A DNA stretch of 64,000 bases, from positions 372,001 to 436,000 of the forward strand of contig NZ_BMXU01000001.1 in assembly GCF_014651915.1 (NCBI RefSeq), given 5' to 3'. The position numbers were made by a program, and so were the translations under genes. This stretch comes from Parvularcula lutaonensis (GTDB lineage: Bacteria; Pseudomonadota; Alphaproteobacteria; Caulobacterales; Parvularculaceae). The notes below the pieces were generated by a model. The model saw only the letters and a program-made list of their open reading frames with translations. It had not been told where the DNA came from and did not search any database. Shown here piece by piece: positions 1 through 64,000 of this stretch; position 1 is the first letter of the stretch; each line of letters begins with the position of its first letter.

Positions 1-374
1 TTCAGGTCCGTCGCATAACTTCGCTCTTGCCGACGGACCACAGGATCGGAGACCTGATACCGCCAGCCATGGGCCTCGGCATATTCGACAGCGCTCTCGA
101 GATCCGGGAAGGTGAGCTCGATCGATGTGTACGGATCGTTGTTCGAGGTCCAGCCCATGAGAGGTTCGGGAGCCTGGCGGCCAAAGGGTTCGAACGTCAA
201 TTTCCACTGGTTCCGCCGGGACCGGCCACCCCGTTCGGGTTCAGAGGAAACAGGCGTGATGAGCGCCGTCGGCAATTTCCGCGCTTCGAGAACCGACCCT
301 GGAACCTTCGGCGTGCCGCGCATGGTGTTGCGACGGTCCACGATAGACGGAGCGGAAGGAAATTCTCTCGCCAT
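1..374 (-). CDS. NDUFS4-like complex I accessory subunit (3' end outside window)
   Basis: This is a partial gene running off the left edge; about 124 codons are visible. The start is ATG at 374, with a GGAGG ribosome site 8 nt upstream. The protein reads MAREFPSAP, then an NTMRGT segment, then a C-terminal module with WKLTFEPF, EPLMGWTSNNDPY, LTFPDLESAVEYAE and HGWRYQV. That order and spacing match the ETC complex I 18-kDa (NDUFS4) family, a peripheral-arm subunit of NADH:ubiquinone oxidoreductase found in mitochondria and alphaproteobacteria. The visible C-terminus (QERSYATDL) corresponds to the KSYGANF region of the mitochondrial protein, so only a few residues are probably missing. Codons with a G or C third base dominate, as in the neighbours. 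Confidence 0.85.
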   Translation of the reverse strand, partial: MAREFPSAPSIVDRRNTMRGTPKVPGSVLEARKLPTALITPVSSEPERGGRSRRNQWKLTFEPFGRQAPEPLMGWTSNNDPYTSIELTFPDLESAVEYAEAHGWRYQVSDPVVRRQERSYATDL

Positions 375-493
375 AGATTTTGCCTCCGGGGGAAGAGCTG
401 CACTGCCAGAACTCGTCTCACTGGATGAGACGAGGGCCGGGTCCAAAAAGTTCCATCCCGCGAAACTTTTCTGCAGTTCGGCGGCGCGTTCCT

Positions 494-1645
494 TCAGCGG
501 CGCTTGCGGGCGCGCTTCAGGTTCCCTCTCAGGCCGCCACCCGTCAGGGCCGCGACCGCAACGACCGCGGCTGCGATCCGCCATGGCGAGCCGGCGACGA
601 TGTATGCCGGGTGCCAAACCGGATCGAACTTGTCCTTGAACGTCCTTAGCCCGTCGAAATTGTAGAAACGTCTGCCGTGTTGATAGGCCAGGGTGCCCAG
701 ACGGGCGAGGAGGGAGTCCTGTTTCCTGTCCTCGAGCCCGGCAAGGGGAGCGAGGCCCAGGTCCAGCTCTTCAAACCCCTCGTTCTGTGCCCAGAGGGCG
801 AGCTCGGTGAAGAGATAATCCATCCCTCCACCGGGACCGTCATCCCTGAACCGCATCAGGTCCATGGTCACGAGGCCCTTGGACGACCAGACGTTGGCGA
901 ATGCCACGGGGGTGTCCTCGCGATAGACGACAGCGAGCCGGAACCTCCGGAGGTAGTCGGGGTCGAACCGGCCGAGGGAGAAGGTCTTCTCGGCTCCGCT
1001 TTTCATCTCGAGCCACGCATCGGAGACGGGCTTGAGCGACGCGATCAGCTCGTCAGGCGCGTTCTCTTCGTGAACGACGAAACGGCAGCCCGCCTTGATC
1101 GCCTTGTTGCGGGAATTCCGGAGGTCCTTCTTTCCCTTGCCGGAAAGGCTGAACGTGGAAAGGTCGACCACCGCCCGCTCACCGATCTTCTCGGCGGAGA
1201 ATCCGTGCGACCGGTGGCGGTCGGCGGTTTCCTCGCTGACCGAGTAGAAGGCAGGCCAGCCACGCCCTTTTCGCGCGATGTCGATGAACTTCGCCTCGAG
1301 TTCCGGGAACTCCTCTGGAAACCCCACAGGGTCGGCCATGGCAATCCGGGCCCGGCCTTTCGGAGCGAACATGATGAAGCTGCGCCCGGAGTCGCTGAAG
1401 ACGAAGCGCTTGTCTCCGGTGAAGGCAAGGAAGGCTTCGCCGTGGGAGTATTTGGCTTCCTCGATGATCTCGGCAACGAGGTCGAGCTGGCGCGGGTCGG
1501 CAGTGGGGGGGAGGGCCGCCTCCCTCTGGCGCCGGAAGGCCAGCCTTGGGTTGAGAGGAAGACCGCGCTGTCTGCGCCTGCCGCTGCGTCGCGTTTTCGT
1601 TTTTGGGTGGTCGACCAACTGACAAATCCTCTGTGGCTCCGACAA
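494..1645 (-). CDS. MprF-type C-terminal (DUF2156) domain protein
   Basis: The product resembles the cytoplasmic synthase domain of MprF/LPG synthase, which transfers an aminoacyl group from tRNA to phosphatidylglycerol. Family signatures are the GDKRFVFSDSGRSF, ARIAMADPVGFPEEF, GMDYLFTELALWA and LDLGLAPLAGL segments and a final FYNFDGLRTFKDKFDPVW block, spanning about residues 55-345. One hydrophobic helix follows near the C-terminus, ending in an Arg/Lys-rich tail. The multi-pass flippase half of full-length MprF (about 850 residues) is absent. The start is uncertain: no ATG lies near the N-terminus. TTG at 1645, preceded by AGGCGG, is the best choice; the frame is open back to 1708. Substrate lipid or amino acid cannot be assigned. 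Confidence 0.75.
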   Translation of the reverse strand: MSEPQRICQLVDHPKTKTRRSGRRRQRGLPLNPRLAFRRQREAALPPTADPRQLDLVAEIIEEAKYSHGEAFLAFTGDKRFVFSDSGRSFIMFAPKGRARIAMADPVGFPEEFPELEAKFIDIARKGRGWPAFYSVSEETADRHRSHGFSAEKIGERAVVDLSTFSLSGKGKKDLRNSRNKAIKAGCRFVVHEENAPDELIASLKPVSDAWLEMKSGAEKTFSLGRFDPDYLRRFRLAVVYREDTPVAFANVWSSKGLVTMDLMRFRDDGPGGGMDYLFTELALWAQNEGFEELDLGLAPLAGLEDRKQDSLLARLGTLAYQHGRRFYNFDGLRTFKDKFDPVWHPAYIVAGSPWRIAAAVVAVAALTGGGLRGNLKRARKRR

Positions 1646-1907
1646 GGTCCGCCTATCAACCGAGATGGCCGGGGAGGGTCGTTCCGTCGGGTGGCCATGA
1701 CGCCCGCATTATTGCGGAAGGAACCACATCCGCGGTTCTCTCGCCAGCAGCTTGCTCACGGCTCGCTCTCGGGGAATGCAGCCGCGGAGGGCATTGCGCG
1801 ATGGGTCACGCCCAAACGCGATGAGGGGTGATCGGCGATCCGAGGAGTTGCAAACCCTCGGTGAGACTCGTCCGCTGTCCTGCGACCAGCCCTTTGAACC
1901 AAGGGTT

Positions 1908-2546
1908 TCAAACTGGCAGGTGTTGCCCGACCGGCCCTTCTAGCTCGATCTCGTGGGTCCCCACGTTACGCACGCCAGCCTGCCGGAGCGCTTGCAGTAC
2001 CGTTTCCTCGAGGACGGAACCGTCGATCCGGACAAAGACGATCAGGCCACCGCACATCAGCTCGAAGCGAAGTTTGCGAGCCTGCTGCTTGCCGAGGTCG
2101 GTCTCGAGGACCTCATTCAGGTCGCCCCTCGGGACCTCCCCCGAACCTGCTGCGAGGACAGCGTCGGCTATCGCTCCGCCCGAGGCGAGAACGGCACCCG
2201 TAGCACCGAGGGCTCCGAGATGAATCAACGTCCTGAACGGCCCGGCTCTTGTCGAATCCGCTCCCGTCTTGAGGACCAATGCCTTGCGCGGGACGCGTGG
2301 GTCTTCTGCCATTGGCGCTGGATCGACATAGAGGTGGCCGAGCTTTCGCAAGATCGCTTCGCGGCTTCCCATGATGTCAATATGGTCGCGTGGCACGCCA
2401 GTTGCCGCAAGATGCTGGCAGGTGCAGTCGAGTTCATCCTCCGTACGCACCACACCGAACGCCTCACGGACTGCCGGGATGGAGGCGCCAGGATGGTAGG
2501 TAGCGGGAGCGACCGCAGCAGACGACCTTTCGAGTTCCTTTATCAT
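1908..2546 (-). CDS. hypothetical protein, possible general-stress (YflT/17M-like) fold
   Basis: The 212-residue protein has no family I can name firmly. Residues about 27-70 (AFGVVRTEDELDCTCQHLAATGV, then DHIDIMGSREAI) resemble the short domain of general stress protein 17M/YflT, in which a helix follows a beta strand. A glycine/alanine-rich hydrophobic stretch follows (about 112-135). The C-terminal part (ELMCGGLIVFVRIDG, then ALRQAGVRNVGTHEIEL) looks like a second small alpha/beta unit, giving a domain-hairpin-domain arrangement often seen in proteins that glycine-zipper into membranes. Start ATG at 2546 has only a weak ribosome site. It lies among stress genes (YfdX, sigma factor, Hsp20), which fits a stress role by context only. 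Confidence 0.5.
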   Translation of the reverse strand: MIKELERSSAAVAPATYHPGASIPAVREAFGVVRTEDELDCTCQHLAATGVPRDHIDIMGSREAILRKLGHLYVDPAPMAEDPRVPRKALVLKTGADSTRAGPFRTLIHLGALGATGAVLASGGAIADAVLAAGSGEVPRGDLNEVLETDLGKQQARKLRFELMCGGLIVFVRIDGSVLEETVLQALRQAGVRNVGTHEIELEGPVGQHLPV

Positions 2547-2677
2547 CTTCGATAAGTCTTGCTCCCTGTTACAGTCGGTCAGGGTCGGCAGCCTGGTTCA
2601 GCAGCCGGTCCATGGCCTCCCAGTTTCTGTCTTGATGGATCAGTTCAGTCTTGCAGGCTGTGTTGCCCGTTGACGGT

Positions 2678-2707
2678 TCAGGAGCGCACCGGAAGGCGCG
2701 CTCCTGA
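2678..2707 (-). terminator. hairpin downstream of the YfdX gene
   Basis: A perfect 10-bp inverted repeat, TCAGGAGCGC at 2678-2687 and GCGCTCCTGA at 2698-2707, encloses a 10-nt loop. It starts 8 nt after the YfdX stop codon on the minus strand. No clear T-run follows, so this is a candidate intrinsic terminator or 3' stabilising hairpin. Confidence 0.5.
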
Positions 2708-2714
2708 TGGCTTG

Positions 2715-3704
2715 TTAGCTGTTCTCGCCGGGCATCAGGTTCGCAACCTGACGGCGCAGCGACTTCAACAGGCCGCTCGAGTCTTTTTTGTCCTCGATGC
2801 GATCCTCGAGCCTCTCGAGGTCACGCTCCAGCTTGCGATAGAGCGACTTGTCTCCGTAGCCAAAAGCCTTTGCGAGCTGGACCTCATAGGCGGCATTCTG
2901 ACGAAGTTGCTCCGCGACTTCAAAGGCATCGTCTTCGCCTTCGGCAAGAACCGCTTCAGCGAGGGACAGCATGGCATCAGCCCTCAGGAGAGGGATCGGA
3001 ATCGTCTGCTCAGTGACGACAAGCGTCGACAGGGCTGCGTCGAGGGCAACCTTGGCAGCCTCGATCTCACCATCGTCGATCAGGGCTGCGACTTCCTTGA
3101 TGGCGTCCGGATAGGTCGCGAGCGGAATGCTGGTCGTCGTGATGATGAACTCGCTCCCGAACGATTCTGCGAGCGGCCTTGCTTCCTGGATCTTTCCGTC
3201 TTCGACAAGTTCCTCAATGGTTTTGCGCAGGGCCTTCACATCTTCGACCGTGGCGATGAGATCCTGACGGGAAGCGGTGACGCTGACCGGAGCGAGGGCG
3301 AGGTCAGGCTCGCGCGCCACGATCACTTCCAGTTTACCGGTTGCTTCGGCCAAGGCTTCAAGAGCGGCCTCCGGATCGCCGTCAGCGAGAAAGATGACGG
3401 CCTGACGCGACTGCTCGAGGGCGATGGCTGCGTCCCTCAGCAGGGTAGCGCGCTTTTCGGCGAGTTTCTGGCTGGCGTTGGAATCGACTTCGTCAGCGAC
3501 AGAAGCCTGGGCTTCGGCCTGGTTTTCGGGAGCCTTTACGTCAGCGCTACCGCTCTCGGTGCCTTGTTCGACAATGGTCGAAGCGGCCGGCACGGCATTC
3601 GCGGTGTCTTCCGCAAAGGCGGGCGAAAGCAACAAAGCCAGCGACGCCAGTGCGGCCTTGGAGACGTCACCCATCATCAGGGTCTTGGTACTGATTTTCG
3701 GCAT
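2715..3704 (-). CDS. YfdX family periplasmic protein
   Basis: The 329-residue product has a signal peptide (MPKISTKTLMMGDVSKA, then ALASLALLLSPAFAED) followed by an acidic linker and a helical YfdX domain from about residue 75. Diagnostic segments are RATLLRDAAIALEQSRQAV, LEALAEATGKLEVIVAREP, SIPLATYPDAIKEVA and LDAALSTLVVTEQTIPIPLL. YfdX proteins are induced under acid, dicarboxylate or multidrug stress in enterobacteria and are thought to act as periplasmic chaperone-like tetramers; exact function is unsettled. The start at 3704 is chosen because GAGGAGG lies 7 nt upstream and a signal peptide begins there; the open frame continues to 3827 without such support. It is divergent from the ECF sigma gene, suggesting control by the same stress circuit. 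Confidence 0.8.
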   Translation of the reverse strand: MPKISTKTLMMGDVSKAALASLALLLSPAFAEDTANAVPAASTIVEQGTESGSADVKAPENQAEAQASVADEVDSNASQKLAEKRATLLRDAAIALEQSRQAVIFLADGDPEAALEALAEATGKLEVIVAREPDLALAPVSVTASRQDLIATVEDVKALRKTIEELVEDGKIQEARPLAESFGSEFIITTTSIPLATYPDAIKEVAALIDDGEIEAAKVALDAALSTLVVTEQTIPIPLLRADAMLSLAEAVLAEGEDDAFEVAEQLRQNAAYEVQLAKAFGYGDKSLYRKLERDLERLEDRIEDKKDSSGLLKSLRRQVANLMPGENS

Positions 3705-3937
3705 TTCAAAGTTCCTCCTCGTTTCGAATTCCGGTGCAGTCGAACAGACTTTTCGGCGAAGGCGAAGGAGTCCTGCTTTCTCTGACTGGACCTCAGTACA
3801 CAGCCGGATGGTTCTGAGATGTCGCACTGATACTGCTTTTGATCTCAGATCGTCCTTTGCCGACGCTCGCCTTCGTAGCTATAGACGGACCAGCCGCGGA
3901 AAAGTTCAGCCGGCTCGTCAAACCGAAAGGGCCATCG

Positions 3938-4453
3938 ATGGAAACCTACGCTCTGGTCGCAGAACTTCCGCGGCTGCGGGGATATGCCCGGTACCTCGCC
4001 AGGGATCCCGCAGAGGCAGAGGATCTCGTCCACGACACGATCGAGAAGGCGCTGAAGGCCTTCCAGCAGGCCGCAAAGCCGACATCATTGCGGGCGTGGC
4101 TCTTTTCGATCATGCGCAATCGCCATATCGATCTCGTTCGTCGGCGAAATGGGGCCGCGGAAACAACGTCCGCGGACGAGGCGGAGATCGAACATGCCGT
4201 GCCCGATGTCCGTCTCGAGGCTTCGGACTTCCTGCGCGATCTCGAAGGGGCCTTCTCCCGCCTGCCGGGAGAGTTGAAGGAAACGATCTGGCTTGTCAGT
4301 ATACAGGGCTATTCCTATGCAGAGGTCGCCGAGGTCATGTCCGTACCAGTCGGCACGGTCAGGTCCCGCGTCTTCCGTGCAAGGGAACTGCTGCGCGAAC
4401 ACCTGAAGGATTATTTTCCGAAGCTGAACCCTGAGGCAGACGAGAATGACTGA
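3938..4453 (+). CDS. ECF-subfamily RNA polymerase sigma factor
   Basis: The 171-residue protein carries sigma region 2 (LPRLRGYARYLARDPAEAED, then LVHDTIEKAL and LRAWLFSIMRN) at about residues 8-65. Region 4 (LPGELKETIWLVSIQGYSYA, then EVMSVPVGTVRSRVFRARELL) lies at about 110-160. This is the compact two-domain architecture of group 4 (ECF) sigma factors. The start at 3938 gives the usual ECF length; the frame is open upstream to 3839 but that extension matches nothing. The gene overlaps the next one by 8 nt, and the downstream product is a typical membrane anti-sigma factor, so the pair forms one regulatory unit. Likely targets are the adjacent YfdX and Hsp20 genes (inference). Whether it belongs to the EcfG general-stress group cannot be decided by eye, since no NepR or PhyR is visible here. 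Confidence 0.88.
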   Translation: METYALVAELPRLRGYARYLARDPAEAEDLVHDTIEKALKAFQQAAKPTSLRAWLFSIMRNRHIDLVRRRNGAAETTSADEAEIEHAVPDVRLEASDFLRDLEGAFSRLPGELKETIWLVSIQGYSYAEVAEVMSVPVGTVRSRVFRARELLREHLKDYFPKLNPEADEND

Positions 4454-4754
4454 CCTGCGACCGCCAACGCCCGAAGAACTCTCCGCTTACCATGATGGGC
4501 AGCTCGACCCAGATCGTCTTGTCGAGGTTGCTCAGTTTCTTGCCGAGAACACGACCCATGACGAGCTGATGGCGACCGACGCTGCGATTCGGGATGGCTT
4601 GAAGGCCCTGCACCAACCTGTTTCCGGAGACATCCCAAAGATCCTGAGGGCCGCCCTCGACGAGCAGTATCCGCCGCCCTGGTTCCGTCGCCACGCCATT
4701 GCCCTGATTGCCGGCACGGCATTGCTGGGCCTGGCTGCTGTCCTTCTGACCTAG
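4446..4754 (+). CDS. membrane-anchored anti-sigma factor
   Basis: The 102-residue protein begins TPEELSAYHDGQLDPDRLVEV, a signature of the N-terminal sigma-binding helices of anti-sigma factors paired with ECF sigmas. It has one predicted transmembrane helix near its C-terminus (HAIALIAGTALLGLAAVLL, about 82-101) and almost no periplasmic tail. The zinc-binding HxxxCxxC motif of ZAS-type anti-sigmas is missing. Translation is coupled to the sigma gene through an 8-nt overlap. Expected role: sequester the upstream sigma factor at the inner membrane until stress releases it. With no periplasmic sensor domain, the signal is probably cytoplasmic or membrane-derived (inference). Confidence 0.8.
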   Translation: MTDLRPPTPEELSAYHDGQLDPDRLVEVAQFLAENTTHDELMATDAAIRDGLKALHQPVSGDIPKILRAALDEQYPPPWFRRHAIALIAGTALLGLAAVLLT

Positions 4755-4955
4755 AACGAGGAGCGGGCCGGGGGCGCCCCGGCATTCGCTCTCAGCCCTT
4801 TTTCCAATCCTGCCGTCGCGGACGGGGCCAGGTCCGCTCGCCTGTCAACCTGGCGACGCCGGGCGACAATTTTTTCGATTTTTTTGCGGCAGGCCGTGAA
4901 CTTTCCGGGTGCCTTCTTCGTCCAAGAGGACAGAACAGCAGAAAGGAGGTCGCAA

Positions 4956-5387
4956 ATGATGCTGAGTTCCTTTGACCCGTCCCGCAACTGGGATCCGTTC
5001 ACCGAGATGCGGTGGCTTCAGAACCAGATGAACCAGTTCTTCGAGAGTGTCGCTGATCGGAGCAGCTCGGCATTCCCTGCGGTCAATCTCTACGCGAATG
5101 ACCAGGGCCTGCTGATCACGGCGGAAATGCCGGGCTTCAGTGAGGATCAGGTCGAGCTCTCGGTCCAGGACAACGAACTCGTTATCGAAGGCGAGACGTC
5201 CGAAACCAACGAGGCAACCGACTGGCATCGGAAAGAGCGTCGCTATGGCAAGTTCGTCCGGAGGATCGAACTGCCGTTCCGCGTTGATCCCGACCAGGTG
5301 GATGCCCGTTTTGAAAACGGTGTCCTCGAGATCGAGCTCAAACGGCCCGAAGAGGACAAGCCCCGTAAGATCCCGGTGAACCGCTAA
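4956..5387 (+). CDS. small heat shock protein Hsp20 (first of three)
   Basis: The 143-residue protein is a class A alpha-crystallin chaperone. Visible features are the N-terminal NWDPFTEMRWLQNQMNQFF, the alpha-crystallin domain PAVNLYANDQGLLITAEMPG through DARFENGVLEIELKRPEEDK, and a C-terminal I-P-V motif (RKIPVNR) used for oligomer assembly. Start ATG at 4956 is set by AAAGGAGG 7 nt upstream; the open frame reaches back to 4884. It is the first gene of a three-gene sHsp operon with spacings of 25 and 26 nt, each gene with its own strong AAAGGAGG site. The 200-bp upstream gap is T-rich just before the gene (ATTTTTTCGATTTTTTTG), compatible with a heat-regulated leader, though I see no clear ROSE thermometer. 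Confidence 0.92.
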   Translation: MMLSSFDPSRNWDPFTEMRWLQNQMNQFFESVADRSSSAFPAVNLYANDQGLLITAEMPGFSEDQVELSVQDNELVIEGETSETNEATDWHRKERRYGKFVRRIELPFRVDPDQVDARFENGVLEIELKRPEEDKPRKIPVNR

Positions 5388-5412
5388 GAAAGACGACGAA
5401 AGGAGGTTTGAC

Positions 5413-5811
5413 ATGTCTGCAGATCTCGTCCGTCAAGACCGGGAAGAGAATGTCACCCGGCTCGACGACCATCGTTCGGTCCCTGTTTATCGTCCCGATA
5501 CGGACATCTACGATGACGGGGACCGCGTGATCATCGAGGCCGATCTGCCCGGCTGCTCGGTGGATGACATCGACATCACCCTCGAGAACGGTGTCCTGAC
5601 GATCAAGAGCCAGCAACCGCGCCAATCACGCAGCGGCTGGCGACCGATCTACACGGAGTATGGAGAGGGTCGGTTCGAAAGGAGCTTCGCGCTCACCGAT
5701 GACATCGATCAGGACAAGATCGATGCCTCGGTCCGCAACGGGGTTCTGCGTCTGGAACTCCATCGCTCCGAAAGCACGAAGCCGCGCCGGATCAGCATTT
5801 CGGCAAAATAA
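5413..5811 (+). CDS. small heat shock protein Hsp20 (second of three)
   Basis: The 132-residue alpha-crystallin protein has the core VPVYRPDTDIYDDGDRVIIE, the LPGCSVDDIDITLENGVLTI strand pair and the C-terminal SVRNGVLRLELHRSE block. Its tail ends PRRISISAK, so the assembly motif I-x-I is present as ISI. It is shorter and more acidic at the N-terminus than its neighbours. The RBS is AAAGGAGG 8 nt before ATG. Three divergent paralogues in tandem suggest they form hetero-oligomers or cover different clients (inference). Confidence 0.92.
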   Translation: MSADLVRQDREENVTRLDDHRSVPVYRPDTDIYDDGDRVIIEADLPGCSVDDIDITLENGVLTIKSQQPRQSRSGWRPIYTEYGEGRFERSFALTDDIDQDKIDASVRNGVLRLELHRSESTKPRRISISAK

Positions 5812-5837
5812 ATATTCTTCGAAAGGAGGATAAGACG

Positions 5838-6380
5838 ATGAAAGTGCGTGATCTTGTACCTTGGGGTCGGCGCAAGAACGCGGATCATGCGCCGGCCCTT
5901 CGTTTCCGCGGAGGCCGTGACCACCGGCAAGACCGCGAACGGCCGCTCGACCTGTTCCAGGACGAGATGAACGATGTGTTCGAGCGGTTCTTCCGGCGCT
6001 TCGACGCGCCGTCCTTCGACCGCTTTGGCGGTCTGTTCGGCGGGGTCCCGCAGCCGCTGGTCGATGTTTCTGAAACCGACAAGGAGATCAAGATCGTCGT
6101 CGATCTCCCTGGCCTGGATGAAGACGACATCGACGTGAGTGTCACGGGTAACCTGCTGACCGTCCGCGGTGAACGCCGCGAAGAACGTGACGAGGACGAG
6201 CGTGGCTTTGTTGTCCACGAGCGGACTATCGGAACGTTCTACCGTTCGATCCCGCTGCCTCCGGGCATTGACCCTGACAAGGCGAAAGCCGAGTTCAAAC
6301 GGGGTGTCCTGAAAGTCCGTATCCCGAAAACCGCCGATGCGGCAGGACACACCAAGCGTATCGAAGTCAAGGCAGCTTGA
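5838..6380 (+). CDS. small heat shock protein Hsp20 (third of three)
   Basis: The 180-residue protein has a longer N-terminal arm (residues about 1-75, Arg- and Phe-rich, including the PLDLFQDEMNDVFERFFRRF amphipathic stretch). The alpha-crystallin domain follows: PQPLVDVSETDKEIKIVVDL, then GLDEDDIDVSVTGNLLTVRG and KAEFKRGVLKVRIPKTA. The tail KRIEVKAA carries an I-x-V assembly motif. The RBS AAAGGAGG precedes ATG at 5838. It is the last gene of the sHsp operon; a GC-rich hairpin follows directly. Confidence 0.92.
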   Translation: MKVRDLVPWGRRKNADHAPALRFRGGRDHRQDRERPLDLFQDEMNDVFERFFRRFDAPSFDRFGGLFGGVPQPLVDVSETDKEIKIVVDLPGLDEDDIDVSVTGNLLTVRGERREERDEDERGFVVHERTIGTFYRSIPLPPGIDPDKAKAEFKRGVLKVRIPKTADAAGHTKRIEVKAA

Positions 6381-6737
6381 CGGAGAGACACCCCCGCGCA
6401 CTTCCCTGCCTCCCCCGCGCGGGGGTGGTCTACCGCCCGGAACTCCTAGCCCCCATAGAACGTGAGTAGGCCATGGGTCAGGGGCGGGCCTTCAATGGGC
6501 GGGCGGTTATGACAGGCCAGCCAAGTCGGCCTCACCCGAAGACCTGGCGCTATCAATTCCCAAATCGTTGGTAAGCTGAATATCGCGCTGTGAGCGCGAA
6601 TGTCTCCCTGCACCCTTGCGATTGCCGACGGACGTTGGTCCCCAGCGGCACTTTTCTTGCCGTGCGCCCTATGCGCGACACGAGCGCGCGCCTAAGGTCG
6701 CCGAAAAAAACAAGAAAATTCTACCAGGGAGAGAAAA
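6381..6737. other. 357-bp intergenic region before pckA
   Basis: No supportable gene lies here. Beyond the terminator hairpin at its left end, it holds a small hairpin at 6583-6599 (TCGCGCT, 3-nt loop, AGCGCGA). A purine-rich leader ends in CAGGGAGAG just before the pckA GTG start. It presumably contains the pckA promoter and control sites, but I cannot place them by eye. Confidence 0.4.
6390..6426 (+). terminator. GC hairpin after the Hsp20 operon
   Basis: The arms ACCCCCGCGC (6390-6399) and GCGCGGGGGT (6417-6426) pair over 10 bp around a 17-nt loop. The right arm also forms the local palindrome CCCCCGCGCGGGGG at 6412-6425. No T-run follows, so it is a probable but not textbook terminator. 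Confidence 0.5.
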
Positions 6738-8321
6738 GTGGCAGGGACAGAAGCGATCCTGCGGGAGTTGGGCGTCACGACGCCCGGAACCGTGCATCAC
6801 AACCTCAAGGAAGCGAGGCTCTACGAAATCGCCGTGCGCAGGGGCGAGGGCGAAGTGGCCAAGGGCGGCGCGCTCGTCGTGAAGACCGGCGCGCATACCG
6901 GCCGTTCGGCGAAGGACAAGTTCGTGGTCCGGGACGCCGAGACCGAAGACACGGTCTGGTGGTACAATAATACGCCGATGACGACCGAGCATTTCGACGC
7001 GCTCTGGGCTGACTTCAGGAACCATCTCGAGGGGCGCGAGGTCTATGTCCAGGACCTTTTCGGTGGCGCGGATCCGGCGCACCGTATTTCTGTTCGTGTG
7101 GTGAACGAGCTGGCCTGGCACAATCTGTTCATCCGGCATCTGCTTCGCCGTCCGTTGGACGATGAGCTGGCGAACTTCGCGCCGGACTACACCATCGTGA
7201 ACCTGCCGAGCTTCAAGGCCGATCCTGCGCGCCATGGCTGCCGCTCGGAGACGGTCATCGGCGTCAATTTCGCAGAGAAGCTGATCCTGATCGGCGGTAC
7301 GGCCTATGCCGGCGAGACGAAGAAGTCTGTCTTCACGCTGCTGAACTACATCCTCCCCAAGCAGGATGTGCTTCCGATGCACTGCTCGGTGAATGTAGGC
7401 GAGCGTGGCGATGCTGCGGTCTTTTTCGGTCTTTCAGGGACGGGCAAGACGACGCTCTCCGCCGATCCGAACCGTCGGCTCGTTGGTGATGACGAACACG
7501 GATGGTCCGAGGGTGGCCTTTTCAATTTCGAAGGCGGTTGCTACGCCAAGATGATCCGCCTTTCCGAAAAGGCCGAGCCGGAAATCTACGCCACCACGCA
7601 GAAATGGGCCACAGTGCTCGAGAATGTCGTCATGGATCCCGACACGCGGGAGCTCGATCTCGACGATGCTTCGCTCGCGGAGAACAGCCGTGGCGCCTAT
7701 CCGATCCACTACATCCCGAACATCGTCGAAGACGGCCGCTGCGGCCCGGCACAGAACGTCATCATGCTGACCTGTGATGCGTTTGGCGTGATGCCGCCGA
7801 TCGCCAAGCTGTCGACGCCCCAGGCGATGTATCACTTCCTGTCAGGCTACACGGCAAAGGTGGCCGGGACTGAGCGCGGGGTGACCGAGCCGACGGCAAC
7901 CTTCTCCACCTGCTTCGGCGCGCCGTTCATGCCGCGGCACCCTTCGGTCTATGGCGAGCTCCTTCGCCAGCGGATCGATACGACAGACGCGACCTGCTGG
8001 TTGGTCAATACCGGCTGGACCGGCGGTCCGCATGGTATCGGCCACCGTATGCCGATCAAGGCAACGCGGACGCTTCTCAACGCCGCGCTTGACGGTTCGC
8101 TCAATGACGCGACCTATCGAGAGGACCCGCATTTCGGCTTCCTCGTGCCCACGTCGCTCCCGGGCGTGGACAGTGCGATCCTCGATCCGCGCGGCACGTG
8201 GGGCGATGCAGATGCCTTCGATCAGCAGGCGGAGAAACTGGCGGCCATGTTCCGCGAGAATTTCGCCAAGTTCGAAGATTATGTCGCGGATGACGTCAAA
8301 GCGGCTGCTCCGGGTCGATGA
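6738..8321 (+). CDS. pckA: phosphoenolpyruvate carboxykinase (ATP)
   Basis: The 527-residue cytosolic enzyme converts oxaloacetate and ATP to phosphoenolpyruvate, ADP and CO2, the first step of gluconeogenesis from TCA intermediates. Visible motifs: the substrate loop [14 protein letters not shown] (about 53-66), the P-loop [13 protein letters not shown] (about 231-243), and the kinase-2/metal segment [20 protein letters not shown] with the catalytic DDEHGW. Length and motif order are standard for the ATP-dependent family. The start is GTG at 6738, preceded by GGGAGAG. The gene stands alone between two hairpins. It would be needed by a cell growing on organic or fatty acids, such as the products of the downstream island. 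Confidence 0.97.
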
Positions 8322-8330
8322 GGCCGAAAA

Positions 8331-8355
8331 CGGCGGAGCACCTATCGCTCCGCCG
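8331..8355 (+). terminator. hairpin after pckA
   Basis: CGGCGGAGC (8331-8339) pairs perfectly with GCTCCGCCG (8347-8355) across a 7-nt loop, 10 bp after the pckA stop. Flanking GGCC repeats can extend the stem. No T-tail is seen. Confidence 0.5.
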
Positions 8356-8418
8356 TGGCCTGGCCGCGAGGGACAGGCGGCGCTTGGCGTCGCGGGGCAG
8401 GGCGCCTAGGCTTTTCCG

Positions 8419-9249
8419 ATGGAACAGGTGATCGTTTCCGCCGAAGACCTGCTGGCCGAGAAGGGCCCCGTGGCCTTTGTTGATGGGAGCTGGTTCCTCG
8501 AGCCCGGCCGCGACGGCGCCGAGGGCTACCGGCGGGAGCACCTTCCAGGTGCTGTCTTCTTCGACCTCGATACCGTGTGCGACCATGCGAGCAACCTGCC
8601 GCACATGCTGCCTTCGCCCGAGCAGTTCGCCCACGCCGTCGGCCAGATGGGCCTCACACAGGACGACGCTATCGTCGTTTATGACCAGCAGGGGTTGTTC
8701 TCCGCTCCGCGCGTCTGGTGGACGTTCCGGGTCATGGGCGCAAGGCACGTCCGTGTCCTGAATGGTGGCCTGCCGGCGTGGAAGGCAGCGGGCGGGAAGA
8801 CTTCGAGGTCATGGGAGTTCCCGGAGGTGAAAACCTTCACGCCGTCGTTCGAGTCCCAGGAAGTCGTGTCCCATGACGAAATGCGCCAGTTGGTGGAGCG
8901 CGGCGGTGCACAGATCCTCGATGCCCGGCCACGCGGGAGATTCGACGGCACCGAACCCGAGCCGCGGGCGGGAGTCAGCTCGGGGCATATGCCCGGTGCG
9001 CTCAGCCTGCCGGTTTCGGAGGTCATCCGGGACGGCAGGATGCCGCCAGCCGAAGAGCTGCGGACGATATTCGAGGGGCTCGGGATCCGCGATGACGCCA
9101 TGGTCGTGACCACGTGCGGCTCAGGGGTCACCGCGGCGGTGCTGCTCCTCGCGCTCACCATCGCAGGCCATCAGGATGTGAGGCTCTATGATGCGTCATG
9201 GGCTGGTTGGGCGTCCGATCCTGACGCGCCGATTATCCCACCCCGCTAG
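8419..9249 (+). CDS. sseA: 3-mercaptopyruvate/thiosulfate sulfurtransferase (tandem rhodanese)
   Basis: The 276-residue protein has two rhodanese domains. The N-terminal, inactive one spans about 1-135 (FVDGSWFLEPGRDG, REHLPGAVFFDLD). The catalytic C-terminal one spans about 150-276. The active-site loop is CGSGVTA with the sulfur-accepting cysteine near residue 233. The CGSGVTA loop is the mercaptopyruvate type, unlike the CRxGxR/T loop of thiosulfate-preferring rhodaneses. It probably moves sulfur from 3-mercaptopyruvate to thiols or cyanide in the cytosol. It has no site A motif upstream, so it marks the left boundary of the regulated island, which starts 30 bp after its stop. Confidence 0.88.
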   Translation: MEQVIVSAEDLLAEKGPVAFVDGSWFLEPGRDGAEGYRREHLPGAVFFDLDTVCDHASNLPHMLPSPEQFAHAVGQMGLTQDDAIVVYDQQGLFSAPRVWWTFRVMGARHVRVLNGGLPAWKAAGGKTSRSWEFPEVKTFTPSFESQEVVSHDEMRQLVERGGAQILDARPRGRFDGTEPEPRAGVSSGHMPGALSLPVSEVIRDGRMPPAEELRTIFEGLGIRDDAMVVTTCGSGVTAAVLLLALTIAGHQDVRLYDASWAGWASDPDAPIIPPR

Positions 9250-9265
9250 AAAAGATATACCTATT
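9250..9265 (+). promoter_or_regulatory. site A operator 1, upstream of leuC-like gene
   Basis: AAAAGATATACCTATT, centred on GATATACC and ending 17 nt before the leuC-like ATG. It is one of eleven copies of the island palindrome AAAWGRTATAYCHTTT; its right half is the most diverged here. The position over the likely promoter fits repression. Confidence 0.65.
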
Positions 9266-9282
9266 GCTCTATCCTGCGCGCG

Positions 9283-10659
9283 ATGAGGACATTGTTCGAC
9301 AAGCTCTGGGACGCGCACCGGGTCGAGGGCGCCGCAATCGGTGGCCACGATCTGATAGCGATCGACCGCTTGCTGCTACACGAGCGGACGGGCGGCGTGG
9401 CGTTGAAGAGCCTCGCGGAGAAGGGTCTCCGTCCGCTGGATCCGAAACGCGCCTTCGCGGTGATGGATCATATCGTGTCTTTCCGCGAAGGACGCGATCG
9501 TGACGAGGCCAGGAGCCCTGGCGGCGGTGCTTTCATCACCGAAACCCGAGCAATGGCGACCGAAGCTGGTCTGAACCTCATCGATACCGATCATCCGTCG
9601 CAAGGCATCGTTCATGTCATTGCGCCAGAGCTTGCCATCGCGGCGCCGGGATTGACGCTGGTCTGCCCTGACAGTCACACCTGCAGCCTTGGCGCACTGG
9701 GAGCGCTTGCCTGGGGTATCGGTTCCTCGGAGGCCGAGCACGCGCTGGCCACGGGTTGCGTGCGCGTGAAGAAGCCCAAGCAGATGCGCATTCGAATCGA
9801 GGGGCGGTTGCCACCGGGCGTGACGGCCAAGGACTTGGCATTGCATATCATCGCAAACTACGGAGCAAATGGCGGGAATGGATGCGCCATCGAATATTCT
9901 GGCGAAGCGGTCGCTGATCTCGACATCGAGGCGCGGTTGACGCTTTGCAATCTTGCGGTCGAGTTTGCTGCCTTCACCGCTGTGATCGCACCCGACGAGA
10001 AGACCAGAGCCTTCCTGGAAGGCAAGCCGTTCGCGCCCCCTTCGAATGTATTGCGTCAGCGCCTTGAGACTGACGAACAGGCCGTGTTTGATCGGGAAAT
10101 CCTCATTGAGGCAACGACCGTCAGCCCACAGATCAGCTGGGGCACCAGCCCCGAAGAAACGATCTCGCTCAGTGGACGTGTCCCAACCGACGGCCGAGAA
10201 AAGGCCTTGCGCTACATGGGTCTCGCGCCCGGTATGCCGATCGAAGGCGTACCAATTGGCGGAGCGTTCATAGGATCGTGCACGAATGGGCGTTTAAGCG
10301 ATCTCGTTTCGGCTGCGAAGGTGCTGCGTGGGCGGAAGGTTGCAGAAGGCGTCAGGGCCGTTTGCGTGCCGGGCTCGCAAGGGGTCAAGCGCGAGGCCGA
10401 GCGGCAGGGGCTGGACGTGATCTTCAAGGATGCAGGTTTTGAATGGGGAGCACCGGGCTGCGCCATGTGTTTTTATGCAGGAGGAGAGACCTTCGCGCCG
10501 GGAACGCGCGTCGTCTCATCAACCAACAGGAATTTCGAGGGCCGTCAGGGTCCTGGCGTCAGAACGCACCTGACCAATCCGGCCGTCGTTGCGGCCAGCG
10601 CAGTTGCGGGCAGGATCGCCTCACCGTCCTCCCTGCCCGTACGTGAGGAGGCCGCGTGA
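9283..10659 (+). CDS. LeuC-type hydro-lyase large subunit (aconitase superfamily)
   Basis: The 458-residue protein is the iron-sulfur large subunit of an isopropylmalate isomerase-type enzyme. The 4Fe-4S ligands are visible: GSCTNG (Cys about 332) and PGCAMC (two Cys about 392 and 395). The HPSQGIVHV and PDSHTCSLGALG active-site loops are also visible. It follows E. coli LeuC along its length but departs around the substrate region: it has CFYAGGETFAPG where LeuC has a CLAMNNDRLNPG-type segment. Relatives in this family hydrate citraconate or 2,3-dimethylmaleate. A site A operator, and no leuB or leuA nearby, argue for a catabolic hydratase of a substituted maleate rather than leucine synthesis (inference). 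It overlaps the small-subunit gene by 1 nt. Confidence 0.85.
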   Translation: MRTLFDKLWDAHRVEGAAIGGHDLIAIDRLLLHERTGGVALKSLAEKGLRPLDPKRAFAVMDHIVSFREGRDRDEARSPGGGAFITETRAMATEAGLNLIDTDHPSQGIVHVIAPELAIAAPGLTLVCPDSHTCSLGALGALAWGIGSSEAEHALATGCVRVKKPKQMRIRIEGRLPPGVTAKDLALHIIANYGANGGNGCAIEYSGEAVADLDIEARLTLCNLAVEFAAFTAVIAPDEKTRAFLEGKPFAPPSNVLRQRLETDEQAVFDREILIEATTVSPQISWGTSPEETISLSGRVPTDGREKALRYMGLAPGMPIEGVPIGGAFIGSCTNGRLSDLVSAAKVLRGRKVAEGVRAVCVPGSQGVKREAERQGLDVIFKDAGFEWGAPGCAMCFYAGGETFAPGTRVVSSTNRNFEGRQGPGVRTHLTNPAVVAASAVAGRIASPSSLPVREEAA

Positions 10660-11273
10660 TGGCTGAGCCTTTCCGGGTTCATAGAGGAAGAGCCGTTGTG
10701 CTCCCCGTCAACCATGTGGATACGGACCAGATCATTCCATCGCGCGAGATGAAGAGGGTGAGCAGGGAGGGCCTCGGTGAAGGGCTGTTCGCGGGCTGGA
10801 GATACCGTGAAGCCAGCGGGCGGGAGCCGGTGCCCGAATTCCCCCTCAATCGACCCGAGGCGGAAGGTGCCACGATTCTCGTCTCTGGCGAGAACTTTGG
10901 GTGCGGATCATCTCGCGAGCATGCAGTTTGGGCCCTTGCTCAATATGGCTTTCGGGTGATCATCGCCGAGAGCTTTGGCGCTATCTTTCGCGGGAATTGT
11001 ATCCGGAATGGTATTTTGCCCCTGAGCCTGCCCGGAAAAGACTGCACGCAATGGCGAAATGGGGTCGAAATTTCTGTCGATCTCGAAGCGCAGAAGTTGA
11101 TCCTTCACGACCAGACCGTCCGGCAATACGACTTTGATATTGATCCGTATGCGAAAAAGCTGTTGCTCGAGGGGCTCGAGCCGATTGCGATGACCCTGTC
11201 CCAGTCGGAAAGCATCGAAGAGTTCATCGAGCGAGACAAAAAGATGCGGCCCTGGCTTTACTCTGCTGCGTGA
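10659..11273 (+). CDS. LeuD-type hydro-lyase small subunit
   Basis: The 204-residue swivel-domain subunit pairs with the preceding large subunit. Signatures are NHVDTDQIIPSRE, GENFGCGSSREHAVWAL and the FRGNCIRNGILPL segment. The SSR and NGILP residues contact the substrate carboxylates in this family. ATG at 10659 overlaps the large-subunit stop (TGATG), and GAGGAGG precedes it; an in-frame GTG lies 3 nt earlier. The 3' end overlaps the convergent CoA-transferase gene by 16 bp. The length is normal for LeuD. Confidence 0.88.
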   Translation: MAEPFRVHRGRAVVLPVNHVDTDQIIPSREMKRVSREGLGEGLFAGWRYREASGREPVPEFPLNRPEAEGATILVSGENFGCGSSREHAVWALAQYGFRVIIAESFGAIFRGNCIRNGILPLSLPGKDCTQWRNGVEISVDLEAQKLILHDQTVRQYDFDIDPYAKKLLLEGLEPIAMTLSQSESIEEFIERDKKMRPWLYSAA

Positions 11274-12472
11274 GCACGGCGATGGCGCTTTGGAGTATCG
11301 ATGATGCCTCGGTCTTCGAGACCTTTTATGGTGTCCTCATCCCGTCCAAGCGACCGGAGAATTTCAACCGTGTTCTGACCAATCTCGGGCGGATCGAAAC
11401 GAAGGGCAGGCCGCTCTCCTTCTATGGCTAGCGGCAACGCCGGAAGAGCGATCTCTCCGCCGTCCGGTATCGTCATCTCGAGAAGGCCGCCGCTTTCAGT
11501 CAGGTGGGGGTCATCGAAGAGATCTTCAGGCCGCTTGATCGGCGCGAAGGGCAGGCCGAGTTCTTCGAGCTTGGCCATGAGGTCAGACTGGGCGTGCTCG
11601 GCGAAGAGCTTCTTCAGGCGAGGAATGATCTCGTCGCGCCGGGCCACGCGTTGATTGTTCTCGCGCAGGCTCTCATCGGCAGCCCATTCATCGAGGCCGA
11701 ACGCTTCGCAGAAGGTCGTCCATTGGCTGTCGGAGACAACACCGACGAAGACTTTCTCGCCATCCTTCGTGTCGAAAACATCATAGACGGCCCACGCCGA
11801 TATACGGGCCGGCATGGGTGCGGCCGGCGATCCGGTCACGGCATATTGGGCCATGTGCTGGCCTACGAGGAACACGGATGTTTCAAAAAGGGAGCTTGAT
11901 ACATGCGTGCCCACGCCGGAGAGGTCCCGCTGGCGCAGAGCCGCGAGGACAGCAATGGCGCCGAACATGCCGCCTGCGACATCAATGACGGATGCTCCGG
12001 CGCGCAACGGACGACCGGGTGGCCCGGTCATATAGGCAAGACCACCCATCATCTGGGCCACCTCGTCAAGAGCGGTTCGATGCCTGTAGGGGCCGTCGAG
12101 AAAGCCTTTTTCCGAGCAATAAATCAGCTTGGGATTGAGCTCTTTGAGCTGCTCATAACCGAAGCCGAGTTTGTCGAGCGCACCAGGGCGAAAATTTTCG
12201 ACGAATACGTCTGCTTCTTTGATGAGGTCGAGAGCAATCGCCCGGCCCTCTTCGGATTTGAGATCGACAGCGAGGCTCTTCTTGTTGCGGTTGTACATCG
12301 GAAAATAGCCAGCACCGGAACCGCGCAGGCGGCGGGTCTTATCGCCTCCGACAGGTTCGACCTTGATAACTTCGGCCCCAAGATCGGCAAGGATCAAACC
12401 GGCCGCTGGGCCCATGACCATATGCGTGAATTCAACGACCTTGAGGCCGTCGAGCAATGATTTCGCGGGCAT
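11258..12472 (-). CDS. CaiB/BaiF (family III) CoA-transferase
   Basis: The 404-residue protein begins LLDGLKVVEFTHMVMGPAAG, then LILADLGAEVIKVEP, the usual family III start, and contains YNRNKKSLAVDLKSEEGR and NFRPGALDKLGFGYEQL. The catalytic Asp lies in GASVIDVAGGMFG. Such enzymes move CoA between carboxylates through an aspartyl-CoA intermediate; close paralogues act on malate, citramalate and itaconate. The ATG at 12472 has GGGAGGATC 5 nt upstream; a longer open frame to 12553 would run through the operator. It is divergent from the HMG-CoA-lyase-type gene across a shared site A. The expected job is activating the hydroxy-diacid made by the LeuCD-type enzyme (inference). Confidence 0.85.
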   Translation of the reverse strand: MPAKSLLDGLKVVEFTHMVMGPAAGLILADLGAEVIKVEPVGGDKTRRLRGSGAGYFPMYNRNKKSLAVDLKSEEGRAIALDLIKEADVFVENFRPGALDKLGFGYEQLKELNPKLIYCSEKGFLDGPYRHRTALDEVAQMMGGLAYMTGPPGRPLRAGASVIDVAGGMFGAIAVLAALRQRDLSGVGTHVSSSLFETSVFLVGQHMAQYAVTGSPAAPMPARISAWAVYDVFDTKDGEKVFVGVVSDSQWTTFCEAFGLDEWAADESLRENNQRVARRDEIIPRLKKLFAEHAQSDLMAKLEELGLPFAPIKRPEDLFDDPHLTESGGLLEMTIPDGGEIALPALPLAIEGERPALRFDPPEIGQNTVEILRSLGRDEDTIKGLEDRGIIDTPKRHRRAHAAE

Positions 12473-12520
12473 GAGATCCTCCCGAACCGGCGAAAACCGC
12501 TGGTTTTCTTTATCTGAAGG

Positions 12521-12536
12521 AATTGGTATATCATTC
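12521..12536. promoter_or_regulatory. site A operator 2, divergent CaiB / HMGL promoter
   Basis: AATTGGTATATCATTC, flanked by an additional GG/CC pair (12519-12537). It sits between the minus-strand CaiB gene and the plus-strand HMG-CoA-lyase-type gene and can control both. Confidence 0.8.
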
Positions 12537-12577
12537 CGGAAGCAAGTCTGCACCTGACTTTTGAACCGGAGCTGTCA

Positions 12578-13516
12578 ATGGACGCCGTGCTGATAAGCGA
12601 AGTCGGTCCGCGGGACGGCCTGCAGAACTGCAAGGCGGTGATGCCGACGGCGGCAAAGAAGGCGTGGATCTCCGCCCTTGCAGAGGCTGGGCTGAAGGAA
12701 ATCGAGGTCGGCTCTTTCGTTTCGCCCAAGCTGCTGCCGCAAATGGCGGACACCGCAGAGATTGCCCGCCATGCTTGCGGTATTGATGGTCTGGCAGTCG
12801 CCGTGCTGGTGCCGAACCTGAAAGGCGCGCAGCTCGCCGTGGAGGCAGGGGCCCACAAGATCACCCTGCCGATGTCCGTGAGCGAGACCCATTCGCTGAG
12901 AAACATTCGCCGGACCCACGACCAGGTGATCGAAGAAGCGCACGCGATCAGCGAGCTGATTGCGAGCCTGCCGGAGGATGAGCGACCAGACTTCGAGGGA
13001 TCGCTGTCGACAGCTTTCGGCTGCACGCTGGAAGGACCGATTGATGAGAAGATCGTCCTTCGTTGCGCAGAGCGACTGATTGCGGCGGGCTGTGACGAGG
13101 TCGGGCTGTCCGATACGACGGGGTATGCAAACCCGCGCGCGATCCGTCATCTGATCAAGGCCGTTCGCGCGGAAGTCGGGGCGGACAGGCTGACCGGGGT
13201 GCATCTTCACAACACCCGCGGCCTCGGCCTCGCCAATGCCCTGGCCGCCTTCGAGGAAGGGATAACGACCTTTGACAGCTCGCTCGGCGGGCTTGGCGGC
13301 TGTCCGACGGCCCCTGGCGCGAGCGGAAATATCGTGACCGAGGATCTCGTTTTCATGTTCGAAAGCATGGGGGTTGCCACCGGTGTGGATCTCGACCGGT
13401 TGATGGCTTGCCGCGAGTTTCTGGAACGAGCCCTGCCGGAAGAGCCGCTTTATGGTTTCACGCCGCTGGCGGGCCTGCCCTTGGGTTTTCGGCCTGCCGC
13501 AACTGAAGCGGCCTGA
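12578..13516 (+). CDS. HMG-CoA lyase family enzyme
   Basis: The 312-residue TIM-barrel lyase has the family N-terminus ISEVGPRDGLQN (metal and catalytic Arg/Asp). It also has the EVGSFVSPKLLPQMAD loop, the metal-binding VHLHNTRGLGLAN histidines and the signature GGLGGCPTAPGASGN with the catalytic cysteine. HMG-CoA lyases cleave 3-hydroxy-3-methylglutaryl-CoA to acetoacetate and acetyl-CoA. Relatives cleave other branched 3-hydroxyacyl-CoAs such as citramalyl-CoA analogues. Placed opposite a CoA-transferase under the same operator and next to a LeuCD-type hydratase, it is a good candidate for cleaving a substituted malyl-CoA (inference). Leucine catabolism is the alternative, but no other leucine genes are present. 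Confidence 0.88.
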   Translation: MDAVLISEVGPRDGLQNCKAVMPTAAKKAWISALAEAGLKEIEVGSFVSPKLLPQMADTAEIARHACGIDGLAVAVLVPNLKGAQLAVEAGAHKITLPMSVSETHSLRNIRRTHDQVIEEAHAISELIASLPEDERPDFEGSLSTAFGCTLEGPIDEKIVLRCAERLIAAGCDEVGLSDTTGYANPRAIRHLIKAVRAEVGADRLTGVHLHNTRGLGLANALAAFEEGITTFDSSLGGLGGCPTAPGASGNIVTEDLVFMFESMGVATGVDLDRLMACREFLERALPEEPLYGFTPLAGLPLGFRPAATEAA

Positions 13517-13521
13517 TCTGC

Positions 13522-14976
13522 ATGATGCTCAGTTCAGAGACGTCTTGGGCGCTTCTCACCCTGATCGGCTATGCGACCATTCTGTTTGGCATAGGAGTCT
13601 GGGCGGCGCAGCGCGCGACGACAAATGCTGATTTCTTTCTCGGCGACAGGTCGCTGGGGCCTCTGGTAGCGGGTCTGGCCTACGCTGCCTCAACGTCGAG
13701 CGCGTGGGTCCTTCTAGGGTTTTCGGGCTTTGTTTATAGCGCGGGACCTTCTGCGCTTTGGATGGTGCCGGGAATTCTTGTCGGATATGCGGCGGTCTGG
13801 CTTGGAGCGGGGAGGGTGCTGCAGGAGGAAAGCCGAGAGCGGGGTTTCCTGACACTGACGGACTTTCTTGCAGCAGGCTCCGGTCCTGTCGAGCGATGGA
13901 TCAGAGGGGCTGCAAGCCTGATGATCGTCTTCTGCTTCGCATACTATGTCGCCTCGCAGTTCCAGGGAGCAGGGACGGCGTTCGACGGCTTGTTTGGCAG
14001 CGGACTCACCAATGGGGTGCTGCTCGGTGCTACGATCATTCTTCTTTACACGTTTCTCGGTGGCTTTGTTGCCGTCTCGCTGATCGACACTCTTCAGGGA
14101 CTGCTTATAGCATTCGTTGCGGTCTTGCTCCCTGCGGTGACTTTTCTCGCGGCCGGAGGATTTGCCGGATGGGAGTCTGCCTTCGCGGATGCGCCTGAGA
14201 CTTACGCCAGCACCTTCGGAGGGCGGACAGCTTTTGCGGCGTTCGGCTTCGTGGTCGGTCTGTTCGCCACGGGCTTTGGCGCGCTCGGTCAACCGCATCT
14301 TGCTGCGTGGATCATGGCGAGTCGCAGTCGCAAGGCACGCATCACCGGTGCCGGAATCGCGATTGGCTGGGGGGCCCTCGTTTATTCCGGCATGGCTGTT
14401 CTCGGCCTCTCGGCGCGGGCTCTTTTCGGAGGGGGTGTTCCGGCGGAGGGGGTGTTCTTTCAGGCAGCGTCAGAGCTGCTCCCACCAATCTTCGCCGGCG
14501 TCATCATCGCAGCCACGCTCTCGGCGATCATGTCGACGGTGGACAGCCAGTTGCTGGTGGTTGGCGCAGCGGTCAGTCACGATCTCGGCTTGGCAAAGCT
14601 ATTCGGAGGGCGAGAAGTGCTCGTTTCCCGGCTGGCGATCGTGGTGGTCTGTGCAGCCGCTGTGGTGCTGACGCTAGCGCTCCCCTCGACGATCTTTGCC
14701 CGGACGCTTTTCGCCTGGACGGCTTTAGGGGCGAGTTTTGGTCCCGTGGTCATCGCCCGCGCCTTCGGCTGCACGCCGAAGCCCGGCGGCGTGCTGGCGG
14801 CTCTCTTGATCGGTTTCGGGCTGAGCCTTGCCTATGAATTCGTGCTGCCCTCGGGACCGGGCGCTGTTTGGGCGCGTACGGTCCCGTGGGGGGCAGGATT
14901 CCTTGCGCTCTGGTTGTTTACGGCGGCGGGATCGCGGCCGGTGATTGCTGACAAAAGCGTTGCCGAAGCAGGCTGA
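13522..14976 (+). CDS. sodium:solute symporter (SSS family, PutP-like)
   Basis: The 484-residue inner-membrane protein has about 13 hydrophobic helices. SSS features include the N-terminal FFLGDRSLGPLVAGLAYAAS, with the unwound TM1 segment, and STSSAWVLLGFSGFVYSAG. A later AIMSTVDSQLLVVGAAVSHD carries the Na2-site serines and threonine. It starts 5 nt after the lyase stop and so shares the site A promoter. It would import a small carboxylate or amino-acid-like substrate with sodium. The substrate is unknown; co-regulation suggests an acid released by the island's degradation steps. Confidence 0.88.
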   Translation: MMLSSETSWALLTLIGYATILFGIGVWAAQRATTNADFFLGDRSLGPLVAGLAYAASTSSAWVLLGFSGFVYSAGPSALWMVPGILVGYAAVWLGAGRVLQEESRERGFLTLTDFLAAGSGPVERWIRGAASLMIVFCFAYYVASQFQGAGTAFDGLFGSGLTNGVLLGATIILLYTFLGGFVAVSLIDTLQGLLIAFVAVLLPAVTFLAAGGFAGWESAFADAPETYASTFGGRTAFAAFGFVVGLFATGFGALGQPHLAAWIMASRSRKARITGAGIAIGWGALVYSGMAVLGLSARALFGGGVPAEGVFFQAASELLPPIFAGVIIAATLSAIMSTVDSQLLVVGAAVSHDLGLAKLFGGREVLVSRLAIVVVCAAAVVLTLALPSTIFARTLFAWTALGASFGPVVIARAFGCTPKPGGVLAALLIGFGLSLAYEFVLPSGPGAVWARTVPWGAGFLALWLFTAAGSRPVIADKSVAEAG

Positions 14977-14991
14977 TGCGTGCGACGGTGT

Positions 14992-15007
14992 AAAAGATAT
15001 ACCCTTT
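14992..15007 (+). promoter_or_regulatory. site A operator 3, upstream of DUF1838 gene
   Basis: AAAAGATATACCCTTT, 17 nt before the GTG start of the DUF1838 gene and just upstream of its GGAGGAGG ribosome site. Confidence 0.78.
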
Positions 15008-15024
15008 AGGGGAGGAGGAAAAAA

Positions 15025-15924
15025 GTGATCCGTTCGATCCTTCTGGCAGGCGCAGCTGCCATCGCATCACTAGGCGCCGCGCAGGCGCAGGACCGTCTTG
15101 ACCCCGGTGACCCTCAAGACACGCTCAAGATCATGCGGAAAATCCAGTGCTCGCTCAAGGAGAACGAGCCAGCGATCTACTGGTGGCACGGCGTCGCCTA
15201 TTCGCGGAAGCAGGGCGAGCGCGATCGCAAGCTGTTCAACGTCGAAGGCATGAACATACGCGCTTGCTCCCGGACCCGCGACCGGGAATTGGGCCAGGGC
15301 TTCGCACTCGTGTCGCGTGAGATCCTTCTGTACAAGGACCCGGAAACGAACGAGGTCCTCACGACCTGGGACAATCCGTGGACGGGCGAGACTGTCGAGG
15401 TGCTGCACGTCGCGAACGACCCGGTCAACTTCGAGATGTACGAGACCGGACGCGGGGGGCAGCCGACCTCCTGGGCTGGCGAGATCGGCCCCGACGGGAC
15501 CTGGTGGTACCGTTCGACTTTTCCGCTTTGGTATCCCAACCCACTTGGTGGTGCGTTTCAGCAAGAGGTCGGGGGGACCTACCACGCGACAGAGCTGTTC
15601 AACTTCTTCGGGCGAACAGATGATCTTCTCGACCCTGATCTTCCGTCTGCGAAGGTGACGGTAGGATGGTCGCGCATTGCGGACTGGCTTCCCTGGATGA
15701 AGATGAATGGCCGCGAGGGGATCATCTACATGCATACAGCCGGGCGCAAGCTCTCGAGTTTCGACGAGCTCAGCGACACCATGAAAGAACAGATCGCGAC
15801 TCACTATCCCGACTATGCGCGGCCTCCCCGGCGAGGGGACGATCGGGAAAACATGACGAGCTGGGAATACTACAAGCGTGTCAAGGAGGGTTCGATCGAG
15901 CCGCCGAGGCGGGGAGGGGACTGA
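15025..15924 (+). CDS. DUF1838 family periplasmic protein
   Basis: The 299-residue protein has a clear signal peptide (SILLAGAAAIASLGAAQAQD) and then a DUF1838 domain. Conserved-looking features are YWWHGVAYSRKQGERDRKLF, the MNIRACSRTRD segment, YKDPETNEVLTTWDNPWTGE, and a C-terminal GWSRIADWLPWMKMNGREG. Aromatic content is unusually high (many Trp and Tyr), as in hydrophobic-ligand binding proteins. DUF1838 has no assigned function. The start is GTG at 15025 after GGAGGAGG. It is single under its own site A operator and next to a TonB receptor, so it may bind or process the imported compound in the periplasm (inference). Confidence 0.75.
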   Translation: MIRSILLAGAAAIASLGAAQAQDRLDPGDPQDTLKIMRKIQCSLKENEPAIYWWHGVAYSRKQGERDRKLFNVEGMNIRACSRTRDRELGQGFALVSREILLYKDPETNEVLTTWDNPWTGETVEVLHVANDPVNFEMYETGRGGQPTSWAGEIGPDGTWWYRSTFPLWYPNPLGGAFQQEVGGTYHATELFNFFGRTDDLLDPDLPSAKVTVGWSRIADWLPWMKMNGREGIIYMHTAGRKLSSFDELSDTMKEQIATHYPDYARPPRRGDDRENMTSWEYYKRVKEGSIEPPRRGGD

Positions 15925-15945
15925 CCCCTCCGGAGGTTGAGGGGT
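15924..15945. terminator. small bidirectional hairpin between convergent genes
   Basis: ACCCCTC (15924-15930) pairs with GAGGGGT (15939-15945) around 8 nt, between the DUF1838 gene and the convergent DUF3598-like gene. The stem is short, so confidence is moderate. Confidence 0.4.
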
Positions 15946-15948
15946 TCG

Positions 15949-16455
15949 TCAGAACTCCTTGCCTTCGTATGATTGCCAGTCCTTCGTGACGAAGTGTTCG
16001 TCGACAAGGGTTCGCTGGAATAGGCGGTCAGCCTTGAACCACTGCCACACCCGTGCACGGGACTTTCCGTCATCGGAAAGCTGGATCATCTCGTAGAGAT
16101 AGAGGTCTGGCTCGCCGGTGCGGGTCCAGTTCAGCATGGTCGTCCGGTGGAAGTCGTCCAAGTCCACATCGCATGCCCAACCATTGATGAACTCGTTGTC
16201 CCAGAAAAGGCGGCCATCCTTTACAGTTGCGGGGAAATCACGGACCTCGCGGCGACCCTCTGGCCATTTGTAATGATTCGTCTGATGGTAAGGGTGACCC
16301 TTTTCGGGGAATCGACAGATCAATCGTGAAGCGTGCTCGTCGATCAGATTCCCATCTCGATTGTAGTAACGGTAAGTGCCTTCCCACACACCTTCGTGTC
16401 GTGCGAGCAGCGGCATGATCCTTTTGAGTTCGTTGGAGGTGATATCGCCCGACAT
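15949..16455 (-). CDS. DUF3598-like small calycin-type protein (first copy)
   Basis: The 168-residue cytosolic protein starts MSGDITSNELKRIMPLLA and has RHEGVWEGTYRYYNRDGN, then beta-strand-rich segments ending RVWQWFKADRLFQRTLVDEH. The HEGxWxGxY start and many W/Y/F strands resemble DUF3598, a lipocalin-like (calycin) family best known in cyanobacteria. A paralogue lies at 33941-34375 (THLDEAGRLIDRH, then RARTWHWFREGRLYRRTLCDE). Start ATG at 16455 follows GGAAAGG; the longer open frame to 16524 lacks an RBS. It is divergent from the TonB receptor across site A. A ligand-binding role is likely; catalysis cannot be excluded. Confidence 0.6.
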   Translation of the reverse strand: MSGDITSNELKRIMPLLARHEGVWEGTYRYYNRDGNLIDEHASRLICRFPEKGHPYHQTNHYKWPEGRREVRDFPATVKDGRLFWDNEFINGWACDVDLDDFHRTTMLNWTRTGEPDLYLYEMIQLSDDGKSRARVWQWFKADRLFQRTLVDEHFVTKDWQSYEGKEF

Positions 16456-16561
16456 CTTTTCTGCCTTTCCGTGAGTGTGGTCTAACTGCAGCATTAATTT
16501 GTCGATTTGCAGTTTCCGCGACAATCCGCCCTTGCATCATCGCCCGATCCGACGGATGCTC

Positions 16562-16577
16562 AAATGATATATCTTTT
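16562..16577. promoter_or_regulatory. site A operator 4, divergent DUF3598 / TonB receptor
   Basis: AAATGATATATCTTTT, 41 nt upstream of the TonB receptor ATG and about 106 nt from the minus-strand gene's ATG. Confidence 0.78.
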
Positions 16578-16618
16578 GTCGGGCGTGTCGAGAGCTATCG
16601 GCATAAGGGAGGTGCAGA

Positions 16619-19096
16619 ATGGTCAACAAAACGAATCAAGCGGCGTTGTTCGCAGGTGCAGCGGCGTCAGCAATAGCGTGGGTCATGACATCGGCTCATG
16701 CGCAGACGGACGATGTCGAAGACGGTATCGAAGAGGACGACGTCATCACCGTCACAGCGCGGAGGAAAGACGAGACGATTCTCGAAGCGCCTGTCGCGGT
16801 GAGCGCGTTCGATCGTGACGCGATCGAAAACCTCCAGCTCCTCAACATTGACGACGTGGCCCGGTTTACCCCTGGTCTCTCATTCTCCAAGGCGTTTGGG
16901 CGGGCTACGGAACGTCCCGTGATCCGCGGACAGTCGAATGTTCTTGCAGGCGTCCAGTTTGGTGTTGAATCAGGTACGGCCTATTTCGTTGACGGCGTTT
17001 ATTACGCAGGCTCGATCCAGAACCTCGACCCCAATGAACTCGAGCGGGTCGAGGTCGTCAAAGGTCCGCAGTCGGCGCTCTATGGCCGGAATACCTATGC
17101 CGGTGCCATCAACTTCATCACCCGCGGCGGTACAGATGAGCCATCAGGCTCTTTCACCCTCCGTGCGGGAAGCAATGACACGATTGACGCAGCGGCGTCG
17201 TTTGCCGGGCCGATTCTTCCGACCTTGAACGGCCGTTTGACTGTCCGCTCCTACGAGTATGGCGGAGAGTTCCGGAACGAGGTCACGGGCGAGCTGGTCG
17301 GTCAGGAAGAGACCTTCAGCGTGGGTGCTGTTCTCGATTGGGAGCCCACGGAGAACTTCAACTCGCGGCTCCGCTATAACTACAACAGTGACAAGGACGG
17401 CCCGCTGCCGATTTTCCTGCAGGACGCTTCGGAAAACAATTGCGAGCCGGGCTACCGGTCGCTGTCGTCGATCTACTACGTGCCTGGCTACCAAGGCGTG
17501 CCGTTTCCGCGTCCGGCTTACACCAACCAGAACCAGTATTACTGTGGTGTGATCGAGCCCGGCCAGGTGGCATTGAACACCGGTCCGGATGCGGACGGTA
17601 TTCCGAACGTCATTCCGGGTGCATTAGAGGGGACGAGCTTCGTACCCATCTATGGGCTCGCTGATGGAACGGCGTTCGACGGCATCGATCGCAAGCAGAA
17701 GCTCATCAGCTGGATCAACGAACTGGAGCTTGGCGGCGGCTATAATCTCAAGTTCCTCGCAGGCTATCGTGATGAGGAGCTGAAGCAGGGCTATGATTCG
17801 GACCACTCGCCGGTCAATTGGTTCATTTTCGGTCCGCAAGCGGAGCCTTTCTTTGCCAACACCACGAGAGACGAGGTCGAAGACTACAGCCTTGAACTCA
17901 AGCTCTCATCGCCGACCGACCAAAGGTTGCGCTGGCTTCTCGGGCTCTATTACTATGAGCAGGAAATCAAGGACTTCGATATCACCTTCAGCGATATCGA
18001 AGGGAACGATCCGGCGAACTTTCAAGGCGATCGCGGGATCGAAAACCAGGCGATCTTTGCCTTTGTCGAGTACGACATCACCGACAACCTCTCGCTGACC
18101 GTCGAAGGGCGCTACGCGGAAGAAACGAAGACAGACAGCAATTCTCCGATCGGGGAAGCCGAGTTCGATGCCTTCACCCCACGGGTGACACTGGATTACG
18201 ACCTGCCCAATGGCGGCGTAGTGTACGCGCTGTATGCTGAGGGCGTGAAACCCGGTGGTCTCAATGGCGCCGAAGGGGCCGAGGTCGGCAATCCGGACTA
18301 TCGGCAGGAAGAGTCGAAGAACTACGAGATCGGTATCAAAACGCCTCTCATCGCTGGCCTGAACATGACCAGCGCCCTGTTCTTCACCGATGCAACGGAC
18401 GTCCAGCTGACAACCGCACTCGCGACGCCGTCGGGTGCCCTTAACTCGATTGCCACGAATCAGGGTTCTGGCGAGATATTCGGCTTCGAGATCGAAGTCG
18501 CCGGCAATCTCAACGAGTGGTTTTCGACGGCTGTCAACTACGCCTATGTCGACAGCGAATTCACCAAGGGCTGCGACCCCGATGAGTGGATCATCACCTC
18601 GGGTGGCGGTATCCTCAATGACCCGGCCAACCAAACGGGTACGGATTTCACGGCGGACTTCCCGGGTTCAGGACCTGCAAGCTGTTCCATCGAAGGGCGG
18701 CAGTTCCCTCTGACGTCGAAGCACCAGGCCTCGGGCTTCTTGCGGTACGATTCGCCCAACGTCGGGCCCATGGGTTCGAATTTCTTTGCATCACTCGATG
18801 TCACTTACGAGAGTTCGAAATTCGTGCAGGTTCATAACCGTGCCGAGACCGGGGATGCCACAATCCTCGGTGGGCGGATCGGTTTCGATCACGAGAACTG
18901 GACGCTCAGTGCTTATGGTCAGAACATCAATGACGAGGACTCGATCGTGATGGCGACCCGTTGGCTGCAGAACCCGTACTTCTTCGCCAATATCAACACA
19001 GCGCCTACGGGCGCGTCGACCTCGCCGCCACGCGCATTCTTTGGGACGCTGCGCCGTGGCCCGCAATATGGCGTCGAGCTGCGTTACCGGTTCTGA
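16619..19096 (+). CDS. TonB-dependent outer-membrane receptor (first)
   Basis: The 825-residue precursor has a signal peptide (AALFAGAAASAIAWVMTSAHA), a TonB-box region DDVITVTARRKDETILEA and a plug domain (APVAVSAFDRDAIENLQLLN, then RGQSNVLAGVQFGVESGTAY and ERVEVVKGPQSALYGRNTYA). A 22-strand barrel follows, ending in the outer-membrane signature YGVELRYRF. The type is the non-SusC sphingomonad/caulobacterial receptor. It pulls a substrate too large or scarce for porins across the outer membrane using TonB energy. Extracellular loops are rich in Asn, Gly and Cys (pairs at CEPGYR/YYCGV and GCDPDE/SCSIEG). It is monocistronic under site A. The substrate is presumably the island's growth compound. 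Confidence 0.93.
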   Translation: MVNKTNQAALFAGAAASAIAWVMTSAHAQTDDVEDGIEEDDVITVTARRKDETILEAPVAVSAFDRDAIENLQLLNIDDVARFTPGLSFSKAFGRATERPVIRGQSNVLAGVQFGVESGTAYFVDGVYYAGSIQNLDPNELERVEVVKGPQSALYGRNTYAGAINFITRGGTDEPSGSFTLRAGSNDTIDAAASFAGPILPTLNGRLTVRSYEYGGEFRNEVTGELVGQEETFSVGAVLDWEPTENFNSRLRYNYNSDKDGPLPIFLQDASENNCEPGYRSLSSIYYVPGYQGVPFPRPAYTNQNQYYCGVIEPGQVALNTGPDADGIPNVIPGALEGTSFVPIYGLADGTAFDGIDRKQKLISWINELELGGGYNLKFLAGYRDEELKQGYDSDHSPVNWFIFGPQAEPFFANTTRDEVEDYSLELKLSSPTDQRLRWLLGLYYYEQEIKDFDITFSDIEGNDPANFQGDRGIENQAIFAFVEYDITDNLSLTVEGRYAEETKTDSNSPIGEAEFDAFTPRVTLDYDLPNGGVVYALYAEGVKPGGLNGAEGAEVGNPDYRQEESKNYEIGIKTPLIAGLNMTSALFFTDATDVQLTTALATPSGALNSIATNQGSGEIFGFEIEVAGNLNEWFSTAVNYAYVDSEFTKGCDPDEWIITSGGGILNDPANQTGTDFTADFPGSGPASCSIEGRQFPLTSKHQASGFLRYDSPNVGPMGSNFFASLDVTYESSKFVQVHNRAETGDATILGGRIGFDHENWTLSAYGQNINDEDSIVMATRWLQNPYFFANINTAPTGASTSPPRAFFGTLRRGPQYGVELRYRF

Positions 19097-19127
19097 CGTC
19101 CCCCCTCAGCCCTCCCCCTCAGGGCTC

Positions 19128-19161
19128 GGGCACGCTTCTTCCTTCGGGGAGGGGCGTGCCC
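19128..19161 (+). terminator. hairpin after first TonB receptor
   Basis: GGGCACGC (19128-19135) pairs with GCGTGCCC (19154-19161) around an 18-nt loop, 32 nt after the stop codon. There is no T-run; it lies between the receptor and the MFS promoter. Confidence 0.4.
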
Positions 19162-19183
19162 TCTTGCCATCGCCGCGGAAGTG

Positions 19184-19199
19184 AATTGATATACCAAAA
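19184..19199 (+). promoter_or_regulatory. site A operator 5, upstream of MFS transporter
   Basis: AATTGATATACCAAAA, 49 nt before the MFS ATG. The core GATATACC is intact; the right flank is AAAA rather than ATTT. Confidence 0.65.
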
Positions 19200-19248
19200 A
19201 AGCTAGCGGCCCCGTACCGGCGGGCCGGGTCCTACCGGGAGGTCGCCT

Positions 19249-20754
19249 ATGGCACGAGAGACGGAGTTTGGACGCGGTTGGCCGGTTCTCGCCGCAGCCG
19301 CGGTTGGGGTCGGGCTGGGTCTTTCGCCTCTGCCTTTTTACACGATCGGTGTTTTCATCCCGCCCCTGCTCGGAGAGTTCGGGCCGCTAGGATGGGCACC
19401 CGGTGATATCCTGAACGCCTTGGCGATCTACACGTTCGGTGCCTTTGCCGCTTCGCCCATTATCGGCATCCTGACCGAGAAGTTCGGTGCAAGGACGGTG
19501 GCGCTAACGTCGATCGTGACGTTCAGCCTGGCCATGATGGCCCTCAGCCTCAATACAGGCTCGAAGTCTCTCTACATCCTTTTATGGGTGGTGCTGGCGT
19601 TTGCTGGAGCGGGGACTCTGCCTATCACCTTTACCCGCCCCGTGGCGAACTGGTTCAAGGCGAACCGCGGCATCGCGCTCGGCATCGCCTTGATAGCCAC
19701 GGGTGTCTTCGGTGCGCTCGCGAAATTCTTCGCCCAGTATGTCGTAAGCAACGAGGAACTTCATTTTTTCGGCGGCTCAGGCTGGCGCTCAGCCTACGTC
19801 CTTCTCGGCCTGTTACCGCTGGTGATCGCGCTGCCGGTCTGTTGGCTCGGGCTGCGGGATATCAATGATACACCTGCGCGGGATGCTGCGATCACCAGGT
19901 TCAAGCTGCCCATCCTGAGTATTTCGCTGGCTGGGACATTGGCGCTGATCTTCATCGTGCTGCGCCAGGTGATCCCATTGGCCGAGGCGAATGGGCTGCG
20001 GCTGGAATACCTGATGGCTTACGGGTTCTGTGCCCTGGCGCTCCTACCCGTCGGCATGATGCTGCTGCTCGACATCAGGAAAGCTCCGCCGGAGGTGGAT
20101 GAGAGCGGGCCAGTGGTCCTCGAGGGGCTGACGCTGCCGCAGGCGCTGAAGACCTGGCGTTTCTGGCTGCTGGCTTTCTGCTTCGTTCCGATTTCCTACG
20201 CGGTCGGCGCCGTGATCCCGAACATCGAACGTATCCTCACGGCAAGCCGGTTCGGCATGGACGAGGCGGTCGGTCTTGCCACCCTGACGGGCCTGGCGGT
20301 GTTCGCGGGACGGATGATCGGCGGGTTCCTCATCGACAGGTTCTGGGCGCCGGGGGTGGCATTCATGTTCCTTGCGTCACCCGCGTTGGCGCTATGGCTT
20401 CTGTCCCAGCCGGGCCTTGACGCGGGAAGCGCGACGATCGCTATTCTGATGATCGGGTTCGGTGCTGGCGTGGAATACGATTTCATGGCCTACATCGTCT
20501 CCAAGTATTTCGGGATGAAGGCCTACTCGGCGATCTATGGTGCCTTGTACGGGTTTTTCGCGCTGGGCGCGGGGCTTGGCCCAACGATCATGACGGATAT
20601 CGCCGATGGCCGCGGGATCCATTTCTTTGGCATCGACACCGGAATCCTGCCGGGTCACGACTGGGAATTCACGCTGACCACGGCGGCAATCGTCCTGTTC
20701 TGTTCGACGCTACCGCTGCTGGCGCTCGGCAAGTACCGCTATACCGTGGACTGA
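19249..20754 (+). CDS. MFS transporter (monocarboxylate/OFA-like)
   Basis: The 501-residue inner-membrane protein has 12 hydrophobic segments. It begins AAAAVGVGLGLSPLPFYTIG, with the loop 2-3 motif GILTEKFGARTVAL and a second-half counterpart GRMIGGFLIDRFWAPG. The pattern is that of the oxalate/formate and monocarboxylate antiporter clade, which often moves aromatic or organic acids. The gene has its own site A promoter and ends exactly against the convergent hydrolase gene (stop at 20754, next stop from 20755). It is likely the inner-membrane importer matching the upstream TonB receptor. Confidence 0.85.
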   Translation: MARETEFGRGWPVLAAAAVGVGLGLSPLPFYTIGVFIPPLLGEFGPLGWAPGDILNALAIYTFGAFAASPIIGILTEKFGARTVALTSIVTFSLAMMALSLNTGSKSLYILLWVVLAFAGAGTLPITFTRPVANWFKANRGIALGIALIATGVFGALAKFFAQYVVSNEELHFFGGSGWRSAYVLLGLLPLVIALPVCWLGLRDINDTPARDAAITRFKLPILSISLAGTLALIFIVLRQVIPLAEANGLRLEYLMAYGFCALALLPVGMMLLLDIRKAPPEVDESGPVVLEGLTLPQALKTWRFWLLAFCFVPISYAVGAVIPNIERILTASRFGMDEAVGLATLTGLAVFAGRMIGGFLIDRFWAPGVAFMFLASPALALWLLSQPGLDAGSATIAILMIGFGAGVEYDFMAYIVSKYFGMKAYSAIYGALYGFFALGAGLGPTIMTDIADGRGIHFFGIDTGILPGHDWEFTLTTAAIVLFCSTLPLLALGKYRYTVD

Positions 20755-21561
20755 TCAGGCAGCATCGAGTTTGGGCAGGAGGAGGTCGGCGACTTCCTTC
20801 GCATGGACGTCGAGGAAGCCGTAGGTCCAGTCCGGCAGCTCGATGATCTCGCCATTCGTCATCATTTCCCTGGCCCGTCTCGTGCAGACCTGCAGGTCGT
20901 CCGCGGGATTGAGGATGATCTTGCGATGAGGGAGCTGCTCGAGGCCCTCCGTGAACGGCGCGTTGTAGGCGAAGGCTGCTGTGTGGCCCCATTCATAGGC
21001 CTCTCCGGCCATCTGGGTCTGGAGAAAGCTACGGTCCATGTGCTCAAGCGACCAGGCCGGACCTGCCGAGGCGACGATACGGCGCCAGTTTTCCTTGATC
21101 CTCGTGCCCTCTCTGTCCAGCGGAATTGGCGTGAAGAAATCAGCGAACTGCGCGCGTTCCTCCTCGGTGAGGATTGCCGCGGACACCATCGCGATGCCGC
21201 GCACACGGGCGGGCTGTTGCTTCGCCATTTCGATGGCCACCTTCGAGCCAGTGTGGTTGCCGAAGACGTCGATCCGATCGAGCGCCATTGCGTCAGCGAC
21301 CTTCCACATGCTCTCGGCGTAGAGTTCGACCGAAGCTTGTTCCTCCGAAGGCGGAGCGTCGGACATGCCATAGCCGGGATAGTCGCCAGCGACGGTCAAC
21401 CGATCGCGGGAGGCTTCGAGCAGAAAAGTCTCGAACTCGAGAGAGTTTTTGGGACTCTGGTGGAGGCAGAAGAGGGGGAGTCGGTCCGTTTTCTCTCCGG
21501 CGAAGCGGTAGTGGATCTGACCGTACCTACCGTCAGTGTAGGCCTTCCGGGAGCGGGGCAT
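20755..21561 (-). CDS. alpha/beta-hydrolase fold protein with atypical nucleophile elbow
   Basis: The 268-residue protein shows the alpha/beta-hydrolase plan: oxyanion strand FCLHQSPKNSLEFE, GDYPGYGMSD, the elbow VFGNHTGSKVAIEMA and a late Asp/His region (NPADDLQVC; LDVHAKEVA). At the elbow, the small-x-nucleophile-x-small motif reads G-N-H-T-G, so His, not Ser, Cys or Asp, occupies the nucleophile position, with Thr next. This points to a non-esterase chemistry or to Thr acting (inference). ATG at 21561 overlaps the upstream stop by 1 nt (TGATG), after CCGGAG. It is the last gene of the VOC-reductase-hydrolase operon. Confidence 0.75.
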   Translation of the reverse strand: MPRSRKAYTDGRYGQIHYRFAGEKTDRLPLFCLHQSPKNSLEFETFLLEASRDRLTVAGDYPGYGMSDAPPSEEQASVELYAESMWKVADAMALDRIDVFGNHTGSKVAIEMAKQQPARVRGIAMVSAAILTEEERAQFADFFTPIPLDREGTRIKENWRRIVASAGPAWSLEHMDRSFLQTQMAGEAYEWGHTAAFAYNAPFTEGLEQLPHRKIILNPADDLQVCTRRAREMMTNGEIIELPDWTYGFLDVHAKEVADLLLPKLDAA

Positions 21562-22574
21562 CACAGTTTCTCCGGTGCGATCTGGACGAGGGCCTTGCCT
21601 TGGTTCTCGCCGTTCATCAGCCTTTCGAAGTGGGAGGGAAGAGCGTCGAGCCCATTCGCGCGGTCCTCCTGAAAACGGAGCCTGCCCTCACGGATCCAGG
21701 CGGACGCCTCGGCGATGAATTCGTCCCAGCGCGGATAGAAGTCATAGACGACGAGGCCCATCAGCTTCGCGCGCTTTCCGATGATCATGCCGGCATTGAT
21801 CGGGTGCTGGCTCTGCTCCTCGCTGTGATAGGCGTCAACAAGGCCGCAGAGAATGCCGCGGGCATAGGGCCGGGCGTGCGACAGAGCGATCATGGCCATG
21901 TCTGCACTGACGTTTTCGAAGAAAGCGGTCAAACCGCCGGGCAGGGCTTCAGCGAGTGCGTCCCGCCAGTCCGCATCCTTGTAATCGACGCAGGTATCGA
22001 AGCCGTAGGTTTCTTTCACGATGCCGCATTTCTCAGGCCCCCCGGCAATTCCGACGACGCTGGAAGCACCCTTGATACGGGCAATCTGGCCAGCCGTGCC
22101 GCCAACGGGACCAGCCGCAGCATCGACGAGGAAAACGTCCCCTTTGCCGACCTCTGCCAGCTGCGTGACGCCCGCCCAGGCCGTCAGTCCAGGCATACCG
22201 AGAACACCGAGATAGGCGGAGAGCGGAGCATCCTCTGGCGAAACCTTCCGAATGTCTTCAGCATTCAGAGCAATGGTCTCGGCCCAGGCGCCATCCATCG
22301 AATAGATATAATCTCCTGCTGCGACCTTTTCGGTGTCGCTCTTGATGACCTGCGCGACCACAGCGGCGTTGACCGGATCTTTCATGGGGACGGGAGGCGT
22401 ATGCCCCATGTGCCTGCCCCGAAGGGCTGAACCAATGTAGGGGTCGAGAGAGACATGGATCACACGGGCGAGGACACCGCCGGGTGGGCAAGACGGAGCC
22501 TCTGCTTCGATCACAGCGAAATCGTTTGCCTGCGGCTTATGATCGATGGCGTGGCGGGGCGTGACAAGCTTCAT
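21561..22574 (-). CDS. NADP-dependent MDR-family reductase (CurA/PTGR-like)
   Basis: The 337-residue medium-chain dehydrogenase/reductase lacks the zinc ligands of alcohol dehydrogenases. The Rossmann motif is VDAAAGPVGGTAGQIARIKG (about 146-165), and the NADP-side YGFDTCVDYKDADWRDALAE and FFENVSADMAM segments are typical of leukotriene/prostaglandin and curcumin reductases. Those enzymes reduce the C=C bond of alpha,beta-unsaturated ketones or enones with NADPH. It overlaps the VOC gene by 4 nt (ATGA) and the hydrolase by 1 nt. Role here: probably saturates a conjugated double bond, such as a methine bridge or vinyl-type bond in the island substrate (inference). Confidence 0.85.
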   Translation of the reverse strand: MKLVTPRHAIDHKPQANDFAVIEAEAPSCPPGGVLARVIHVSLDPYIGSALRGRHMGHTPPVPMKDPVNAAVVAQVIKSDTEKVAAGDYIYSMDGAWAETIALNAEDIRKVSPEDAPLSAYLGVLGMPGLTAWAGVTQLAEVGKGDVFLVDAAAGPVGGTAGQIARIKGASSVVGIAGGPEKCGIVKETYGFDTCVDYKDADWRDALAEALPGGLTAFFENVSADMAMIALSHARPYARGILCGLVDAYHSEEQSQHPINAGMIIGKRAKLMGLVVYDFYPRWDEFIAEASAWIREGRLRFQEDRANGLDALPSHFERLMNGENQGKALVQIAPEKL

Positions 22575-23458
22575 GCGTCGCCTGCCACGATTTCGACGAG
22601 CGTGCCATCAGGGCCTTTCATCGTGCCTGCGAGGCTATCCTTGTAGATCGGGCCGGGACGCACGGTCGGTTCGGTGATCCACGGCCCTTCGAGGCTACGG
22701 AAATCAGGGTTCCACATCGTGCCGATGGCGCAGCCTGGGACGAGCATCCCGTCATGGCGCGGGCGCTGTGTCGCCGCCGGCGGATACTGGTCGAGCTCGA
22801 GGAAGACGTCCCGCTCATGGACCATCGTTGCGATCCGATGAAGCTCCGCCTCGTCGGTTCCGTAAGCCTTGGCCAGCATTGTGTAGACGATCTCCATGTC
22901 GCGACCGAAGCTGACGCCCGCATGCTTGGCCATCCAGTCGAGACCTTCATCGAGGTCGCTGCATCCCATCACGAGGATGAAGAGCTTGTCGATGAGCGTC
23001 GACGCACGCGGAAGATCGAAGGCGGGAAGGTCATCCTTGATCTGGGTCAGGTAGACGATCTCCTCGTCGGGGCCCTTCACCTGCATCGGATGAATTGCAG
23101 GCAGGCCTTCTATCTCTCGGGGCGGGCCGATGATCTCAAAGGGGCTGTCGAGCATCCGCTCATTCGCGGCGAGGACGTCCTGCACGCAGATCTCGATCGC
23201 GTTCCAGCCATGAGTGACAAGCGCCTTGAAACCCTCGACGGGTGGCTGCTCGATGAAGCGGAGATAGATCTCTGCGCCGGAGCTCGGCTGCATGATGGCA
23301 TAGTCGAGACCTGCGCTTTTGGGCGCGTCCCAGCTCTTGGCGAGGTCATCTGGCACCTGGCCGCGCTCGACGACCGAATAATCGAAATACTTGGCGTAGA
23401 GGCCTGTCGAGCGTTCGAGATCGCTCACGGTAAGGGTCGCGGCGCGCAGAAGTTTCAT
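22571..23458 (-). CDS. cytoplasmic VOC-superfamily protein (two-domain)
   Basis: The 295-residue protein starts MKLLRAATLTVSDLERSTGL, then YAKYFDYSVVERGQVPD, the opening beta-alpha-beta unit of a glyoxalase/extradiol-dioxygenase (VOC) module. A second module begins around SGADIYLRF-like and TLIDKLFILVMGCSDLDEGL segments, so two paired modules form one metal site. Late residues include EDVFLELDQYP-like acidic positions able to bind a divalent metal. Start ATG at 23458 follows GAAAGAG; the longer open frame to 23506 would cross site A. It is first in the minus-strand operon VOC - MDR reductase - hydrolase. An oxygenase, lyase or isomerase activity cannot be told apart by eye. Confidence 0.7.
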   Translation of the reverse strand: MKLLRAATLTVSDLERSTGLYAKYFDYSVVERGQVPDDLAKSWDAPKSAGLDYAIMQPSSGAEIYLRFIEQPPVEGFKALVTHGWNAIEICVQDVLAANERMLDSPFEIIGPPREIEGLPAIHPMQVKGPDEEIVYLTQIKDDLPAFDLPRASTLIDKLFILVMGCSDLDEGLDWMAKHAGVSFGRDMEIVYTMLAKAYGTDEAELHRIATMVHERDVFLELDQYPPAATQRPRHDGMLVPGCAIGTMWNPDFRSLEGPWITEPTVRPGPIYKDSLAGTMKGPDGTLVEIVAGDA

Positions 23459-23492
23459 GCTGGCTCTTTCAACGGCTCTTGGGTTCTCCGAT

Positions 23493-23508
23493 AAAAGGTA
23501 TACCATTT
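23493..23508. promoter_or_regulatory. site A operator 6, divergent VOC / DUF1330 promoter
   Basis: AAAAGGTATACCATTT, one of the best matches: the inner 12 bases are a near-perfect palindrome around GGTATACC. It lies 34 nt from the VOC ATG and 28 nt from the DUF1330 ATG. Confidence 0.85.
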
Positions 23509-23536
23509 AATCCGAGAAGCGAACAGGAACGATGCC

Positions 23537-23833
23537 ATGGCCGCCTATATGATCGTCTTTGCCGCAGTGCATGACCGTGAGAGGTTCTTTCGAAATTATG
23601 CCAAGCCGACGGCCGAGCTGATCGAAAACTACGGCGGCGAGTATGTGCTGCGGGCACCTGGTGTCGAAAGCCTGGAAGGTGGACTGTTCGACGGCGCGAG
23701 CGCCGTCATTTCGAGATGGCCGGACAAGGCGGCGATCATGAAATTCTGGAATTCACCAGAGTACGAAGCATTGAAGTCGGCGCGGCAGCCGCTTTGCGAT
23801 GCGCATGTGATGGTGGTGGAGGAGCCCGCATGA
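23537..23833 (+). CDS. DUF1330 family small protein (cytoplasmic copy)
   Basis: The 98-residue protein has the DUF1330 pattern: a first strand MAAYMIVFAAVHDRERFF, a central GGEYVLRAPGVESLEGG and the signature SRWPDKAAIMKFWNSPEYEA, then LKSARQ. The family adopts the dimeric alpha/beta-barrel (ferredoxin-like) fold shared with small cofactor-free and heme-binding oxygenases, isomerases and YCII proteins. Function is unknown. A signal-peptide-bearing paralogue is at 51256-51639. It overlaps the next gene by 4 nt (ATGA). The operon is site A-controlled. Confidence 0.85.
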   Translation: MAAYMIVFAAVHDRERFFRNYAKPTAELIENYGGEYVLRAPGVESLEGGLFDGASAVISRWPDKAAIMKFWNSPEYEALKSARQPLCDAHVMVVEEPA

Positions 23834-24612
23834 TCGGCCTACTGATCGCCATCATGGCGCCGCCGGCCCTGGAAGACAGGGCAACCATGCCTGCTGCCGT
23901 ACAGGCAGAGATCGAGCTTTCCGGTCGGGAGATCATTGAACGAGCGCAGGATGCCGCCGGCGGTGAGCTGTTCGTGCATCCTCGGACATTGAGACTCACG
24001 GGCTATAACATTATCCGCGATGAGGCCGGTGGGGAGACCCTATGGGACCGCTACGCCATGTGGCGGCAGTTCCCCGAGCAGAAAACCGATGCGCATACTG
24101 CAGATGGCAAAGTCAGGATCGAAGCGTGGTCGAATGGCTCCCTCGCGATGCTTCTGACCTTCGATGGCCATCGGACCTATAACGAAAAAGGTCTGGTGGC
24201 GGATCAGTCGGCGAACGCTATGTGGGGCGCGAACTTCGGTTTCGGAGCGATCCGGAATGCGCTCGATGAGGGATGGTCGCAGAAACGCAAAGCCGACCGT
24301 CTCATCGATGGCAATCCGACATTCATGGTAGCGCTGACCGACCCTTCCGGTGGCGAAACGCTCTTCGGGATCAGGCAGGCGGACAGCGCGATTGTCTATG
24401 TCGGCTTCGACACGCCTAAAGGTTGGCATGAAAGACGGTATTCGGAGTTTTTCTCCAAACCTGGAAGCGACTGGGTCCAGGCAGGGCGGGTTCGGCTATT
24501 CTATGACGGGGTGAAGTCCAATGAAGCGGTGTGGACGGATTACGAGGTCGGCACGCCGCTTCCGGACGCACTGTTCGTGGTGAAAGAACCTCCGGAAGAG
24601 CCGAGCTTTTAG
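23830..24612 (+). CDS. hypothetical protein of unknown family in island operon
   Basis: The 260-residue product begins MIGLLIAIMAPPALEDR, a short hydrophobic leader that may be a signal peptide. The rest is beta-rich with paired strands (FVHPRTLRLTGYNIIRD, DGKVRIEAWSNGSLAMLLTF, NPTFMVALTDPSGGETLFGI, SAIVYVGFDTPKGWHERRYS). This pattern resembles LolA/LppX-like half-barrels, but the match is weak and I make no assignment. The start is ATG at 23830 overlapping the DUF1330 stop; the frame is open further upstream only inside that gene. The 3' end overlaps the convergent gene by 4 nt. It is probably periplasmic. Confidence 0.6.
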   Translation: MIGLLIAIMAPPALEDRATMPAAVQAEIELSGREIIERAQDAAGGELFVHPRTLRLTGYNIIRDEAGGETLWDRYAMWRQFPEQKTDAHTADGKVRIEAWSNGSLAMLLTFDGHRTYNEKGLVADQSANAMWGANFGFGAIRNALDEGWSQKRKADRLIDGNPTFMVALTDPSGGETLFGIRQADSAIVYVGFDTPKGWHERRYSEFFSKPGSDWVQAGRVRLFYDGVKSNEAVWTDYEVGTPLPDALFVVKEPPEEPSF

Positions 24613-24977
24613 CCGCCTTCGGCGAACTCCTCGGCAACCTCTTCGCTCGAGGCCTCCTTGCCTTCGGTCAGAGCTTCACGGTCCTGTTGCAGGATGCGAA
24701 GACATCGGGCGATAAACTCCTGCTGCCAGAGGCCTCGTTCGTCGGCCTCTTGCTTGCTGGGTTCAAAGGCCTCGATGGCTTCGCGCGTGATGTTGCCGTC
24801 ACGTTCGAGAAGGCGTTCGATGGTATCGAGACGCTCTCGCATAACCGCGACCTCCTGCATCAGGACGAGAGTGATGTTCAGGACCCGCTCAGCGTCGGTG
24901 TTATCGAGAAACCATGGACGCTTGCCCTTGGCCTTGGCCCCCGCGAGGGCGAGAGGATCGAGCTTTTCTGCCATCAT
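24609..24977 (-). CDS. small coiled-coil-forming hypothetical protein
   Basis: The 122-residue protein has a basic N-terminal segment (KLDPLALAGAKAKGKRPWFL) and then a long amphipathic helix (TLVLMQEVAVMRERLDTIER, continuing to EAIEAFEPSKQEADERG), predicted to form a coiled coil. It ends in an acidic, Glu-rich tail. No known family is recognised. ATG at 24977 overlaps the methyltransferase stop by 4 nt (ATGA), so the two are translationally coupled and it may be a subunit or partner of that enzyme. Confidence 0.65.
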   Translation of the reverse strand: MMAEKLDPLALAGAKAKGKRPWFLDNTDAERVLNITLVLMQEVAVMRERLDTIERLLERDGNITREAIEAFEPSKQEADERGLWQQEFIARCLRILQQDREALTEGKEASSEEVAEEFAEGG

Positions 24978-26194
24978 GCAGCCTTCCGTGCGCCGATGAC
25001 GTGCCATGCGGCCTTTCGCCCGTAGTCCTCCTGGCCTTCATCCTTGGCGGCTTCTGGGAAGACTTCCGGATCCACCACGGCAGCGACACCGCCATGGATG
25101 AGGGTGTTGTGGCCGAAGCCTGCGTCTTCCATCCACTGGTCGAGATCGATCTCGTGCATCTTCGTCCAGAACGGTTCGTTGTTGTAGAAGGCGTCCCAAT
25201 CCCGCATCGCCTGTTCGAAAAGAGACATGTCCTCTGTATACTGAGGCTGTTCGACGTGCAGGACAATGCCTCCGGGTCTCAGTAGACGTCTGGTTTCCCT
25301 GAAGATCATCGGCATCAGTTTGTAAGATGTTTCGTGGAGGAACATGGTCGACTGGATCCAGTCGAAGCTCTCGTCCTCGAATCGATCGAGCCGTGAAACA
25401 TCTCCCTGTATGAAGCGGACATTCTCGATGCCCATGCTCTTGGCGCGGGCAAGCCCGTAGCGAAGCATCGGGGCACCAGCGTCGATACCGATCACCTCTG
25501 CATCCGGGAAAGCCGCCGCGATCGGGAGGACGTTGTGGCCGAGACCGCAGCCCAGGTCGAGGATACGTTTCGGGGCAAAGTCGGGCAGGTTCTGCTTCAC
25601 CCACTGGGCCACCGCAACTCCGCCTCCATCGTTGAACCTGCCCAGCATGCCGCCGGTCGTCGCAAAAATGCCGATATCGTAGTTCGCCGCGCCGGACACG
25701 TCGCCGGGGAACAGTTCCGTGTAATAGCTACCGGGCATACAGTGATGGTCGATCGCAGCGGTGGAGCGAGGCTGCTCGAAGCAGGGATCGAGTTCGAGAC
25801 GGTCGTCGCCTTCCGTCAGCTCACGGACCTTGTCCGCCAGTTCCTCTGCCTGCCGGATTGTGGTCCAGCGGCCCGCCTGTTGGCGCGATTCCATGGTCGC
25901 CCTGCGAAGAGCCGACCACCACTGCCAGGCCGGGTCTTTCGCCAGCGCCTTTCGGACCTCATGGCGGTTGGCGAACTCACGACCTTCAGCTGCTTCAAAC
26001 GCCGGTCGGACGCGCGCTTCGAAAGCCTCCGCCACGCCGGGCATCAGCTGCTTCGACAGGTAGCGATTCATCTGCGCGAGAAAATTGAAACGAGCGGCTT
26101 CGTCATGACTGACCTCCGGATACACCCCGTGACGGCCGACGACGCGATAGTCCGGCGGGCCGTCATAGACGGCGGATTTGTCCTTTTGAGCCAT
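24974..26194 (-). CDS. SAM-dependent class I methyltransferase
   Basis: The 406-residue protein has an N-terminal helical domain of about 190 residues and then a Rossmann methyltransferase domain. Motif I is ILDLGCGLGHNVLPIAAAFP (about 212-231), motif II VIGIDAGAPMLRYGLA, and the acidic motif FDWIQSTMFLHE precedes IVLHVEQPQY. It methylates an unknown acceptor using S-adenosylmethionine. The extra N-terminal domain (HDEAARFNFLAQMNRYLSKQ, then AFEARVRPAFEAAEGRE) could hold the substrate. The start is ATG 26194 after CAGGAG. It is divergent from the hapK-like gene across site A. A methyl transfer in a degradation pathway is unusual and may protect or label an intermediate (inference). Confidence 0.85.
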   Translation of the reverse strand: MAQKDKSAVYDGPPDYRVVGRHGVYPEVSHDEAARFNFLAQMNRYLSKQLMPGVAEAFEARVRPAFEAAEGREFANRHEVRKALAKDPAWQWWSALRRATMESRQQAGRWTTIRQAEELADKVRELTEGDDRLELDPCFEQPRSTAAIDHHCMPGSYYTELFPGDVSGAANYDIGIFATTGGMLGRFNDGGGVAVAQWVKQNLPDFAPKRILDLGCGLGHNVLPIAAAFPDAEVIGIDAGAPMLRYGLARAKSMGIENVRFIQGDVSRLDRFEDESFDWIQSTMFLHETSYKLMPMIFRETRRLLRPGGIVLHVEQPQYTEDMSLFEQAMRDWDAFYNNEPFWTKMHEIDLDQWMEDAGFGHNTLIHGGVAAVVDPEVFPEAAKDEGQEDYGRKAAWHVIGARKAA

Positions 26195-26258
26195 GTTGGT
26201 CTCCTGGTTCTACAGGCTACGCGTGCTGATTGCAGCAAGCGGTCTGGGCATTTCAGGC

Positions 26259-26274
26259 AAATGGTATATCATTT
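26259..26274. promoter_or_regulatory. site A operator 7, divergent methyltransferase / hapK-like
   Basis: AAATGGTATATCATTT, flanked by C on the left, 64 nt from the methyltransferase ATG and 29 nt from the hapK-like ATG. It is one base pair from a perfect 16-bp palindrome. Confidence 0.85.
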
Positions 26275-26303
26275 CTGGAGTACAATCCCAAGGGAGCTTG
26301 CCC

Positions 26304-26618
26304 ATGAGCACAAAAATTGTCGTTCTGTTCAATCTCAAGGACGGGGTGAGCGCCGCCGATTACGAGGCCTGGGCGAAGGCTACGGACCTGCCAACGGTCA
26401 ATGGGCTGAAGTCAGTGGACAGCTTCCAGCCGTTCAGGTCGGTGGGGCTTCTCGGCTCTGACGCGAAGCCGCCCTACGCCTATGTCGAGATCATCGACGT
26501 CAACGACATGGACACCTTCGGGGATGAAATCGGCACGGATGCCATGCAGAAGGTGGCGAGCGAATTCCAGAGTATGGTCGACGATGTTTTCTTCATCCTG
26601 ACCGAACCGGTTCGCTGA
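26304..26618 (+). CDS. REDY-like HapK family protein
   Basis: The 104-residue protein shows the HapK/RedY signature: STKIVVLFNLKDGVSAADYE, AWAKATDLPTVNGLKSVDSF, GSDAKPPYAYVEIIDVNDM and SEFQSMVDDVFFILTEPVR. The family is named from the tripyrrole (prodiginine) gene clusters of Streptomyces (redY) and Hahella (hapK). It has the dimeric alpha/beta-barrel fold; its role in prodiginine formation is thought to lie in pyrrole-ring handling. No prodiginine biosynthesis genes are present here. The start at 26304 follows AGGGAG. It is the first gene of a site A unit with the SDR downstream by 1 nt. Confidence 0.85.
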   Translation: MSTKIVVLFNLKDGVSAADYEAWAKATDLPTVNGLKSVDSFQPFRSVGLLGSDAKPPYAYVEIIDVNDMDTFGDEIGTDAMQKVASEFQSMVDDVFFILTEPVR

Positions 26619-26619
26619 G

Positions 26620-27456
26620 ATGGGGCGCTTCTCGGGAAAGACGGCGGTGATCACGGGCTCGGGCCGGAAGAACGGGCTCGGAGAAGCAATCGCCCTGCGC
26701 CTGGCCGAAGACGGCTGCGCAATCGTCATTTCTGATGTTGGACAGTCCCGGGACTCAGCCACGGGCACAGAGCATATCGGGACAACGGACGAAATGGAGG
26801 CGATTGCCGAGGAAATTCGGAAGAAGGGCGTGCAGGCTTCGACCAAGACCTGTGATGTCCGTTCCCTCGAAGAAGTCCGTGCACTGGCGAAGCACGCGAA
26901 GGAGACCCACGGCTCTCTCGACATCTGGGTCAACAATGCAGGTATAGGTTACATCATGAAGCCGCTGCTGGAGGTCACCGAGGATGATTGGCGCGCGGTA
27001 ATCGACGTCAATCTCACCGGTGCCTTTTTCGGTGTGAAAGCCGCGGCCGAAGTGATGGTGGAGCAGGGCAGAGGCGGCCGTATCATCAACATTGCCAGTC
27101 AGGCTGCAAAGTCGGGCTTTCCCCACGCGCAGGCCTACACGAGTTCGAAACACGGTCTTGTCGGTCTCGTCCGCTCGGCGGCAGTGGAGCTGGGCCCGCA
27201 CAAGATCACCGTCAACAATGTCTGTCCGAACCATGTCACGACGGGGCTCGGCGCATGGCAGAACGAGTATTTCTCGAAAGTCGTCGGTGCAAAGAGCGTC
27301 GACGAGTATCTGAAGGCGATGACAGCCCGTATACCGATGGGACGGCCCGGTCTGCCAAAAGACACGGCAAATGCGGTCGCGTGGCTGTGTTCCGACGAGG
27401 CAGAATACATCACGGCCGAGAGCATGAATGTTTCCGGTGGGGAGGAGCCACACTAA
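26620..27456 (+). CDS. short-chain dehydrogenase/reductase
   Basis: The 278-residue classical SDR has the cofactor loop VITGSGRKNGLGEAIALRLA (TGxxxGxG variant TGSGRKNGLG), the NNAG motif (VNNAGIGYIMKPL) and the catalytic Ser and Tyr-x-x-x-Lys (IASQAAK; AYTSSKHG). The ISDVGQS segment after strand 2 has Asp, suggesting NAD preference. It begins 1 nt after the hapK-like stop. It oxidises or reduces a hydroxyl/keto group of an unknown substrate. Glycine-rich C-terminal NVSGGEEPH replaces the usual VDGG end. Confidence 0.9.
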   Translation: MGRFSGKTAVITGSGRKNGLGEAIALRLAEDGCAIVISDVGQSRDSATGTEHIGTTDEMEAIAEEIRKKGVQASTKTCDVRSLEEVRALAKHAKETHGSLDIWVNNAGIGYIMKPLLEVTEDDWRAVIDVNLTGAFFGVKAAAEVMVEQGRGGRIINIASQAAKSGFPHAQAYTSSKHGLVGLVRSAAVELGPHKITVNNVCPNHVTTGLGAWQNEYFSKVVGAKSVDEYLKAMTARIPMGRPGLPKDTANAVAWLCSDEAEYITAESMNVSGGEEPH

Positions 27457-27737
27457 GGTCCTGGTGATGAATTTGAATGCTTTTCTCAGTCGTCCTCAGT
27501 CGAGCTTATGCGCTCTCAGATTTCATGGGTTAGGGACCCGGCGTGACGGACAGACGCGGTGCTGGCTTCGCCCTCGAGGGCGAGAGTGACGTTCCTAGAC
27601 ACGCAGATGATCCGCTTGATGACAGTGTGTTCCCTGAAAATCACCGCGGCAAGACTGGCCGCGTGGTCTGGAAGTTTGTCAAACCCGTTATTCAGAACGA
27701 GAGGGCGGTATTGCACTGTCTTCCGTGAAAGGAAATT
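27457..27737. other. 281-bp intergenic region with palindrome, before the imidase-like gene
   Basis: No gene can be supported and I find no site A or B. The region holds a perfect 16-bp palindrome, TCGCCCTCGAGGGCGA (27568-27583), and a short direct repeat, CTCAGTCGTC/CTCAGTCGAG, near its left side. An AAAGGA ribosome site stands before the next ATG. The palindrome may be a transcription terminator for the SDR unit, a regulator site, or part of a dispersed intergenic repeat. Confidence 0.4.
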
Positions 27738-28634
27738 ATGAAGTTGCCGCGAGATCCAGCACCTCAAGATTTTACATGGCCGGGTGGTAAACGGCTCGCG
27801 CTTTCGATCGTCGTCAATGTCGAGGAAGGCGCGGAGAGCCGTATCGACGAGGGCGATCGCGGGCCAGAGCCCGTGGACGAGCTCGGGGTGACGCTTAAGA
27901 AGCCGATCCGCATGTATGGCAATGAAACAAACTATCAGTATGGGATCAATCGTGGCGCGCCGCGTGTGCTGAAGCTCCTTGACGAAGCCGGGGTCAACGC
28001 AACGTGGACTGCCTGTGGGTTGGCTTTGGAAAAGGCCCCCTGGTTGGCAGAGGCGATCGTGGCGCGGGGCGATGAGCCTTGCAATCATGGCTACAAATGG
28101 GCGTTCACGGCGTTCATGAACGAAGAAGCCGAGGCTGAATTCATCCGCAAGGGGACGGAATCGATTGAGAAGACCTGCGGCAGGAAGCCGGCTGGCTGGC
28201 TATCCCGTTACCTGCATAGCGATGCCACCCGACGGCTCCTGAAGGAACAGGGCTACTTTTACCACATGGATGATTATTCGGATGATTTTCCGTTCTGGGA
28301 TCAGGTCGAGATGAAGGATGGCCACCACGAACCGATGGTCATCCTGCCGTATGCGATCGATTCCAACGACATGAAGTTCTGGCTCGATCCGAGCTTCACC
28401 CCGAACATGTGGCTCGATTACGCGACGCGAACGTTCGACTGGCTGCGGACGGAGGCGGCCGAGGAGGGCGCGCGAATGATGAGCATTGGGCTTCATCTCC
28501 GGATCATCGGCAGGCCGGGACGGATCGCTGCGCTAAGGGACTTCCTTTCCTACGTGACCGGACATGACGACGTCTGGATCACGACACGCGAAGCAATTGC
28601 CCGGCATTTTGCCGAGAATGTGCAGCCCGGATGA
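27738..28634 (+). CDS. NodB-fold C-N hydrolase, allantoinase PuuE / cyclic imidase-like
   Basis: The 298-residue cytosolic protein belongs to the polysaccharide-deacetylase (NodB) superfamily but looks like PuuE-type enzymes. It has IVVNVEEGAESRIDEGDRGP (catalytic-Asp/Glu strand, about 24-43), YQYGINRGAPRVLKLLDEAG, a metal-site strand EPCNHGYKWAF (about 113-123) and MMSIGLHLRIIGRPGRIAAL near 245-265. PuuE hydrolyses the imide-like ring of allantoin, and a bacterial cyclic-imide hydrolase of similar length is in this group. There is no signal peptide, so a cell-wall sugar substrate is unlikely. It may open a lactam or maleimide ring (inference). It overlaps the CpcT-like gene by 4 nt. Confidence 0.8.
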   Translation: MKLPRDPAPQDFTWPGGKRLALSIVVNVEEGAESRIDEGDRGPEPVDELGVTLKKPIRMYGNETNYQYGINRGAPRVLKLLDEAGVNATWTACGLALEKAPWLAEAIVARGDEPCNHGYKWAFTAFMNEEAEAEFIRKGTESIEKTCGRKPAGWLSRYLHSDATRRLLKEQGYFYHMDDYSDDFPFWDQVEMKDGHHEPMVILPYAIDSNDMKFWLDPSFTPNMWLDYATRTFDWLRTEAAEEGARMMSIGLHLRIIGRPGRIAALRDFLSYVTGHDDVWITTREAIARHFAENVQPG

Positions 28635-29254
28635 CCTGGGCAGCTATTTTCCTCTTTATGCAGATGGCGTCTCCTTCTGACGATGCCGAGGCGTTTGCTC
28701 GGCAGGCGGTCGGTGTGTGGACAAGCGCTGAACAAGCTTCGGACGACGCCTATGACTACGTCGTCACCGAGGTGGTTCCGATCTCCGTGGACGAGGGTGC
28801 GAGCTACATCTACCAGCAGAACTGGATCTTCGGTTCTTCTACGCAGGAAGCCGACAGCCCCTCGCTCAGGCACGGAAAGCGACCCTATTTCCAAGTTGTC
28901 ACTGCTGCGCGCGACCTCGGCGACGGGCTGGTTCACCTGACGACCTATCGGCTCACCAGTGAAGGCAGGTCGGCTGCGCGTGTTTGGATAAAGCACCGCG
29001 AAGCACCATTCGATCTCGACTGGCTTTCCGAGGTGGCCTGCATGAGCCACGTCCAGAAAGTCGCGGACGGATATTGGGAGGGCGGGGCTACATGCCCGAA
29101 CGGTTACAAGGGCGGGGCAAGGGTTGAGAGCCGCTCGATCAGGACGCCCGATGCTTACGTGAACTGGGACCGTGGATTCTCCGCTGACGGTCGGTTCATC
29201 TGGGGTCCTGCTAGCGGCGGTTACATTTTCAAACGGTGGGAGAGCGCGGAATGA
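28631..29254 (+). CDS. CpcT/CpeT-like chromophore-lyase fold protein
   Basis: The 207-residue protein has a short hydrophobic start (MTWAAIFLFMQMASPS), possibly a weak signal peptide. The rest follows the CpcT/CpeT family: AVGVWTSAEQASDDAYDYVV, IYQQNWIFGSSTQEADSPSL, YFQVVTAARDLGDGLVHLTT, a Cys in WLSEVACMSHV, a GATCPNGYKGGARVESRSI strand pair and YVNWDRGFSADGRFIWGPAS. In cyanobacteria this calycin-fold family binds phycobilins and attaches them to phycobiliproteins. No phycobiliprotein is encoded here, so the fold probably serves as a bilin or related pigment binder or enzyme (inference). The ATGA overlap on both sides links it to the imidase-like and VOC lipoprotein genes. Confidence 0.75.
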   Translation: MTWAAIFLFMQMASPSDDAEAFARQAVGVWTSAEQASDDAYDYVVTEVVPISVDEGASYIYQQNWIFGSSTQEADSPSLRHGKRPYFQVVTAARDLGDGLVHLTTYRLTSEGRSAARVWIKHREAPFDLDWLSEVACMSHVQKVADGYWEGGATCPNGYKGGARVESRSIRTPDAYVNWDRGFSADGRFIWGPASGGYIFKRWESAE

Positions 29255-29829
29255 TGCGCATAGGGACATTGATCGCGACGCTGTGGCTCATAGCGTGTTC
29301 GGGGGAGACAGTGACGACCGCTGCGGCCGAAGAGGAGGTTCGCAACCCTTTGGACTTCAGGCGGACCACGCTCATCGTGCGTGACATCGAAGCTTCGCTG
29401 GCGCTCTATCGGGACGCGCTGGGCATGACCGTAGCGTATGACGAGGAGCTGACCTCTCCGGGTCTTTCGACCCGCTTCGGCGCTGACGGTGTGAACCGCT
29501 CGCGCCTCGTCCTTCTGAAAGCCAATGACGACTACATTGGGATGCTGGGTCTGTGGCAGTTCCTCGACCAGACCGAGGCTGACAGGTCTGCACCCGATCC
29601 CGCCGATTTCACGCCGGGTGACATCGTTCTCCTCTTCAATACGCAGACGCTGGAAGAGACCTTCGCCAGGGCCGCCACAGCACCGGGCGTGAGCGTTATC
29701 GGAGAACCAAAGGAGCGTCGCTATCCGTCGCCAGCCGGTGATATCGTGGTCATGGTCTCGATGCTCACCGACAATGACGGCCATACCATCGAGCTGAACC
29801 AATTGTTGGAAGACCCACGCCGCGACTGA
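29251..29829 (+). CDS. VOC-superfamily lipoprotein
   Basis: The 192-residue protein starts MMRIGTLIATLWLIACSGET. The LIAC sequence is a good lipobox, predicting a lipid-anchored periplasmic protein. The mature part is one VOC module pair: FRRTTLIVRDIEASLALYRD, then ALGMTVAYDEELT, followed by VLLFNTQTLEETFARAA and a final DGHTIELNQL where His/Glu are usual metal ligands. ATG at 29251 overlaps the CpcT-like stop (ATGA), with GGGAGAG upstream. Three VOC proteins occur in the island, two of them exported; glyoxalase, dioxygenase or pure binding roles are possible. Confidence 0.75.
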   Translation: MMRIGTLIATLWLIACSGETVTTAAAEEEVRNPLDFRRTTLIVRDIEASLALYRDALGMTVAYDEELTSPGLSTRFGADGVNRSRLVLLKANDDYIGMLGLWQFLDQTEADRSAPDPADFTPGDIVLLFNTQTLEETFARAATAPGVSVIGEPKERRYPSPAGDIVVMVSMLTDNDGHTIELNQLLEDPRRD

Positions 29830-29838
29830 TCGGCGCTC

Positions 29839-29854
29839 AAAGGATATGCCATTT
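29839..29854 (+). promoter_or_regulatory. site A operator 8, upstream of MaoC operon
   Basis: AAAGGATATGCCATTT, with one mismatch to the core (ATATGCC). It lies 62 nt before the MaoC ATG and 23 nt upstream of a site B, so two regulators may act on this promoter. Confidence 0.65.
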
Positions 29855-29877
29855 GACGCCGATCGCATGGCGCTCTA

Positions 29878-29893
29878 ATTTGTCCGGACAAAT
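29878..29893 (+). promoter_or_regulatory. site B operator 1, upstream of MaoC operon
   Basis: ATTTGTCCGGACAAAT, a perfect 16-bp palindrome 23 nt before the MaoC ATG. The TTGTCCGGACAA core is typical of GntR-superfamily operators. Confidence 0.78.
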
Positions 29894-29916
29894 GACGCCG
29901 GACGGAGAGGCACGCC

Positions 29917-30438
29917 ATGGTTCAGCAGTGGAAAGAGGTCGGTCCCAACCGGTACCGTGAGACCTTCGGTCGATATTTCGAGGATTTCCGCGAGGGCGAT
30001 ATCTACGAACACCGCCCCGGAAAGACCGTGACCGAATACGACAACCACCTCTTCACCCTGATGACTATGAACACCCATCCGATGCACTTCGATGCGGAGT
30101 TCGCGAAAGAAAGCGAGTTCAAGCAGAACCTCGTTGTTTCTCCGTATACGCTTGCCATTCTCATCGGAATGTCAGTCACGGATGTGAGCCAGAAGGCGAT
30201 CGCCAATCTTGGCATGGAAGAGGTGAAGTTCACTGCGCCCGTGTTCGCCGGAGATACCATCTATGGTGAGAGCGAGGTCATCAAGAAACGCGAATCCAAG
30301 TCGCGCCCCGGTCAAGGTATCGTCACTGTGCTGACGACCGGCAAAAATCAGCGCGGCGAAACAGTGTGTACGTTCTACCGTAATCTCCTGATCCCGTCCC
30401 GCGGCAATGCGGTCGAGGACAAGATCGAGAACTATTGA
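29917..30438 (+). CDS. MaoC-family (R)-hydratase, mesaconyl-CoA hydratase-like
   Basis: The 173-residue hotdog-fold protein has the pattern of MaoC dehydratases of the mesaconyl/itaconyl-CoA hydratase group: FGRYFEDFREGDIYEHRPGK, then TVTEYDNHLFTLMTMNTHPM with the catalytic Asp/His, HFDAEFAKESEFKQNLVVSP and the C-terminal ESKSRPGQGIVTVLTTGKNQ. It reversibly adds water to a CoA-linked unsaturated acid. The start at 29917 is preceded by GGAGAGG. It is the first of five genes (MaoC, dehydrogenase, two CaiB, DUF3598-like) spaced by 10 nt or overlapping by 1-4 nt. It matches the branched-diacid chemistry proposed for the LeuCD/CaiB/HMGL genes. Confidence 0.85.
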   Translation: MVQQWKEVGPNRYRETFGRYFEDFREGDIYEHRPGKTVTEYDNHLFTLMTMNTHPMHFDAEFAKESEFKQNLVVSPYTLAILIGMSVTDVSQKAIANLGMEEVKFTAPVFAGDTIYGESEVIKKRESKSRPGQGIVTVLTTGKNQRGETVCTFYRNLLIPSRGNAVEDKIENY

Positions 30439-30448
30439 GGACCATCCC

Positions 30449-31633
30449 ATGGCCTATGAGCAGATGAATAGCGACGACGAAATGATGCTGGACGCCATTG
30501 GGAAGTGGCTCGAGCAAAAAGTCCATCCCGTTGCCATGAAGCTCGAACATGATGACGAGTACCCCACCGAGCTTGTCGAGGACATGAAGGAACTGGGACT
30601 CTTCGGTGCCCTGATCGATCCCGAATATGGCGGCCTCGGCCTGTCGGCAACGACCTACTCGAGGATCGTGACGAAAATTGCCGAGGAATGGATGAGCCTT
30701 ACGGGCATCTTTAACTCCCACCTGATGATGGCACAGATCGTCCAGCGCTTCGGCACAGATGAGCAGAAGGAATACTGGCTTCCAAAATTTGCGACCGGCG
30801 AAATCCGCGGCGGGCTAGCGCTGACCGAACCTGATGCGGGTACCGATCTCCAGGCCATCAAGACCAAGGCGACGCGCCGTGGCGACAAGTACATCGTTGA
30901 AGGTGCCAAGACCTGGATTTCGAATGCCATCCAAGGGCATTGCGTCGCTCTCCTCGTGAAGACCGACCCCTCGGCTGAGCCGCGATACAAGGGGATGTCG
31001 ATCCTCATTACCCAGACGAAAGATCCTTCCACAGGTCAGTGCCTGCCGGGGGTCCGAAATGGCAACAAGCTCGAGAAGCTGGGCTACAAGGGCATCGACA
31101 GTGGCGAGCTGATCTACGACAATTACGAGTGCGATGCAGACCTTTGCCTTGTCGGTGGCGAGGAAGGCAAAGGTTTCTTCATGGCGACAGGCGGACTCGA
31201 AATCGGCCGAATCAACATCGCTGCGCGGTCGGTTGGTATTGCGCGCCGGGCGCTTCGTGAATCTGTGGCCTACAGTCAGACGCGAAAGACGATGGGGAAG
31301 CCCATCTGCGAGCATCAGGCCATCCAGTTGAAGCTCGGGCACATGGCAGCACGCACCCGTGCTGCGGAGCTGCTCGTCGAGGACGCCGCACGTGCGTACG
31401 ATACCGGTGAACGCGTCGACATGGAGGCCGGGATGGCAAAATACTATGCTTCGGAAACCGCTGTCGAAGTCGCAACTGAAGCCATGCGGATTCACGGCGG
31501 ATACGGATATTCCAAGGAGTATCCGATCGAGCGCCTGTATCGCGACGCCCCGTTGATGTGTATCGGTGAGGGCACCAATGAAATGCAGCGCATCATCATT
31601 GCGAAGCAGCTCGTGAAGAGAAATCCCGTCTGA
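30449..31633 (+). CDS. acyl-CoA dehydrogenase
   Basis: The 394-residue FAD enzyme has the family motifs: LFGALIDPEYGGLGLSATTY, the FAD-binding ALTEPDAGTDLQAIKTKATR, the TWISNAIQG-type strand, and IHGGYGYSKEYPIERLYRDA with the usual catalytic region upstream of it. The C-terminal IGEGTNEMQRIIIAKQL fits short/branched-chain or glutaryl-CoA-like dehydrogenases. It introduces an alpha,beta double bond into an acyl-CoA and passes electrons to ETF. The start at 30449 follows TGAGGA, 10 nt after the MaoC stop; the frame is open upstream but inside MaoC. It overlaps the next gene by 1 nt. Confidence 0.93.
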   Translation: MAYEQMNSDDEMMLDAIGKWLEQKVHPVAMKLEHDDEYPTELVEDMKELGLFGALIDPEYGGLGLSATTYSRIVTKIAEEWMSLTGIFNSHLMMAQIVQRFGTDEQKEYWLPKFATGEIRGGLALTEPDAGTDLQAIKTKATRRGDKYIVEGAKTWISNAIQGHCVALLVKTDPSAEPRYKGMSILITQTKDPSTGQCLPGVRNGNKLEKLGYKGIDSGELIYDNYECDADLCLVGGEEGKGFFMATGGLEIGRINIAARSVGIARRALRESVAYSQTRKTMGKPICEHQAIQLKLGHMAARTRAAELLVEDAARAYDTGERVDMEAGMAKYYASETAVEVATEAMRIHGGYGYSKEYPIERLYRDAPLMCIGEGTNEMQRIIIAKQLVKRNPV

Positions 31634-32775
31634 TGACCGGGAGACCGCTTTCGGGTATCCGTGTGCTCTCTGTCGAGCAGTACGGGGCCGGCCCATACGG
31701 AACGATGCTTCTGGCCGACCTCGGAGCGGAGGTCATCAAAATCGAGGATCCTGACCGGGGCGGGGATATCTCGCGATCAGTAGGTCCTTTCACCCTCGGC
31801 GAGGGGGACAGCCAATTCTTCCAGACCTTCAGCCTCGGGAAGAAATCGGTAGCCCTGAACCTCAAAACTGAGGAGGGGCGATCGGCGTTCGAGCGACTGG
31901 TGCAAGACGCTGACGCTGTCGTCAACAACCTGCGAGGCGACCAGCCCGCGAAACTGCGATTGACCTATCCGGACCTATGCGAGAGCAACCCGGCGATTGT
32001 CTGTGCACATTTATCCGCTTACGGACGGGAAGGTGAGCGTGCCGACTGGCCGGGCTACGACTACCTAATGCAGGCGGAGGCGGGATTCATGTCGCTAACC
32101 GGCGAGCCTGACGGGCCGCCGGTGCGGTTCGGTTTATCGATGGTCGATTATCAGTCAGGAAGCCAGCTCGCGACCGCGGTGCTCGCAGGGATCATTGGCG
32201 CAAAGCGGACAGGAAGGGGCTGCGACATGGACGTCGCTCTGTTCGACACGGCGCTTCACCAGCTGTCATACCCCGGAACCTGGTATCTCAACGAGAAGTA
32301 TGTGACTGGCAGGCTTCCGCGAGGGTCGCATCCCTCCATTACTCCGAGCCAGCTCGTGAAGACCAAGGATGCCTGGGGGCTCCTGATGTGCCAGACGCCG
32401 AAGTTCTGGGACCTTTGGTGCAAGATCGCTGGTGCAGAACATCTGCAAGCTGATGAACGTTTTTCTTCCATCCCATCCCGCCGGGAAAATCTCGCAGCGT
32501 TGAGCGATGAAGTCGATAAAGTGATGATGGCGCGGACCACCGACGAATGGACGGAGCTCCTCGGCGGGAAGGTGCCCTTCGCGCCGGTATACGACATCGC
32601 CCAGGCGCTTGATAATCCCTACGTCCAGTCCGTTGCCATGACATCCGAAATTGATCATCCTGATAGGGATCGACCGCTCCGCGTGCTTTCCTCACCATTC
32701 AGGATCAACGGCGAAAGACCCACCCCGCACCGGGCTCCAAAGATGGGTGAGCATACGAAAGAGTTTCTGAAATGA
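31633..32775 (+). CDS. CaiB/BaiF CoA-transferase (second)
   Basis: The 380-residue family III CoA-transferase has LSGIRVLSVEQYGAGPYGTM, then LLADLGAEVIKIEDPDRG at the N-terminus, SLGKKSVALNLKTEEGR and the catalytic Asp in GLSMVDYQSGSQL. A C-terminal APKMGEHTKEFL closes it. It probably moves CoA from a donor such as succinyl-CoA to a carboxylate intermediate. ATG is at 31633 within TGATG. It overlaps its paralogue by 4 nt; two different transferases adjacent suggest either a heterodimer or two related acids. Confidence 0.88.
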   Translation: MTGRPLSGIRVLSVEQYGAGPYGTMLLADLGAEVIKIEDPDRGGDISRSVGPFTLGEGDSQFFQTFSLGKKSVALNLKTEEGRSAFERLVQDADAVVNNLRGDQPAKLRLTYPDLCESNPAIVCAHLSAYGREGERADWPGYDYLMQAEAGFMSLTGEPDGPPVRFGLSMVDYQSGSQLATAVLAGIIGAKRTGRGCDMDVALFDTALHQLSYPGTWYLNEKYVTGRLPRGSHPSITPSQLVKTKDAWGLLMCQTPKFWDLWCKIAGAEHLQADERFSSIPSRRENLAALSDEVDKVMMARTTDEWTELLGGKVPFAPVYDIAQALDNPYVQSVAMTSEIDHPDRDRPLRVLSSPFRINGERPTPHRAPKMGEHTKEFLK

Positions 32776-33941
32776 AGCTTCAGGGGCTCAAGGTCTTGGA
32801 TCTCTCGGCATTTCTTCCGGGCCCCCACATGACGATGATGATGGCCGACCATGGGGCCGACGTCATCATGGTCGAGCCTGCAAATGGTGTCGGCGAACCG
32901 ACTCGCGAGATCGGAGAGAAAACAGCCGATGGTGTATCAGTCTGGTTCCGGAATATTGCTCGGGGCAAGCGTAGCCTGAAACTCAACCTCAAGGATGATG
33001 CAGGGCGGGAGCTGTTCCATCGTCTTGCGGACCAGGCGGACGTTGTCGTGGAGGCATTCAGGCCAGGCGTGGTCAAGCGCCTGGGCGTCGATTACGAAAC
33101 GCTTTCGGCGCGGAACGAGCGTCTGATCTATTGCTCGATCTCTGCGTTTGGGCAGGATGCATCAATCGCCAAGAAGCCTGCTCATGACCTGACGGTGCAG
33201 GGGCTTGCGGGCCTTGTCGATCTCAACCGCGGGCTCGAGGACGGAAAGCCGACCCTTCCCAATGTTCCGTTTGCTGACGCCTCGGCCTCGCTGATGGCTC
33301 TCTCAGCGATCATGATGGCTCTCTACCGCAGAGAGACGACGGGGCGAGGCGATTACATCGATCTTGCGATGTTCGACGCAGCCATGGCCTGGACCCCGAA
33401 TGTGCTGGGGCCAGTCTTTGCGCAGAACCGCCCGCCGGAACCGAAGGAGATGCGAAGCTTCGGGGGAAGTGCGATGTACAATCTCTACGAAACGGCCGAT
33501 GGCGAGTATCTCATTCTCGGCGGTTCGGAGGTGAAGTTCGCTGCGAACCTACTCGAAGCGTTGGGTAGGCGTGACCTGCTGCCTATTGCGAAGCTGCCGC
33601 CTGGACCCGATCAGGAGCCGCTTCGGTCGTTTTTCCGCGAGACTTTCATCGCAAAGGATCTGGCGAGCTGGAAGAAGTTCCTTTCCGAGGTCGATTGTTG
33701 TTGGAGTTGGGTCCGAAGTCTCGATGAGGCTATAAACGATCCGTATACTAATGAACGCCGTATGGTCTTTACTGACAGCGAAGGTCACAGGCATCTCGGC
33801 CCGCCGATCAGATTTCGTGAGGAGCCACCGACACCGGTTCCTTCGGTGCCGGGTTACGGAGAACACAGCATCGAGATTGCTCGTGAAGCTGGCCTCTCCG
33901 AGCCAGAGATTGACGCGCTGATCGCGAGAGGTGTCATCTGA
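32772..33941 (+). CDS. CaiB/BaiF CoA-transferase (third)
   Basis: The 389-residue family III protein begins LQGLKVLDLSAFLPGPHMTM, then MMADHGADVIMVEPANG, and has ARGKRSLKLNLKDDAGRELF, EAFRPGVVKRLGVDYETL and a catalytic Asp in NVPFADASASLMAL. GRGDYIDLAMFDAAMAW is the conserved dimer-contact strand. It is only distantly similar to the preceding gene, so the two are not a recent duplication. It overlaps its neighbours by 4 nt (upstream) and 1 nt (downstream). The acyl acceptor is unknown. Confidence 0.88.
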   Translation: MKLQGLKVLDLSAFLPGPHMTMMMADHGADVIMVEPANGVGEPTREIGEKTADGVSVWFRNIARGKRSLKLNLKDDAGRELFHRLADQADVVVEAFRPGVVKRLGVDYETLSARNERLIYCSISAFGQDASIAKKPAHDLTVQGLAGLVDLNRGLEDGKPTLPNVPFADASASLMALSAIMMALYRRETTGRGDYIDLAMFDAAMAWTPNVLGPVFAQNRPPEPKEMRSFGGSAMYNLYETADGEYLILGGSEVKFAANLLEALGRRDLLPIAKLPPGPDQEPLRSFFRETFIAKDLASWKKFLSEVDCCWSWVRSLDEAINDPYTNERRMVFTDSEGHRHLGPPIRFREEPPTPVPSVPGYGEHSIEIAREAGLSEPEIDALIARGVI

Positions 33942-34375
33942 TGAATTTTCCTGCGACGCGCGCGCATGAAGGGACGTGGCGCGGTGTCTATACGCATCTC
34001 GACGAGGCCGGCAGGCTCATCGATCGGCACCGATCAGTTGTCGAGTGCGCGTTCCCCGATGACGGCGAAGTGTTCTACCGTCAGACGATCCGCTTCGACT
34101 GGGAAGACGGGCGGGTGCGCGAGGATGTCTTCGAAGGCCAGGTCGATGGCGACAAGCTCCGCTATGACACGGAAACCTTCTGCGGCGTTTCGTGGGAGAC
34201 GGACGACGGCCTGATCCTTCTCAGCCTTCAGCGCAAGGATGAACCCGGCACCCATTTTTATGAGATCATCTGCATGGGTGAGGGCGGCCGCAACCGGGCC
34301 CGGACTTGGCATTGGTTCAGGGAAGGAAGGCTCTACCGCCGCACGCTTTGCGACGAGATGCGGGACCTGCGCTAG
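33941..34375 (+). CDS. DUF3598-like small calycin-type protein (second copy)
   Basis: The 144-residue protein reads RAHEGTWRGVYTHLDEAGRL, IDRHRSVVECAFPDDGEVFY, DWEDGRVREDVFEGQVDGDK and RARTWHWFREGRLYRRTLCD. It is a paralogue of the 15949-16455 product: HEGxWxGxY start, DGxL strand, RARxWxWF near the end. ATG at 33941 overlaps the CoA-transferase stop by 1 nt. The 3' end overlaps the convergent GntR gene by 4 nt. A single short beta-barrel that could carry a hydrophobic ligand or CoA-bound intermediate is the best guess. Confidence 0.6.
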   Translation: MNFPATRAHEGTWRGVYTHLDEAGRLIDRHRSVVECAFPDDGEVFYRQTIRFDWEDGRVREDVFEGQVDGDKLRYDTETFCGVSWETDDGLILLSLQRKDEPGTHFYEIICMGEGGRNRARTWHWFREGRLYRRTLCDEMRDLR

Positions 34376-35079
34376 CGCCGCTCGAGTTGCATCTCGTAGG
34401 CAAAGCGTCCCGCCGGGTAGAGACTGATCGACAGAAGAATGACTTCGTCTGATCCGTCTCGGAATCTTCTTATCGCGGAGAGGGCGGGCGTGCCTGGATC
34501 GAGATCCAGTCTGGCGGCCGACTTCGGATCGAGTGCGACGGCCTCCATGCGCTGTGTGACCCGCGCTATCGGGATGCCATGCTGCTGTTCAATTCGTTCG
34601 GAGATCGATCCCTCGAGTATCGCACCGTCAGCCAGGTCTGGCGCAAGATCCCTCCTTACAAGGATGGACACACTGGCTTGAGGTGGTTTGTCCAATTCCC
34701 TCCGTATACCTTCTAGAATTATGAAATCACCAGTCAGACCGTAGCGGTCGAGGATCTCGCTTCCTGCGTCACAGCGTTCAGTCACTTGGAAATGGGCATC
34801 CCGCGCATATTGAAGCAGGCTGTCGAAGTCGTTTATCGACTGCGCGAAGGCGGCGACGCGCTCACCGACAACGACGGTGCCGGCGCCGCGGCGCCGCTCG
34901 ATCAGGCCGTCATCCGTCAAGATCCGGAGCGCCTCGCGCGCGGTATGGCGCGAGACTGAATGGATCTCGCAGATTTCCATCTCCGTCGGGAAGCTGTCTC
35001 CGGGCTTGAACTTGCCGGATGTGATGTCCGCGCGAAGTGAAGCTGCAAGGGTTCGGTAAAGAGGGAGAGGGCGCTTCAT
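34372..35079 (-). CDS. GntR-family regulator with UTRA domain (regulator 1)
   Basis: The 235-residue repressor-type protein has an N-terminal winged helix (PLYRTLAASLRADITSGKFK, then SVSRHTAREALRILTDDGLI and RRRGAGTVV, residues about 5-70). A UTRA effector domain of about 150 residues follows, ending LSISLYPAGRFAYEMQLE, the chorismate-lyase fold of HutC-type regulators. It starts directly after the CoA-transferase stop (35080), so both belong to one transcript whose promoter region carries site B (36413-36428). Self-regulation is usual in this family, so I infer that this protein reads site B. The effector is presumably an island intermediate. Confidence 0.88.
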   Translation of the reverse strand: MKRPLPLYRTLAASLRADITSGKFKPGDSFPTEMEICEIHSVSRHTAREALRILTDDGLIERRRGAGTVVVGERVAAFAQSINDFDSLLQYARDAHFQVTERCDAGSEILDRYGLTGDFIILEGIRRELDKPPQASVSILVRRDLAPDLADGAILEGSISERIEQQHGIPIARVTQRMEAVALDPKSAARLDLDPGTPALSAIRRFRDGSDEVILLSISLYPAGRFAYEMQLERR

Positions 35080-36351
35080 TCAGAGTATCCGTTCGATCTC
35101 GGCCCAAGCCTGTTCGAGCGACGGCCTGTGTTCTGGCGCGGCGATAGCGATAAGCCGCTCCGCACGCTCTATGTCTGTTGCATGGCGAAGGTCTGCCACG
35201 CCATGCTCGGTGACAACGGTCTCGACATCACCGCGCGCCACCGAGACTGCGCTGCGGGCAAGATGCGGCACGATCCGGCTTATCGTGCCATTTCTTGCCG
35301 ATGAAGCCAGAGCGATGATGCCGCGCCCCCCAGGGCTGGTCGCAGCACCCCGCAAAAAATCGACGAGTCCGCCGGTTCCAGAAACCTGGCGTCCACTGAG
35401 GAACTCTGCATTGACTTGGCCGAACAGGTCGACCTCGATGGCGGAGTTGACGGCCTTGAACCGGGGGATGGCGCTGAGTGTGGCCAAGGCATGGGTGTTC
35501 GTGACCGGCTCGAAACGAAATTGCGGTTCGCGACCTGCCGCTTCGTAGAGCTGCGACGAGCCGATCGCGACCCCGGTGGTGATGCTTCCATCCTCCGAGG
35601 AGATGGCCCCTGTGTCCATGAGGTTGAGGATCGGGTCCGATACCATGCCGGAGTGGATCTTCAGGTCCCGGTGATCGGTCAGGGCCTCGAGCACCGCCTG
35701 TTGGACGCTGCCTAGCCCTAGCTGAAGCGTGTCTCTGGATTCAATGAGCATCGCGACATGCTTGCCGATCGCCTCGAATTTTTCCGGCAGGTCTGTGGGC
35801 GGAACATTGATCAGGGGATAGTCGCTTTGGACCTCATGGGAGAACCGCGCCTTGCTGACTGAAGGGCTCCTGCCGGGAGCGGGCATCTGGCGGTTGATGA
35901 TGCCCATTACCGGGACATCTTCCCGTTCAAGGATGATTTGTGAAAAGTCGCACGCCACACCGAGGCTGACCGTCCCCGGATCGCCGGACAACTCTTCGCT
36001 CGTCATCACGAAGGCGCCATCACAGGGGGTCCGAGCAAGCCACTGGCACGCTTGCGTATAGGAGAGTGGACGAAATGCCGTCTTCCTATTGGCAAAAGAT
36101 TCGCGCGTAGCGGGAGTGACGAAGATGCTCTCGGCACGAGCCCCTGGAGCGAGGGAAGCCCAGTCCGTCACATTCACGCCGGGAATCCAAATGCCGAAGA
36201 AGGTCAGTCCTTCGGCGAGGGCGGGCTCGTGTCGGAACGCCTCGGCCAAGGCCAGCGGCTCACCAGCGCAACCAGCCACATAGACCCGTGCACGGGGAGG
36301 CAGCCGCGACCTGAAACGCCGGAGTTCTTCGAGCAAATTGCCATCTGTCAC
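35080..36351 (-). CDS. Cat1-type acetyl-CoA hydrolase / 4-hydroxybutyrate CoA-transferase family
   Basis: The 423-residue class I CoA-transferase contains LQLGLGSVQQAVLEALTDHR, DLKIHSGMVSDPILNLMDTG, NSAIEVDLFGQVNAEFLSGR (with the glutamate that carries the CoA thioester), GTGGLVDFLRGAATSPGGRG and RIVPHLARSAVSVARGDVET, then VVTEHGVADLR. The start is GTG at 36351 with GGAGG 7 nt upstream. It is divergent from the PrpD-ligase-amidase operon and directly followed by the GntR regulator 1 gene. It could recycle CoA between acetyl/succinyl-CoA and an acid from the pathway. Confidence 0.88.
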   Translation of the reverse strand: MTDGNLLEELRRFRSRLPPRARVYVAGCAGEPLALAEAFRHEPALAEGLTFFGIWIPGVNVTDWASLAPGARAESIFVTPATRESFANRKTAFRPLSYTQACQWLARTPCDGAFVMTSEELSGDPGTVSLGVACDFSQIILEREDVPVMGIINRQMPAPGRSPSVSKARFSHEVQSDYPLINVPPTDLPEKFEAIGKHVAMLIESRDTLQLGLGSVQQAVLEALTDHRDLKIHSGMVSDPILNLMDTGAISSEDGSITTGVAIGSSQLYEAAGREPQFRFEPVTNTHALATLSAIPRFKAVNSAIEVDLFGQVNAEFLSGRQVSGTGGLVDFLRGAATSPGGRGIIALASSARNGTISRIVPHLARSAVSVARGDVETVVTEHGVADLRHATDIERAERLIAIAAPEHRPSLEQAWAEIERIL

Positions 36352-36412
36352 GCGTGTGCCTCCGGGGGCGATTCCCTATTCACTATAGGCGCGATGGCGT
36401 GCTAGCACAGCG

Positions 36413-36428
36413 AAATGTCCGGACAAAT
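36413..36428. promoter_or_regulatory. site B operator 2, overlapping the PrpD start codon
   Basis: AAATGTCCGGACAAAT has the centre TGTCCGGACA intact. It lies between the minus-strand CoA-transferase/GntR genes and the plus-strand PrpD gene, and covers the ATG at 36415. A protein bound here could block transcription of both units; for PrpD it would sit over the translation start. Confidence 0.75.
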
Positions 36429-37719
36429 GAAGCGAGCGTCGATCCTGGAGAGACTTGCCCAGCTTCTCTCCCGTCCGCCGGGACCCGAAGAACGGGCGCG
36501 GGCAGCCTGGCACCTTGCGGACTGGCTCGCCTGTGCCGCTGCAGGGCGGGCCGAACCGGTCGGATCCGTGCTGGCGATGAGGCCGCGCTCCGGGGCCTCG
36601 GACGATGCCTTTTACTGGGGTGGTCTTGGCAATGTTCTGGAGATGGATGACGTCGATAAACGCGCGCTTCTCCATCCCGGTCCGGTCATATGCGCGGCTG
36701 CGTTATCCATGGGGAAGCATAAGCTGATCGGTCAGGCAGAGCTGCTGGATGCAATCGTTCGCGGGTATGACGCAACGATCAGGCTAGGTCGCGCAGTCGG
36801 TCCGCAGCACTACCGCTTTTTTCACAACACAGGAACGTGCGGTCCGATCGGAGCAGCCGTCGCGGGGTCAGCGATTCTCGGACATAAGCCGGAGCGCACG
36901 GCCCACGCGATGGCACTGGCAATGAGCCAGGCCTCGGGCCTTTGGCAGACGCGTCATGAACCTCGGAGCATGGGCAAGCAGCTGCACACCAGCCATGCAG
37001 CGCGGGCCGGTATTGATTCTGCGCTTCTCGCCGAGGACGGTTTCAAGGGTCCAGTGACGATCCTTGAGGGAGAGCAGGGCTTCTTCGCAGCGACGTGTGG
37101 CTCGGCTGACCCCAACGCCGTCCTTGATGACAACCCCAGGTGGCGAATCCACGACGTCAGTTTCAAGCCTTGGCCGGCATGTCGACATGCCCATGCGGCC
37201 ATAGATGCCGCCCTGGCGATCCGGGAAGGGGTTGATCCGTCTACGGTTGAAAGTGTGGTCGTCGAGACCTACCGCGATGCGTTGGTCTTCTGTGATCGAC
37301 CGGAACCCAAGACGGTCATTGAGGCAAAGTTCTCCTTGCAGCATGCGGTGGCCGTGGCACTTCTGAACGGGGAGCCGACGCTCGACGATTTCTCCGACAA
37401 GGCCGTTCAAGACGAAACGCTGGCGAGGCTTCGCGAGAAAATCCTGGTCCGCCAAGATGAGGAGCTGACCGCTACTTATCCGAACCGTTTCGGCGCGCGG
37501 GTCATGGTTGATGACCGAGAAGTCTTCATCGCCGATGCGCTTGGCGATCCGGAAAACCCGATCCAAAGAGACCAGCTGCATGCTAAGATCCGTATGCTGC
37601 TGGAGACTAGAGGCACCAAATCCGAGGCGCTTAAGCAGCAATGCAGCCGTCTCCTGCGTAATTCTGAGCCTGTCGATCCCGAAAAACTCGCCGTTGCCTT
37701 TGAGGAGGCACTGCGATGA
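36415..37719 (+). CDS. MmgE/PrpD family protein (first)
   Basis: The 434-residue protein has PrpD-fold segments: ILERLAQLLSRPPGPEERAR, AWHLADWLACAAAG, GNVLEMDDVDKRALLHPGPV, IVRGYDATIRLGRAVGPQHY, and a GTCGPIGAAVAGSAILGHKP helix. Others are MSQASGLWQTRHEPRSMGKQ and WRIHDVSFKPWPACRHAHAA. Family members dehydrate 2-methylcitrate or epimerise/isomerise amino and hydroxy diacids. ATG at 36415 sits in site B with no Shine-Dalgarno; ATG at 36427 is an alternative. It overlaps a paralogue by 4 nt. Substrate unknown; a branched tricarboxylic or diacid intermediate is plausible. Confidence 0.85.
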   Translation: MSGQMKRASILERLAQLLSRPPGPEERARAAWHLADWLACAAAGRAEPVGSVLAMRPRSGASDDAFYWGGLGNVLEMDDVDKRALLHPGPVICAAALSMGKHKLIGQAELLDAIVRGYDATIRLGRAVGPQHYRFFHNTGTCGPIGAAVAGSAILGHKPERTAHAMALAMSQASGLWQTRHEPRSMGKQLHTSHAARAGIDSALLAEDGFKGPVTILEGEQGFFAATCGSADPNAVLDDNPRWRIHDVSFKPWPACRHAHAAIDAALAIREGVDPSTVESVVVETYRDALVFCDRPEPKTVIEAKFSLQHAVAVALLNGEPTLDDFSDKAVQDETLARLREKILVRQDEELTATYPNRFGARVMVDDREVFIADALGDPENPIQRDQLHAKIRMLLETRGTKSEALKQQCSRLLRNSEPVDPEKLAVAFEEALR

Positions 37720-39098
37720 GCGATGCTGCGCGTTTGTTCGCCGCCCACGGCCTTGGCGTCCGGTTCGACGACCTTCCGGTCGAAGCGATCGATGCCGCGA
37801 AGACTTTTGTTCTCGACACGATCGGCGTGGGGATTGCCGGGAAATCCGCTCCGCTAACGGATAATGTACGAAGCGCAGCGTCGCGCTGGGGAGGCGTCGG
37901 CCCCGCCCACCTACTGGGTGGCGGAGCTCCGGTCACTGCCGCCCAGGCCGCTTTTGTCAACGGGTTCCAGATCCACTGCCAGGAGTTCGACTGTGTCCAT
38001 GAGCCCGCCGTGGTGCATCCTCTCGCGACGATCCTTTCAGCCATGCTTGCGGAGGTGGATCAGGCTGAGCAGGAAGTTTCGGGTAGTCAGTTCACGGTCG
38101 CGCTTTGCGTGGCCGTCGACATGGCAGCCAGCCTCGGGGTTGCTGCCAGATCGGCGCTGAAATTCTTTCGGCCAGCCAATGCCGGGATCTTCGGCGCAAC
38201 GCTCGGGATATCACGCCTTCGCGGCTTCACTGAGCAGCAGACGGTGGATGCCCTCGGCCATGCGTTGGCATTCTGCTCGGGGACGATGCAGGCCCATGTC
38301 GAGGGCAAGCCTGTCCTCCCGCTCCAGATCGCTAACGCAGCGCGGGGCTCCATTGCCGCAGCTGACTTGGCCGGTATCGGTATTCCGGGTCCAGAACAAT
38401 CTATCAACGGGCCCTACGGCTACTTCGCTCTCTTCGAGGATGCCTGCGATCTCAACCCTGTGCTGGAACAGCTTGGCAAGCGTTGGAGGATCGCGGAGGT
38501 GAGCCACAAGCCGTTCCCGACGGGCAGGGCGGCTCAAGGCGGCATAGTCCTTGTCCAGAACATAAGGCGGCGTATCGACGACGTGCAGTCTATCAGTTCC
38601 ATGTCCCTGTCTGCACCTCCGCTGATCAAGCGCCTGGTTGGTCGTCGTGCGACGATCGGAATGCCTGCGAGCTATGCTCGCCTCTGTTTTCCCTACCTTG
38701 CAGCGACTGCCATGGTTTCCGGAAGCGTGACGCTGGAAGACTTCACGGACAGCGCGCTGAAGCGCGGCGACGTGCTGGATTTGGCTCAGGGTGTAACGGT
38801 CGAGAATGATGGATCATCGGATCCTTCTGCCTTCACACCCCAGACCCTGTTGGTCACGCTCAAGGATGGGACCACGTTGATGGAAACCACGGAGACACTC
38901 TATGGTTCGCCCGCTCACCCAATGACGCATGCGGATCACCTAGCGAAGTTCCGTAATTGTCTCGCATTCGGCTTTGGTGAGGAACGGACTGCTCTCGCCG
39001 ATGCACTGATCGAGGCTGTCGACGACTTGGTGGAGCTCGGAGATATCCGCGAACTGACCCGATTGGCTGCAGGTGGAGGAGCCGATAATGGCAGATGA
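37716..39098 (+). CDS. MmgE/PrpD family protein (second)
   Basis: The 460-residue PrpD-fold protein shows AIDAAKTFVLDTIGVGIAGK, FVNGFQIHCQEFDCVHEPAV with VHPLATILSAMLAEV, FFRPANAGIFGATLGISRLR, and RWRIAEVSHKPFPTGRAAQG in the position of the first copy's KPWPACRHAHAA. It resembles its neighbour only moderately, so the pair may form a heteromer or act in sequence. It overlaps the first copy by 4 nt (ATGA) and the ligase by 11 nt. Confidence 0.85.
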   Translation: MSDAARLFAAHGLGVRFDDLPVEAIDAAKTFVLDTIGVGIAGKSAPLTDNVRSAASRWGGVGPAHLLGGGAPVTAAQAAFVNGFQIHCQEFDCVHEPAVVHPLATILSAMLAEVDQAEQEVSGSQFTVALCVAVDMAASLGVAARSALKFFRPANAGIFGATLGISRLRGFTEQQTVDALGHALAFCSGTMQAHVEGKPVLPLQIANAARGSIAAADLAGIGIPGPEQSINGPYGYFALFEDACDLNPVLEQLGKRWRIAEVSHKPFPTGRAAQGGIVLVQNIRRRIDDVQSISSMSLSAPPLIKRLVGRRATIGMPASYARLCFPYLAATAMVSGSVTLEDFTDSALKRGDVLDLAQGVTVENDGSSDPSAFTPQTLLVTLKDGTTLMETTETLYGSPAHPMTHADHLAKFRNCLAFGFGEERTALADALIEAVDDLVELGDIRELTRLAAGGGADNGR

Positions 39099-40482
39099 GC
39101 ACAGAACTTACTTCAATTCGGTCGATTGGAATGCACTGCAGGAAGACCATCCGATTGGCGAGGGATTCCTGGCTTTCGCAGGCAAGAGCGCTGATGAAAT
39201 CCGTCAGCACCAGGAGCGCCTGTTTGCCCGATGTGTCGAGAGAGCCTGGAAAGTGCCGTTCTATCAGCGTCTCTGGGGCGAGGCGGGTGTCGAACCAGGC
39301 GATATCAAGGGGCTCGACACACTGCCAAAACTGCCGAGCTTCGACAAGGCCGACATCATGGCGTCGATCGAGCGCGCCCCACCGCTCGGTGACTTTGCCG
39401 GTTTCGAGAGCTACGGCAGCGCTCGGCCGCCGGTGGTGATGCACACCACGTCGGGCACAACCGGCACCCCGCAGGTCCTTTTGTTCGGTGCAAAGGGTCG
39501 GGAGGCACAGAACCTGCTGCTTGGACGACTCTACAGGTTCCAGGGTCTGCGCCCTGACGACGTCGTTCACTCAGTCTACGGCCACGGCATGATCAATGGC
39601 GGGCATTATGTACGGGAGGCCGTGATCCACTGGACCAGCGCGCTCTTCCTGTCCGCTGGCACGGGCGTGGAGACCCGATCGGTCCGTCAGGTTGAGCTGA
39701 TGCGCGACTTTGGTGCGACGGTGATTGTCGGTTTTGCCGACTACATCAAGAAGCTGGCACGGGTCGCAGCCGAGCAACGTATCGATCCTGTCAATGACCT
39801 CAATATACGGATGATCTCGGGCCACCTCGGCCGGGAAGACAAACATGCCCTTTCAGAGAGCTGGGGCGGCGCGGAATGCTTTGATTGGTATGGAGTTGGC
39901 GACACGGGCTGTATCGCGGGCGAGGGCCCTGATCGAGACGGCCTCTATGTCATGGAAGATGCTCAATTCCTCGAAATATGTGATATTGAATCTGGCCAGC
40001 CAGTCCGTGATGGAAGTGATGGGGACATGGTCTGCACCTGTCTTTACAAGGACGATATCTACCCGATCATTCGCTTCAATACCCATGACGTGAGCAGGGT
40101 GAAAACCGGGCGGTCTGCTCTCGGCCTGAACTTCAAGAGGATCGAGGGTTTCTTGGGCCGTTCCGACAACATGGTGAAAATTCGTGGTCTGAATATATTC
40201 CCGCAGGCCGTCGGTCCATTGCTCGAAGATATTGATGCGTTTACGGGAGAATTCATCTGTCGCGCTGTTCGACATCCCGATGGGCGTGATGAGTTCATCG
40301 TCTGTGCGGAGGTCAGCGGCGATCGGAACGACACTCTTCGAAGCGCCTTCAAGTCTCTCCTCAAGCAGAAGCTCGGTCTCGATTGCGGTGTCGAGCTCTT
40401 CGAGCCTGGAGCGCTGGCAGACCTGACGCAGACGGAGAAACGGCAGAAACCGATCCGCTTGATTGATGAGCGTTTCGCATGA
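39088..40482 (+). CDS. phenylacetate-CoA ligase-like AMP-forming ligase
   Basis: The 464-residue adenylate-forming enzyme is of PaaK length. It has the ATP/AMP loop MHTTSGTTGTPQVLLFGAKG (about 119-138), GGAECFDWYGVGDTGCIAGE as the A5 region, GDMVCTCLYKDDIYPIIRFN and FLGRSDNMVKIRGLNIFPQA with the hinge and catalytic lysine region near the C-terminus. It activates a carboxylic acid with ATP to its CoA thioester. ATG 39088 is set by GGTGGAGGAG; it overlaps both neighbours (11 and 4 nt). The acid may be an aromatic or pyrrole/lactam carboxylate (inference). Confidence 0.88.
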   Translation: MADEHRTYFNSVDWNALQEDHPIGEGFLAFAGKSADEIRQHQERLFARCVERAWKVPFYQRLWGEAGVEPGDIKGLDTLPKLPSFDKADIMASIERAPPLGDFAGFESYGSARPPVVMHTTSGTTGTPQVLLFGAKGREAQNLLLGRLYRFQGLRPDDVVHSVYGHGMINGGHYVREAVIHWTSALFLSAGTGVETRSVRQVELMRDFGATVIVGFADYIKKLARVAAEQRIDPVNDLNIRMISGHLGREDKHALSESWGGAECFDWYGVGDTGCIAGEGPDRDGLYVMEDAQFLEICDIESGQPVRDGSDGDMVCTCLYKDDIYPIIRFNTHDVSRVKTGRSALGLNFKRIEGFLGRSDNMVKIRGLNIFPQAVGPLLEDIDAFTGEFICRAVRHPDGRDEFIVCAEVSGDRNDTLRSAFKSLLKQKLGLDCGVELFEPGALADLTQTEKRQKPIRLIDERFA

Positions 40483-41762
40483 ATCCAGTGGAACGGTTCG
40501 AGCGCTACCAAAAGAGGATCGCCACGCTTGATGGCGACCTGCACGCCTTTCTTCATCTGCGTCTGGACGACGCAAAAAGGGAGGCCGAAGCCAGCGAAGC
40601 CCGTTTGCGGAAGCAAGAGGCGCTTTCGCCGATCGACGGATGGTGTGTAGCAATAAAGGCGAATATCGCGGTCGCCGGAATGCCGTGGCACGCCGGGATT
40701 GCTGCCTATAAGGATCGTCTCGCTGAACAAGATGCCGAATGCGTTCGTCGCCTCAAGAGCGCTGGCGCGGTGATCCTCGGCATCGTGAATATGGACGAAG
40801 GCGCCCTTGGCGCAACGTGCGGCAACGAGGCGTTTGGCCGCACACACAATCCCTGGCGCCACGGGAACACGCCAGGGGGTTCCTCTGGAGGATCAGCGGC
40901 TGCCGTAGCGGCTGATCTTTGCGATATAGCTCTCGGCTCGGACACGATGGGATCAGTTCGCATACCCTCGGCCTATTGCGGCGTTCAGGGTTTCAAGCCG
41001 AGCCGCGGACTTGTCAGTCTCGACGGAGTGCTGGCCCTGTCGCCGACCCTTGACCATATCGGGCCCCATGCACGAACTGTCAGTAAACTGCGTCAGTCTC
41101 TCGCGGCCATGACTGGAAGGGCCTTCAACCGTCAGAAGGATGATGCATCCGGAATCAAGATCGGCGTCTGGCTGCCGCTGGACGATGTTGCGATGCAGCC
41201 GGACATCCTGGAGAGGTTCAACGAAGTGATCGAGATCCTCGCGGCGCGGGGCTTGTCCTGTCGAAACGTCCAGGTCCCGGCCTATCGCTTCGGATATTCG
41301 CGCCGCGCCGGACTGCTTGTTTCGGAATTCGAGGCCGCGGCGATCCACAAAGACCGCCTTGAGGCTGATCCAGGGGGTTTTTCCCAAACATTCCGCAAAA
41401 TGATGGAATGGAGCCTTGCCCAACCGGCGGAGAAACGGGAGGTGGCCTACCGTCATCTCGAAGAGATTTCAGAAAGCGCTCCTACAGCGTTCAGCGATGT
41501 CGATTTCATCCTTGCACCGACTGCACCACAATCGTCGTTCGCTTTCGAAGAAGAGGTCCCCGCAAATCAGGCAGACCTGACTGCTTGGGCAAACTTCGCC
41601 GGGTTGCCAGCATGTGCGATCTGGAGCGGTTTTTCGCCCAGTGGCCTTCCTCTTTCCCTACAGGTCATTGGACCACCAAACAGCGATGGTGCCGTTCTCG
41701 ACATGGCTGAAGCGATCGAGGATTTTCTCGGGCAGCCGCCTGTACCGCCTCGTTTTCGCTAG
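40479..41762 (+). CDS. amidase signature family hydrolase
   Basis: The 427-residue enzyme has the Ser-cisSer-Lys triad pattern: Lys in WCVAIKANIAVAGMPWHAGI (about residue 60), the glycine-serine stretch NTPGGSSGGSAAAVAADLCD, and the catalytic serine in GSDTMGSVRIPSAYCGVQGF, followed by KPSRGLV. It has the same residues as allophanate hydrolase AtzF and other amidases (DTGGSxRxPA becomes DTMGSVRIPS). It hydrolyses an amide to acid and ammonia. It overlaps the ligase by 4 nt; its 3' end overlaps the convergent enoyl-CoA hydratase by 4 nt. It is one of six C-N hydrolase-type genes in the island. Confidence 0.9.
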   Translation: MNPVERFERYQKRIATLDGDLHAFLHLRLDDAKREAEASEARLRKQEALSPIDGWCVAIKANIAVAGMPWHAGIAAYKDRLAEQDAECVRRLKSAGAVILGIVNMDEGALGATCGNEAFGRTHNPWRHGNTPGGSSGGSAAAVAADLCDIALGSDTMGSVRIPSAYCGVQGFKPSRGLVSLDGVLALSPTLDHIGPHARTVSKLRQSLAAMTGRAFNRQKDDASGIKIGVWLPLDDVAMQPDILERFNEVIEILAARGLSCRNVQVPAYRFGYSRRAGLLVSEFEAAAIHKDRLEADPGGFSQTFRKMMEWSLAQPAEKREVAYRHLEEISESAPTAFSDVDFILAPTAPQSSFAFEEEVPANQADLTAWANFAGLPACAIWSGFSPSGLPLSLQVIGPPNSDGAVLDMAEAIEDFLGQPPVPPRFR

Positions 41763-42541
41763 CGATAGGGAAAGTCGGGCTTCCGCTTGGCAAGAAAGGC
41801 GCGGTAGCCTTCCTGGAAGTCCTCACCGGAGAAACCGTCGAGAAACAGGTTGATCGCTTCTGCGGTGTGATCGTCCCAGCCGCTCTCCAGCCCACGGATC
41901 ATTCGTTTGGTGGCGCGGATCGACCATTGGGATAGAGCTGCCATCTCTCCCGCAAGACTTTGCGCCACCTGGAGTGCCATGCCCGCAGCGACCAAGCGAT
42001 CGACAAGGCGCATGTCCTTGGCTTCTCGGTCCGTAATGATTCGTCCGGTGAACAAGAGTTCCTTGGCCGCCGACACGCCGACCGTTCGGATCAGGCGGCG
42101 CGTATCCGCGGGGTTGTAGAGGATTCCGAGCTTGCCGGGCGTCACCCCGAATTTGGAGCCCGCGCCGGCGATCCTGAGATCCGCTGCGCAGGCGAGGCTG
42201 ACCCCGCCACCCACGCAGACGCCTTCGATCGCGGCGATGACTGGCTTGGGACAGTCCTCCACTGCCTGGACTCCCCCAGCGATGATGTCAGATGTCCGGG
42301 CGGCCTGATCCTTGGTTTTGTAGTTCTCTTCGAACTCCGAGATGTCAGCACCCGCAGCAAATGTATTTGCCTCGCCTCCGTGCAGGATGACCGACAGGAC
42401 AGCCTCGTCGTGCGCGGCTTTGTCGATAAGCTCGGGGATCGCCTGCCACATGGCAAGCGACAGGGCGTTTTTCTTCTCCGGTCGGTTCAGCGTTATATGG
42501 GCACTCGGCCCGATCAGCTCGTAGCGGATGTGCCCGGTCAT
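41759..42541 (-). CDS. enoyl-CoA hydratase/isomerase (crotonase)
   Basis: The 260-residue crotonase-fold protein has HITLNRPEKKNALSLAMWQA, the oxyanion strand NTFAAGADISEFEENYKTKD, and IAAIEGVCVGGGVSLACAAD, then LRIAGAGSKFGVTPGKLGI. In crotonases two glutamates do the hydration chemistry. Here the first lies near EGVCVGGG, but the second position in GVTPGKLGI carries Pro-Gly-Lys, so an isomerase or hydrolase activity is possible. ATGA overlap with the FAD/ALDH fusion makes it the last gene of the operon starting at 46224. Confidence 0.88.
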   Translation of the reverse strand: MTGHIRYELIGPSAHITLNRPEKKNALSLAMWQAIPELIDKAAHDEAVLSVILHGGEANTFAAGADISEFEENYKTKDQAARTSDIIAGGVQAVEDCPKPVIAAIEGVCVGGGVSLACAADLRIAGAGSKFGVTPGKLGILYNPADTRRLIRTVGVSAAKELLFTGRIITDREAKDMRLVDRLVAAGMALQVAQSLAGEMAALSQWSIRATKRMIRGLESGWDDHTAEAINLFLDGFSGEDFQEGYRAFLAKRKPDFPYR

Positions 42542-45500
42542 TGATCCTCTGAGAATGCAGATAGCGGCAAAGGTTCGCCATGTTGCGCGATCAAGGCCTT
42601 GCGCCGCAAGAACCTCTGGAAGCCTGCCGGACCCATCCGCGATCCGCCGAGACCTGACAGCTTGAAGCTGTGCTTCTCTGCTTCATGGAACAGTGAAGTG
42701 AGGGCCGCATCGTTGAGGCTGACCGCTCCGGCGTTGATGCGACGTGCGATGCGTTCCGCCTCTTCAAGGGTGCCCGCAATGACGGCGGCTGACAAACCGT
42801 ACTCGCTGTCGTTGGCCAGGTTCACCGCGTCGTCTTCGTCCTTGTATCCCATGACCGGGATGACGGGTCCGAACGTTTCTTCTCGCATGACTTTCATATC
42901 GTGGTTGACGTCGACCAGAACCGTTGGGCGCAGCCATAGGCCGCCATCCAGCGTCTCTATCGTCCCGCCCGTCAGGACCTTCGCCCCTCGGCGTCTCGCG
43001 TCTTCGATCTGTAGACGGATAATATCTGCTTGTTTCTCGAAGATGATAGGACCGATTTCGCCTGAGGCAATGTCAGGATGATTGAGCCTTACGGCCTCGG
43101 CTTTCTGGACCAGTAGGTCGACGAATTCACCTAGTACGGATTGATGGACATAGACGCGCTCGATGGATTGACAGGCCTGTCCGCTGGACAGAGTGGCGCC
43201 GCGAAGAGCTGCTGTCGCTGCCCTCTCGAGGTCGGCGGTTCCGGTGACGATGAGGGGATCCTTTCCACCGAGCTCGAGAAATGCAGGGATGAGACGCTCC
43301 GCTGCAGCACGCGCGACCTTCTTTCCCGTTGCAACTGACCCCGTGAAGCAGACGGCATCGACTTGCGCGATCAGAGCCGCGCCCGTCTGGCCTCCGCCCT
43401 GCACGAAACCCAGCACGTGATCGAGGCCGGCCTGCCGGATCGCATCGCTCAGGGGGCGGACGAAGCGGGGTGTAACTTCGGAAGGTTTCACAATGACCGT
43501 GGACCCGGCGAGAAGCGCCGGGACAGTGTCAATCATGCTGAGCGTGAGGGGGAAGTTCCAGGGGGAGATAACACCGACCCTCCCATAAGGAACAAATTGC
43601 GGACGATGTCTAATGCTCGGATTTTGTCGGCCTTCCTGCCATCCGTCGGGCAGAAGGTGCGGAATCTGCTTCACCCAACCTTCGATCGAGGCGGCAAGAC
43701 CACTGACCTCGAGGCGGGCAATCCGCCTGCGACCGGTATCCTGCTCCAGGGCTTCCGCAATTTCATCCGCATGCGCTATCAGGGTCTCCGCGAGGCTGAG
43801 CAGTCTTTCGCCGCGATCGTCAAGGGAGAGTGCTTGCCAGGCTTCTGACGCAGCGGATTGGCGTTCCGCCAAGGCCTTGATGTCTTCCCTTGAAGCCGGG
43901 ATGAGATGTTCATCGATCCTTCCGGTGCGGGGATTTCTGACAGGTATCGGCTGTTGCTTGCGCGCAAGGCCAAGGGCGCCGGGGTTGACGAGCCCGTTCT
44001 CATCGACGGCACCCTTGATCCTTTCGAGAAGGGCGCTCACCTCGGGCCGGAGCTGATCCTTGTACCGATAGGTTCGCCCGATCTGGAAGTGGGCCGCGCT
44101 ATATTTTTCGAAGATGTCAAGACAGGTTTGGCGAGCCCTCTCGACGACTGCCGTAGCGCTCGGATTTTCCGGGAATGTCTGGAGCTTGTCCAGGAAGCTC
44201 CGCTCGACCGACGTTTCGTGGATGGCGAAGCGCTTTTCCGGCCAGAGAAACACCGGCTCGATGAGATAACCGTTGTTGGAGAGAGTGGTGATGAGAAATC
44301 CAGTTGTGATCTGGTGCGCCTGAAAATCGCTCTCCATACGGTCAAAAGCATCCGCGATCTCCCGCCACGCCTTAGGTCCATCAGCCATGGAGACGATGCC
44401 GTGGATGGGGACCCAGCGTTCGCCGCGAGGCCCGAGCATATTGTTGAGGGGGGTGAACGGATTGGCGCGAATGACCTTCGGAATGGTGTTGGCCACTTCT
44501 TTGCCGCCTAGCTGGGAACAGATCCTCCGTAGGCGGTCAAGATCCATTCGCACACCTGCATCGGAACGGCCTTCGACAACGAGGTGAAGCGACCATGTGC
44601 CGTTGCCCAGGAACTTTCGCCCTGCCGTGGCCATTTTCGCGCCTTCGCGAAGGCCCTTCAACAGGTTGCCTTGGCCCAGAACCACCTTGCCTAGGGTTTT
44701 GGCATCAGAGGCGAGGGAAGCGCGCTGCAAACGGACTTCGGTCAGGTTCGGGTCGAAACCGAAAAGCTCCGAGGCGAGACCTTCCTTGCCGACTTCACGC
44801 ATGGCTTCCGCGCATGCATCCCGAGTGGCGAACTCAAAACTCGCATAGTCCTCTGCTTCTGGTTTCCGGATCAGGCGAAAGGTGGCCTCAGCCTTGTGTC
44901 CGAGGGCTCCTGCGTCGCCAAGGAACAGGCCGGTCAGGTCCGGGCCATAGTGGCGAAAGAAAGGTTTTCCATCCTGTATCGCTGCTGTCCCCGTGCGGAT
45001 GAGTGTTCCGTCGGCGAGGACGACGGTCACCGATACGACACTCTCCGAGGTCGGGCCGTAGGTGCCGGCACCGAAGAACGCGTTGTTCTGGGAGAGTCCG
45101 CCGCCAATGGTCGAGGAGATGCCCGAGAGCGGCCCCCAAAACGGAGTGCGAAGCCCGCGGGCGCTGAGAGCGCCATGAAGGCTTTTCCAAGTGCAGCCGG
45201 CCTCGACGGTCACGGTCATGTCGCCTTCATTGATCTCGACGATGCGGCTCAGGCGACGGAAATCGATCAGGCCGATACCTTCGCGGTCGGGCGTGTAGCC
45301 GTTTGTGTACGACATGCCGCCACCACGTGGGTTGAGGGGCACGCCAGCCTGATGGGCTTCGCGGACAACTTCGCAAAGTTCGCTGATCGTGGCCGGTGCC
45401 GCGACGAACGCCGGGGGCTGCCCCTTCTTCCAAATGTCCTGTCCCATCAGCGCCAGGGTTCCTGGGTCGCGTGTCAGGCCGTCTCCCCCGAGCCGCTGGG

Positions 45501-45546
45501 CGAGGTTTTCAGTCAGCCTCGCAATGGTTTCACTTTGGTTGCTCAT
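42538..45546 (-). CDS. FAD-linked oxidase fused to aldehyde dehydrogenase (1002 aa)
   Basis: Two enzymes are fused. Residues about 1-545 are an FAD-linked oxidase of the vanillyl-alcohol-oxidase/4-cresol dehydrogenase type: FAD-binding GVPLNPRGGGMSYTNGYTPD, TVTVEAGCTWKSLHGALSAR, GGGLSQNNAFFGAGTYGPTS and a C-terminal QIGRTYRYKDQL, ending at VNPGALGLAR. Residues about 565-1002 are an NAD(P) aldehyde dehydrogenase: GRVGVISPWNFPLTLSMIDT, FTGSVATGKKVARAAAERLI, FLELGGKD with the catalytic Glu, and SSGQACQSIERV with nucleophile Cys about 792. The pair would oxidise a methyl or alcohol group to an aldehyde and on to the acid without release. The start is ATG 45546. It is second in the site A operon, 12 nt after a membrane-protein gene. 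Confidence 0.92.
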   Translation of the reverse strand: MSNQSETIARLTENLAQRLGGDGLTRDPGTLALMGQDIWKKGQPPAFVAAPATISELCEVVREAHQAGVPLNPRGGGMSYTNGYTPDREGIGLIDFRRLSRIVEINEGDMTVTVEAGCTWKSLHGALSARGLRTPFWGPLSGISSTIGGGLSQNNAFFGAGTYGPTSESVVSVTVVLADGTLIRTGTAAIQDGKPFFRHYGPDLTGLFLGDAGALGHKAEATFRLIRKPEAEDYASFEFATRDACAEAMREVGKEGLASELFGFDPNLTEVRLQRASLASDAKTLGKVVLGQGNLLKGLREGAKMATAGRKFLGNGTWSLHLVVEGRSDAGVRMDLDRLRRICSQLGGKEVANTIPKVIRANPFTPLNNMLGPRGERWVPIHGIVSMADGPKAWREIADAFDRMESDFQAHQITTGFLITTLSNNGYLIEPVFLWPEKRFAIHETSVERSFLDKLQTFPENPSATAVVERARQTCLDIFEKYSAAHFQIGRTYRYKDQLRPEVSALLERIKGAVDENGLVNPGALGLARKQQPIPVRNPRTGRIDEHLIPASREDIKALAERQSAASEAWQALSLDDRGERLLSLAETLIAHADEIAEALEQDTGRRRIARLEVSGLAASIEGWVKQIPHLLPDGWQEGRQNPSIRHRPQFVPYGRVGVISPWNFPLTLSMIDTVPALLAGSTVIVKPSEVTPRFVRPLSDAIRQAGLDHVLGFVQGGGQTGAALIAQVDAVCFTGSVATGKKVARAAAERLIPAFLELGGKDPLIVTGTADLERAATAALRGATLSSGQACQSIERVYVHQSVLGEFVDLLVQKAEAVRLNHPDIASGEIGPIIFEKQADIIRLQIEDARRRGAKVLTGGTIETLDGGLWLRPTVLVDVNHDMKVMREETFGPVIPVMGYKDEDDAVNLANDSEYGLSAAVIAGTLEEAERIARRINAGAVSLNDAALTSLFHEAEKHSFKLSGLGGSRMGPAGFQRFLRRKALIAQHGEPLPLSAFSEDQ

Positions 45547-45558
45547 GTTTGAGCCTTT

Positions 45559-46224
45559 CTAGAGCGATGTCGGCGTCCAGAGGCCGAAGAACGCAGCTCC
45601 GATGAGCAGGAGCCAGATGCCCGTCACGAGAGGCCGTGCCTTTTTGAGGGTTGCTCTGATTTCGGCCTCCCCATGTGCGGATGTCGCGGGGTTCGAAAGT
45701 TTCATCATGGCCGACGGAAGAGGCTTCAGAACCGATCTGATCGCCAGGCCGAGAAGCACGCAAGCCGCGAGAGCAAGGAGCTTCACGGAGAGAAAGAGTG
45801 GCAGGCTGACGATCTGCGCGAGACCGGCGATGGCCCAGCACGCGGCCCCGATGGTCAGTGCCCACCGAAGCGCCATGTCGACGGGCCGCATCCAGCCTGG
45901 CTGCTCGCCATGCTTGAGGTGGATCTGCCATGCGACGACGAGCCAGAACCCCGCAACCAGCGCTGCGGCGATGACGGAGGTCCATCCGAGGTCGACCCAG
46001 CCTTTTGCCTGCGCGAGGGCAAGACCCGACGGGAACGCCAGGATAAGCGCCGAGCGCGGCGCCATGTCGATATCGCCGACGATCTTGGCCGCCAGCATCC
46101 TTCGGTCAGCGGAAACCCCTTCCGCAGAGAGAAAACGGCTGGAATAAAAAGCGCCGAGGTCGCCGCCCAGCCAGTAGACGAACACCAGGATGTGGATCAG
46201 CGCGAGCAGGGCTGGAACAAGCAC
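45559..46224 (-). CDS. six-helix inner-membrane protein of unknown function
   Basis: The 221-residue protein has six hydrophobic helices at about residues 3-25, 52-72, 78-102, 116-138, 142-165 and 197-217. The first contains ALLALIHILVFVYWLGGDLG with a histidine in the membrane. CopD-type or quinol-linked membrane proteins share this layout, but I cannot assign a family. The start is GTG at 46224 after GGGAGG. It heads the operon with the FAD/ALDH fusion, so it may anchor or accept electrons from the oxidase half (inference). Confidence 0.65.
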   Translation of the reverse strand: MLVPALLALIHILVFVYWLGGDLGAFYSSRFLSAEGVSADRRMLAAKIVGDIDMAPRSALILAFPSGLALAQAKGWVDLGWTSVIAAALVAGFWLVVAWQIHLKHGEQPGWMRPVDMALRWALTIGAACWAIAGLAQIVSLPLFLSVKLLALAACVLLGLAIRSVLKPLPSAMMKLSNPATSAHGEAEIRATLKKARPLVTGIWLLLIGAAFFGLWTPTSL

Positions 46225-46241
46225 GATAATGGCCTCCCAGG

Positions 46242-46257
46242 AAAAGATATATCATTT
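46242..46257 (-). promoter_or_regulatory. site A operator 9, upstream of the membrane/FAD-ALDH operon
   Basis: AAAAGATATATCATTT, flanked by G and CC, 17 nt before the GTG start of the membrane protein gene and 24 nt after the GntR regulator 2 stop. Confidence 0.82.
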
Positions 46258-46281
46258 CCCGGTGTCATGGCCATAGGCGAC

Positions 46282-47073
46282 TTATTGTTTCGCTACCCAG
46301 TCCGAATTGCCCGTACCCTCGCGATTCAGGCGCATCCGGTATTCAAAACGATCGGCACGGTACTGGGCCGTGATGTCCTGGACCGGTCGACCTGCGGCAT
46401 CCCGCATGATGCGGTGGATCTTGAGGAGCGGCGAGCCCTTGCTGACACCCAGGTTGACGGCAACCGCTGCTTCGGCGGGCACGGCGGAGATCGTCTGTTC
46501 CGCCTCCACCGGGGCGTGGCCCGCGCGTTCGAGGAGGGAGATGAGCGAAGCCGATGCCAGCTCTTCTTCGTCGTAGGTTTCGGCGATGTCTTCGGGAACG
46601 TGGGTGACAAGGTAGGAGAGGGGCTCGCCCTCAAGGCGGCGGACCCGCACGATTCGCTGCACGATCGCGCCCTGCGGAAGGTCCAGGGCTTCGCACACTG
46701 CCGCGCTGGCCGTCGTGGGTGTGCAATCGAGAAGCTGGACCTCTGTATCGAGGCCCATGCGCGTGAGGCCGTCGATCATGGTGTCGAAGCTGCCGCGGAT
46801 CATCGGCGCGCTGGCATCGTAAGTGACCACGGTGCCGATGCCGCGCTGACGCCTGACGAGACCAGCGGTGGCCAGCTCGTTCATCGCGCGCTTGACGGTG
46901 ATCCGCGAAACACCCAGCTGCTGGGTGAGTTCGGCCTCGGCAGGAAGGCGGTCATTCACGCCCAAGGTGCCATCGGCGATCTTCTCGCGAAGCAGGTCAT
47001 AGACCTGCTGATAGAGCGGTGTCGCGCGGCCTTCGTCGAGCATGGCCGGTGTGAGCTTGAGCGGCTGGGTCAT
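46282..47073 (-). CDS. GntR-family regulator with UTRA domain (regulator 2)
   Basis: The 263-residue protein has a winged helix (TPLYQQVYDLLREKIADGTL, LPAEAELTQQLGVSRITVKR, AMNELATAGLVRRQRGIGTV; about 18-85) and a UTRA domain (about 100-250; VRVRRLEGEPLSYLVTHVPE, then RADRFEYRMRL). The SRITVKRAMNEL helix is the HutC-subfamily type, and HutC-type operators commonly read GGTATA-like, matching site A. A site A lies 24 nt beyond its stop, and its operon's promoter (51192-51218) has A and B sites. I infer that it controls site A. ATG 47073 follows GGGGAGCC; 47043 is an alternative. Confidence 0.9.
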   Translation of the reverse strand: MTQPLKLTPAMLDEGRATPLYQQVYDLLREKIADGTLGVNDRLPAEAELTQQLGVSRITVKRAMNELATAGLVRRQRGIGTVVTYDASAPMIRGSFDTMIDGLTRMGLDTEVQLLDCTPTTASAAVCEALDLPQGAIVQRIVRVRRLEGEPLSYLVTHVPEDIAETYDEEELASASLISLLERAGHAPVEAEQTISAVPAEAAVAVNLGVSKGSPLLKIHRIMRDAAGRPVQDITAQYRADRFEYRMRLNREGTGNSDWVAKQ

Positions 47074-47137
47074 CGGTCGAGGCTCCCCGAAAGATCGAGT
47101 CTTCTCGGAACCATCCGCCTATGATGTCAAGCGCTTG

Positions 47138-47527
47138 TCATGTGGGTCCACCTGCAGCCCTGTGCGCAATGGACTGAACATCCTTCCAGATTTTGCCACC
47201 GATGAACTGGCCAATCGAGTTGGAAAACTCATGATATTCGATCGAGCGATAGAGCCCGCTGGTGATATAAGGGTCGCCGTTCATCAGCTCCTTCGCATCG
47301 TCGAGATCATCCGCAAGGACGAGGAAGACCGAGCCGCAGAGCGCTTCCTGTCCCGGCTCGCGGATTGGGCCGGCCGTCACGTAGCGCTGCCAATGACGCT
47401 CCACATGCTCAAGATGCCCCGCAAGGTTCTCCGTCCGCAGACGAGCGCTGTCGTCTCCATCGCGGCATGTGACGAGGAAGCACTTCTGCTTGAGACGTTC
47501 GACATAGGGAGGTTCTGTGGCGGGCAT
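47138..47527 (-). CDS. YCII-like small protein
   Basis: The 129-residue protein has KQKCFLVTCRDGDDSARLRT, ENLAGHLEHVERHWQRYVTA, a conserved GPIREPGQEALCGSVFLVLA and DDLDDAKELMNGDPYITSGL. This matches YCII-related proteins, which have the dimeric alpha/beta-barrel fold with an active-site His/Asp pair (here HLEHVERH). Some YCII proteins act as chlorohydrolase-type catalytic partners; most have no assigned role. ATG 47527 is 3 nt past the nitrilase gene's stop, so the two are coupled. Confidence 0.75.
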   Translation of the reverse strand: MPATEPPYVERLKQKCFLVTCRDGDDSARLRTENLAGHLEHVERHWQRYVTAGPIREPGQEALCGSVFLVLADDLDDAKELMNGDPYITSGLYRSIEYHEFSNSIGQFIGGKIWKDVQSIAHRAAGGPT

Positions 47528-47529
47528 GT

Positions 47530-48642
47530 TTACCTCTTCAGGATTCCGTCTTGGGTCAAACGGTCGATGACGGCCTGTTGCTGGGCAATGGCCTCGGTCT
47601 TCTCGACCATCTTCCCATCAGCGGAGCGGTTGGGCGGGGCGTGTTCCGCGGCCGCGTAGCCCTGCGCAAAGGCTGTGGTCGGCAGGCGCGAGAGGGTGTT
47701 CGTCATTCCAGTGTTGGCGCGCGCCGAGCGCAGGCCTTCGATGTCGAGGACTGCATTGGCGTTGATCGTCTCGCCCTGGCTCGCTTCAGCGAGAGTCCGT
47801 CCGTACCAGTCCAGAACTGTCGACATGCCATCGGTGGAGGCTGCGGGAACGGGGGTTCCTTCTATCCGCGCCGAGTTGGCAGAAACCACATAGGCGATAT
47901 TCTCGATTGCGCGGGCCTTCTTGCAGATATGCTTCGGTGTCAGCGTCGGAGCGGCGACCTCAGAGGTCGGATGAAGCAGGATTTCTGCGCCTTTGAAGGC
48001 ATGCAGTCTGGCAATTTCCGGATAAAGAATCTCCTCGCTGGCGATCGTGCCGAGGGTGCCGATCTCCGTTTCCGCCACCGGGAAGATCGCGTCGGGGCCA
48101 TAAGCGTCAATATAGGCGTCCCACACATCGTAGGGGCTCGGCGTATAGAGCGAGATCATCCGCCGGTAACGCAGGAGCACATCACCTGATGGTCCGTAGA
48201 CGACGTTGGCCTGAAAATACAGCTCGGGGAAGTTGGGGTCGTTCTCATAATGGTTCGAGCACAGATAGATGCCGAAAGCCTGTGCGATGCCTGCGAGCTT
48301 CTCCGAGAAAGCACCGTCCACGTCGATCGCAGCCTTGTCCTGCCATTGTTCCCGCGTCTCGCGTAGGGGGAAGCCTGTCATCCAGTATTCAGGCAGGACG
48401 ACGAGCTTGAGGTCGTATCCATTGAACCCCTTGAGAAACCCCTTGGCACTGGCGATCTGGCCGCGGACACGGTCGATAGCGCGATGCATCCTTCGATGTG
48501 CCTCTTCTGCGGATGCGTCCTGGTTGACTGCGTCGCAGACGGTCTGGAGAGCGAGAGCCGTGTAGCGCATGGGCGTCTTTCCTCGTGCCAGAACGGGGAG
48601 GGCTGCTACCGTGGCCCCGATCAGGAGTTGGCGTCTGTTCAC
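47530..48642 (-). CDS. exported nitrilase-superfamily protein lacking the catalytic cysteine
   Basis: The 370-residue protein starts MNRRQLLIGATVAALPVLAR, a Tat-like signal peptide. Its carbon-nitrogen hydrolase fold shows the Glu strand LVVLPEYWMTGFPL. At the Lys position it reads YRRMISLY, with Arg where Lys is usual. At the Cys position it reads GTIASEEILYPEIAR, with Ser where Cys is usual. The downstream GAEILLHPTSE strand is normal. So two of the three Glu-Lys-Cys residues are replaced and the hydrolase mechanism is doubtful. It may be a binding protein or a divergent Ser/Glu enzyme (inference). The start is GTG 48642, overlapping the upstream stop by 4 nt. Confidence 0.8.
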   Translation of the reverse strand: MNRRQLLIGATVAALPVLARGKTPMRYTALALQTVCDAVNQDASAEEAHRRMHRAIDRVRGQIASAKGFLKGFNGYDLKLVVLPEYWMTGFPLRETREQWQDKAAIDVDGAFSEKLAGIAQAFGIYLCSNHYENDPNFPELYFQANVVYGPSGDVLLRYRRMISLYTPSPYDVWDAYIDAYGPDAIFPVAETEIGTLGTIASEEILYPEIARLHAFKGAEILLHPTSEVAAPTLTPKHICKKARAIENIAYVVSANSARIEGTPVPAASTDGMSTVLDWYGRTLAEASQGETINANAVLDIEGLRSARANTGMTNTLSRLPTTAFAQGYAAAEHAPPNRSADGKMVEKTEAIAQQQAVIDRLTQDGILKR

Positions 48643-49547
48643 GGAGTTTCACCGAAAAGGTCGACCGCCTTGGCCGCCGTGCAGACCCTGATCTCATCCA
48701 TGGCCGCGAGGCCTGCCAGGATTCGGCGGAGAGCCTCGATGCGGAAAGGCTGGCCCGCGATGAAAGGCGTCAGGGTGAAGGCAAAAGCACCCGCCCCCTC
48801 GTCCTCGTAACGGCCGACATGATCATCCGCAGTGGACAGGATCTGGGTCACCCACTCATCCTCGCTCTGGTTGCGTGTGGCGAGCAGGGTGAAATCCGAG
48901 AGTTCATTGTAATGAGGGACCGCAGTGATGCTGCCGTGCGCGGTCTTCATGGCAAGGGGGCGCATGTCGGCTTCCCAGTCGAGACATACCTTGAAACCCG
49001 CTTCGGCGAGCAGGGGCAGGGTGTTGAAGCTCTCGTTACGCGCCGGGCTCAGCCAGGTCGTCGCTTGGGGAAGCGCGCTCCTCACGCGCTCAATCAGTTG
49101 GCGCTCTTCGTTTTCGGTGAGACCTGCATGGTGGATGTGAGCGGTAGATACCCCGGCTGCCGCGATCTCGTGCTTGCCGTCCTTGATTGCGTCGAGCAGG
49201 GGAGGGTAGCGCTCCGCGGTCGCGGCGTCGACGCAGAAGGTCGCCTTGCAACCGGCGTGGTCAAGCTCCCGGAGTATGCGGAACACTCCGACGCGGTTGC
49301 CGTAGTCCCTGCTCGTATAGTGACGAAGGTCCGGATAAGGTGTTTTCATCCCGGCCGGGTGCCTGAATGGCTCGGACGGCGGGTCGAGCGGGAAGAATTC
49401 GCAAGGGACGACGATTGTCGCTGTAGCCTTGAGCCGCTTCTTGAGCTTGGCTTTCTTGCGCAACGGGACGGGTTCCCAGCCGTAGAACGGCTGGTCAAAT
49501 CCCCGCTTTCGGTGAGGATACTGAAGGTATTCGTCAGGCAGGGGCAA
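48639..49547 (-). CDS. degenerate NodB-fold protein (partner of the downstream imidase-like gene)
   Basis: The 302-residue protein keeps the overall NodB/polysaccharide-deacetylase plan: ATIVVPCEFFPLDPPSEPFR, GNRVGVFRILRELDHAGCKA and PALPQATTWLSPARNES-type segments. The metal-binding strand reads HEIAAAGVSTAHIHHAG instead of HEIxSHG, so a key His is absent from its normal place. The start is best placed at TTG 49547, with GGGAGG 8 nt upstream, giving a 14-nt overlap with the preceding gene; the open frame to 49664 lies inside that gene. It may be a non-catalytic subunit of the imidase-like protein encoded just upstream. Confidence 0.7.
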   Translation of the reverse strand: MPLPDEYLQYPHRKRGFDQPFYGWEPVPLRKKAKLKKRLKATATIVVPCEFFPLDPPSEPFRHPAGMKTPYPDLRHYTSRDYGNRVGVFRILRELDHAGCKATFCVDAATAERYPPLLDAIKDGKHEIAAAGVSTAHIHHAGLTENEERQLIERVRSALPQATTWLSPARNESFNTLPLLAEAGFKVCLDWEADMRPLAMKTAHGSITAVPHYNELSDFTLLATRNQSEDEWVTQILSTADDHVGRYEDEGAGAFAFTLTPFIAGQPFRIEALRRILAGLAAMDEIRVCTAAKAVDLFGETP

Positions 49548-50475
49548 AACCGGTCCCTCCCGTTGCAATGCCGCGCTTTTCGATGTCCGCGAGGGTCTGG
49601 TCCCAGAAGTTATCGCGAAAGTGCTCGGCGATTTCGCTGCCGGTTGCGAACCAGACATCGTCATTGTGCGAAGTGATGTGCTTCAGCACACGCTTGAATG
49701 CCCGCAGGCGATGCGGCTGGCTGACAAGATAGGCGTGGAGCGGGATGCACATCACCGTGCCCGATTGGGAGCCCTCTTCGAGAAGCTGGTCGAAATGGCG
49801 GATCAGGACATCCGCATAACGTTCGGCTGACCATCCCTGCACGGAGTAGCCGATCACGTCATTGACCTCGAGAGAGTAAGGCAGTGAAACAAGCCTGCCC
49901 GCTTTGGTCTTCAGGGGTTGGGGCTGGTCGTCCTGGAACAGGTCGCAGGTGTACCAGAAGTCGTACTCCGCGATGAGGTCGAGGGTCTTCTCCGTATGCG
50001 TCAGAGCGGGCGCGAGATAGCCTCGGATTCGCTGGCCGGTAGCGTTCTCCACACTCTTGATCGAGTCTTCGAGGACGGCGCGCTCCTGCGCTTCATCCAT
50101 GCCGTAGCTGAAACGGGTGTTGTAGATGCCGTGGGAAAAGAACTCCCAGTTGCGCTCGACGCAGGCTTCGATAATCTCGGGATGATGGTCGATGAGGCCA
50201 ATCGAAAGCGAAATCGATCCGCGCAAGCCGTATTTGTCGAACAGCTCCATCATCCGCCAGTGGCCGACGGTGTTGCCCCAAGTCCGCTGGGAGTAGCCGA
50301 CGACATCCGGATTGCCGCGAGGCCAAGGCTTGCGTTGCGGGTTCGGAGGCGGATTCCACTCGTAATACTCGATATTCGGGGCGATCCAGAAGGCGAGCTT
50401 CTTTCCGCCCGGCCACTTGATCCGTGGACGTCCTTCATAGGGCCAGTAATCGTAGAGATTTGGGTCGGAGTGCAT
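49534..50475 (-). CDS. NodB-fold C-N hydrolase, imidase/allantoinase-like (second)
   Basis: The 313-residue cytosolic protein has WPGGKKLAFWIAPNIEYYEW (catalytic strand, about 21-40), NTVGHWRMMELFDKYGLRGS, the metal-binding EFFSHGIYNTRFSYGMDEAQ (about 111-130), and GTVMCIPLHAYLVSQPHRLR near 265. It is in the PuuE/imidase-like section of the polysaccharide-deacetylase superfamily and resembles the 27738-28634 product. It sits between a degenerate paralogue (downstream, overlapping by 14 nt) and the maleamate-amidohydrolase-like gene (upstream, overlapping by 1 nt). Hydrolysis of a cyclic imide to a half-amide fits that order. Confidence 0.8.
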   Translation of the reverse strand: MHSDPNLYDYWPYEGRPRIKWPGGKKLAFWIAPNIEYYEWNPPPNPQRKPWPRGNPDVVGYSQRTWGNTVGHWRMMELFDKYGLRGSISLSIGLIDHHPEIIEACVERNWEFFSHGIYNTRFSYGMDEAQERAVLEDSIKSVENATGQRIRGYLAPALTHTEKTLDLIAEYDFWYTCDLFQDDQPQPLKTKAGRLVSLPYSLEVNDVIGYSVQGWSAERYADVLIRHFDQLLEEGSQSGTVMCIPLHAYLVSQPHRLRAFKRVLKHITSHNDDVWFATGSEIAEHFRDNFWDQTLADIEKRGIATGGTGFAPA

Positions 50476-51173
50476 CAGCCGGGATACTCCTCGATCGCAG
50501 CGTAGACCTCCTGGACTGTCACCACATCAGCGTATTTCAGGTGCAGATCGGTGAGGTTCGCGTAGTGATAGCTTTCATGCTTGTCGGCCACGCATTCGAT
50601 GGGAACGATGGTCCTGTACCCGCGTGACAGGCTGTCCACCGCGGTGGCCCGGACGCAGCCCGAGGTGGAACCTCCGGTCACGACCACGGTGTCGACCTTG
50701 TGCCACACGAGGAAGCTTTGCAGGGGCGTCTCGAAAAACGCGCTCGGCATTCGCTTGGTATAGACCGCATCGACGTCTTGGTGGATCGAGAGCCGGTCAT
50801 CGAAGGCGTGCCGCTCCGAGCCATACTTGATGTTCTGAAGACTGTCTGGTGTGTCTGTCCTCGTGCCCCAGACGCCAGCGTCGGCCCCGTTCTCCATATA
50901 AGCGACATGGGTCCAGACGACCGGCAGGCCCTTGGCCCGTGCGGCCTTCGAGATCCCGTCGATGTGCTCCATCTGCCGCGGATCGGTGATGTAGCCGGTT
51001 TTCGGAAAGAGATCGGGCCTGGTGTAGGCTTTTTGAGGATCGACATTCACGATCGCCATTTTCTCGCCGAAGCCAAAAGCCGCCCTGGCCGGGTTTGCCC
51101 AGACCTCCTCGAAGATTTCGCGGGCAGTCTTGTCCGAGCGGATCATGGTCGGCTCGGTCAGACGGTCTGTCAT
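50475..51173 (-). CDS. isochorismatase-fold amidohydrolase, NicF / N-carbamoylsarcosine amidase-like
   Basis: The 232-residue cytosolic enzyme has the Asp-Lys-Cys triad: FGEKMAIVNVDPQKAYTRPD, YTKRMPSAFFETPLQSFLVW and VVTGGSTSGCVRATAVDSLS. It closes with the LTDLHLKYADVVTVQEVYAA helix. That pattern is typical of N-carbamoylsarcosine amidase and of maleamate amidohydrolase NicF, which turns a maleamic acid into maleate and ammonia. ATG at 51173 gives the normal length; the RBS is weak. It heads the minus-strand operon with two NodB-fold genes, the nitrilase-like gene, YCII and GntR regulator 2, under sites A and B. Confidence 0.87.
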   Translation of the reverse strand: MTDRLTEPTMIRSDKTAREIFEEVWANPARAAFGFGEKMAIVNVDPQKAYTRPDLFPKTGYITDPRQMEHIDGISKAARAKGLPVVWTHVAYMENGADAGVWGTRTDTPDSLQNIKYGSERHAFDDRLSIHQDVDAVYTKRMPSAFFETPLQSFLVWHKVDTVVVTGGSTSGCVRATAVDSLSRGYRTIVPIECVADKHESYHYANLTDLHLKYADVVTVQEVYAAIEEYPG

Positions 51174-51191
51174 GCTGTCGGTTCCCGTTCC

Positions 51192-51207
51192 AAATGTCCG
51201 GACAATG
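51192..51207. promoter_or_regulatory. site B operator 3 (overlaps a site A)
   Basis: AAATGTCCGGACAATG; core TGTCCGGACA at 51195-51204. It is 19 nt upstream of the amidohydrolase ATG on the minus strand. Its right end overlaps the next site A by 5 nt. Confidence 0.75.
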
Positions 51208-51218
51208 ATATACCCTTT
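51203..51218. promoter_or_regulatory. site A operator 10 (overlaps a site B)
   Basis: CAATGATATACCCTTT, with core GATATACC intact. It lies between the C-N hydrolase operon (ATG 51173, minus) and the DUF1330 gene (ATG 51256, plus, 37 nt away). The overlap with site B means the two regulators could compete for this DNA. Confidence 0.78.
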
Positions 51219-51255
51219 CCCGGAAAAATCATCCCCGAGTGAAAGGGAAACCTGC

Positions 51256-51639
51256 ATGAAGTTTGGTTTGATCGCCGTCTTGCTGTCGCTCATCACACCC
51301 GCGCCAGCTGCTGCCGAGGAACAGGCCCCTGCTTACCTGATCGTACTCGGCGAGGTGCGAGACCGCGAAGCCTTCATGGAAGGCTACGCTTCGAAGCTCG
51401 CCCCGCTTTATGAAAAATACGGCGGAGAGTACCTCGCGATCGGGCAGGGAGTTGAGGTGCTCGAAGGCGACTTTGTGCCAGAGAGTTTTGTCCTTGCTCG
51501 ATGGAGGTCGATGGACGCTGCGCGGGCGTTCTGGAACAGCCCGGAATACGATGCCCTCCGGCGCGCCAGGATTGAGAATGACTGGGGCCGTTTTGACGTC
51601 CTCCTTGTGCCGGGGTTGCCGCTCCGGAGTGAAAGATAG
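51256..51639 (+). CDS. DUF1330 family protein with signal peptide (exported copy)
   Basis: The 127-residue protein begins MKFGLIAVLLSLITPAPAAA, a signal peptide, and then has the DUF1330 pattern AYLIVLGEVRDREAFMEGYA, YGGEYLAIGQGVEVLEGDFV and ARWRSMDAARAFWNSPEYDA, with LRRAR after it. It mirrors the cytoplasmic copy at 23537-23833 (FWNSPEYEALKSAR). The start follows AAAGGG. It has its own divergent promoter with sites A and B. Confidence 0.85.
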   Translation: MKFGLIAVLLSLITPAPAAAEEQAPAYLIVLGEVRDREAFMEGYASKLAPLYEKYGGEYLAIGQGVEVLEGDFVPESFVLARWRSMDAARAFWNSPEYDALRRARIENDWGRFDVLLVPGLPLRSER

Positions 51640-51716
51640 CGTGTTGCGGCGCAATATGAGGCAATCCGGCCACAGAGTCCGGTCAAAGTAAATTTTCCTC
51701 GTTTCCAGGTCGACAG

Positions 51717-51732
51717 AAAAGATATATCTTTT
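51717..51732 (+). promoter_or_regulatory. site A operator 11, upstream of the second TonB receptor
   Basis: AAAAGATATATCTTTT, a perfect 16-bp palindrome 25 nt before the receptor ATG. Flanking G and CC resemble operator 9. Confidence 0.85.
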
Positions 51733-51757
51733 CCACGGCAACAGGGAGACTCGTGTC

Positions 51758-53929
51758 ATGAGACGGCTTAGAGCTACGCTGGCAGGTGCCGGCGCAATCA
51801 GTGCAATCGTGACCGCGTGGGGTGCAACGGCTAGCGCGCAAGGGCCGGAAGCCGATATCGAAGACGACGACGTCATCCTCGTCACAGCCCAGAGGCGGGT
51901 TCAAGACATTCAGGATGTCCCGGCCGCGGTGACGAACCTCTCCCAAGACGAGCTTGAGGCGAACCAGGTCGCTGACGTTACAGATCTCCAATACCTGATC
52001 CCGAATATTTCGATAGCAGCCGGCACCGGCACGGCAAACTCCGCTAGGATCTTCCTCCGCGGTGTCGGTGAGGACGAGAGCCGCGGCGCGGTCGACCCCG
52101 CCGTCGGGATCTACATCGACGGCATCTATATCGGACGTCAGGTCGGCTCGCTCTTCGACCTCGTGGATGTCGAGCGGATCGAGGTGCTGCGTGGTCCGCA
52201 GGGCACGCTCTACGGCCGGAACACCAATGGCGGTGCAATCAAGCTCGTCAGCGTCCGTCCCCAAATGGAGAACGGCGGGGAAGTCCGGACGCTGATCGGT
52301 AACGAGGGCAGGGTCGACCTGCGGGCGACCGCGAACCTTGCCCTTGGCGACAACACCGCGTTCCGCGTGACCGGCTTCAGCCGAGACCGTGATGGGTTCT
52401 GGGACTTCAATCCGAACGGAGCCGCCGCGCAGTTCGGCGGCGAATTCGGTGAGCTGAAGACCCGCGCGGTGAGAGCCAGCCTGCTGCACAACTTCACCGA
52501 GGACTGGCGACTGCTTCTGTCTGCTGACTATACCAACGACCTCAGCGATCCGATCCCGGACTCGGCAGCGCCGCCTAATGATGCCGATGGGGACGTTTTC
52601 ACGATCGAGCCTCTTCCAGGCACCACATGCGCAGCGGGAACCCCGATCACGTTCCAGCCGCTGGGCTGTTTTGGCGGCTACGACAACAACACGGAGTCGC
52701 AAGGCTATTCCGCGAACCTTGAAGGTGTCTTCGGCAATTTCGACTTCGTTTCGCTGACGGGTTATCGGGAGATGGAGGACGACCTTGCCACCCGGATCGG
52801 GTTCCCGTATTTCCAGCAGACGACGCAGGACCAGTTCAGCCAGGAGTTTACGCTCAGTTCGAACTTTGACGGGCCGTTCAACTTCGTCGGCGGCGTCTAC
52901 TACTTCACCGAAGATGTCCTGCTCGAAACCACTTTCATCTTCCCCTTCTCGGTGGATACGAGCACCGAGAGCTATGCAATCTTCGCGCAGGGTTTCCTCG
53001 ATGTCGGCGACAACGGAACACTGACGGTCGGTGGCCGGTACACAGACGAGGAGAAGGAGCTCGATGCCGCGAACCTTGCCTTCAACCTTACCCGGATGGA
53101 GGACATCAGCTTTGACGACTTCAGCTACACGCTGAAATACGACCATGACTTCACCGAGGACGTCATGGGGTATGTCAGTTACTCCACGGGTTTCAAGGCT
53201 GGTGGTTGGTCGCCTGATTGCTTCGGCGCTGCTGCGTGCTTCCTGCCCGTCGAAGAAGAGACGCTGGACAGCTTCGAGATCGGCGTGAAGACGGACCTCT
53301 TGGACGGGATGCTCCGCTTCAACGCGACTTATTTCAACAACGACTACGAGAACTTGCAGATCGGCGCGACGGTGCCGGGCCTCGGTTTCACCCGGTTCAA
53401 CGTCGACGAAACGTCGATCCAGGGTTTTGAGTTCGAGTGGAACCTCGACTTGAGCGATAGTTTCTCGGTCTTCGGTAACCTCGGTCTTCTCGATGCGGAA
53501 TATACCTCCGTGACCCAGAGCCAGGCCGGTGGCCTGACCAACTCCGGCGCATCCTGCCCTGGCGGTGTCGTCACTATCGAGTGCGCCCTCGACCTCGAGC
53601 TCAAGAACGCTCCCGAGTACAAGGGCCTCGTCGGTGCGCAGTACGAGACGCCGTTTGCCAACGGCATCTTGACCGTGCGGGGTGATGTGTCGTTCGAGGA
53701 CGACAGCTGGAGCCTCGTGGCAAACGGTCCGCCCCATGCGCTCACTGATCCGGGCGCGTTGCTGAACGGCCGGATTCACTACGAGCCAATGGACGGCAAT
53801 TGGTTTGTCGCCGTTTGGGGCCAGAACCTCACGAACGAAGAGTATTGGCGCGCAGCGTCGGCAAACAGCTTCACGGTCTACGCGTCCCCGCCGATCACCT
53901 ATGGGGTCGAACTCGGAGTCGAGTTCTAG
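51758..53929 (+). CDS. TonB-dependent outer-membrane receptor (second)
   Basis: The 723-residue precursor has a signal peptide ending ATASAQ, then a TonB-box/plug start DDDVILVTAQRRVQDIQDVP and AAVTNLSQDELEANQVADVT. The plug continues with GVGEDESRGAVDPAVGIYID and the DVERIEVLRGPQGTLYGRNT block. The barrel ends YGVELGVEF, with a terminal Phe. It is about 100 residues shorter than the first receptor and only generally similar, so the two probably take related but different substrates. It is co-transcribed with the exported double-VOC protein 8 nt downstream. Confidence 0.93.
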   Translation: MRRLRATLAGAGAISAIVTAWGATASAQGPEADIEDDDVILVTAQRRVQDIQDVPAAVTNLSQDELEANQVADVTDLQYLIPNISIAAGTGTANSARIFLRGVGEDESRGAVDPAVGIYIDGIYIGRQVGSLFDLVDVERIEVLRGPQGTLYGRNTNGGAIKLVSVRPQMENGGEVRTLIGNEGRVDLRATANLALGDNTAFRVTGFSRDRDGFWDFNPNGAAAQFGGEFGELKTRAVRASLLHNFTEDWRLLLSADYTNDLSDPIPDSAAPPNDADGDVFTIEPLPGTTCAAGTPITFQPLGCFGGYDNNTESQGYSANLEGVFGNFDFVSLTGYREMEDDLATRIGFPYFQQTTQDQFSQEFTLSSNFDGPFNFVGGVYYFTEDVLLETTFIFPFSVDTSTESYAIFAQGFLDVGDNGTLTVGGRYTDEEKELDAANLAFNLTRMEDISFDDFSYTLKYDHDFTEDVMGYVSYSTGFKAGGWSPDCFGAAACFLPVEEETLDSFEIGVKTDLLDGMLRFNATYFNNDYENLQIGATVPGLGFTRFNVDETSIQGFEFEWNLDLSDSFSVFGNLGLLDAEYTSVTQSQAGGLTNSGASCPGGVVTIECALDLELKNAPEYKGLVGAQYETPFANGILTVRGDVSFEDDSWSLVANGPPHALTDPGALLNGRIHYEPMDGNWFVAVWGQNLTNEEYWRAASANSFTVYASPPITYGVELGVEF

Positions 53930-53937
53930 GAGGCGCC

Positions 53938-54996
53938 GTGGCGAGCAACTTCGGCAAACTCTGGAGGTATGCTCTTGCAGCATACCTCCTTTTCTTTGTC
54001 TTGCCCGCGCCGGCGATGCAGCGGCCGCCGCCAGTCACCACCGAGCCTTGGCTGATGGCGACGGCCAGCGTCACCGACCTTGATCGCTCGGCCCGGTTTT
54101 TCCGGGAAATTGGCGGATACGAGACTGCGTTCCAAGGCCCGCTTGACGAAGCCGAGATCGAAGCGCTCGGGCTGCCTGAGGGCGCAGGTGGCGAAGTCCT
54201 CGTCCTGCGTGCTCCGGGTGCCGAGCACGGGCTTGTCAGGCTGATACGCTTCGATCATGCAGGTCAGAAGGTGCCTACGCGTCCTGGTGCCCGCGCCTGG
54301 GATACCGGCTGCATTTGGTCGCTCATGGTGCGGATGAAGGATATCGAGGCGATCTATCACGATGCGATCGCGCTCGGTTGGTGGACCGAGACTCCGATCA
54401 CGTATCTAGAGTTCGGCCCTTCCAAGCTGAACGTCGTCGTCTTCAAAGGTCCCGATGGACTTCAGGTGCAGGGCTATGAGCGCCTGACCACGCCGCTCCC
54501 TGACGGTTTCCCCGCGTTCGAGCGGATGAGCCAGCCGTTCAACGTCATGCAGATGACCCGTGACAGGGAGGCAGCCCGTGCCTTGATGGAGGATATCCTT
54601 GGCTTCGCCAGATTCTGGTATGGAGATCCTTATACGGACAAGGAACCAACGGTCATGCCGCTCGGAATTCCGAGAAACTTGACCACGACGATTCCCTATC
54701 TGGCGGGTATTTTCTACCCTGAGCCGATGGAATTCGGGCGCATGGAATACATTGAAATTCAGGGACTCGACGGGGCCGACTACGCCGAACGCTGCGATGC
54801 CCCCAATCTCGGCTGGCTCTCGGTGACCTACCCCGTGGAAAGCGCCCGTCGGGCCAAAGCCGAGATCGAGACGCGTGGCGGCAAGGTCGAGGGTGGGGCG
54901 TTCACCGCGTTTCGCCCTCCCTTCGGTGTTCAGGAGGTGATCCGCGTCCGCGCACCGGACGGCGCCGTGATCGAATTCGCCAGTCTCGCCGAGTAA
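53938..54996 (+). CDS. exported two-module VOC protein
   Basis: The 352-residue protein has a signal peptide (LWRYALAAYLLFFVLPAPAM) and two VOC modules: WLMATASVTDLDRSARFFRE with IGGYETAFQGPL, then QPFNVMQMTRDREAARALME with DILGFARFWYG. The last segment, GVQEVIRVRAPDGAVIEFAS, has the usual C-terminal Glu. Start GTG 53938 is set by TAGGAGGC; the frame is open upstream only inside the receptor gene. It is the second gene of the receptor operon, so it likely handles the imported compound in the periplasm, by binding, isomerisation or ring cleavage. Confidence 0.78.
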   Translation: MASNFGKLWRYALAAYLLFFVLPAPAMQRPPPVTTEPWLMATASVTDLDRSARFFREIGGYETAFQGPLDEAEIEALGLPEGAGGEVLVLRAPGAEHGLVRLIRFDHAGQKVPTRPGARAWDTGCIWSLMVRMKDIEAIYHDAIALGWWTETPITYLEFGPSKLNVVVFKGPDGLQVQGYERLTTPLPDGFPAFERMSQPFNVMQMTRDREAARALMEDILGFARFWYGDPYTDKEPTVMPLGIPRNLTTTIPYLAGIFYPEPMEFGRMEYIEIQGLDGADYAERCDAPNLGWLSVTYPVESARRAKAEIETRGGKVEGGAFTAFRPPFGVQEVIRVRAPDGAVIEFASLAE

Positions 54997-55227
54997 GCAT
55001 CGAGGCGCGGAAAAGCCTTGGCAACCGCCTTGTCTTGGCGCCATGGTTCGCCGTGGTCGCGGGGAGGGCGGCCAGACGCTCTCGTGTGCGCCGCTCAGGT
55101 GGTGCCGCAATTCCTTGTTCGCTCTCCCGAAACCGGCCACACAGAAGACCTGCGGGCGCCTCAGAGCGTCCGTTTCTCAATGGATAAGCAGCCTTCGAGA
55201 GCTGCGAGCTAGGGCAGGAGGGTGAGC

Positions 55228-56643
55228 GTGAGCGCTACACTTGCACAATCGGAAGGGGCTCTCGCGGAGCCGAAACTCGGGGCGATCATCGGTGTCGCCC
55301 TCGTTGCCACGCTGGGTGGCTTCCTCTTCGGGTTTGACTCAGGGGTCATCAACGGGACGGTCGATGGCCTCCAGCAAGCCTTTGATTCGAATTCGGTCGG
55401 TACGGGGTTCTCGGTCGCATCGATGCTTCTCGGGGCGGCGCTGGGCGCGCTCCTGGCAGGAACGCTGGCGGATGCCTTTGGCCGCCGGACGATGCTCATG
55501 GCTGCGGCAATCTTTTTCATCATCTCGGCCTGGGGTTCGGGGATCGCGGGCGGCACGACGGAGTTCGTGATCTACCGCCTGATCGGTGGCTTCGCCGTCG
55601 GTGCTGCGTCGGTGATGTCGCCCGCCTATATCGCGGAGATCGCCCCGGCGAAGATGCGCGGCGCCCTGGCCACGATCCAGCAGATCGCCATCGTGGTCGG
55701 TCTCTTCTTCGCCTTCCTGTCGAACTACATGCTCGCCAATTCCGCAGGTGGTTCGACCGCGGAATTTGCCCTGGGTTACGAGACCTGGCGCTGGATGTTC
55801 TGGGTCGAACTGATCCCGGCCGCGATCTTCCTGATCGCGCTGTTCATCATCCCGGAGAGCCCCCGCTTCCTCGTTGCCAAGGGCAGGGATGCAGCCGCGC
55901 AAAGCGTCTTCGACCGCCTGTTCAAGCGGGGCGGCCAGCAGAAGGTCGCGGAGATCAAGGAAAGCCTCGCCGCAGACCACAAGCCGCGCTTCAGCGATAT
56001 TTTCAAAGACGGGAAGCTGCGCCCGATCGTCTGGGTGGGGATCGGTCTCGCCGTGTTCCAGCAGCTGGTCGGCATCAACGTCATCTTCTATTACGGCGCT
56101 GTGCTCTGGCAGTCGGCGGGTTTCACCGAAGAGGACGCCCTTCTGCAGAACGTGCTGACTGGCGCATCGTCGATCGTGGCGGTGCTGATCTGCCTGTCGA
56201 TGGTCGACAAGATCGGCCGCAAGCCGTTCCTGTTCTGGGGCTCGATCGGCATGGCCGTGACGCTCGGCATCATGGCGTTCGCGTTCTCCACCGGAGAGCT
56301 CGGCGAAAATGGCTTGCAGCTGTCGTCCGAGATGGGGATCGTCGCTCTTGGTGCGGGGCTTGCCTATGCGTTCATCTTCAACATGTCCTGGGGCCCGGTC
56401 ATGTGGGTCATGCTGGGTGAGATGTTCCCGAACCAGTTCCGCGGCAGCGCCCTTGCGGTTGCCGGTCTGATGCAATGGGTGGCGAACTTCCTCGTCACCA
56501 TGACCTTCCCGATCATGCTGACATCGATCGGGCTGGCGGCAGCCTATGGCATCTACTGCTTCTTCGCAGTGGTCTCGGCGCTCTTCATCGCGAAGGCGGT
56601 GAAAGAGACCAAAGGCCTCGAACTCGAGCAGATGGAAGGCTGA
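55228..56643 (+). CDS. sugar porter family MFS transporter
   Basis: The 471-residue, 12-helix protein shows sugar-porter motifs: GGFLFGFDSGVINGTVDGLQ in TM1, ADAFGRRTMLM between TM2 and TM3, PESPRFLVAKGRD after TM6, IGRKPFLFWGS between TM8 and TM9, and a C-terminal ETKGLELEQME (PETKG-type motif). It likely moves a hexose with protons. The start is GTG 55228 because AGGAGGG is 6 nt upstream; GTG 55222 is too close. It has no site A or B, so it appears to lie outside the island regulon. Confidence 0.92.
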   Translation: MSATLAQSEGALAEPKLGAIIGVALVATLGGFLFGFDSGVINGTVDGLQQAFDSNSVGTGFSVASMLLGAALGALLAGTLADAFGRRTMLMAAAIFFIISAWGSGIAGGTTEFVIYRLIGGFAVGAASVMSPAYIAEIAPAKMRGALATIQQIAIVVGLFFAFLSNYMLANSAGGSTAEFALGYETWRWMFWVELIPAAIFLIALFIIPESPRFLVAKGRDAAAQSVFDRLFKRGGQQKVAEIKESLAADHKPRFSDIFKDGKLRPIVWVGIGLAVFQQLVGINVIFYYGAVLWQSAGFTEEDALLQNVLTGASSIVAVLICLSMVDKIGRKPFLFWGSIGMAVTLGIMAFAFSTGELGENGLQLSSEMGIVALGAGLAYAFIFNMSWGPVMWVMLGEMFPNQFRGSALAVAGLMQWVANFLVTMTFPIMLTSIGLAAAYGIYCFFAVVSALFIAKAVKETKGLELEQMEG

Positions 56644-56652
56644 GCCTCCTGG

Positions 56653-56679
56653 GCGCGGGAGAATGGTTTCCTCCCGCGC
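56653..56679. terminator. bidirectional hairpin between sugar porter and murD2
   Basis: GCGCGGGAG (56653-56661) pairs with CTCCCGCGC (56671-56679) across 9 nt, 10 bp after the transporter stop and convergent with murD2. Confidence 0.6.
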
Positions 56680-56730
56680 TGCCCAAGCGCGGCGAGCCTG
56701 GATCCCCGAAGGCCGGGCCCGCCCCGGCCC

Positions 56731-57981
56731 TCAGGCGGTTCGGGCGCGCTCGGCGAAGAGGGCGGAGCGTTCGCGGTAATCCTTGAACGGAGGAGACGAG
56801 GGCGCAGCCGGGGAGAAGAGGATCACGCCGCCTGCCGGACACATCTCCTCGGCACTGGTGATGGCGTCCTGCAGGCTCTCCACCTTCTTTGTGAGATTGC
56901 GCAGACGCCGCCCGGTCGGGCCGAAGCCGATCGCGCGCACCGTTCCGTGCTCGGCAAGATAGGCTTCGAGGGGCGAAAAATCCTGCTGGCGGTCTCCGCC
57001 GCCGAGCAAGACCACGACGGGCCGGGAGGCGAAGCGCTGGAGCGCTGCGATCGCCGACTCCGGGATCGTGGACAGGGCATCATCCACCCAGGTCCGACCG
57101 TCGATTGACGGAATGATCTGCTGGCGGGATGGCAGCCCCTTCCATTCGGCTGCGGCAGCACCCGCAGCTTTCGCAACATCCTTCGAGGAAAGGAACGACG
57201 TGGCGACAGCTGCGGCTGCGGTCAGGGCGAGGCGCAGCGGCCCTCGGCGGAATCCCTGCATTTCGTCACCTGTATCGATAATCTCGTCACCCACATGAAG
57301 AGCATCGCCAGTGTCCCTGACAGCATCCTCGATTGCCCTCACCGACGCGGGGAGCGCGTGGGCGTCGATGACACTGCGCGGCGCGAACCCCTTCGCCGGG
57401 TCCGGCCGCGTGAAGGGACGGAGCTTGGCCGCGTGGTAGGGAGCGGCACCGCCATGCCAGTCGAGATGGTCCCTGTAGAGATTGGTGACGAGGTGGATGT
57501 GATCCGCCTTCGGAAGATCGTGCATCATGTAGCTCGACACCTCGAGGACCGGATGCACTTCCTCGGGCAGGGCGGCGGAAAGCGGCGGACGACCGATATT
57601 GCCATAGGCCGCCGCGCGCAGTCCCGCCTTCCGGAGGATGAGCGCCGTCAGTGCCGAGGTGGAGCTTTTCCCCTTGGTGCCGGTGACGGTGACGGTCCCT
57701 GACGGGGCATGGTTTTTCAGCCAGAACCCGGTCGGCGTTGTCGAGAGGAGCGCATGGGATTGTGCATACTGAACAAGAGGGTGATGGGGAGGGATGCCCG
57801 GCGACCGCAGGTAGATCCCGCTCCTTATGATGCGCTCTGCTGCGGTTCGGTCCACGCTCTCGCAGCCCGGAATACTCCCGCCATGGTCGTCAAAGACGGC
57901 AAGCTCCTGCTGCAGGACGTCTCGGAAATATTCCGCGGCGGCGAGGCCCTCGGTCCCCGTACCATGAAGCAGGTGCTTCAT
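56731..57981 (-). CDS. murD2: UDP-MurNAc-L-Ala--L-Glu ligase (MurD2 type)
   Basis: The 416-residue Mur ligase has the ATP loop VTVTGTKGKSSTSALTALIL (about 95-114), GNIGRPPLS and the substrate/metal EVSSYMMHDLPKADHIHLVT with the NLYRDHLDWHGGAAPYHAAK signature (lysine for carbamylation). A C-terminal Rossmann-like part follows (VVVLLGGGDRQQDFSPLEAY). ATG 57981 overlaps the murL stop by 4 nt (ATGA); the longer open frame to 58227 lies inside murL. Paired with murL, it is expected to add L-glutamate to UDP-MurNAc-L-Ala, with MurL then making the D-Glu form, as described for Xanthomonas. Classical MurD is the alternative if taken alone. Confidence 0.85.
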   Translation of the reverse strand: MKHLLHGTGTEGLAAAEYFRDVLQQELAVFDDHGGSIPGCESVDRTAAERIIRSGIYLRSPGIPPHHPLVQYAQSHALLSTTPTGFWLKNHAPSGTVTVTGTKGKSSTSALTALILRKAGLRAAAYGNIGRPPLSAALPEEVHPVLEVSSYMMHDLPKADHIHLVTNLYRDHLDWHGGAAPYHAAKLRPFTRPDPAKGFAPRSVIDAHALPASVRAIEDAVRDTGDALHVGDEIIDTGDEMQGFRRGPLRLALTAAAAVATSFLSSKDVAKAAGAAAAEWKGLPSRQQIIPSIDGRTWVDDALSTIPESAIAALQRFASRPVVVLLGGGDRQQDFSPLEAYLAEHGTVRAIGFGPTGRRLRNLTKKVESLQDAITSAEEMCPAGGVILFSPAAPSSPPFKDYRERSALFAERARTA

Positions 57982-59339
57982 GCTGGTAGCCTCAACGCAG
58001 CGTTGAACAGCATTTCGGGAAGGGCGCCGCGTGGATGGGGCTTCATCGATGCTGCGACCTGGGCCTCGAGCGCGGCCTCTGATTTTCCTTCCAGCAACCG
58101 CGGCATCAGTGCACGGACAGCCTTTGTCTCGCTCCAGCGCGGATGGCGTGACAGGAGGAAGAGCGCAGCCTGGCATTCGTCGATCGTGCCGACGCAGTCC
58201 CACGGTTTCTGCTGGGAAAGGCCGCACAGTTCCTCATAGACTGGCAGCAGGGCGTCTTGGTCGAGCATGATCCGTGAGAAGATCGTCATGGCTTCCTCTT
58301 CGCCAATGAATGGCGAGAGGACGAGCGAGGTGAATGCGCATTTCGCACATTCACCGCACCAGCGCTTGTCAGCGTCGCCGGCGATGCGGAAATTGCGGTT
58401 ACAGCTCGTGAAGCGGGGAAAGGCTTCCTCAATCTCTGCGAAGCGCGAGGCAATCCAGAGCTCCGAGAAGGGTCGCAACACTGAATAGGTCGGCGGGGCC
58501 GCCGGCGCAGCCTCGGCCACTGCGGCACGGACAAGCGCTTCGAACTGTGAAGACTTCGAATACTGATGGTTGGCAATGATCCCGCCTGCGTTGAGCGTCG
58601 GCTCGTCCGCCGATCGTTCGTTGGCGAAAAGGATCGGCCCTGACCCACGAAGCAGACCAGCAATGGTCAGGACGAGGATGTTGATGGCGGTGATCGGAAC
58701 ATGGCCGCTGAACGCGCATTCGAGCGTCATCAGCTTCGGATCGAGGCTCCGCCAGATCAAGAGAGGGGGCGCGGGAGCGGTCTTGGCGAGGACATCGGCC
58801 ACGGGCTGGGCCATGACGACGGAAGCGAATTGAGGTGGCATGCCGAGCGCTTCCTCGACAATACGCCCGGCGACGTAGCTGTCCTTGCCTCCGCCGAAAG
58901 CGACGAGGGGTGTCCCGGAGGCCGTGACATCGGCGGCGGCCGCTGCGTCTTGGATCGGGCCGCGGAACTCCGTGCCAGCGGGGTAGTCAAGGCCGCTGCG
59001 GACGAAGAACTCCGCGAGCCCCTCGGTATAAAGCGCCTCGGCCATGGCGCGCCCGGCAGGCGACAGCGAGGGCAGCTCCACCGTCTTCGCCGCGGCGGCC
59101 TTGTAGGTGCTGACGCCCAACGCAACGTGGAGCAGGGCGAGGAGCTCATCGGAAACCGCACCGTCGGCGCCAAACTGAACGCGCTCTTCGAAATCGCCGA
59201 AACGGCTGCAGGAGAAGCCAAAACTGGCTTCACCTCGCGCATATGTGCGCGGACCGAAGCGAAAAAGTTCCCCGCGCGTCTTGCTGTCCTGAGCTTTCGT
59301 CATCACATCGTGTGGAGGCTGTCTCGCCGTCGCCGTCAA
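57978..59339 (-). CDS. murL: UDP-MurNAc-L-Ala-L-Glu epimerase MurL
   Basis: The 453-residue protein has the PP-loop LVAFGGGKDSYVAGRIVEEA (about 145-164), ILFANERSADEPTLNAGGII, NHQYSKSSQFEALVRAAVA and a cysteine cluster in FTSCNRNFRIAGDADKRWCG, then ECAKCAF. This is the pattern of MurL, which uses ATP and Mg to invert the terminal L-Glu of UDP-MurNAc-L-Ala-L-Glu. Start: TTG 59339 has a good GGAG 6 nt upstream; ATG 59303 is an alternative with no RBS. It is directly coupled to murD2. The pair replaces the glutamate racemase/MurD route. Confidence 0.87.
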   Translation of the reverse strand: MTATARQPPHDVMTKAQDSKTRGELFRFGPRTYARGEASFGFSCSRFGDFEERVQFGADGAVSDELLALLHVALGVSTYKAAAAKTVELPSLSPAGRAMAEALYTEGLAEFFVRSGLDYPAGTEFRGPIQDAAAAADVTASGTPLVAFGGGKDSYVAGRIVEEALGMPPQFASVVMAQPVADVLAKTAPAPPLLIWRSLDPKLMTLECAFSGHVPITAINILVLTIAGLLRGSGPILFANERSADEPTLNAGGIIANHQYSKSSQFEALVRAAVAEAAPAAPPTYSVLRPFSELWIASRFAEIEEAFPRFTSCNRNFRIAGDADKRWCGECAKCAFTSLVLSPFIGEEEAMTIFSRIMLDQDALLPVYEELCGLSQQKPWDCVGTIDECQAALFLLSRHPRWSETKAVRALMPRLLEGKSEAALEAQVAASMKPHPRGALPEMLFNAALRLPA

Positions 59340-59587
59340 GCTTTCTCCGGGCTTGAGCGGTGCATTGTGGTTGTGCCCAAGCTTGGGGGTTCAACCTTCA
59401 AGTCTCGACCGGATCACTGCAAAGATCCGAAAGGTGTTATGTTATACTAGTCTTGCGTGACAAGTTGCTGACACTAGAAAATCTCGAGACCGTTATTCCA
59501 AATTAAGCGAACTGTTTGAAAGATTCCTGTAGACACGACTGCCCCTGAGCGGATATGAACCTCCTTGTCTGAAGGGAGGCATGGGCA

Positions 59588-59785
59588 ATGTCTGATTACT
59601 GCTCAAATGAGGGAGCCGTCCGTCTGCAGTCGATGATCCGGGATTACTGGAAGAAGCAAGGCTTCGACGTCGACGTGAAACTTGTTCAGGAAGGCTTCGT
59701 CTCGACGATGCGTTCCTCGCGCTACGATCTCCGCAGCGACATGGTGAATGGCATGCCGCGCCGGGGTGGCGATCTGCACGCCTGA
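59588..59785 (+). CDS. small conserved alphaproteobacterial protein
   Basis: The 65-residue protein reads MSDYCSNEGAVRLQSMIRDY, WKKQGFDVDVKLVQEGFV and ends RYDLRSDMVNGMPRRGGD. Short proteins with the same SDYCxNEGA start and RYDxRSDMVNGxP end are common in alphaproteobacteria; no function is known to me. The start follows GGGAGGCATGGGCA. It is convergent with the phosphatase gene, with stops adjacent (59785/59786). Confidence 0.7.
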   Translation: MSDYCSNEGAVRLQSMIRDYWKKQGFDVDVKLVQEGFVSTMRSSRYDLRSDMVNGMPRRGGDLHA

Positions 59786-60466
59786 CTAGGCGAGCGGCGA
59801 GAGGCGCGCAAAGACGCGCCCAGGCAGCTCACGGAAGCTGTCAAAGGTTTCGGCGACCGCCAGTCTGGGGTCGCCGAAGCCATAACCGAACCCAGCGATG
59901 AGTGACGGAATGCCAGCAGCTTCGGCTGCGAGCAGGTCCGTGGCCGTGTCGCCCACCATCACCGCGCGGTCGCTGGCGGTGCTCTCGACAATGTGAAGCA
60001 ACGGTGCCGGGGACGGTTTCTTCTCCGGCAGGCTGTCGGCGCAGACCACCATCTCGAAGAAATCCCTGATCCCGAGGTCGCGGAGCAGCGGCTCGGCGAG
60101 GCGGACGAGCTTGTTCGTACAGACCGCAAGCCGGGCGCCCTCGTCCTGCAGCTCCCTCAGGCTCTCCTCGACCCCCTCGAAGACGAAGGAATGATCGCTG
60201 ATATTTGCCGCGTAATCATCGATATACGCCGCGACCTCGGCGTCGCCCTTCTCGTCTTCGGGGAACACGAGGCCATGACGCTTGTAGCCCTCCCGCAGCA
60301 GCGCGCGGGCGCCTTCCCCGACCAGCGGGCGGACCTCTTCGGGGGGGATCGCCGCAAGGCCCTTGCGGGCGAGCGCCCGGTTGAGGGCGGCGGAGAGGTC
60401 GGGGGCACTGTCGACGAGTGTTCCGTCGAGGTCGAAGATGCAGACGGCACCGGAAAGTTTTCCCAT
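59786..60466 (-). CDS. gph: HAD-family phosphoglycolate phosphatase
   Basis: The 226-residue HAD hydrolase has motif I CIFDLDGTLVDSAPDLSAAL (about 9-28), motif II LAVCTNKLVRL with Thr, a conserved KPSPAPLLHIV lysine (motif III) and VMVGDTATDLLAAEAAGIP with the metal-binding GDxxxD (motif IV). It dephosphorylates 2-phosphoglycolate formed during DNA repair or oxygenation. ATG 60466 follows GAGGGAG; the open frame to 60685 has no support. It is divergent from glmU by about 110 bp. Confidence 0.88.
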   Translation of the reverse strand: MGKLSGAVCIFDLDGTLVDSAPDLSAALNRALARKGLAAIPPEEVRPLVGEGARALLREGYKRHGLVFPEDEKGDAEVAAYIDDYAANISDHSFVFEGVEESLRELQDEGARLAVCTNKLVRLAEPLLRDLGIRDFFEMVVCADSLPEKKPSPAPLLHIVESTASDRAVMVGDTATDLLAAEAAGIPSLIAGFGYGFGDPRLAVAETFDSFRELPGRVFARLSPLA

Positions 60467-60577
60467 AACGCTCCCTCGCCAAGCTCGCGCGCTGTAGCAA
60501 GCCTTCACAGTCTTTGAGACGCCGCCTAGGCCAAAAGCGCCTAACGCAAGCTCACCATCCGAGCCCAGGGAGACGGA

Positions 60578-61915
60578 ATGGCCGCCATTGCATCGATTGT
60601 CCTCGCCGCAGGTCACGGGACCCGCATGCGCTCCGAGAAGCCGAAGGTGCTGCACGAAATCGGCCATTTGCCGATGGTAGGCCACTGCCTGCGGACTGCG
60701 CGCGCCCTCGGTGCCGACCGGCTCGGCGTCGTGATCGGCGCTGGCGGTGACAGGGTGAAGGCTGCCCTCGGCAAGCTCGATCCGGATGCGCAGATCGCGG
60801 TGCAGGACCCGCCGCGGGGCACGGGCGATGCGGTGACGGCTGCGATGCCGGTGCTCGACGGGTTCGAGGGCGTGGTCGTCGTTCTCTATGGCGACACGCC
60901 GCTCCTCCGTGTGGAGACGCTTGAGCGGCTGGTGGCCGAAATCGACGGCGGCGCGGCCATGGCGGTCCTGGGCTTCGAGGCTGAAGAACCGGGCCCCTAT
61001 GGCCGTCTGATAACGGATGAAAAGGACAACCTCCTGAGGATCGTTGAGGCGAAAGAGGCGACGCCGGAGGAGCTGGCGGTCAGGCTCTGCAATTCAGGCG
61101 TCATCGCTGTACGGACGGATGCGCTGCGTGAATTCCTGCCGAAGATCACCAACGACAATGCCAAGGGCGAATACTACCTCACGGACCTTGTCGGCTTGAT
61201 TGGCGGTGCGGGGCACAAGCTGGCCTTCGTGCGCGGGTCGGAGGACGAAGTGCTCGGTGTCAACAACCGTGCAGAGCTGGCCGAGGCCGAGCGCCTGTTC
61301 CAGCAGCGCCGCCGCGAGGAGCTGATGCTCGCCGGTGTCACCATGCAGGACCCCCAGACTGTCTATCTCGCGTGGGATACGGAGATCGGGAATGACTGCG
61401 TCATCGGCCAGAACGTCGTTTTCGGCCCCGGCGTGAAGCTCGAGCCCGGCGTGACCGTAAAGCCGTTCAGCCATCTCGAAGGGACCGTCATGCGCTCGGG
61501 TTCTGCCGCCGGACCGTTCGCCCGCCTGCGTGAGGGGACGGATGTCGGCGCGAATGCCCGCATAGGCAACTTCGTCGAAACAAAGAAATCCGTGCTCGGA
61601 GAAGGTGTGAAGGCGGGCCATCTGACCTATCTCGGCGACGCCACGATCGGCGCGGGGACGAATATCGGTGCAGGGACAATCACCTGCAATTACGACGGCT
61701 TCGGCAAGCACAAGACCGTGGTTGGAGAGAACGCCTTTATCGGCTCGAACACCATGCTCGTGGCACCGGTCACCATCGGGAAGGGCGCCTTCACGGGCTC
61801 GGGTTCGGTCATCACGAAAGATGTCTCCGATGACGCGTTGGCTGTCGGGCGCGGCAAGCAGTTCGAGAAAGCGGGCTGGGCTGCGTCCTTCCGCCGTAAA
61901 CACGGAGATACCTGA
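60578..61915 (+). CDS. glmU: bifunctional GlmU, N-acetylglucosamine-1-P uridyltransferase / acetyltransferase
   Basis: The 445-residue protein has the pyrophosphorylase start SIVLAAGHGTRMRSEKPKVL (about 6-25), YGDTPLLR and YYLTDLVGLIGGAGHKLAFV in the first domain. A left-handed beta-helix follows from about 240 (hexapeptide repeats such as GNDCVIGQNVVFGPGVKLEP) with the acetyl-CoA-side NYDGFGKHKTVVGENAFIGS. It converts glucosamine-1-P to UDP-GlcNAc for peptidoglycan and LPS. It overlaps glmS by 1 nt (TGATG). Length 445 is normal. Confidence 0.95.
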   Translation: MAAIASIVLAAGHGTRMRSEKPKVLHEIGHLPMVGHCLRTARALGADRLGVVIGAGGDRVKAALGKLDPDAQIAVQDPPRGTGDAVTAAMPVLDGFEGVVVVLYGDTPLLRVETLERLVAEIDGGAAMAVLGFEAEEPGPYGRLITDEKDNLLRIVEAKEATPEELAVRLCNSGVIAVRTDALREFLPKITNDNAKGEYYLTDLVGLIGGAGHKLAFVRGSEDEVLGVNNRAELAEAERLFQQRRREELMLAGVTMQDPQTVYLAWDTEIGNDCVIGQNVVFGPGVKLEPGVTVKPFSHLEGTVMRSGSAAGPFARLREGTDVGANARIGNFVETKKSVLGEGVKAGHLTYLGDATIGAGTNIGAGTITCNYDGFGKHKTVVGENAFIGSNTMLVAPVTIGKGAFTGSGSVITKDVSDDALAVGRGKQFEKAGWAASFRRKHGDT

Positions 61916-63744
61916 TGTGTGGAATTGTTGGTATCGTCAGTGAGCACGCGGTGGCTTCACGGCTGGTCGAGGGCCTGAGGCGACTTGAATACCGTGGCTA
62001 CGATTCCGCCGGGATCGCGACGGTCCTTGACGGCAAGGTCCACCGGCGCCGTGCCGTGGGCAAGCTGCGCGCGCTCGAAGACGTGCTCGAAAAGGAGCCC
62101 CTGGCAGGGCACACGGGCATCGGTCATACCCGCTGGGCAACCCATGGCCGACCCACGGTGTCGAATGCGCACCCCCACGGCAGCGAGAAGGTCGCCGTCG
62201 TCCATAATGGCATCATTGAAAACTTCAGTGAGCTGAAGGAAGACCTCGTTGCCAAGGGTGTCAGTTTCGAAAGCGAGACTGATACGGAAGTCGTTGCGCG
62301 CCTTATAGAGTGGGAGCTGTCGCGCCTCGAGGATCCGCAGGCAGCGTTCAGCTCGGCCCTCAAAGCCCTTGAGGGCGCCTTCGCGCTGGGCGTGATCTTC
62401 GCCTCGCAGCCCCAGACGCTTTATTGCGCGCGCAGGGGCAGTCCGCTGGCGATCGGTCGCGGCGAAGGGGAGATGTATATCGGCTCTGACGCTCTCGCAT
62501 TGGCGCCGTTCACCCGCCGCGTGACCTATCTCGAAGAGGGCGACTGGGCCGTCCTGGGACTCTCCGGGGCTGTGATCTATTCCGCAGGCGGAACGCGGGT
62601 AGAACGCAAGGAGACGCTTTCCGATGCCTCGGCCGCGCTCGTCGGCAAGGGACGTCACCGGCATTTCATGGCCAAGGAGATCGAAGAGCAGGCCGAAGTC
62701 GTCAGCCATGCCCTTGCAACTTACCTCCTCCCTGCCGAAGGCAAAATCGAACTCCCCGAGGGAGGCATCGACTTCTCGAAAGTCTCGAGGCTGACAATCT
62801 CGGCGTGTGGTACGGCGTTTTATGCCGGGCTGATTGCCAAATACTGGTTGGAGAGCTGGGCCCGTCTACCGGTCGAAATCGATATCGCCTCGGAGCTTCG
62901 CTACCGCGACGTGCCTTACCAGAAAGGCGACTCGGCACTTTTCATCAGCCAGTCCGGAGAGACGGCCGACACGCTCGCGGCCATGCGCCATGCCAAGGCG
63001 TCAGGCGTGAAGGTGGGCGCCATTCTCAATGTTGTCGAAAGCTCGATGGCCCGCGACGCCGATGCGATCTATCCGATCAAGGCGGGGCCGGAGATCGGTG
63101 TCGCCTCGACGAAAGCCTTCACCTGCCAGCTTGCGACGCTCGCTTGTATCGCGATCGCAGCGGGTCGCCAGCGCGGGCACCTGACCGAAGCCGACGAGAA
63201 GCGGCTGGTGCATGAGCTTCTCAAGATTCCAAGGCTGATGGCCGATGTTTCGTCCAAGGAGCGCGACCTCGAACAGCTTGCCCTGGACCTCGTGCCGGCG
63301 TCGGACGTCATCTATCTCGGACGCGGCGTGAGCTTCCCGCTCGCCCTCGAGGGCGCGCTGAAGCTCAAGGAAATCAGCTATATCCATGCGGAGGGTTATG
63401 CCGCTGGCGAGTTGAAACACGGGCCGATCGCGCTCATCGACGAGCATGTCCCGGTCGTCGTGATCGCTCCTGACGATCAACACTTCGAGAAAACCGTCAG
63501 TAACATGCATGAAGTCATCGCGAGGGGCGGGAAATGCATCCTGTTGTCGACAAGCGAAGGTCTTGAGAAAGCCAGGGCTGATGACGAACTCCTCGGGAGC
63601 TTCGCCATGCCTTCTGTCGAGCCTATGCTGGCGCCGCTTGTCTACGCTGTGCCGATCCAGCTCCTGGCTTACTACACCGCGGTACATAAGGGCACGGATG
63701 TCGACCAGCCGCGGAATCTCGCCAAGTCCGTCACGGTCGAGTGA
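61915..63744 (+). CDS. glmS: glutamine--fructose-6-phosphate aminotransferase
   Basis: The 609-residue enzyme starts MCGIVGIVSEHAVASRLVEG, with Cys1 (after Met removal) as the glutaminase nucleophile, then RLEYRGYDSAGIATVLDGKV and HTRWATHGRPTVSNAHPH. The isomerase half has two SIS domains: SACGTAFYAGLIAKYWLESW, ISQSGETADTLAAMRHAKAS, LGRGVSFPLALEGALKLKEI and the C-terminal DQPRNLAKSVTVE. It makes glucosamine-6-P from fructose-6-P and glutamine, feeding GlmU upstream. Confidence 0.97.
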   Translation: MCGIVGIVSEHAVASRLVEGLRRLEYRGYDSAGIATVLDGKVHRRRAVGKLRALEDVLEKEPLAGHTGIGHTRWATHGRPTVSNAHPHGSEKVAVVHNGIIENFSELKEDLVAKGVSFESETDTEVVARLIEWELSRLEDPQAAFSSALKALEGAFALGVIFASQPQTLYCARRGSPLAIGRGEGEMYIGSDALALAPFTRRVTYLEEGDWAVLGLSGAVIYSAGGTRVERKETLSDASAALVGKGRHRHFMAKEIEEQAEVVSHALATYLLPAEGKIELPEGGIDFSKVSRLTISACGTAFYAGLIAKYWLESWARLPVEIDIASELRYRDVPYQKGDSALFISQSGETADTLAAMRHAKASGVKVGAILNVVESSMARDADAIYPIKAGPEIGVASTKAFTCQLATLACIAIAAGRQRGHLTEADEKRLVHELLKIPRLMADVSSKERDLEQLALDLVPASDVIYLGRGVSFPLALEGALKLKEISYIHAEGYAAGELKHGPIALIDEHVPVVVIAPDDQHFEKTVSNMHEVIARGGKCILLSTSEGLEKARADDELLGSFAMPSVEPMLAPLVYAVPIQLLAYYTAVHKGTDVDQPRNLAKSVTVE

Positions 63745-63842
63745 GCGAACCCGCGGTTATGTAACAGCGCGAAACAGAACCTCACTTCGGTTGGCCGGGT
63801 TAGCCATACATAAGTCACACTAGAGGGCTTAGGGGTAATCCG

Positions 63843-64000
63843 ATGTTTGACGAGCCGGCCAACGATATGAGGGCAGCTGCCACCGTGCGCGAGATCGTGC
63901 GCCTTTCGGGCGTGGGTCTGCATACGGGCGAGGTCGCTGAGCTTGTCATCGAGCCTGCTCCGGCAGGGGACGGCATCCGTTTCATCCGTTCCGATCTTGA
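63843..64000 (+). CDS. lpxC: LpxC, UDP-3-O-acyl-GlcNAc deacetylase (5' part only)
   Basis: The gene starts at ATG 63843 and runs off the right edge with 52 codons visible: MFDEPANDMRAAATVREIVR, then LSGVGLHTGEVAELVIEPAP and GIRFIRSDL. This matches the LpxC N-terminus (SGVGLHTG, then PAPxxxGIxFxRxDL), the committed zinc deacetylase of lipid A synthesis. The 98-bp gap after glmS holds no other gene. It follows the glmU-glmS precursor genes, in keeping with UDP-GlcNAc use. Confidence 0.85.
   Translation, partial: MFDEPANDMRAAATVREIVRLSGVGLHTGEVAELVIEPAPAGDGIRFIRSDL

Follow-up and report, generated by a model that had tools for sequence, protein, structure and literature searches.

An apparent regulon for degrading five-membered nitrogen rings in Parvularcula lutaonensis

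Parvularcula lutaonensis carries a 46-kb jointly controlled gene set (positions 9249–54996 of the window, the 64,000-nucleotide stretch of DNA analysed here) that looks like a regulon for degrading five-membered nitrogen rings, most plausibly, to judge from its genes, methyl-bearing pieces from chlorophyll, bilin or haem breakdown. Gene content, shared operators, co-inheritance and the partnership of hydrolase, hydratase and lyase genes were observed directly. Taken as a whole, a reading that combines a GntR-controlled regulon, an imide route and, as the likeliest substrate, a tetrapyrrole derivative seems to us evenly balanced between right and wrong.

Gene content and shared control

Membership and domains were read by Pfam and NCBIfam scans, which recovered the gene set named in the first-pass annotation (Table 1). 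The island encodes two TonB receptors, an SSF symporter and an MFS transporter; six C–N hydrolase-type proteins (three of the NodB/polysaccharide-deacetylase type and one each of the nitrilase-superfamily, amidase-signature and isochorismatase types); and small proteins of the dimeric-barrel type (HapK, YCII and a DUF1330 relative). The CoA-ester set comprises three CaiB-type CoA-transferases, an acetyl-CoA hydrolase/transferase-type protein, an HMG-CoA-lyase-type enzyme (HMGL), a RipB/Ich-type hydratase, an acyl-CoA dehydrogenase (ACAD), an enoyl-CoA hydratase and a PaaK-like ligase, and LeuCD and two MmgE/PrpD proteins are further degradation genes. The most likely start of the HapK protein is 26304 and that of the isochorismatase 51146, while CT3a and the 22571–23506 protein probably start downstream of their longest-ORF starts, as does MmgE/PrpD 1, since its ORF start overlaps palindrome B. 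A plus-strand ORF at 45673–47124 was rejected as a gene, being antisense to the membrane protein and the GntR-type regulator 2 gene.

The gene set was also found in the relatives G001, G019, G023 and G035, partly spread over several contigs, and CpeT in just five of 61 relatives, the own genome counted, so that a chance grouping of these genes is very unlikely. The island is sporadic within its family and its core recurs across Alphaproteobacteria.

Table 1. Predicted genes and control sites of the island, in order of position
Feature	Position	Strand	Evidence or remark
Operator A (GAAAAGATATACCTATTG)	9249..9266	.	precedes leuCD; left island edge
LeuC-type hydratase large subunit (aconitase family)	9283..10659	+	PF00330 446.9 bits; PRK12466 602.8, cut-off 531
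LeuD-type hydratase small subunit	10656..11273	+	PF00694; TIGR00171 leuD 195, cut-off 116
CaiB-type CoA-transferase CT3a	11258..12553	-	PF02515 391.9 bits, match from residue 34; true start probably near 12454
Operator A	12520..12537	.	between CT3a and HMGL
HMG-CoA-lyase-type C–C lyase, proposed citramalyl-CoA-like lyase	12578..13516	+	NF004283 290.4, cut-off 246
Sodium:solute symporter	13522..14976	+	PF00474
Operator A	14991..15008	.	upstream of DUF1838 gene
DUF1838 protein	15025..15924	+	PF08894 251.7 bits; signal-peptide-like N-terminus (by eye)
DUF3598-like small protein	15949..16524	-	PF12204 19.5 bits, under cut-off 22
Operator A	16561..16578	.	between DUF3598-like gene and TonB receptor 1
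TonB-dependent receptor 1	16619..19096	+	PF00593, PF07715
MFS transporter	19249..20754	+	PF07690
Alpha/beta hydrolase	20755..21564	-	PF00561
MDR-type reductase	21561..22574	-	PF00107, PF16884
Conserved protein, weakly VOC/glyoxalase-like	22571..23506	-	PF00903 17.8 bits, under cut-off; in 36/80 related loci
Operator A	23492..23509	.	pattern match
DUF1330-like dimeric-barrel protein, 98 aa	23537..23833	+	39% to L196:12363-12836, itself a PF07045 match
Conserved protein of no family	23716..24612	+	no Pfam match; in 15/80 related loci; true start later
132-aa protein adjoining methyltransferase	24609..25007	-	no Pfam family reached its cut-off; shared with three plasmid loci
SAM methyltransferase, family-specific N-terminal domain	24974..26194	-	PF13649; mean column identity 76%, n=29 sequences
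Operator A	26258..26275	.	between methyltransferase and HapK
HapK-family dimeric-barrel protein	26304..26618	+	PF11639 44.1 bits, cut-off 25
SDR oxidoreductase	26620..27456	+	PF13561
NodB1, PuuE-like candidate cyclic amide/imide hydrolase	27738..28634	+	TIGR03212 218.9, under cut-off 424.6
CpeT/CpcT-family protein, short form	28631..29254	+	PF06206 33.1 bits, cut-off 21
VOC protein	29236..29829	+	PF00903 34.9; lipobox-like N-terminus (by eye)
Palindrome B TTTGTCCGGACAAA	29879..29892	.	upstream of RipB/Ich-type gene
RipB/Ich-type (R)-enoyl-CoA hydratase	29917..30438	+	NF038241 224.7, under 340
Acyl-CoA dehydrogenase	30407..31633	+	PF00441
CaiB-type CoA-transferase CT3b	31633..32775	+	PF02515
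CaiB-type CoA-transferase CT3c	32772..33941	+	PF02515
DUF3598-N protein	33941..34375	+	PF12204 22.5, just over cut-off 22
GntR/UTRA regulator 1	34372..35079	-	PF00392, PF07702
Acetyl-CoA hydrolase/transferase-type protein	35080..36351	-	PF13336
Palindrome B copy	36414..36427	.	at divergent promoter
MmgE/PrpD 1	36415..37719	+	PF03972
MmgE/PrpD 2	37716..39098	+	PF03972
PaaK-like CoA ligase	39073..40482	+	TIGR02155 144.9, under 646
Amidase-signature enzyme	40479..41762	+	PF01425 317 bits
Enoyl-CoA hydratase	41759..42541	-	PF00378
FAD oxidase/aldehyde dehydrogenase fusion, one large ORF	42538..45546	-	PF01565 + PF00171
Membrane protein	45559..46224	-	no Pfam match; conserved in relatives
Operator A	46241..46258	.	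pattern match
GntR-type regulator 2	46282..47073	-	28% identity to regulator 1 (E 4e-17), 67% to L196:7333-8133; assigned by homology, without own Pfam scan
YCII dimeric-barrel protein	47138..47527	-	PF03795 39 bits
Nitrilase-superfamily amidase	47530..48642	-	PF00795; Tat-like N-terminus (by eye)
NodB2, second NodB-type protein	48639..49664	-	PF01522 28.5
NodB3, proposed cyclic imidase	49534..50475	-	PF01522 31.8; TIGR03212 128.6, under cut-off
Isochorismatase-family amidase, proposed half-amidase	50475..51146	-	PF00857 90 bits
Palindrome B copy	51193..51206	.	upstream of isochorismatase
Operator A	51202..51219	.	upstream of isochorismatase
Operator A	51716..51733	.	upstream of TonB receptor 2
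TonB-dependent receptor 2	51758..53929	+	PF00593, PF07715
VOC-like protein, right island edge	53800..54996	+	PF00903 19.9, just under cut-off 20.6; true start later

That the genes form one regulon had been a guess of the first-pass annotation, and it is supported by operator A sites at the island promoters. A genome-wide search with the palindrome GAAAAGATATAYCNTTTC, allowing up to three mismatches, matched 13 distinct places, nine of them at promoters of the island, which makes up 1.5% of the genome; four of the nine were already in view when the pattern was written, leaving five. The reversed pattern gave one forward and one reverse match in the genome. In G019, G023 and G035 a homologue of an island gene lay downstream of eight of the ten island-side operator sites tested, and G001 likewise has operator A-type sites upstream of island-gene homologues, although controls in the relatives were not always low (five forward matches against eight in G023 and two against three in G035). 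One outlying site begins 66 bases upstream of the methylcitrate genes prpD-prpB-prpC, which makes propionyl-CoA a likely product.

Imide hydrolysis and the diacid branch

From the genes we infer all enzyme activities and the substrate, as follows. A ring-nitrogen compound would be imported through the TonB receptors and degraded to central metabolites. Methyl-substituted cyclic imides (or lactams) would be hydrolysed by the NodB-fold proteins to half-amides, whose nitrogen the isochorismatase-type enzyme would strip together with the amidase and the nitrilase-type enzyme, leaving a methyl-substituted maleate. The LeuCD-type hydratase would hydrate this to a malate, which a CaiB-type CoA-transferase would charge and the HMGL would split into a 2-oxoacid and an acyl-CoA; propionyl-CoA is proposed as one product because of the operator shared with the methylcitrate genes. 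Relatives have an isocitrate-lyase-type enzyme in place of the CoA route or next to it, which would yield a 2-oxoacid and an acid. Other side-chain patterns would be handled by a second branch of the itaconate type (CoA-transferases, RipB-type hydratase and ACAD). We consider the route from imide to methylmaleate likely.

Three island proteins scored over the PF01522 cut-off of the NodB/PuuE family, and PuuE structures were among the nearest relatives of NodB3 (3cl6, E 9e-29). Residues H117, H176 and H253 of NodB1 were present in 48/48 sequences and H97, H115 and H247 of NodB3 in 52/52, while H178 of NodB2 was present in 97% of the 30 sequences with ≥38% identity. The isochorismatase-family protein matched N-carbamoylsarcosine amidohydrolase (E 1.4e-25), and its D86, K181 and C214 (long-ORF numbering), which we take to be the catalytic residues, were at least 95% conserved in 14 sequences. 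The HMGL scores above the HMG-CoA lyase subfamily cut-off and keeps the catalytic residues (R12, D13, H209, H211 and C242, each conserved to 95% or more across 17 sequences); its acyl-CoA substrate is putative. The LeuC-type subunit fell below the leucine-biosynthesis equivalog TIGR00170 (448.6 vs a cut-off of 560).

Gene partnerships were counted in 30 NodB3-anchored stretches from other genomes, 19 at ≥51% identity and 11 less similar. In the 19, NodB2 always adjoined NodB3 (19/19) and the isochorismatase gene stood beside it in 18, as against at most one of the 11; a LeuC-type hydratase was present in 8/19, an isocitrate-lyase/PEP-mutase-type lyase in 11/19 and both in 7/19, and the 11 less similar stretches mostly had neither amidase nor hydratase partners. 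Plasmid pJE1 carries the order HMGL-isochorismatase-NodB-NodB-LeuC-LeuD-lyase plus a divergent CaiB-LeuC-LeuD, and Acidiphilium and Burkholderia plasmids bear similar sets. The isochorismatase-NodB-NodB trio is a mobile operon, often accompanied by a LeuCD-type hydratase and a C–C lyase, and this is the gene set that a methyl-substituted maleimide would need. Whatever the substrate, the trio with its LeuCD-type and lyase partners looks like an unnamed, widespread imide-degrading unit. The nitrogen release by imide or amide hydrolysis and the branched-diacid chemistry that had been proposed from the letters of the window are supported, and these partnerships and the operator on the methylcitrate genes go beyond that proposal.

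Hydantoin, pyrimidine or ureide catabolism by PuuE-, RutB- and N-carbamoylsarcosine-amidase-like enzymes would explain the similarity of NodB1 and NodB3 to the allantoinase PuuE and of the isochorismatase to N-carbamoylsarcosine amidohydrolase, as well as the hits of the nitrilase-type protein to models of formamidase, aliphatic amidase and N-carbamoylputrescine amidase. We hold it to be quite improbable, since all these matches lie far under equivalog cut-offs (for TIGR03212, 218.9, 128.6 and 52.1 vs 424.6), the frequent partners are hydratases, CoA-transferases and C–C lyases that ureide routes do not need, and the operator is common to the island and the methylcitrate genes.

The RipB-type hydratase, ACAD, CoA-transferases and MmgE/PrpD proteins here, with a RipC-type lyase in relatives, recall itaconate degradation (Rip/Ict-Ich-Ccl). 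An itaconate or branched-diacid island that holds amidases by accident is nevertheless improbable: RipB (224.7 vs 340) and a relative's RipC (241.1 vs 375) stay under their equivalog cut-offs, such a pathway needs neither TonB receptors nor six C–N hydrolases, and NodB3 reaches more genomes of the class (37 of 385) than does the methyltransferase core (14 of 385; the two counted at different limits). RipC was not found in the window's island, the nearest copy lying elsewhere in the genome (45%). Thirteen of the 14 methyltransferase-bearing genomes also have NodB3; but of the ten genomes with an unrelated sugar transporter from the window's flank, four are methyltransferase genomes too, so that some of the co-occurrence at genome level must be background.

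Nicotinate fermentation uses a 2,3-dimethylmaleate hydratase and a 2,3-dimethylmalate lyase. The aconitase-family hydratase and isocitrate-lyase-family lyase beside the trio in the seven loci resemble this pair, but here, in Proteobacteria, it accompanies hydrolases of the imide type, and in the window a CoA-transferase and an HMGL-type lyase take the place of the isocitrate-lyase-family enzyme. In nicotinate use as described in PMC9304392, the NodB-family cyclic imidase HxnM is followed by the amidase HxnN; in this Aspergillus nidulans pair, as with the imidase of Pseudomonas putida YZ-26, a NodB/PuuE-family hydrolase is likewise followed by an ammonia-freeing amidase (PMC9304392). Unlike HxnM/HxnN, the island has two NodB proteins in one unit with an isochorismatase-type amidase, the unit often adjoins a LeuCD-type hydratase and a C–C lyase, and TonB receptors and CpeT-type proteins are added.

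CpeT- and HapK-family proteins and the source of the rings

The first-pass annotation had taken the CpeT/CpcT-family protein as a pointer to bilins; strong CpeT-family proteins do occur in relatives' islands, but the argument is not supported by the window's own copy. The latter matches positions 51–181 of the 181 in the PF06206 profile, the first 50 being absent, vs 5–177 and 2–181 for long forms in relatives' islands (110.3 and 128.0 bits), one of which is encoded divergently from leuCD with an operator between. Of 80 methyltransferase-anchored loci, 15 had a CpeT gene (short or long) within 10 kb and 65 had none. A class-wide PF06206 search, insensitive in that it missed the window's own CpeT, found the family in 4/385 genomes, and two of these four had neither NodB3 nor the methyltransferase at the limits applied. 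The likeness to CpeT/CpcT chromophore lyases and plant CRL consists of PF06206 scores over the cut-off and a C-terminal motif, (W)DRG...(V/I)WGP, that aligns weakly with CRL (E 0.002 for the window's protein); cyanophage CpeT aligns broadly with the CpeT-type proteins here at 18–30% identity. Unlike those lyases, they have a signal-peptide-like N-terminus (by eye) and a catabolic setting, and the window's form is short.

The HapK-family protein, read earlier as a tripyrrole pointer, says little about tripyrroles because its predicted fold (pLDDT 96) is a generic dimeric alpha/beta barrel. In a Foldseek search with this model, plant polyketide cyclase took ranks 1–7, HapK itself (2jdj) came eighth and 4-methylmuconolactone methylisomerase first appeared at 15. 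The island protein resembles 2jdj, from a prodiginine cluster, in its PF11639 score, 27% identity and a TM of 0.80, but the fold is common to many barrel enzymes and, unlike for HapK/RedY, no prodiginine set was seen: no prodiginine biosynthesis gene scored over cut-off among the island proteins scanned (Pfam; NCBIfam for part of the proteins). A biosynthetic or antibiotic-modification cluster, which the SAM methyltransferase, the HapK/RedY-type and polyketide-cyclase-like fold and ACAD hits, far under cut-off, to the PigA and RedW models of prodigiosin synthesis might suggest, is highly improbable given CoA-ester breakdown enzymes, uptake receptors, methylcitrate genes under the same operator and no synthase among the proteins scanned.

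The same imide- or lactam-to-methylmaleate pathway could instead serve another ring-nitrogen natural product (an alkaloid, a cyanobacterial or plant lactam, or a substituted pyridine or indole product), with the CpeT-type proteins as mere lipid- or ligand-binders. Consistent with this are the methyltransferase-HapK-SDR-NodB1 core in bacteria of varied origin, the 65 loci devoid of CpeT, the resemblance of HapK to polyketide cyclases and a muconolactone isomerase, and the HyuA/HyuB-type subunits (541 and 217 bits) that adjoin the set on the sphingomonad plasmid pJE1 and recall caprolactamase CapAB, although they fall below its equivalog cut-off of 1000 and none were seen in the window. We judge this source unlikely, since methyl-substituted maleates derived from imides suggest C-methyl pyrroles, and the CpeT family, apparently rare in the class by the insensitive search, is found repeatedly in these islands. 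To our knowledge, few other abundant sources of methyl-substituted maleates from imides exist.

A tetrapyrrole source (bilin, chlorophyll or haem derived) is our first choice, at close to an even chance, because in these rings a C-methyl adjoins another substituent and oxidation can yield methylmaleimides, and because CpeT-family proteins recur. Hematinic acid and maleimides are reported as chlorophyll and haem products (PMC7318184, PMC10343206); where PMC7318184 treats leaves, hematinic acid was found and the maleimides themselves were not detected. Against the tetrapyrrole reading, the island proteins scanned included no recognised ring-opening oxygenase, haem-oxygenase-like or otherwise. 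The methyltransferase and SDR, which have no clear role in the proposed pathway, and the scores of NodB1, NodB3 and the RipB-type protein, all below NCBIfam equivalog cut-offs, also count against our overall explanation.

The synthesis and destruction of chlorophyll run at a scale of 10^12 kg per year (PMC7318184), yet narrow searches of open-licence literature turned up no account of a bacterial pathway that handles its ring carbon and nitrogen. The island may, though we lean slightly against it, encode such a complete route for tetrapyrrole rings: TonB uptake, CpeT-type handling, NodB/isochorismatase hydrolysis of methylmaleimides, LeuCD hydration and a cleavage that yields 2-oxoacids together with propionyl-CoA or other acyl-CoAs; the core operon is also present on plasmids of Alpha- and Betaproteobacteria. 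If so, it would provide testable enzymes for methylmaleimides, and its gene set, which is mobile and easy to recognise, would mark bacteria that recycle pigment nitrogen.

A shared operator across the island and the methylcitrate genes

Judged from its sequence, the island looks like one regulon, as the first-pass annotation had proposed, and the sites of a shared operator support this. A search for dyads common to the intergenic spaces of the island yielded operator A, the 18-base palindrome GAAAAGATATAYCNTTTC, which at up to 3 mismatches occurs at 13 distinct places in the genome, 9 of them within the island (1.5% of the genome); the sites at 9249, 46241, 51202 and 51716 were in view when the pattern was written, which leaves 5 of 9 as the fair tally for the island. 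As a control, the pattern was reversed and then gave one forward and one reverse match genome-wide.

Features of the island in window coordinates (operator A sites are placed relative to gene starts, some of which are corrected ones)
Feature	Position	Strand	Remark
Island	9249-54996
Operator A sites, left part			before leuCD; CT3a/HMGL interval; before DUF1838; DUF3598-like/TonB receptor 1 interval
CT3a	11258-12553	-	CaiB-type CoA-transferase
HMGL	12578-13516	+	HMG-CoA-lyase-type protein
Operator A sites, middle			before operon ending at 20.8 kb; methyltransferase/HapK interval
311-aa protein	22571-23506	-	weakly VOC-like
Methyltransferase	24974-26194	-	survey anchor
NodB1	27738-28634	+
CpeT	28631-29254	+	short form
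FAD-ALDH protein	42538-45546		FAD_binding_4 oxidase fused to aldehyde dehydrogenase
Membrane protein	45559-46224		H ... YWLGG motif
NodB2	48639-49664	-
NodB3	49534-50475	-
Operator A sites, right part			before membrane-protein/FAD-ALDH operon; before isochorismatase; before TonB receptor 2
Both palindromes, overlapping by five bases	51193-51219		upstream of isochorismatase

In four relatives with island genes, forward matches to operator A numbered 10 vs 2 for the forward control (G001), 6 vs 1 (G019), 8 vs 5 (G023) and 3 vs 2 (G035), so that the operator argument there depends on site position. Of 10 sites on the island side that were tested in these genomes other than G001, eight precede homologues of island genes (DUF1838, HapK/methyltransferase twice, isochorismatase twice, a TonB receptor twice and an MFS gene). 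Operator A also stands before leuCD, HMGL/CT3a, isochorismatase, TonB receptors and the membrane-protein operon in G001 and in additional stretches from G019 and G023. Beyond the island, the best site (contig C4, 28983) starts 66 bases upstream of prpD, the first gene of a row that continues with a small protein, prpB and prpC; PrpB (411.7, cut-off 354.4) and the methylcitrate/citrate synthase (577.5, cut-off 479) score over their cut-offs, and PrpD (859) under its own (950).

A second palindrome, TTTGTCCGGACAAA, gave 5 matches in the window vs 2.05 expected at 3 mismatches, and 87 forward matches genome-wide vs 60 for its reversed control; with counts this near the control it was rejected as strong evidence, being weaker than operator A. 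At up to 1 mismatch it occurs at 9 genome places, 3 of them in the island, and these three best sites alone are suggestive. The five-base overlap of the two palindromes upstream of isochorismatase hints at a possible meeting point for two regulators. The island encodes two GntR-type regulators, and a few GntR-type operator patterns, used as queries, had no match in the intergenic spaces.

Family scans of the window, positions 372001-436000 of contig C1 in a 2.95 Mb genome of 10 contigs, upheld, with some corrections, the gene list first drawn up for 9283-54996, and identified ordinary genes on the left (HSP20, PEP carboxykinase, rhodanese) and right flanks (sugar transporter, Mur-ligase-type, HAD, NTP-transferase and SIS-domain proteins). 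The halves of the FAD-ALDH fusion are separate genes in G035, G019 and the Sphingomonas plasmid pJE1. Its aldehyde dehydrogenase half matches the solved structure 4h7n (E 1e-144); an alkylphenol oxidase was rejected for the FAD domain, since among sequences of solved structures it comes closest to D-lactate dehydrogenase and glycolate oxidase, at under 69 bits. Small membrane proteins of two kinds, with the H ... YWLGG motif and no Pfam match, recur across islands (also at 8363-9052 of L014, a stretch from a relative, and as similar ORFs elsewhere); as a guess, they are possibly electron acceptors for flavin enzymes. The amine-oxidase-type protein of relatives is absent from the window genome, where the best match reaches only E 7e-4 and contains an internal stop.

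A mobile operon and sporadic co-inheritance

As read from gene neighbourhoods, the isochorismatase-NodB3-NodB2 trio is a putative mobile operon and the heart of the island, staying linked far from it. We fetched 30 NodB3-anchored stretches from other genomes, several of which stop early at contig ends. In the 19 with NodB3 identity of at least 51% (two of them from one genome, G234), NodB2 was found in 19 and isochorismatase in 18; a LeuC-type hydratase accompanied NodB3 in 8 stretches, a lyase of the isocitrate-lyase/PEP-mutase type in 11, and both in 7; among the 11 lower-identity stretches (L151-L161), 10 had no isochorismatase match and L159 had one of 29%. Plasmids carry the trio in several settings. 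The gene order in pJE1 is HMG-CoA-lyase-type, isochorismatase, NodB, NodB, LeuC, LeuD and isocitrate-lyase-type, with a divergent CaiB-LeuC-LeuD row; an Acidiphilium plasmid carries CaiB, HMGL, isochorismatase, NodB, NodB, LeuC, LeuD, FAD oxidoreductase, porin and MFS; a plasmid of Burkholderia plantarii shows lyase, FAD oxidoreductase, LeuD, LeuC and GntR divergent from the trio and an MFS gene; and in a Comamonas plasmid the trio accompanies an AMP-binding protein, ACAD and alpha/beta hydrolase, with no hydratase or lyase nearby. Two different lyases with the same hydratase and amidase would be expected were the intermediate a substituted maleate.

The catabolic region of pJE1 (L096) recurs with near-identical gene coordinates in pTomTYG65b (L097), from a differently named sphingomonad; one plasmid is typed mobilizable and the other conjugative. 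At 8873-19661 of L135 (G329, contig C25), the trio adjoins HemA-, AcsF-, PuhA/B/E- and LhaA-like genes which, by sequence reading and not family scan, look like one edge of a gene cluster for photosynthesis; this adjacency was rejected as evidence, having been seen at that locus alone among the loci compared.

The island is, from the presence and absence of its genes, apparently co-inherited but sporadic. A CpeT query matched 5 of 61 relatives (own genome counted) and 1 of 9 congeners, and the other four positive genomes carry island genes, spread over several contigs in G001 and G035. The methyltransferase-anchored survey tallied 80 loci out of 167 relatives, 49 of them with at least 8 kb on both sides, from Hyphomonadaceae, Caulobacteraceae, Sphingomonadales, Niveispirillum and others by record title. 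At 40% identity or more over at least half the length, partners were SDR (66 loci), HapK (54), NodB1 (47), the 311-aa protein (36), a RipB-type hydratase (29) and ACAD (29); leuC, CT3a and HMGL occurred together in 12, with NodB3 too in 7 of these. By record title, the cultured relatives Hyphomonas polymorpha PS728 and Hirschia maritima DSM 19733 carry the methyltransferase half of the set or more. Relatives are not independent between analyses: L018 and L008 are identical, and there is common sequence between L025, L026 and L028 and the loci L009, L012 and L015. Across 385 genomes of the class, the methyltransferase (E <=1e-70) was found in 14, NodB3 (E <=1e-60) in 37 and both in 13 (Fisher 9e-14, uncorrected for relatedness; 8 of 9 by family). 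A control flank gene occurred in 10 genomes, 4 of which had the methyltransferase and those same 4 NodB3, indicating some background association among genomes. At 12754-16355 of L142 (G393, contig C25), three tandem paralogues of the methyltransferase (41-43% identity) adjoin the NodB trio, and four genomes of G393's family have at least 4 methyltransferase matches each.

Predicted enzymes and proposed chemistry

We infer the enzyme activities of the whole pathway from sequence. As described in PMC9304392, the NodB family includes cyclic-amide/imide hydrolases, among them PuuE and the imidase HxnM; an amidase then acts on the HxnM product. NodB3 and NodB1 resemble PuuE and score under its equivalog cut-off; histidines H97, H115 and H247 of NodB3 are kept in 52 of 52 aligned relatives, and H117, H176 and H253 of NodB1 in 48 of 48. 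The idea that NodB2 is a histidine-free partner subunit rested on a loose sequence set and was dropped, since H178 is present in 97% of 30 closer relatives. The isochorismatase-type enzyme, whose nearest named structures are N-carbamoylsarcosine amidohydrolases, has conserved D, K and C, which we take to be its catalytic residues.

HMGL aligns with HMG-CoA lyases, with R12, D13, H209, H211 and C242 kept in 17 sequences. Lyases of this type cleave tertiary 3-hydroxyacyl-CoA esters, so the hydroxyl carbon needs a methyl or other substituent, as in a methyl-substituted malyl-CoA, which would come from hydration of a methyl-substituted maleate. The carbon hydrated would decide between pyruvate plus a substituted acetyl-CoA and a 2-oxoacid plus propionyl-CoA. 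Operator A before prpD-prpB-prpC makes propionyl-CoA a likely product and would favour, at least partly, the second outcome.

A possible tetrapyrrole source and what is new

Haem, chlorophyll and bilin rings bear a methyl next to another substituent, and their oxidation can yield maleimides such as methylvinylmaleimide, methylethylmaleimide and hematinic acid. PMC7318184 describes hematinic acid and lactam-type products from leaf chlorophyll; it could not itself detect maleimides, but cites earlier reports of them from leaves and lake sediments. According to PMC10343206, haem oxidation ends in hematinic acid and methylvinylmaleimide, and the E. coli haem protein ChuS forms hematinic acid. Against a tetrapyrrole source, no oxygenase that opens a macrocycle or bilin was recognised among the island proteins scanned, so that the pathway would start from a ready-made fragment or the opener is among the proteins without recognised function.

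CpeT looks rare in the class: a profile search found the family in 4 of 385 genomes, an undercount since it missed the window's own copy, and 2 of the 4 lacked NodB3 and the methyltransferase at the limits used. Short or long CpeT forms occur in 15 of the 80 island-type loci, most loci having none. Long forms in two relatives score 110 and 128 bits, and at L198 one is divergent from leuCD with operator A in between. Genome G351 (contigs of L207-L212) has five CpeT-family matches, with an isochorismatase-NodB pair on a separate contig of a badly broken assembly. Record titles (Phycosocius, Aquidulcibacter, bloom samples) presumably hint at algal or cyanobacterial company, an impression rather than a count.

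The methyltransferase, although the survey anchor, has no obvious task, which counts against a tetrapyrrole source, as do the absence of CpeT from most loci and the widely shared fold of HapK; the methyltransferase model (mean pLDDT 80.5) matches general methyltransferases only, and the alignment of this protein held 28 of 80 homologues plus the window protein. HapK was rejected as proof of a tripyrrole substrate because its fold is common to many enzymes (the window protein was aligned with 24 of its 54 homologues). In the literature searched on HapK/RedY, pJE1 and CpcT/CpeT, nothing pointed to a function; PMC4609964 lists a HapK-like gene as 1.9-fold upregulated on a lignin dimer.

Imidase with amidase and itaconate-type CoA chemistry are each known singly, as is the pair of dimethylmaleate hydratase and dimethylmalate lyase. 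In the open-licence literature, which misses most subscription papers, we found neither such a pathway among bilin-, chlorophyll- or imide-degradation clusters nor this combination of genes, a regulon defined by an operator and extending to methylcitrate genes, or the CpeT link. In kind this would be a catabolic island, and there is a real chance that it is a first ring-carbon pathway for tetrapyrroles.
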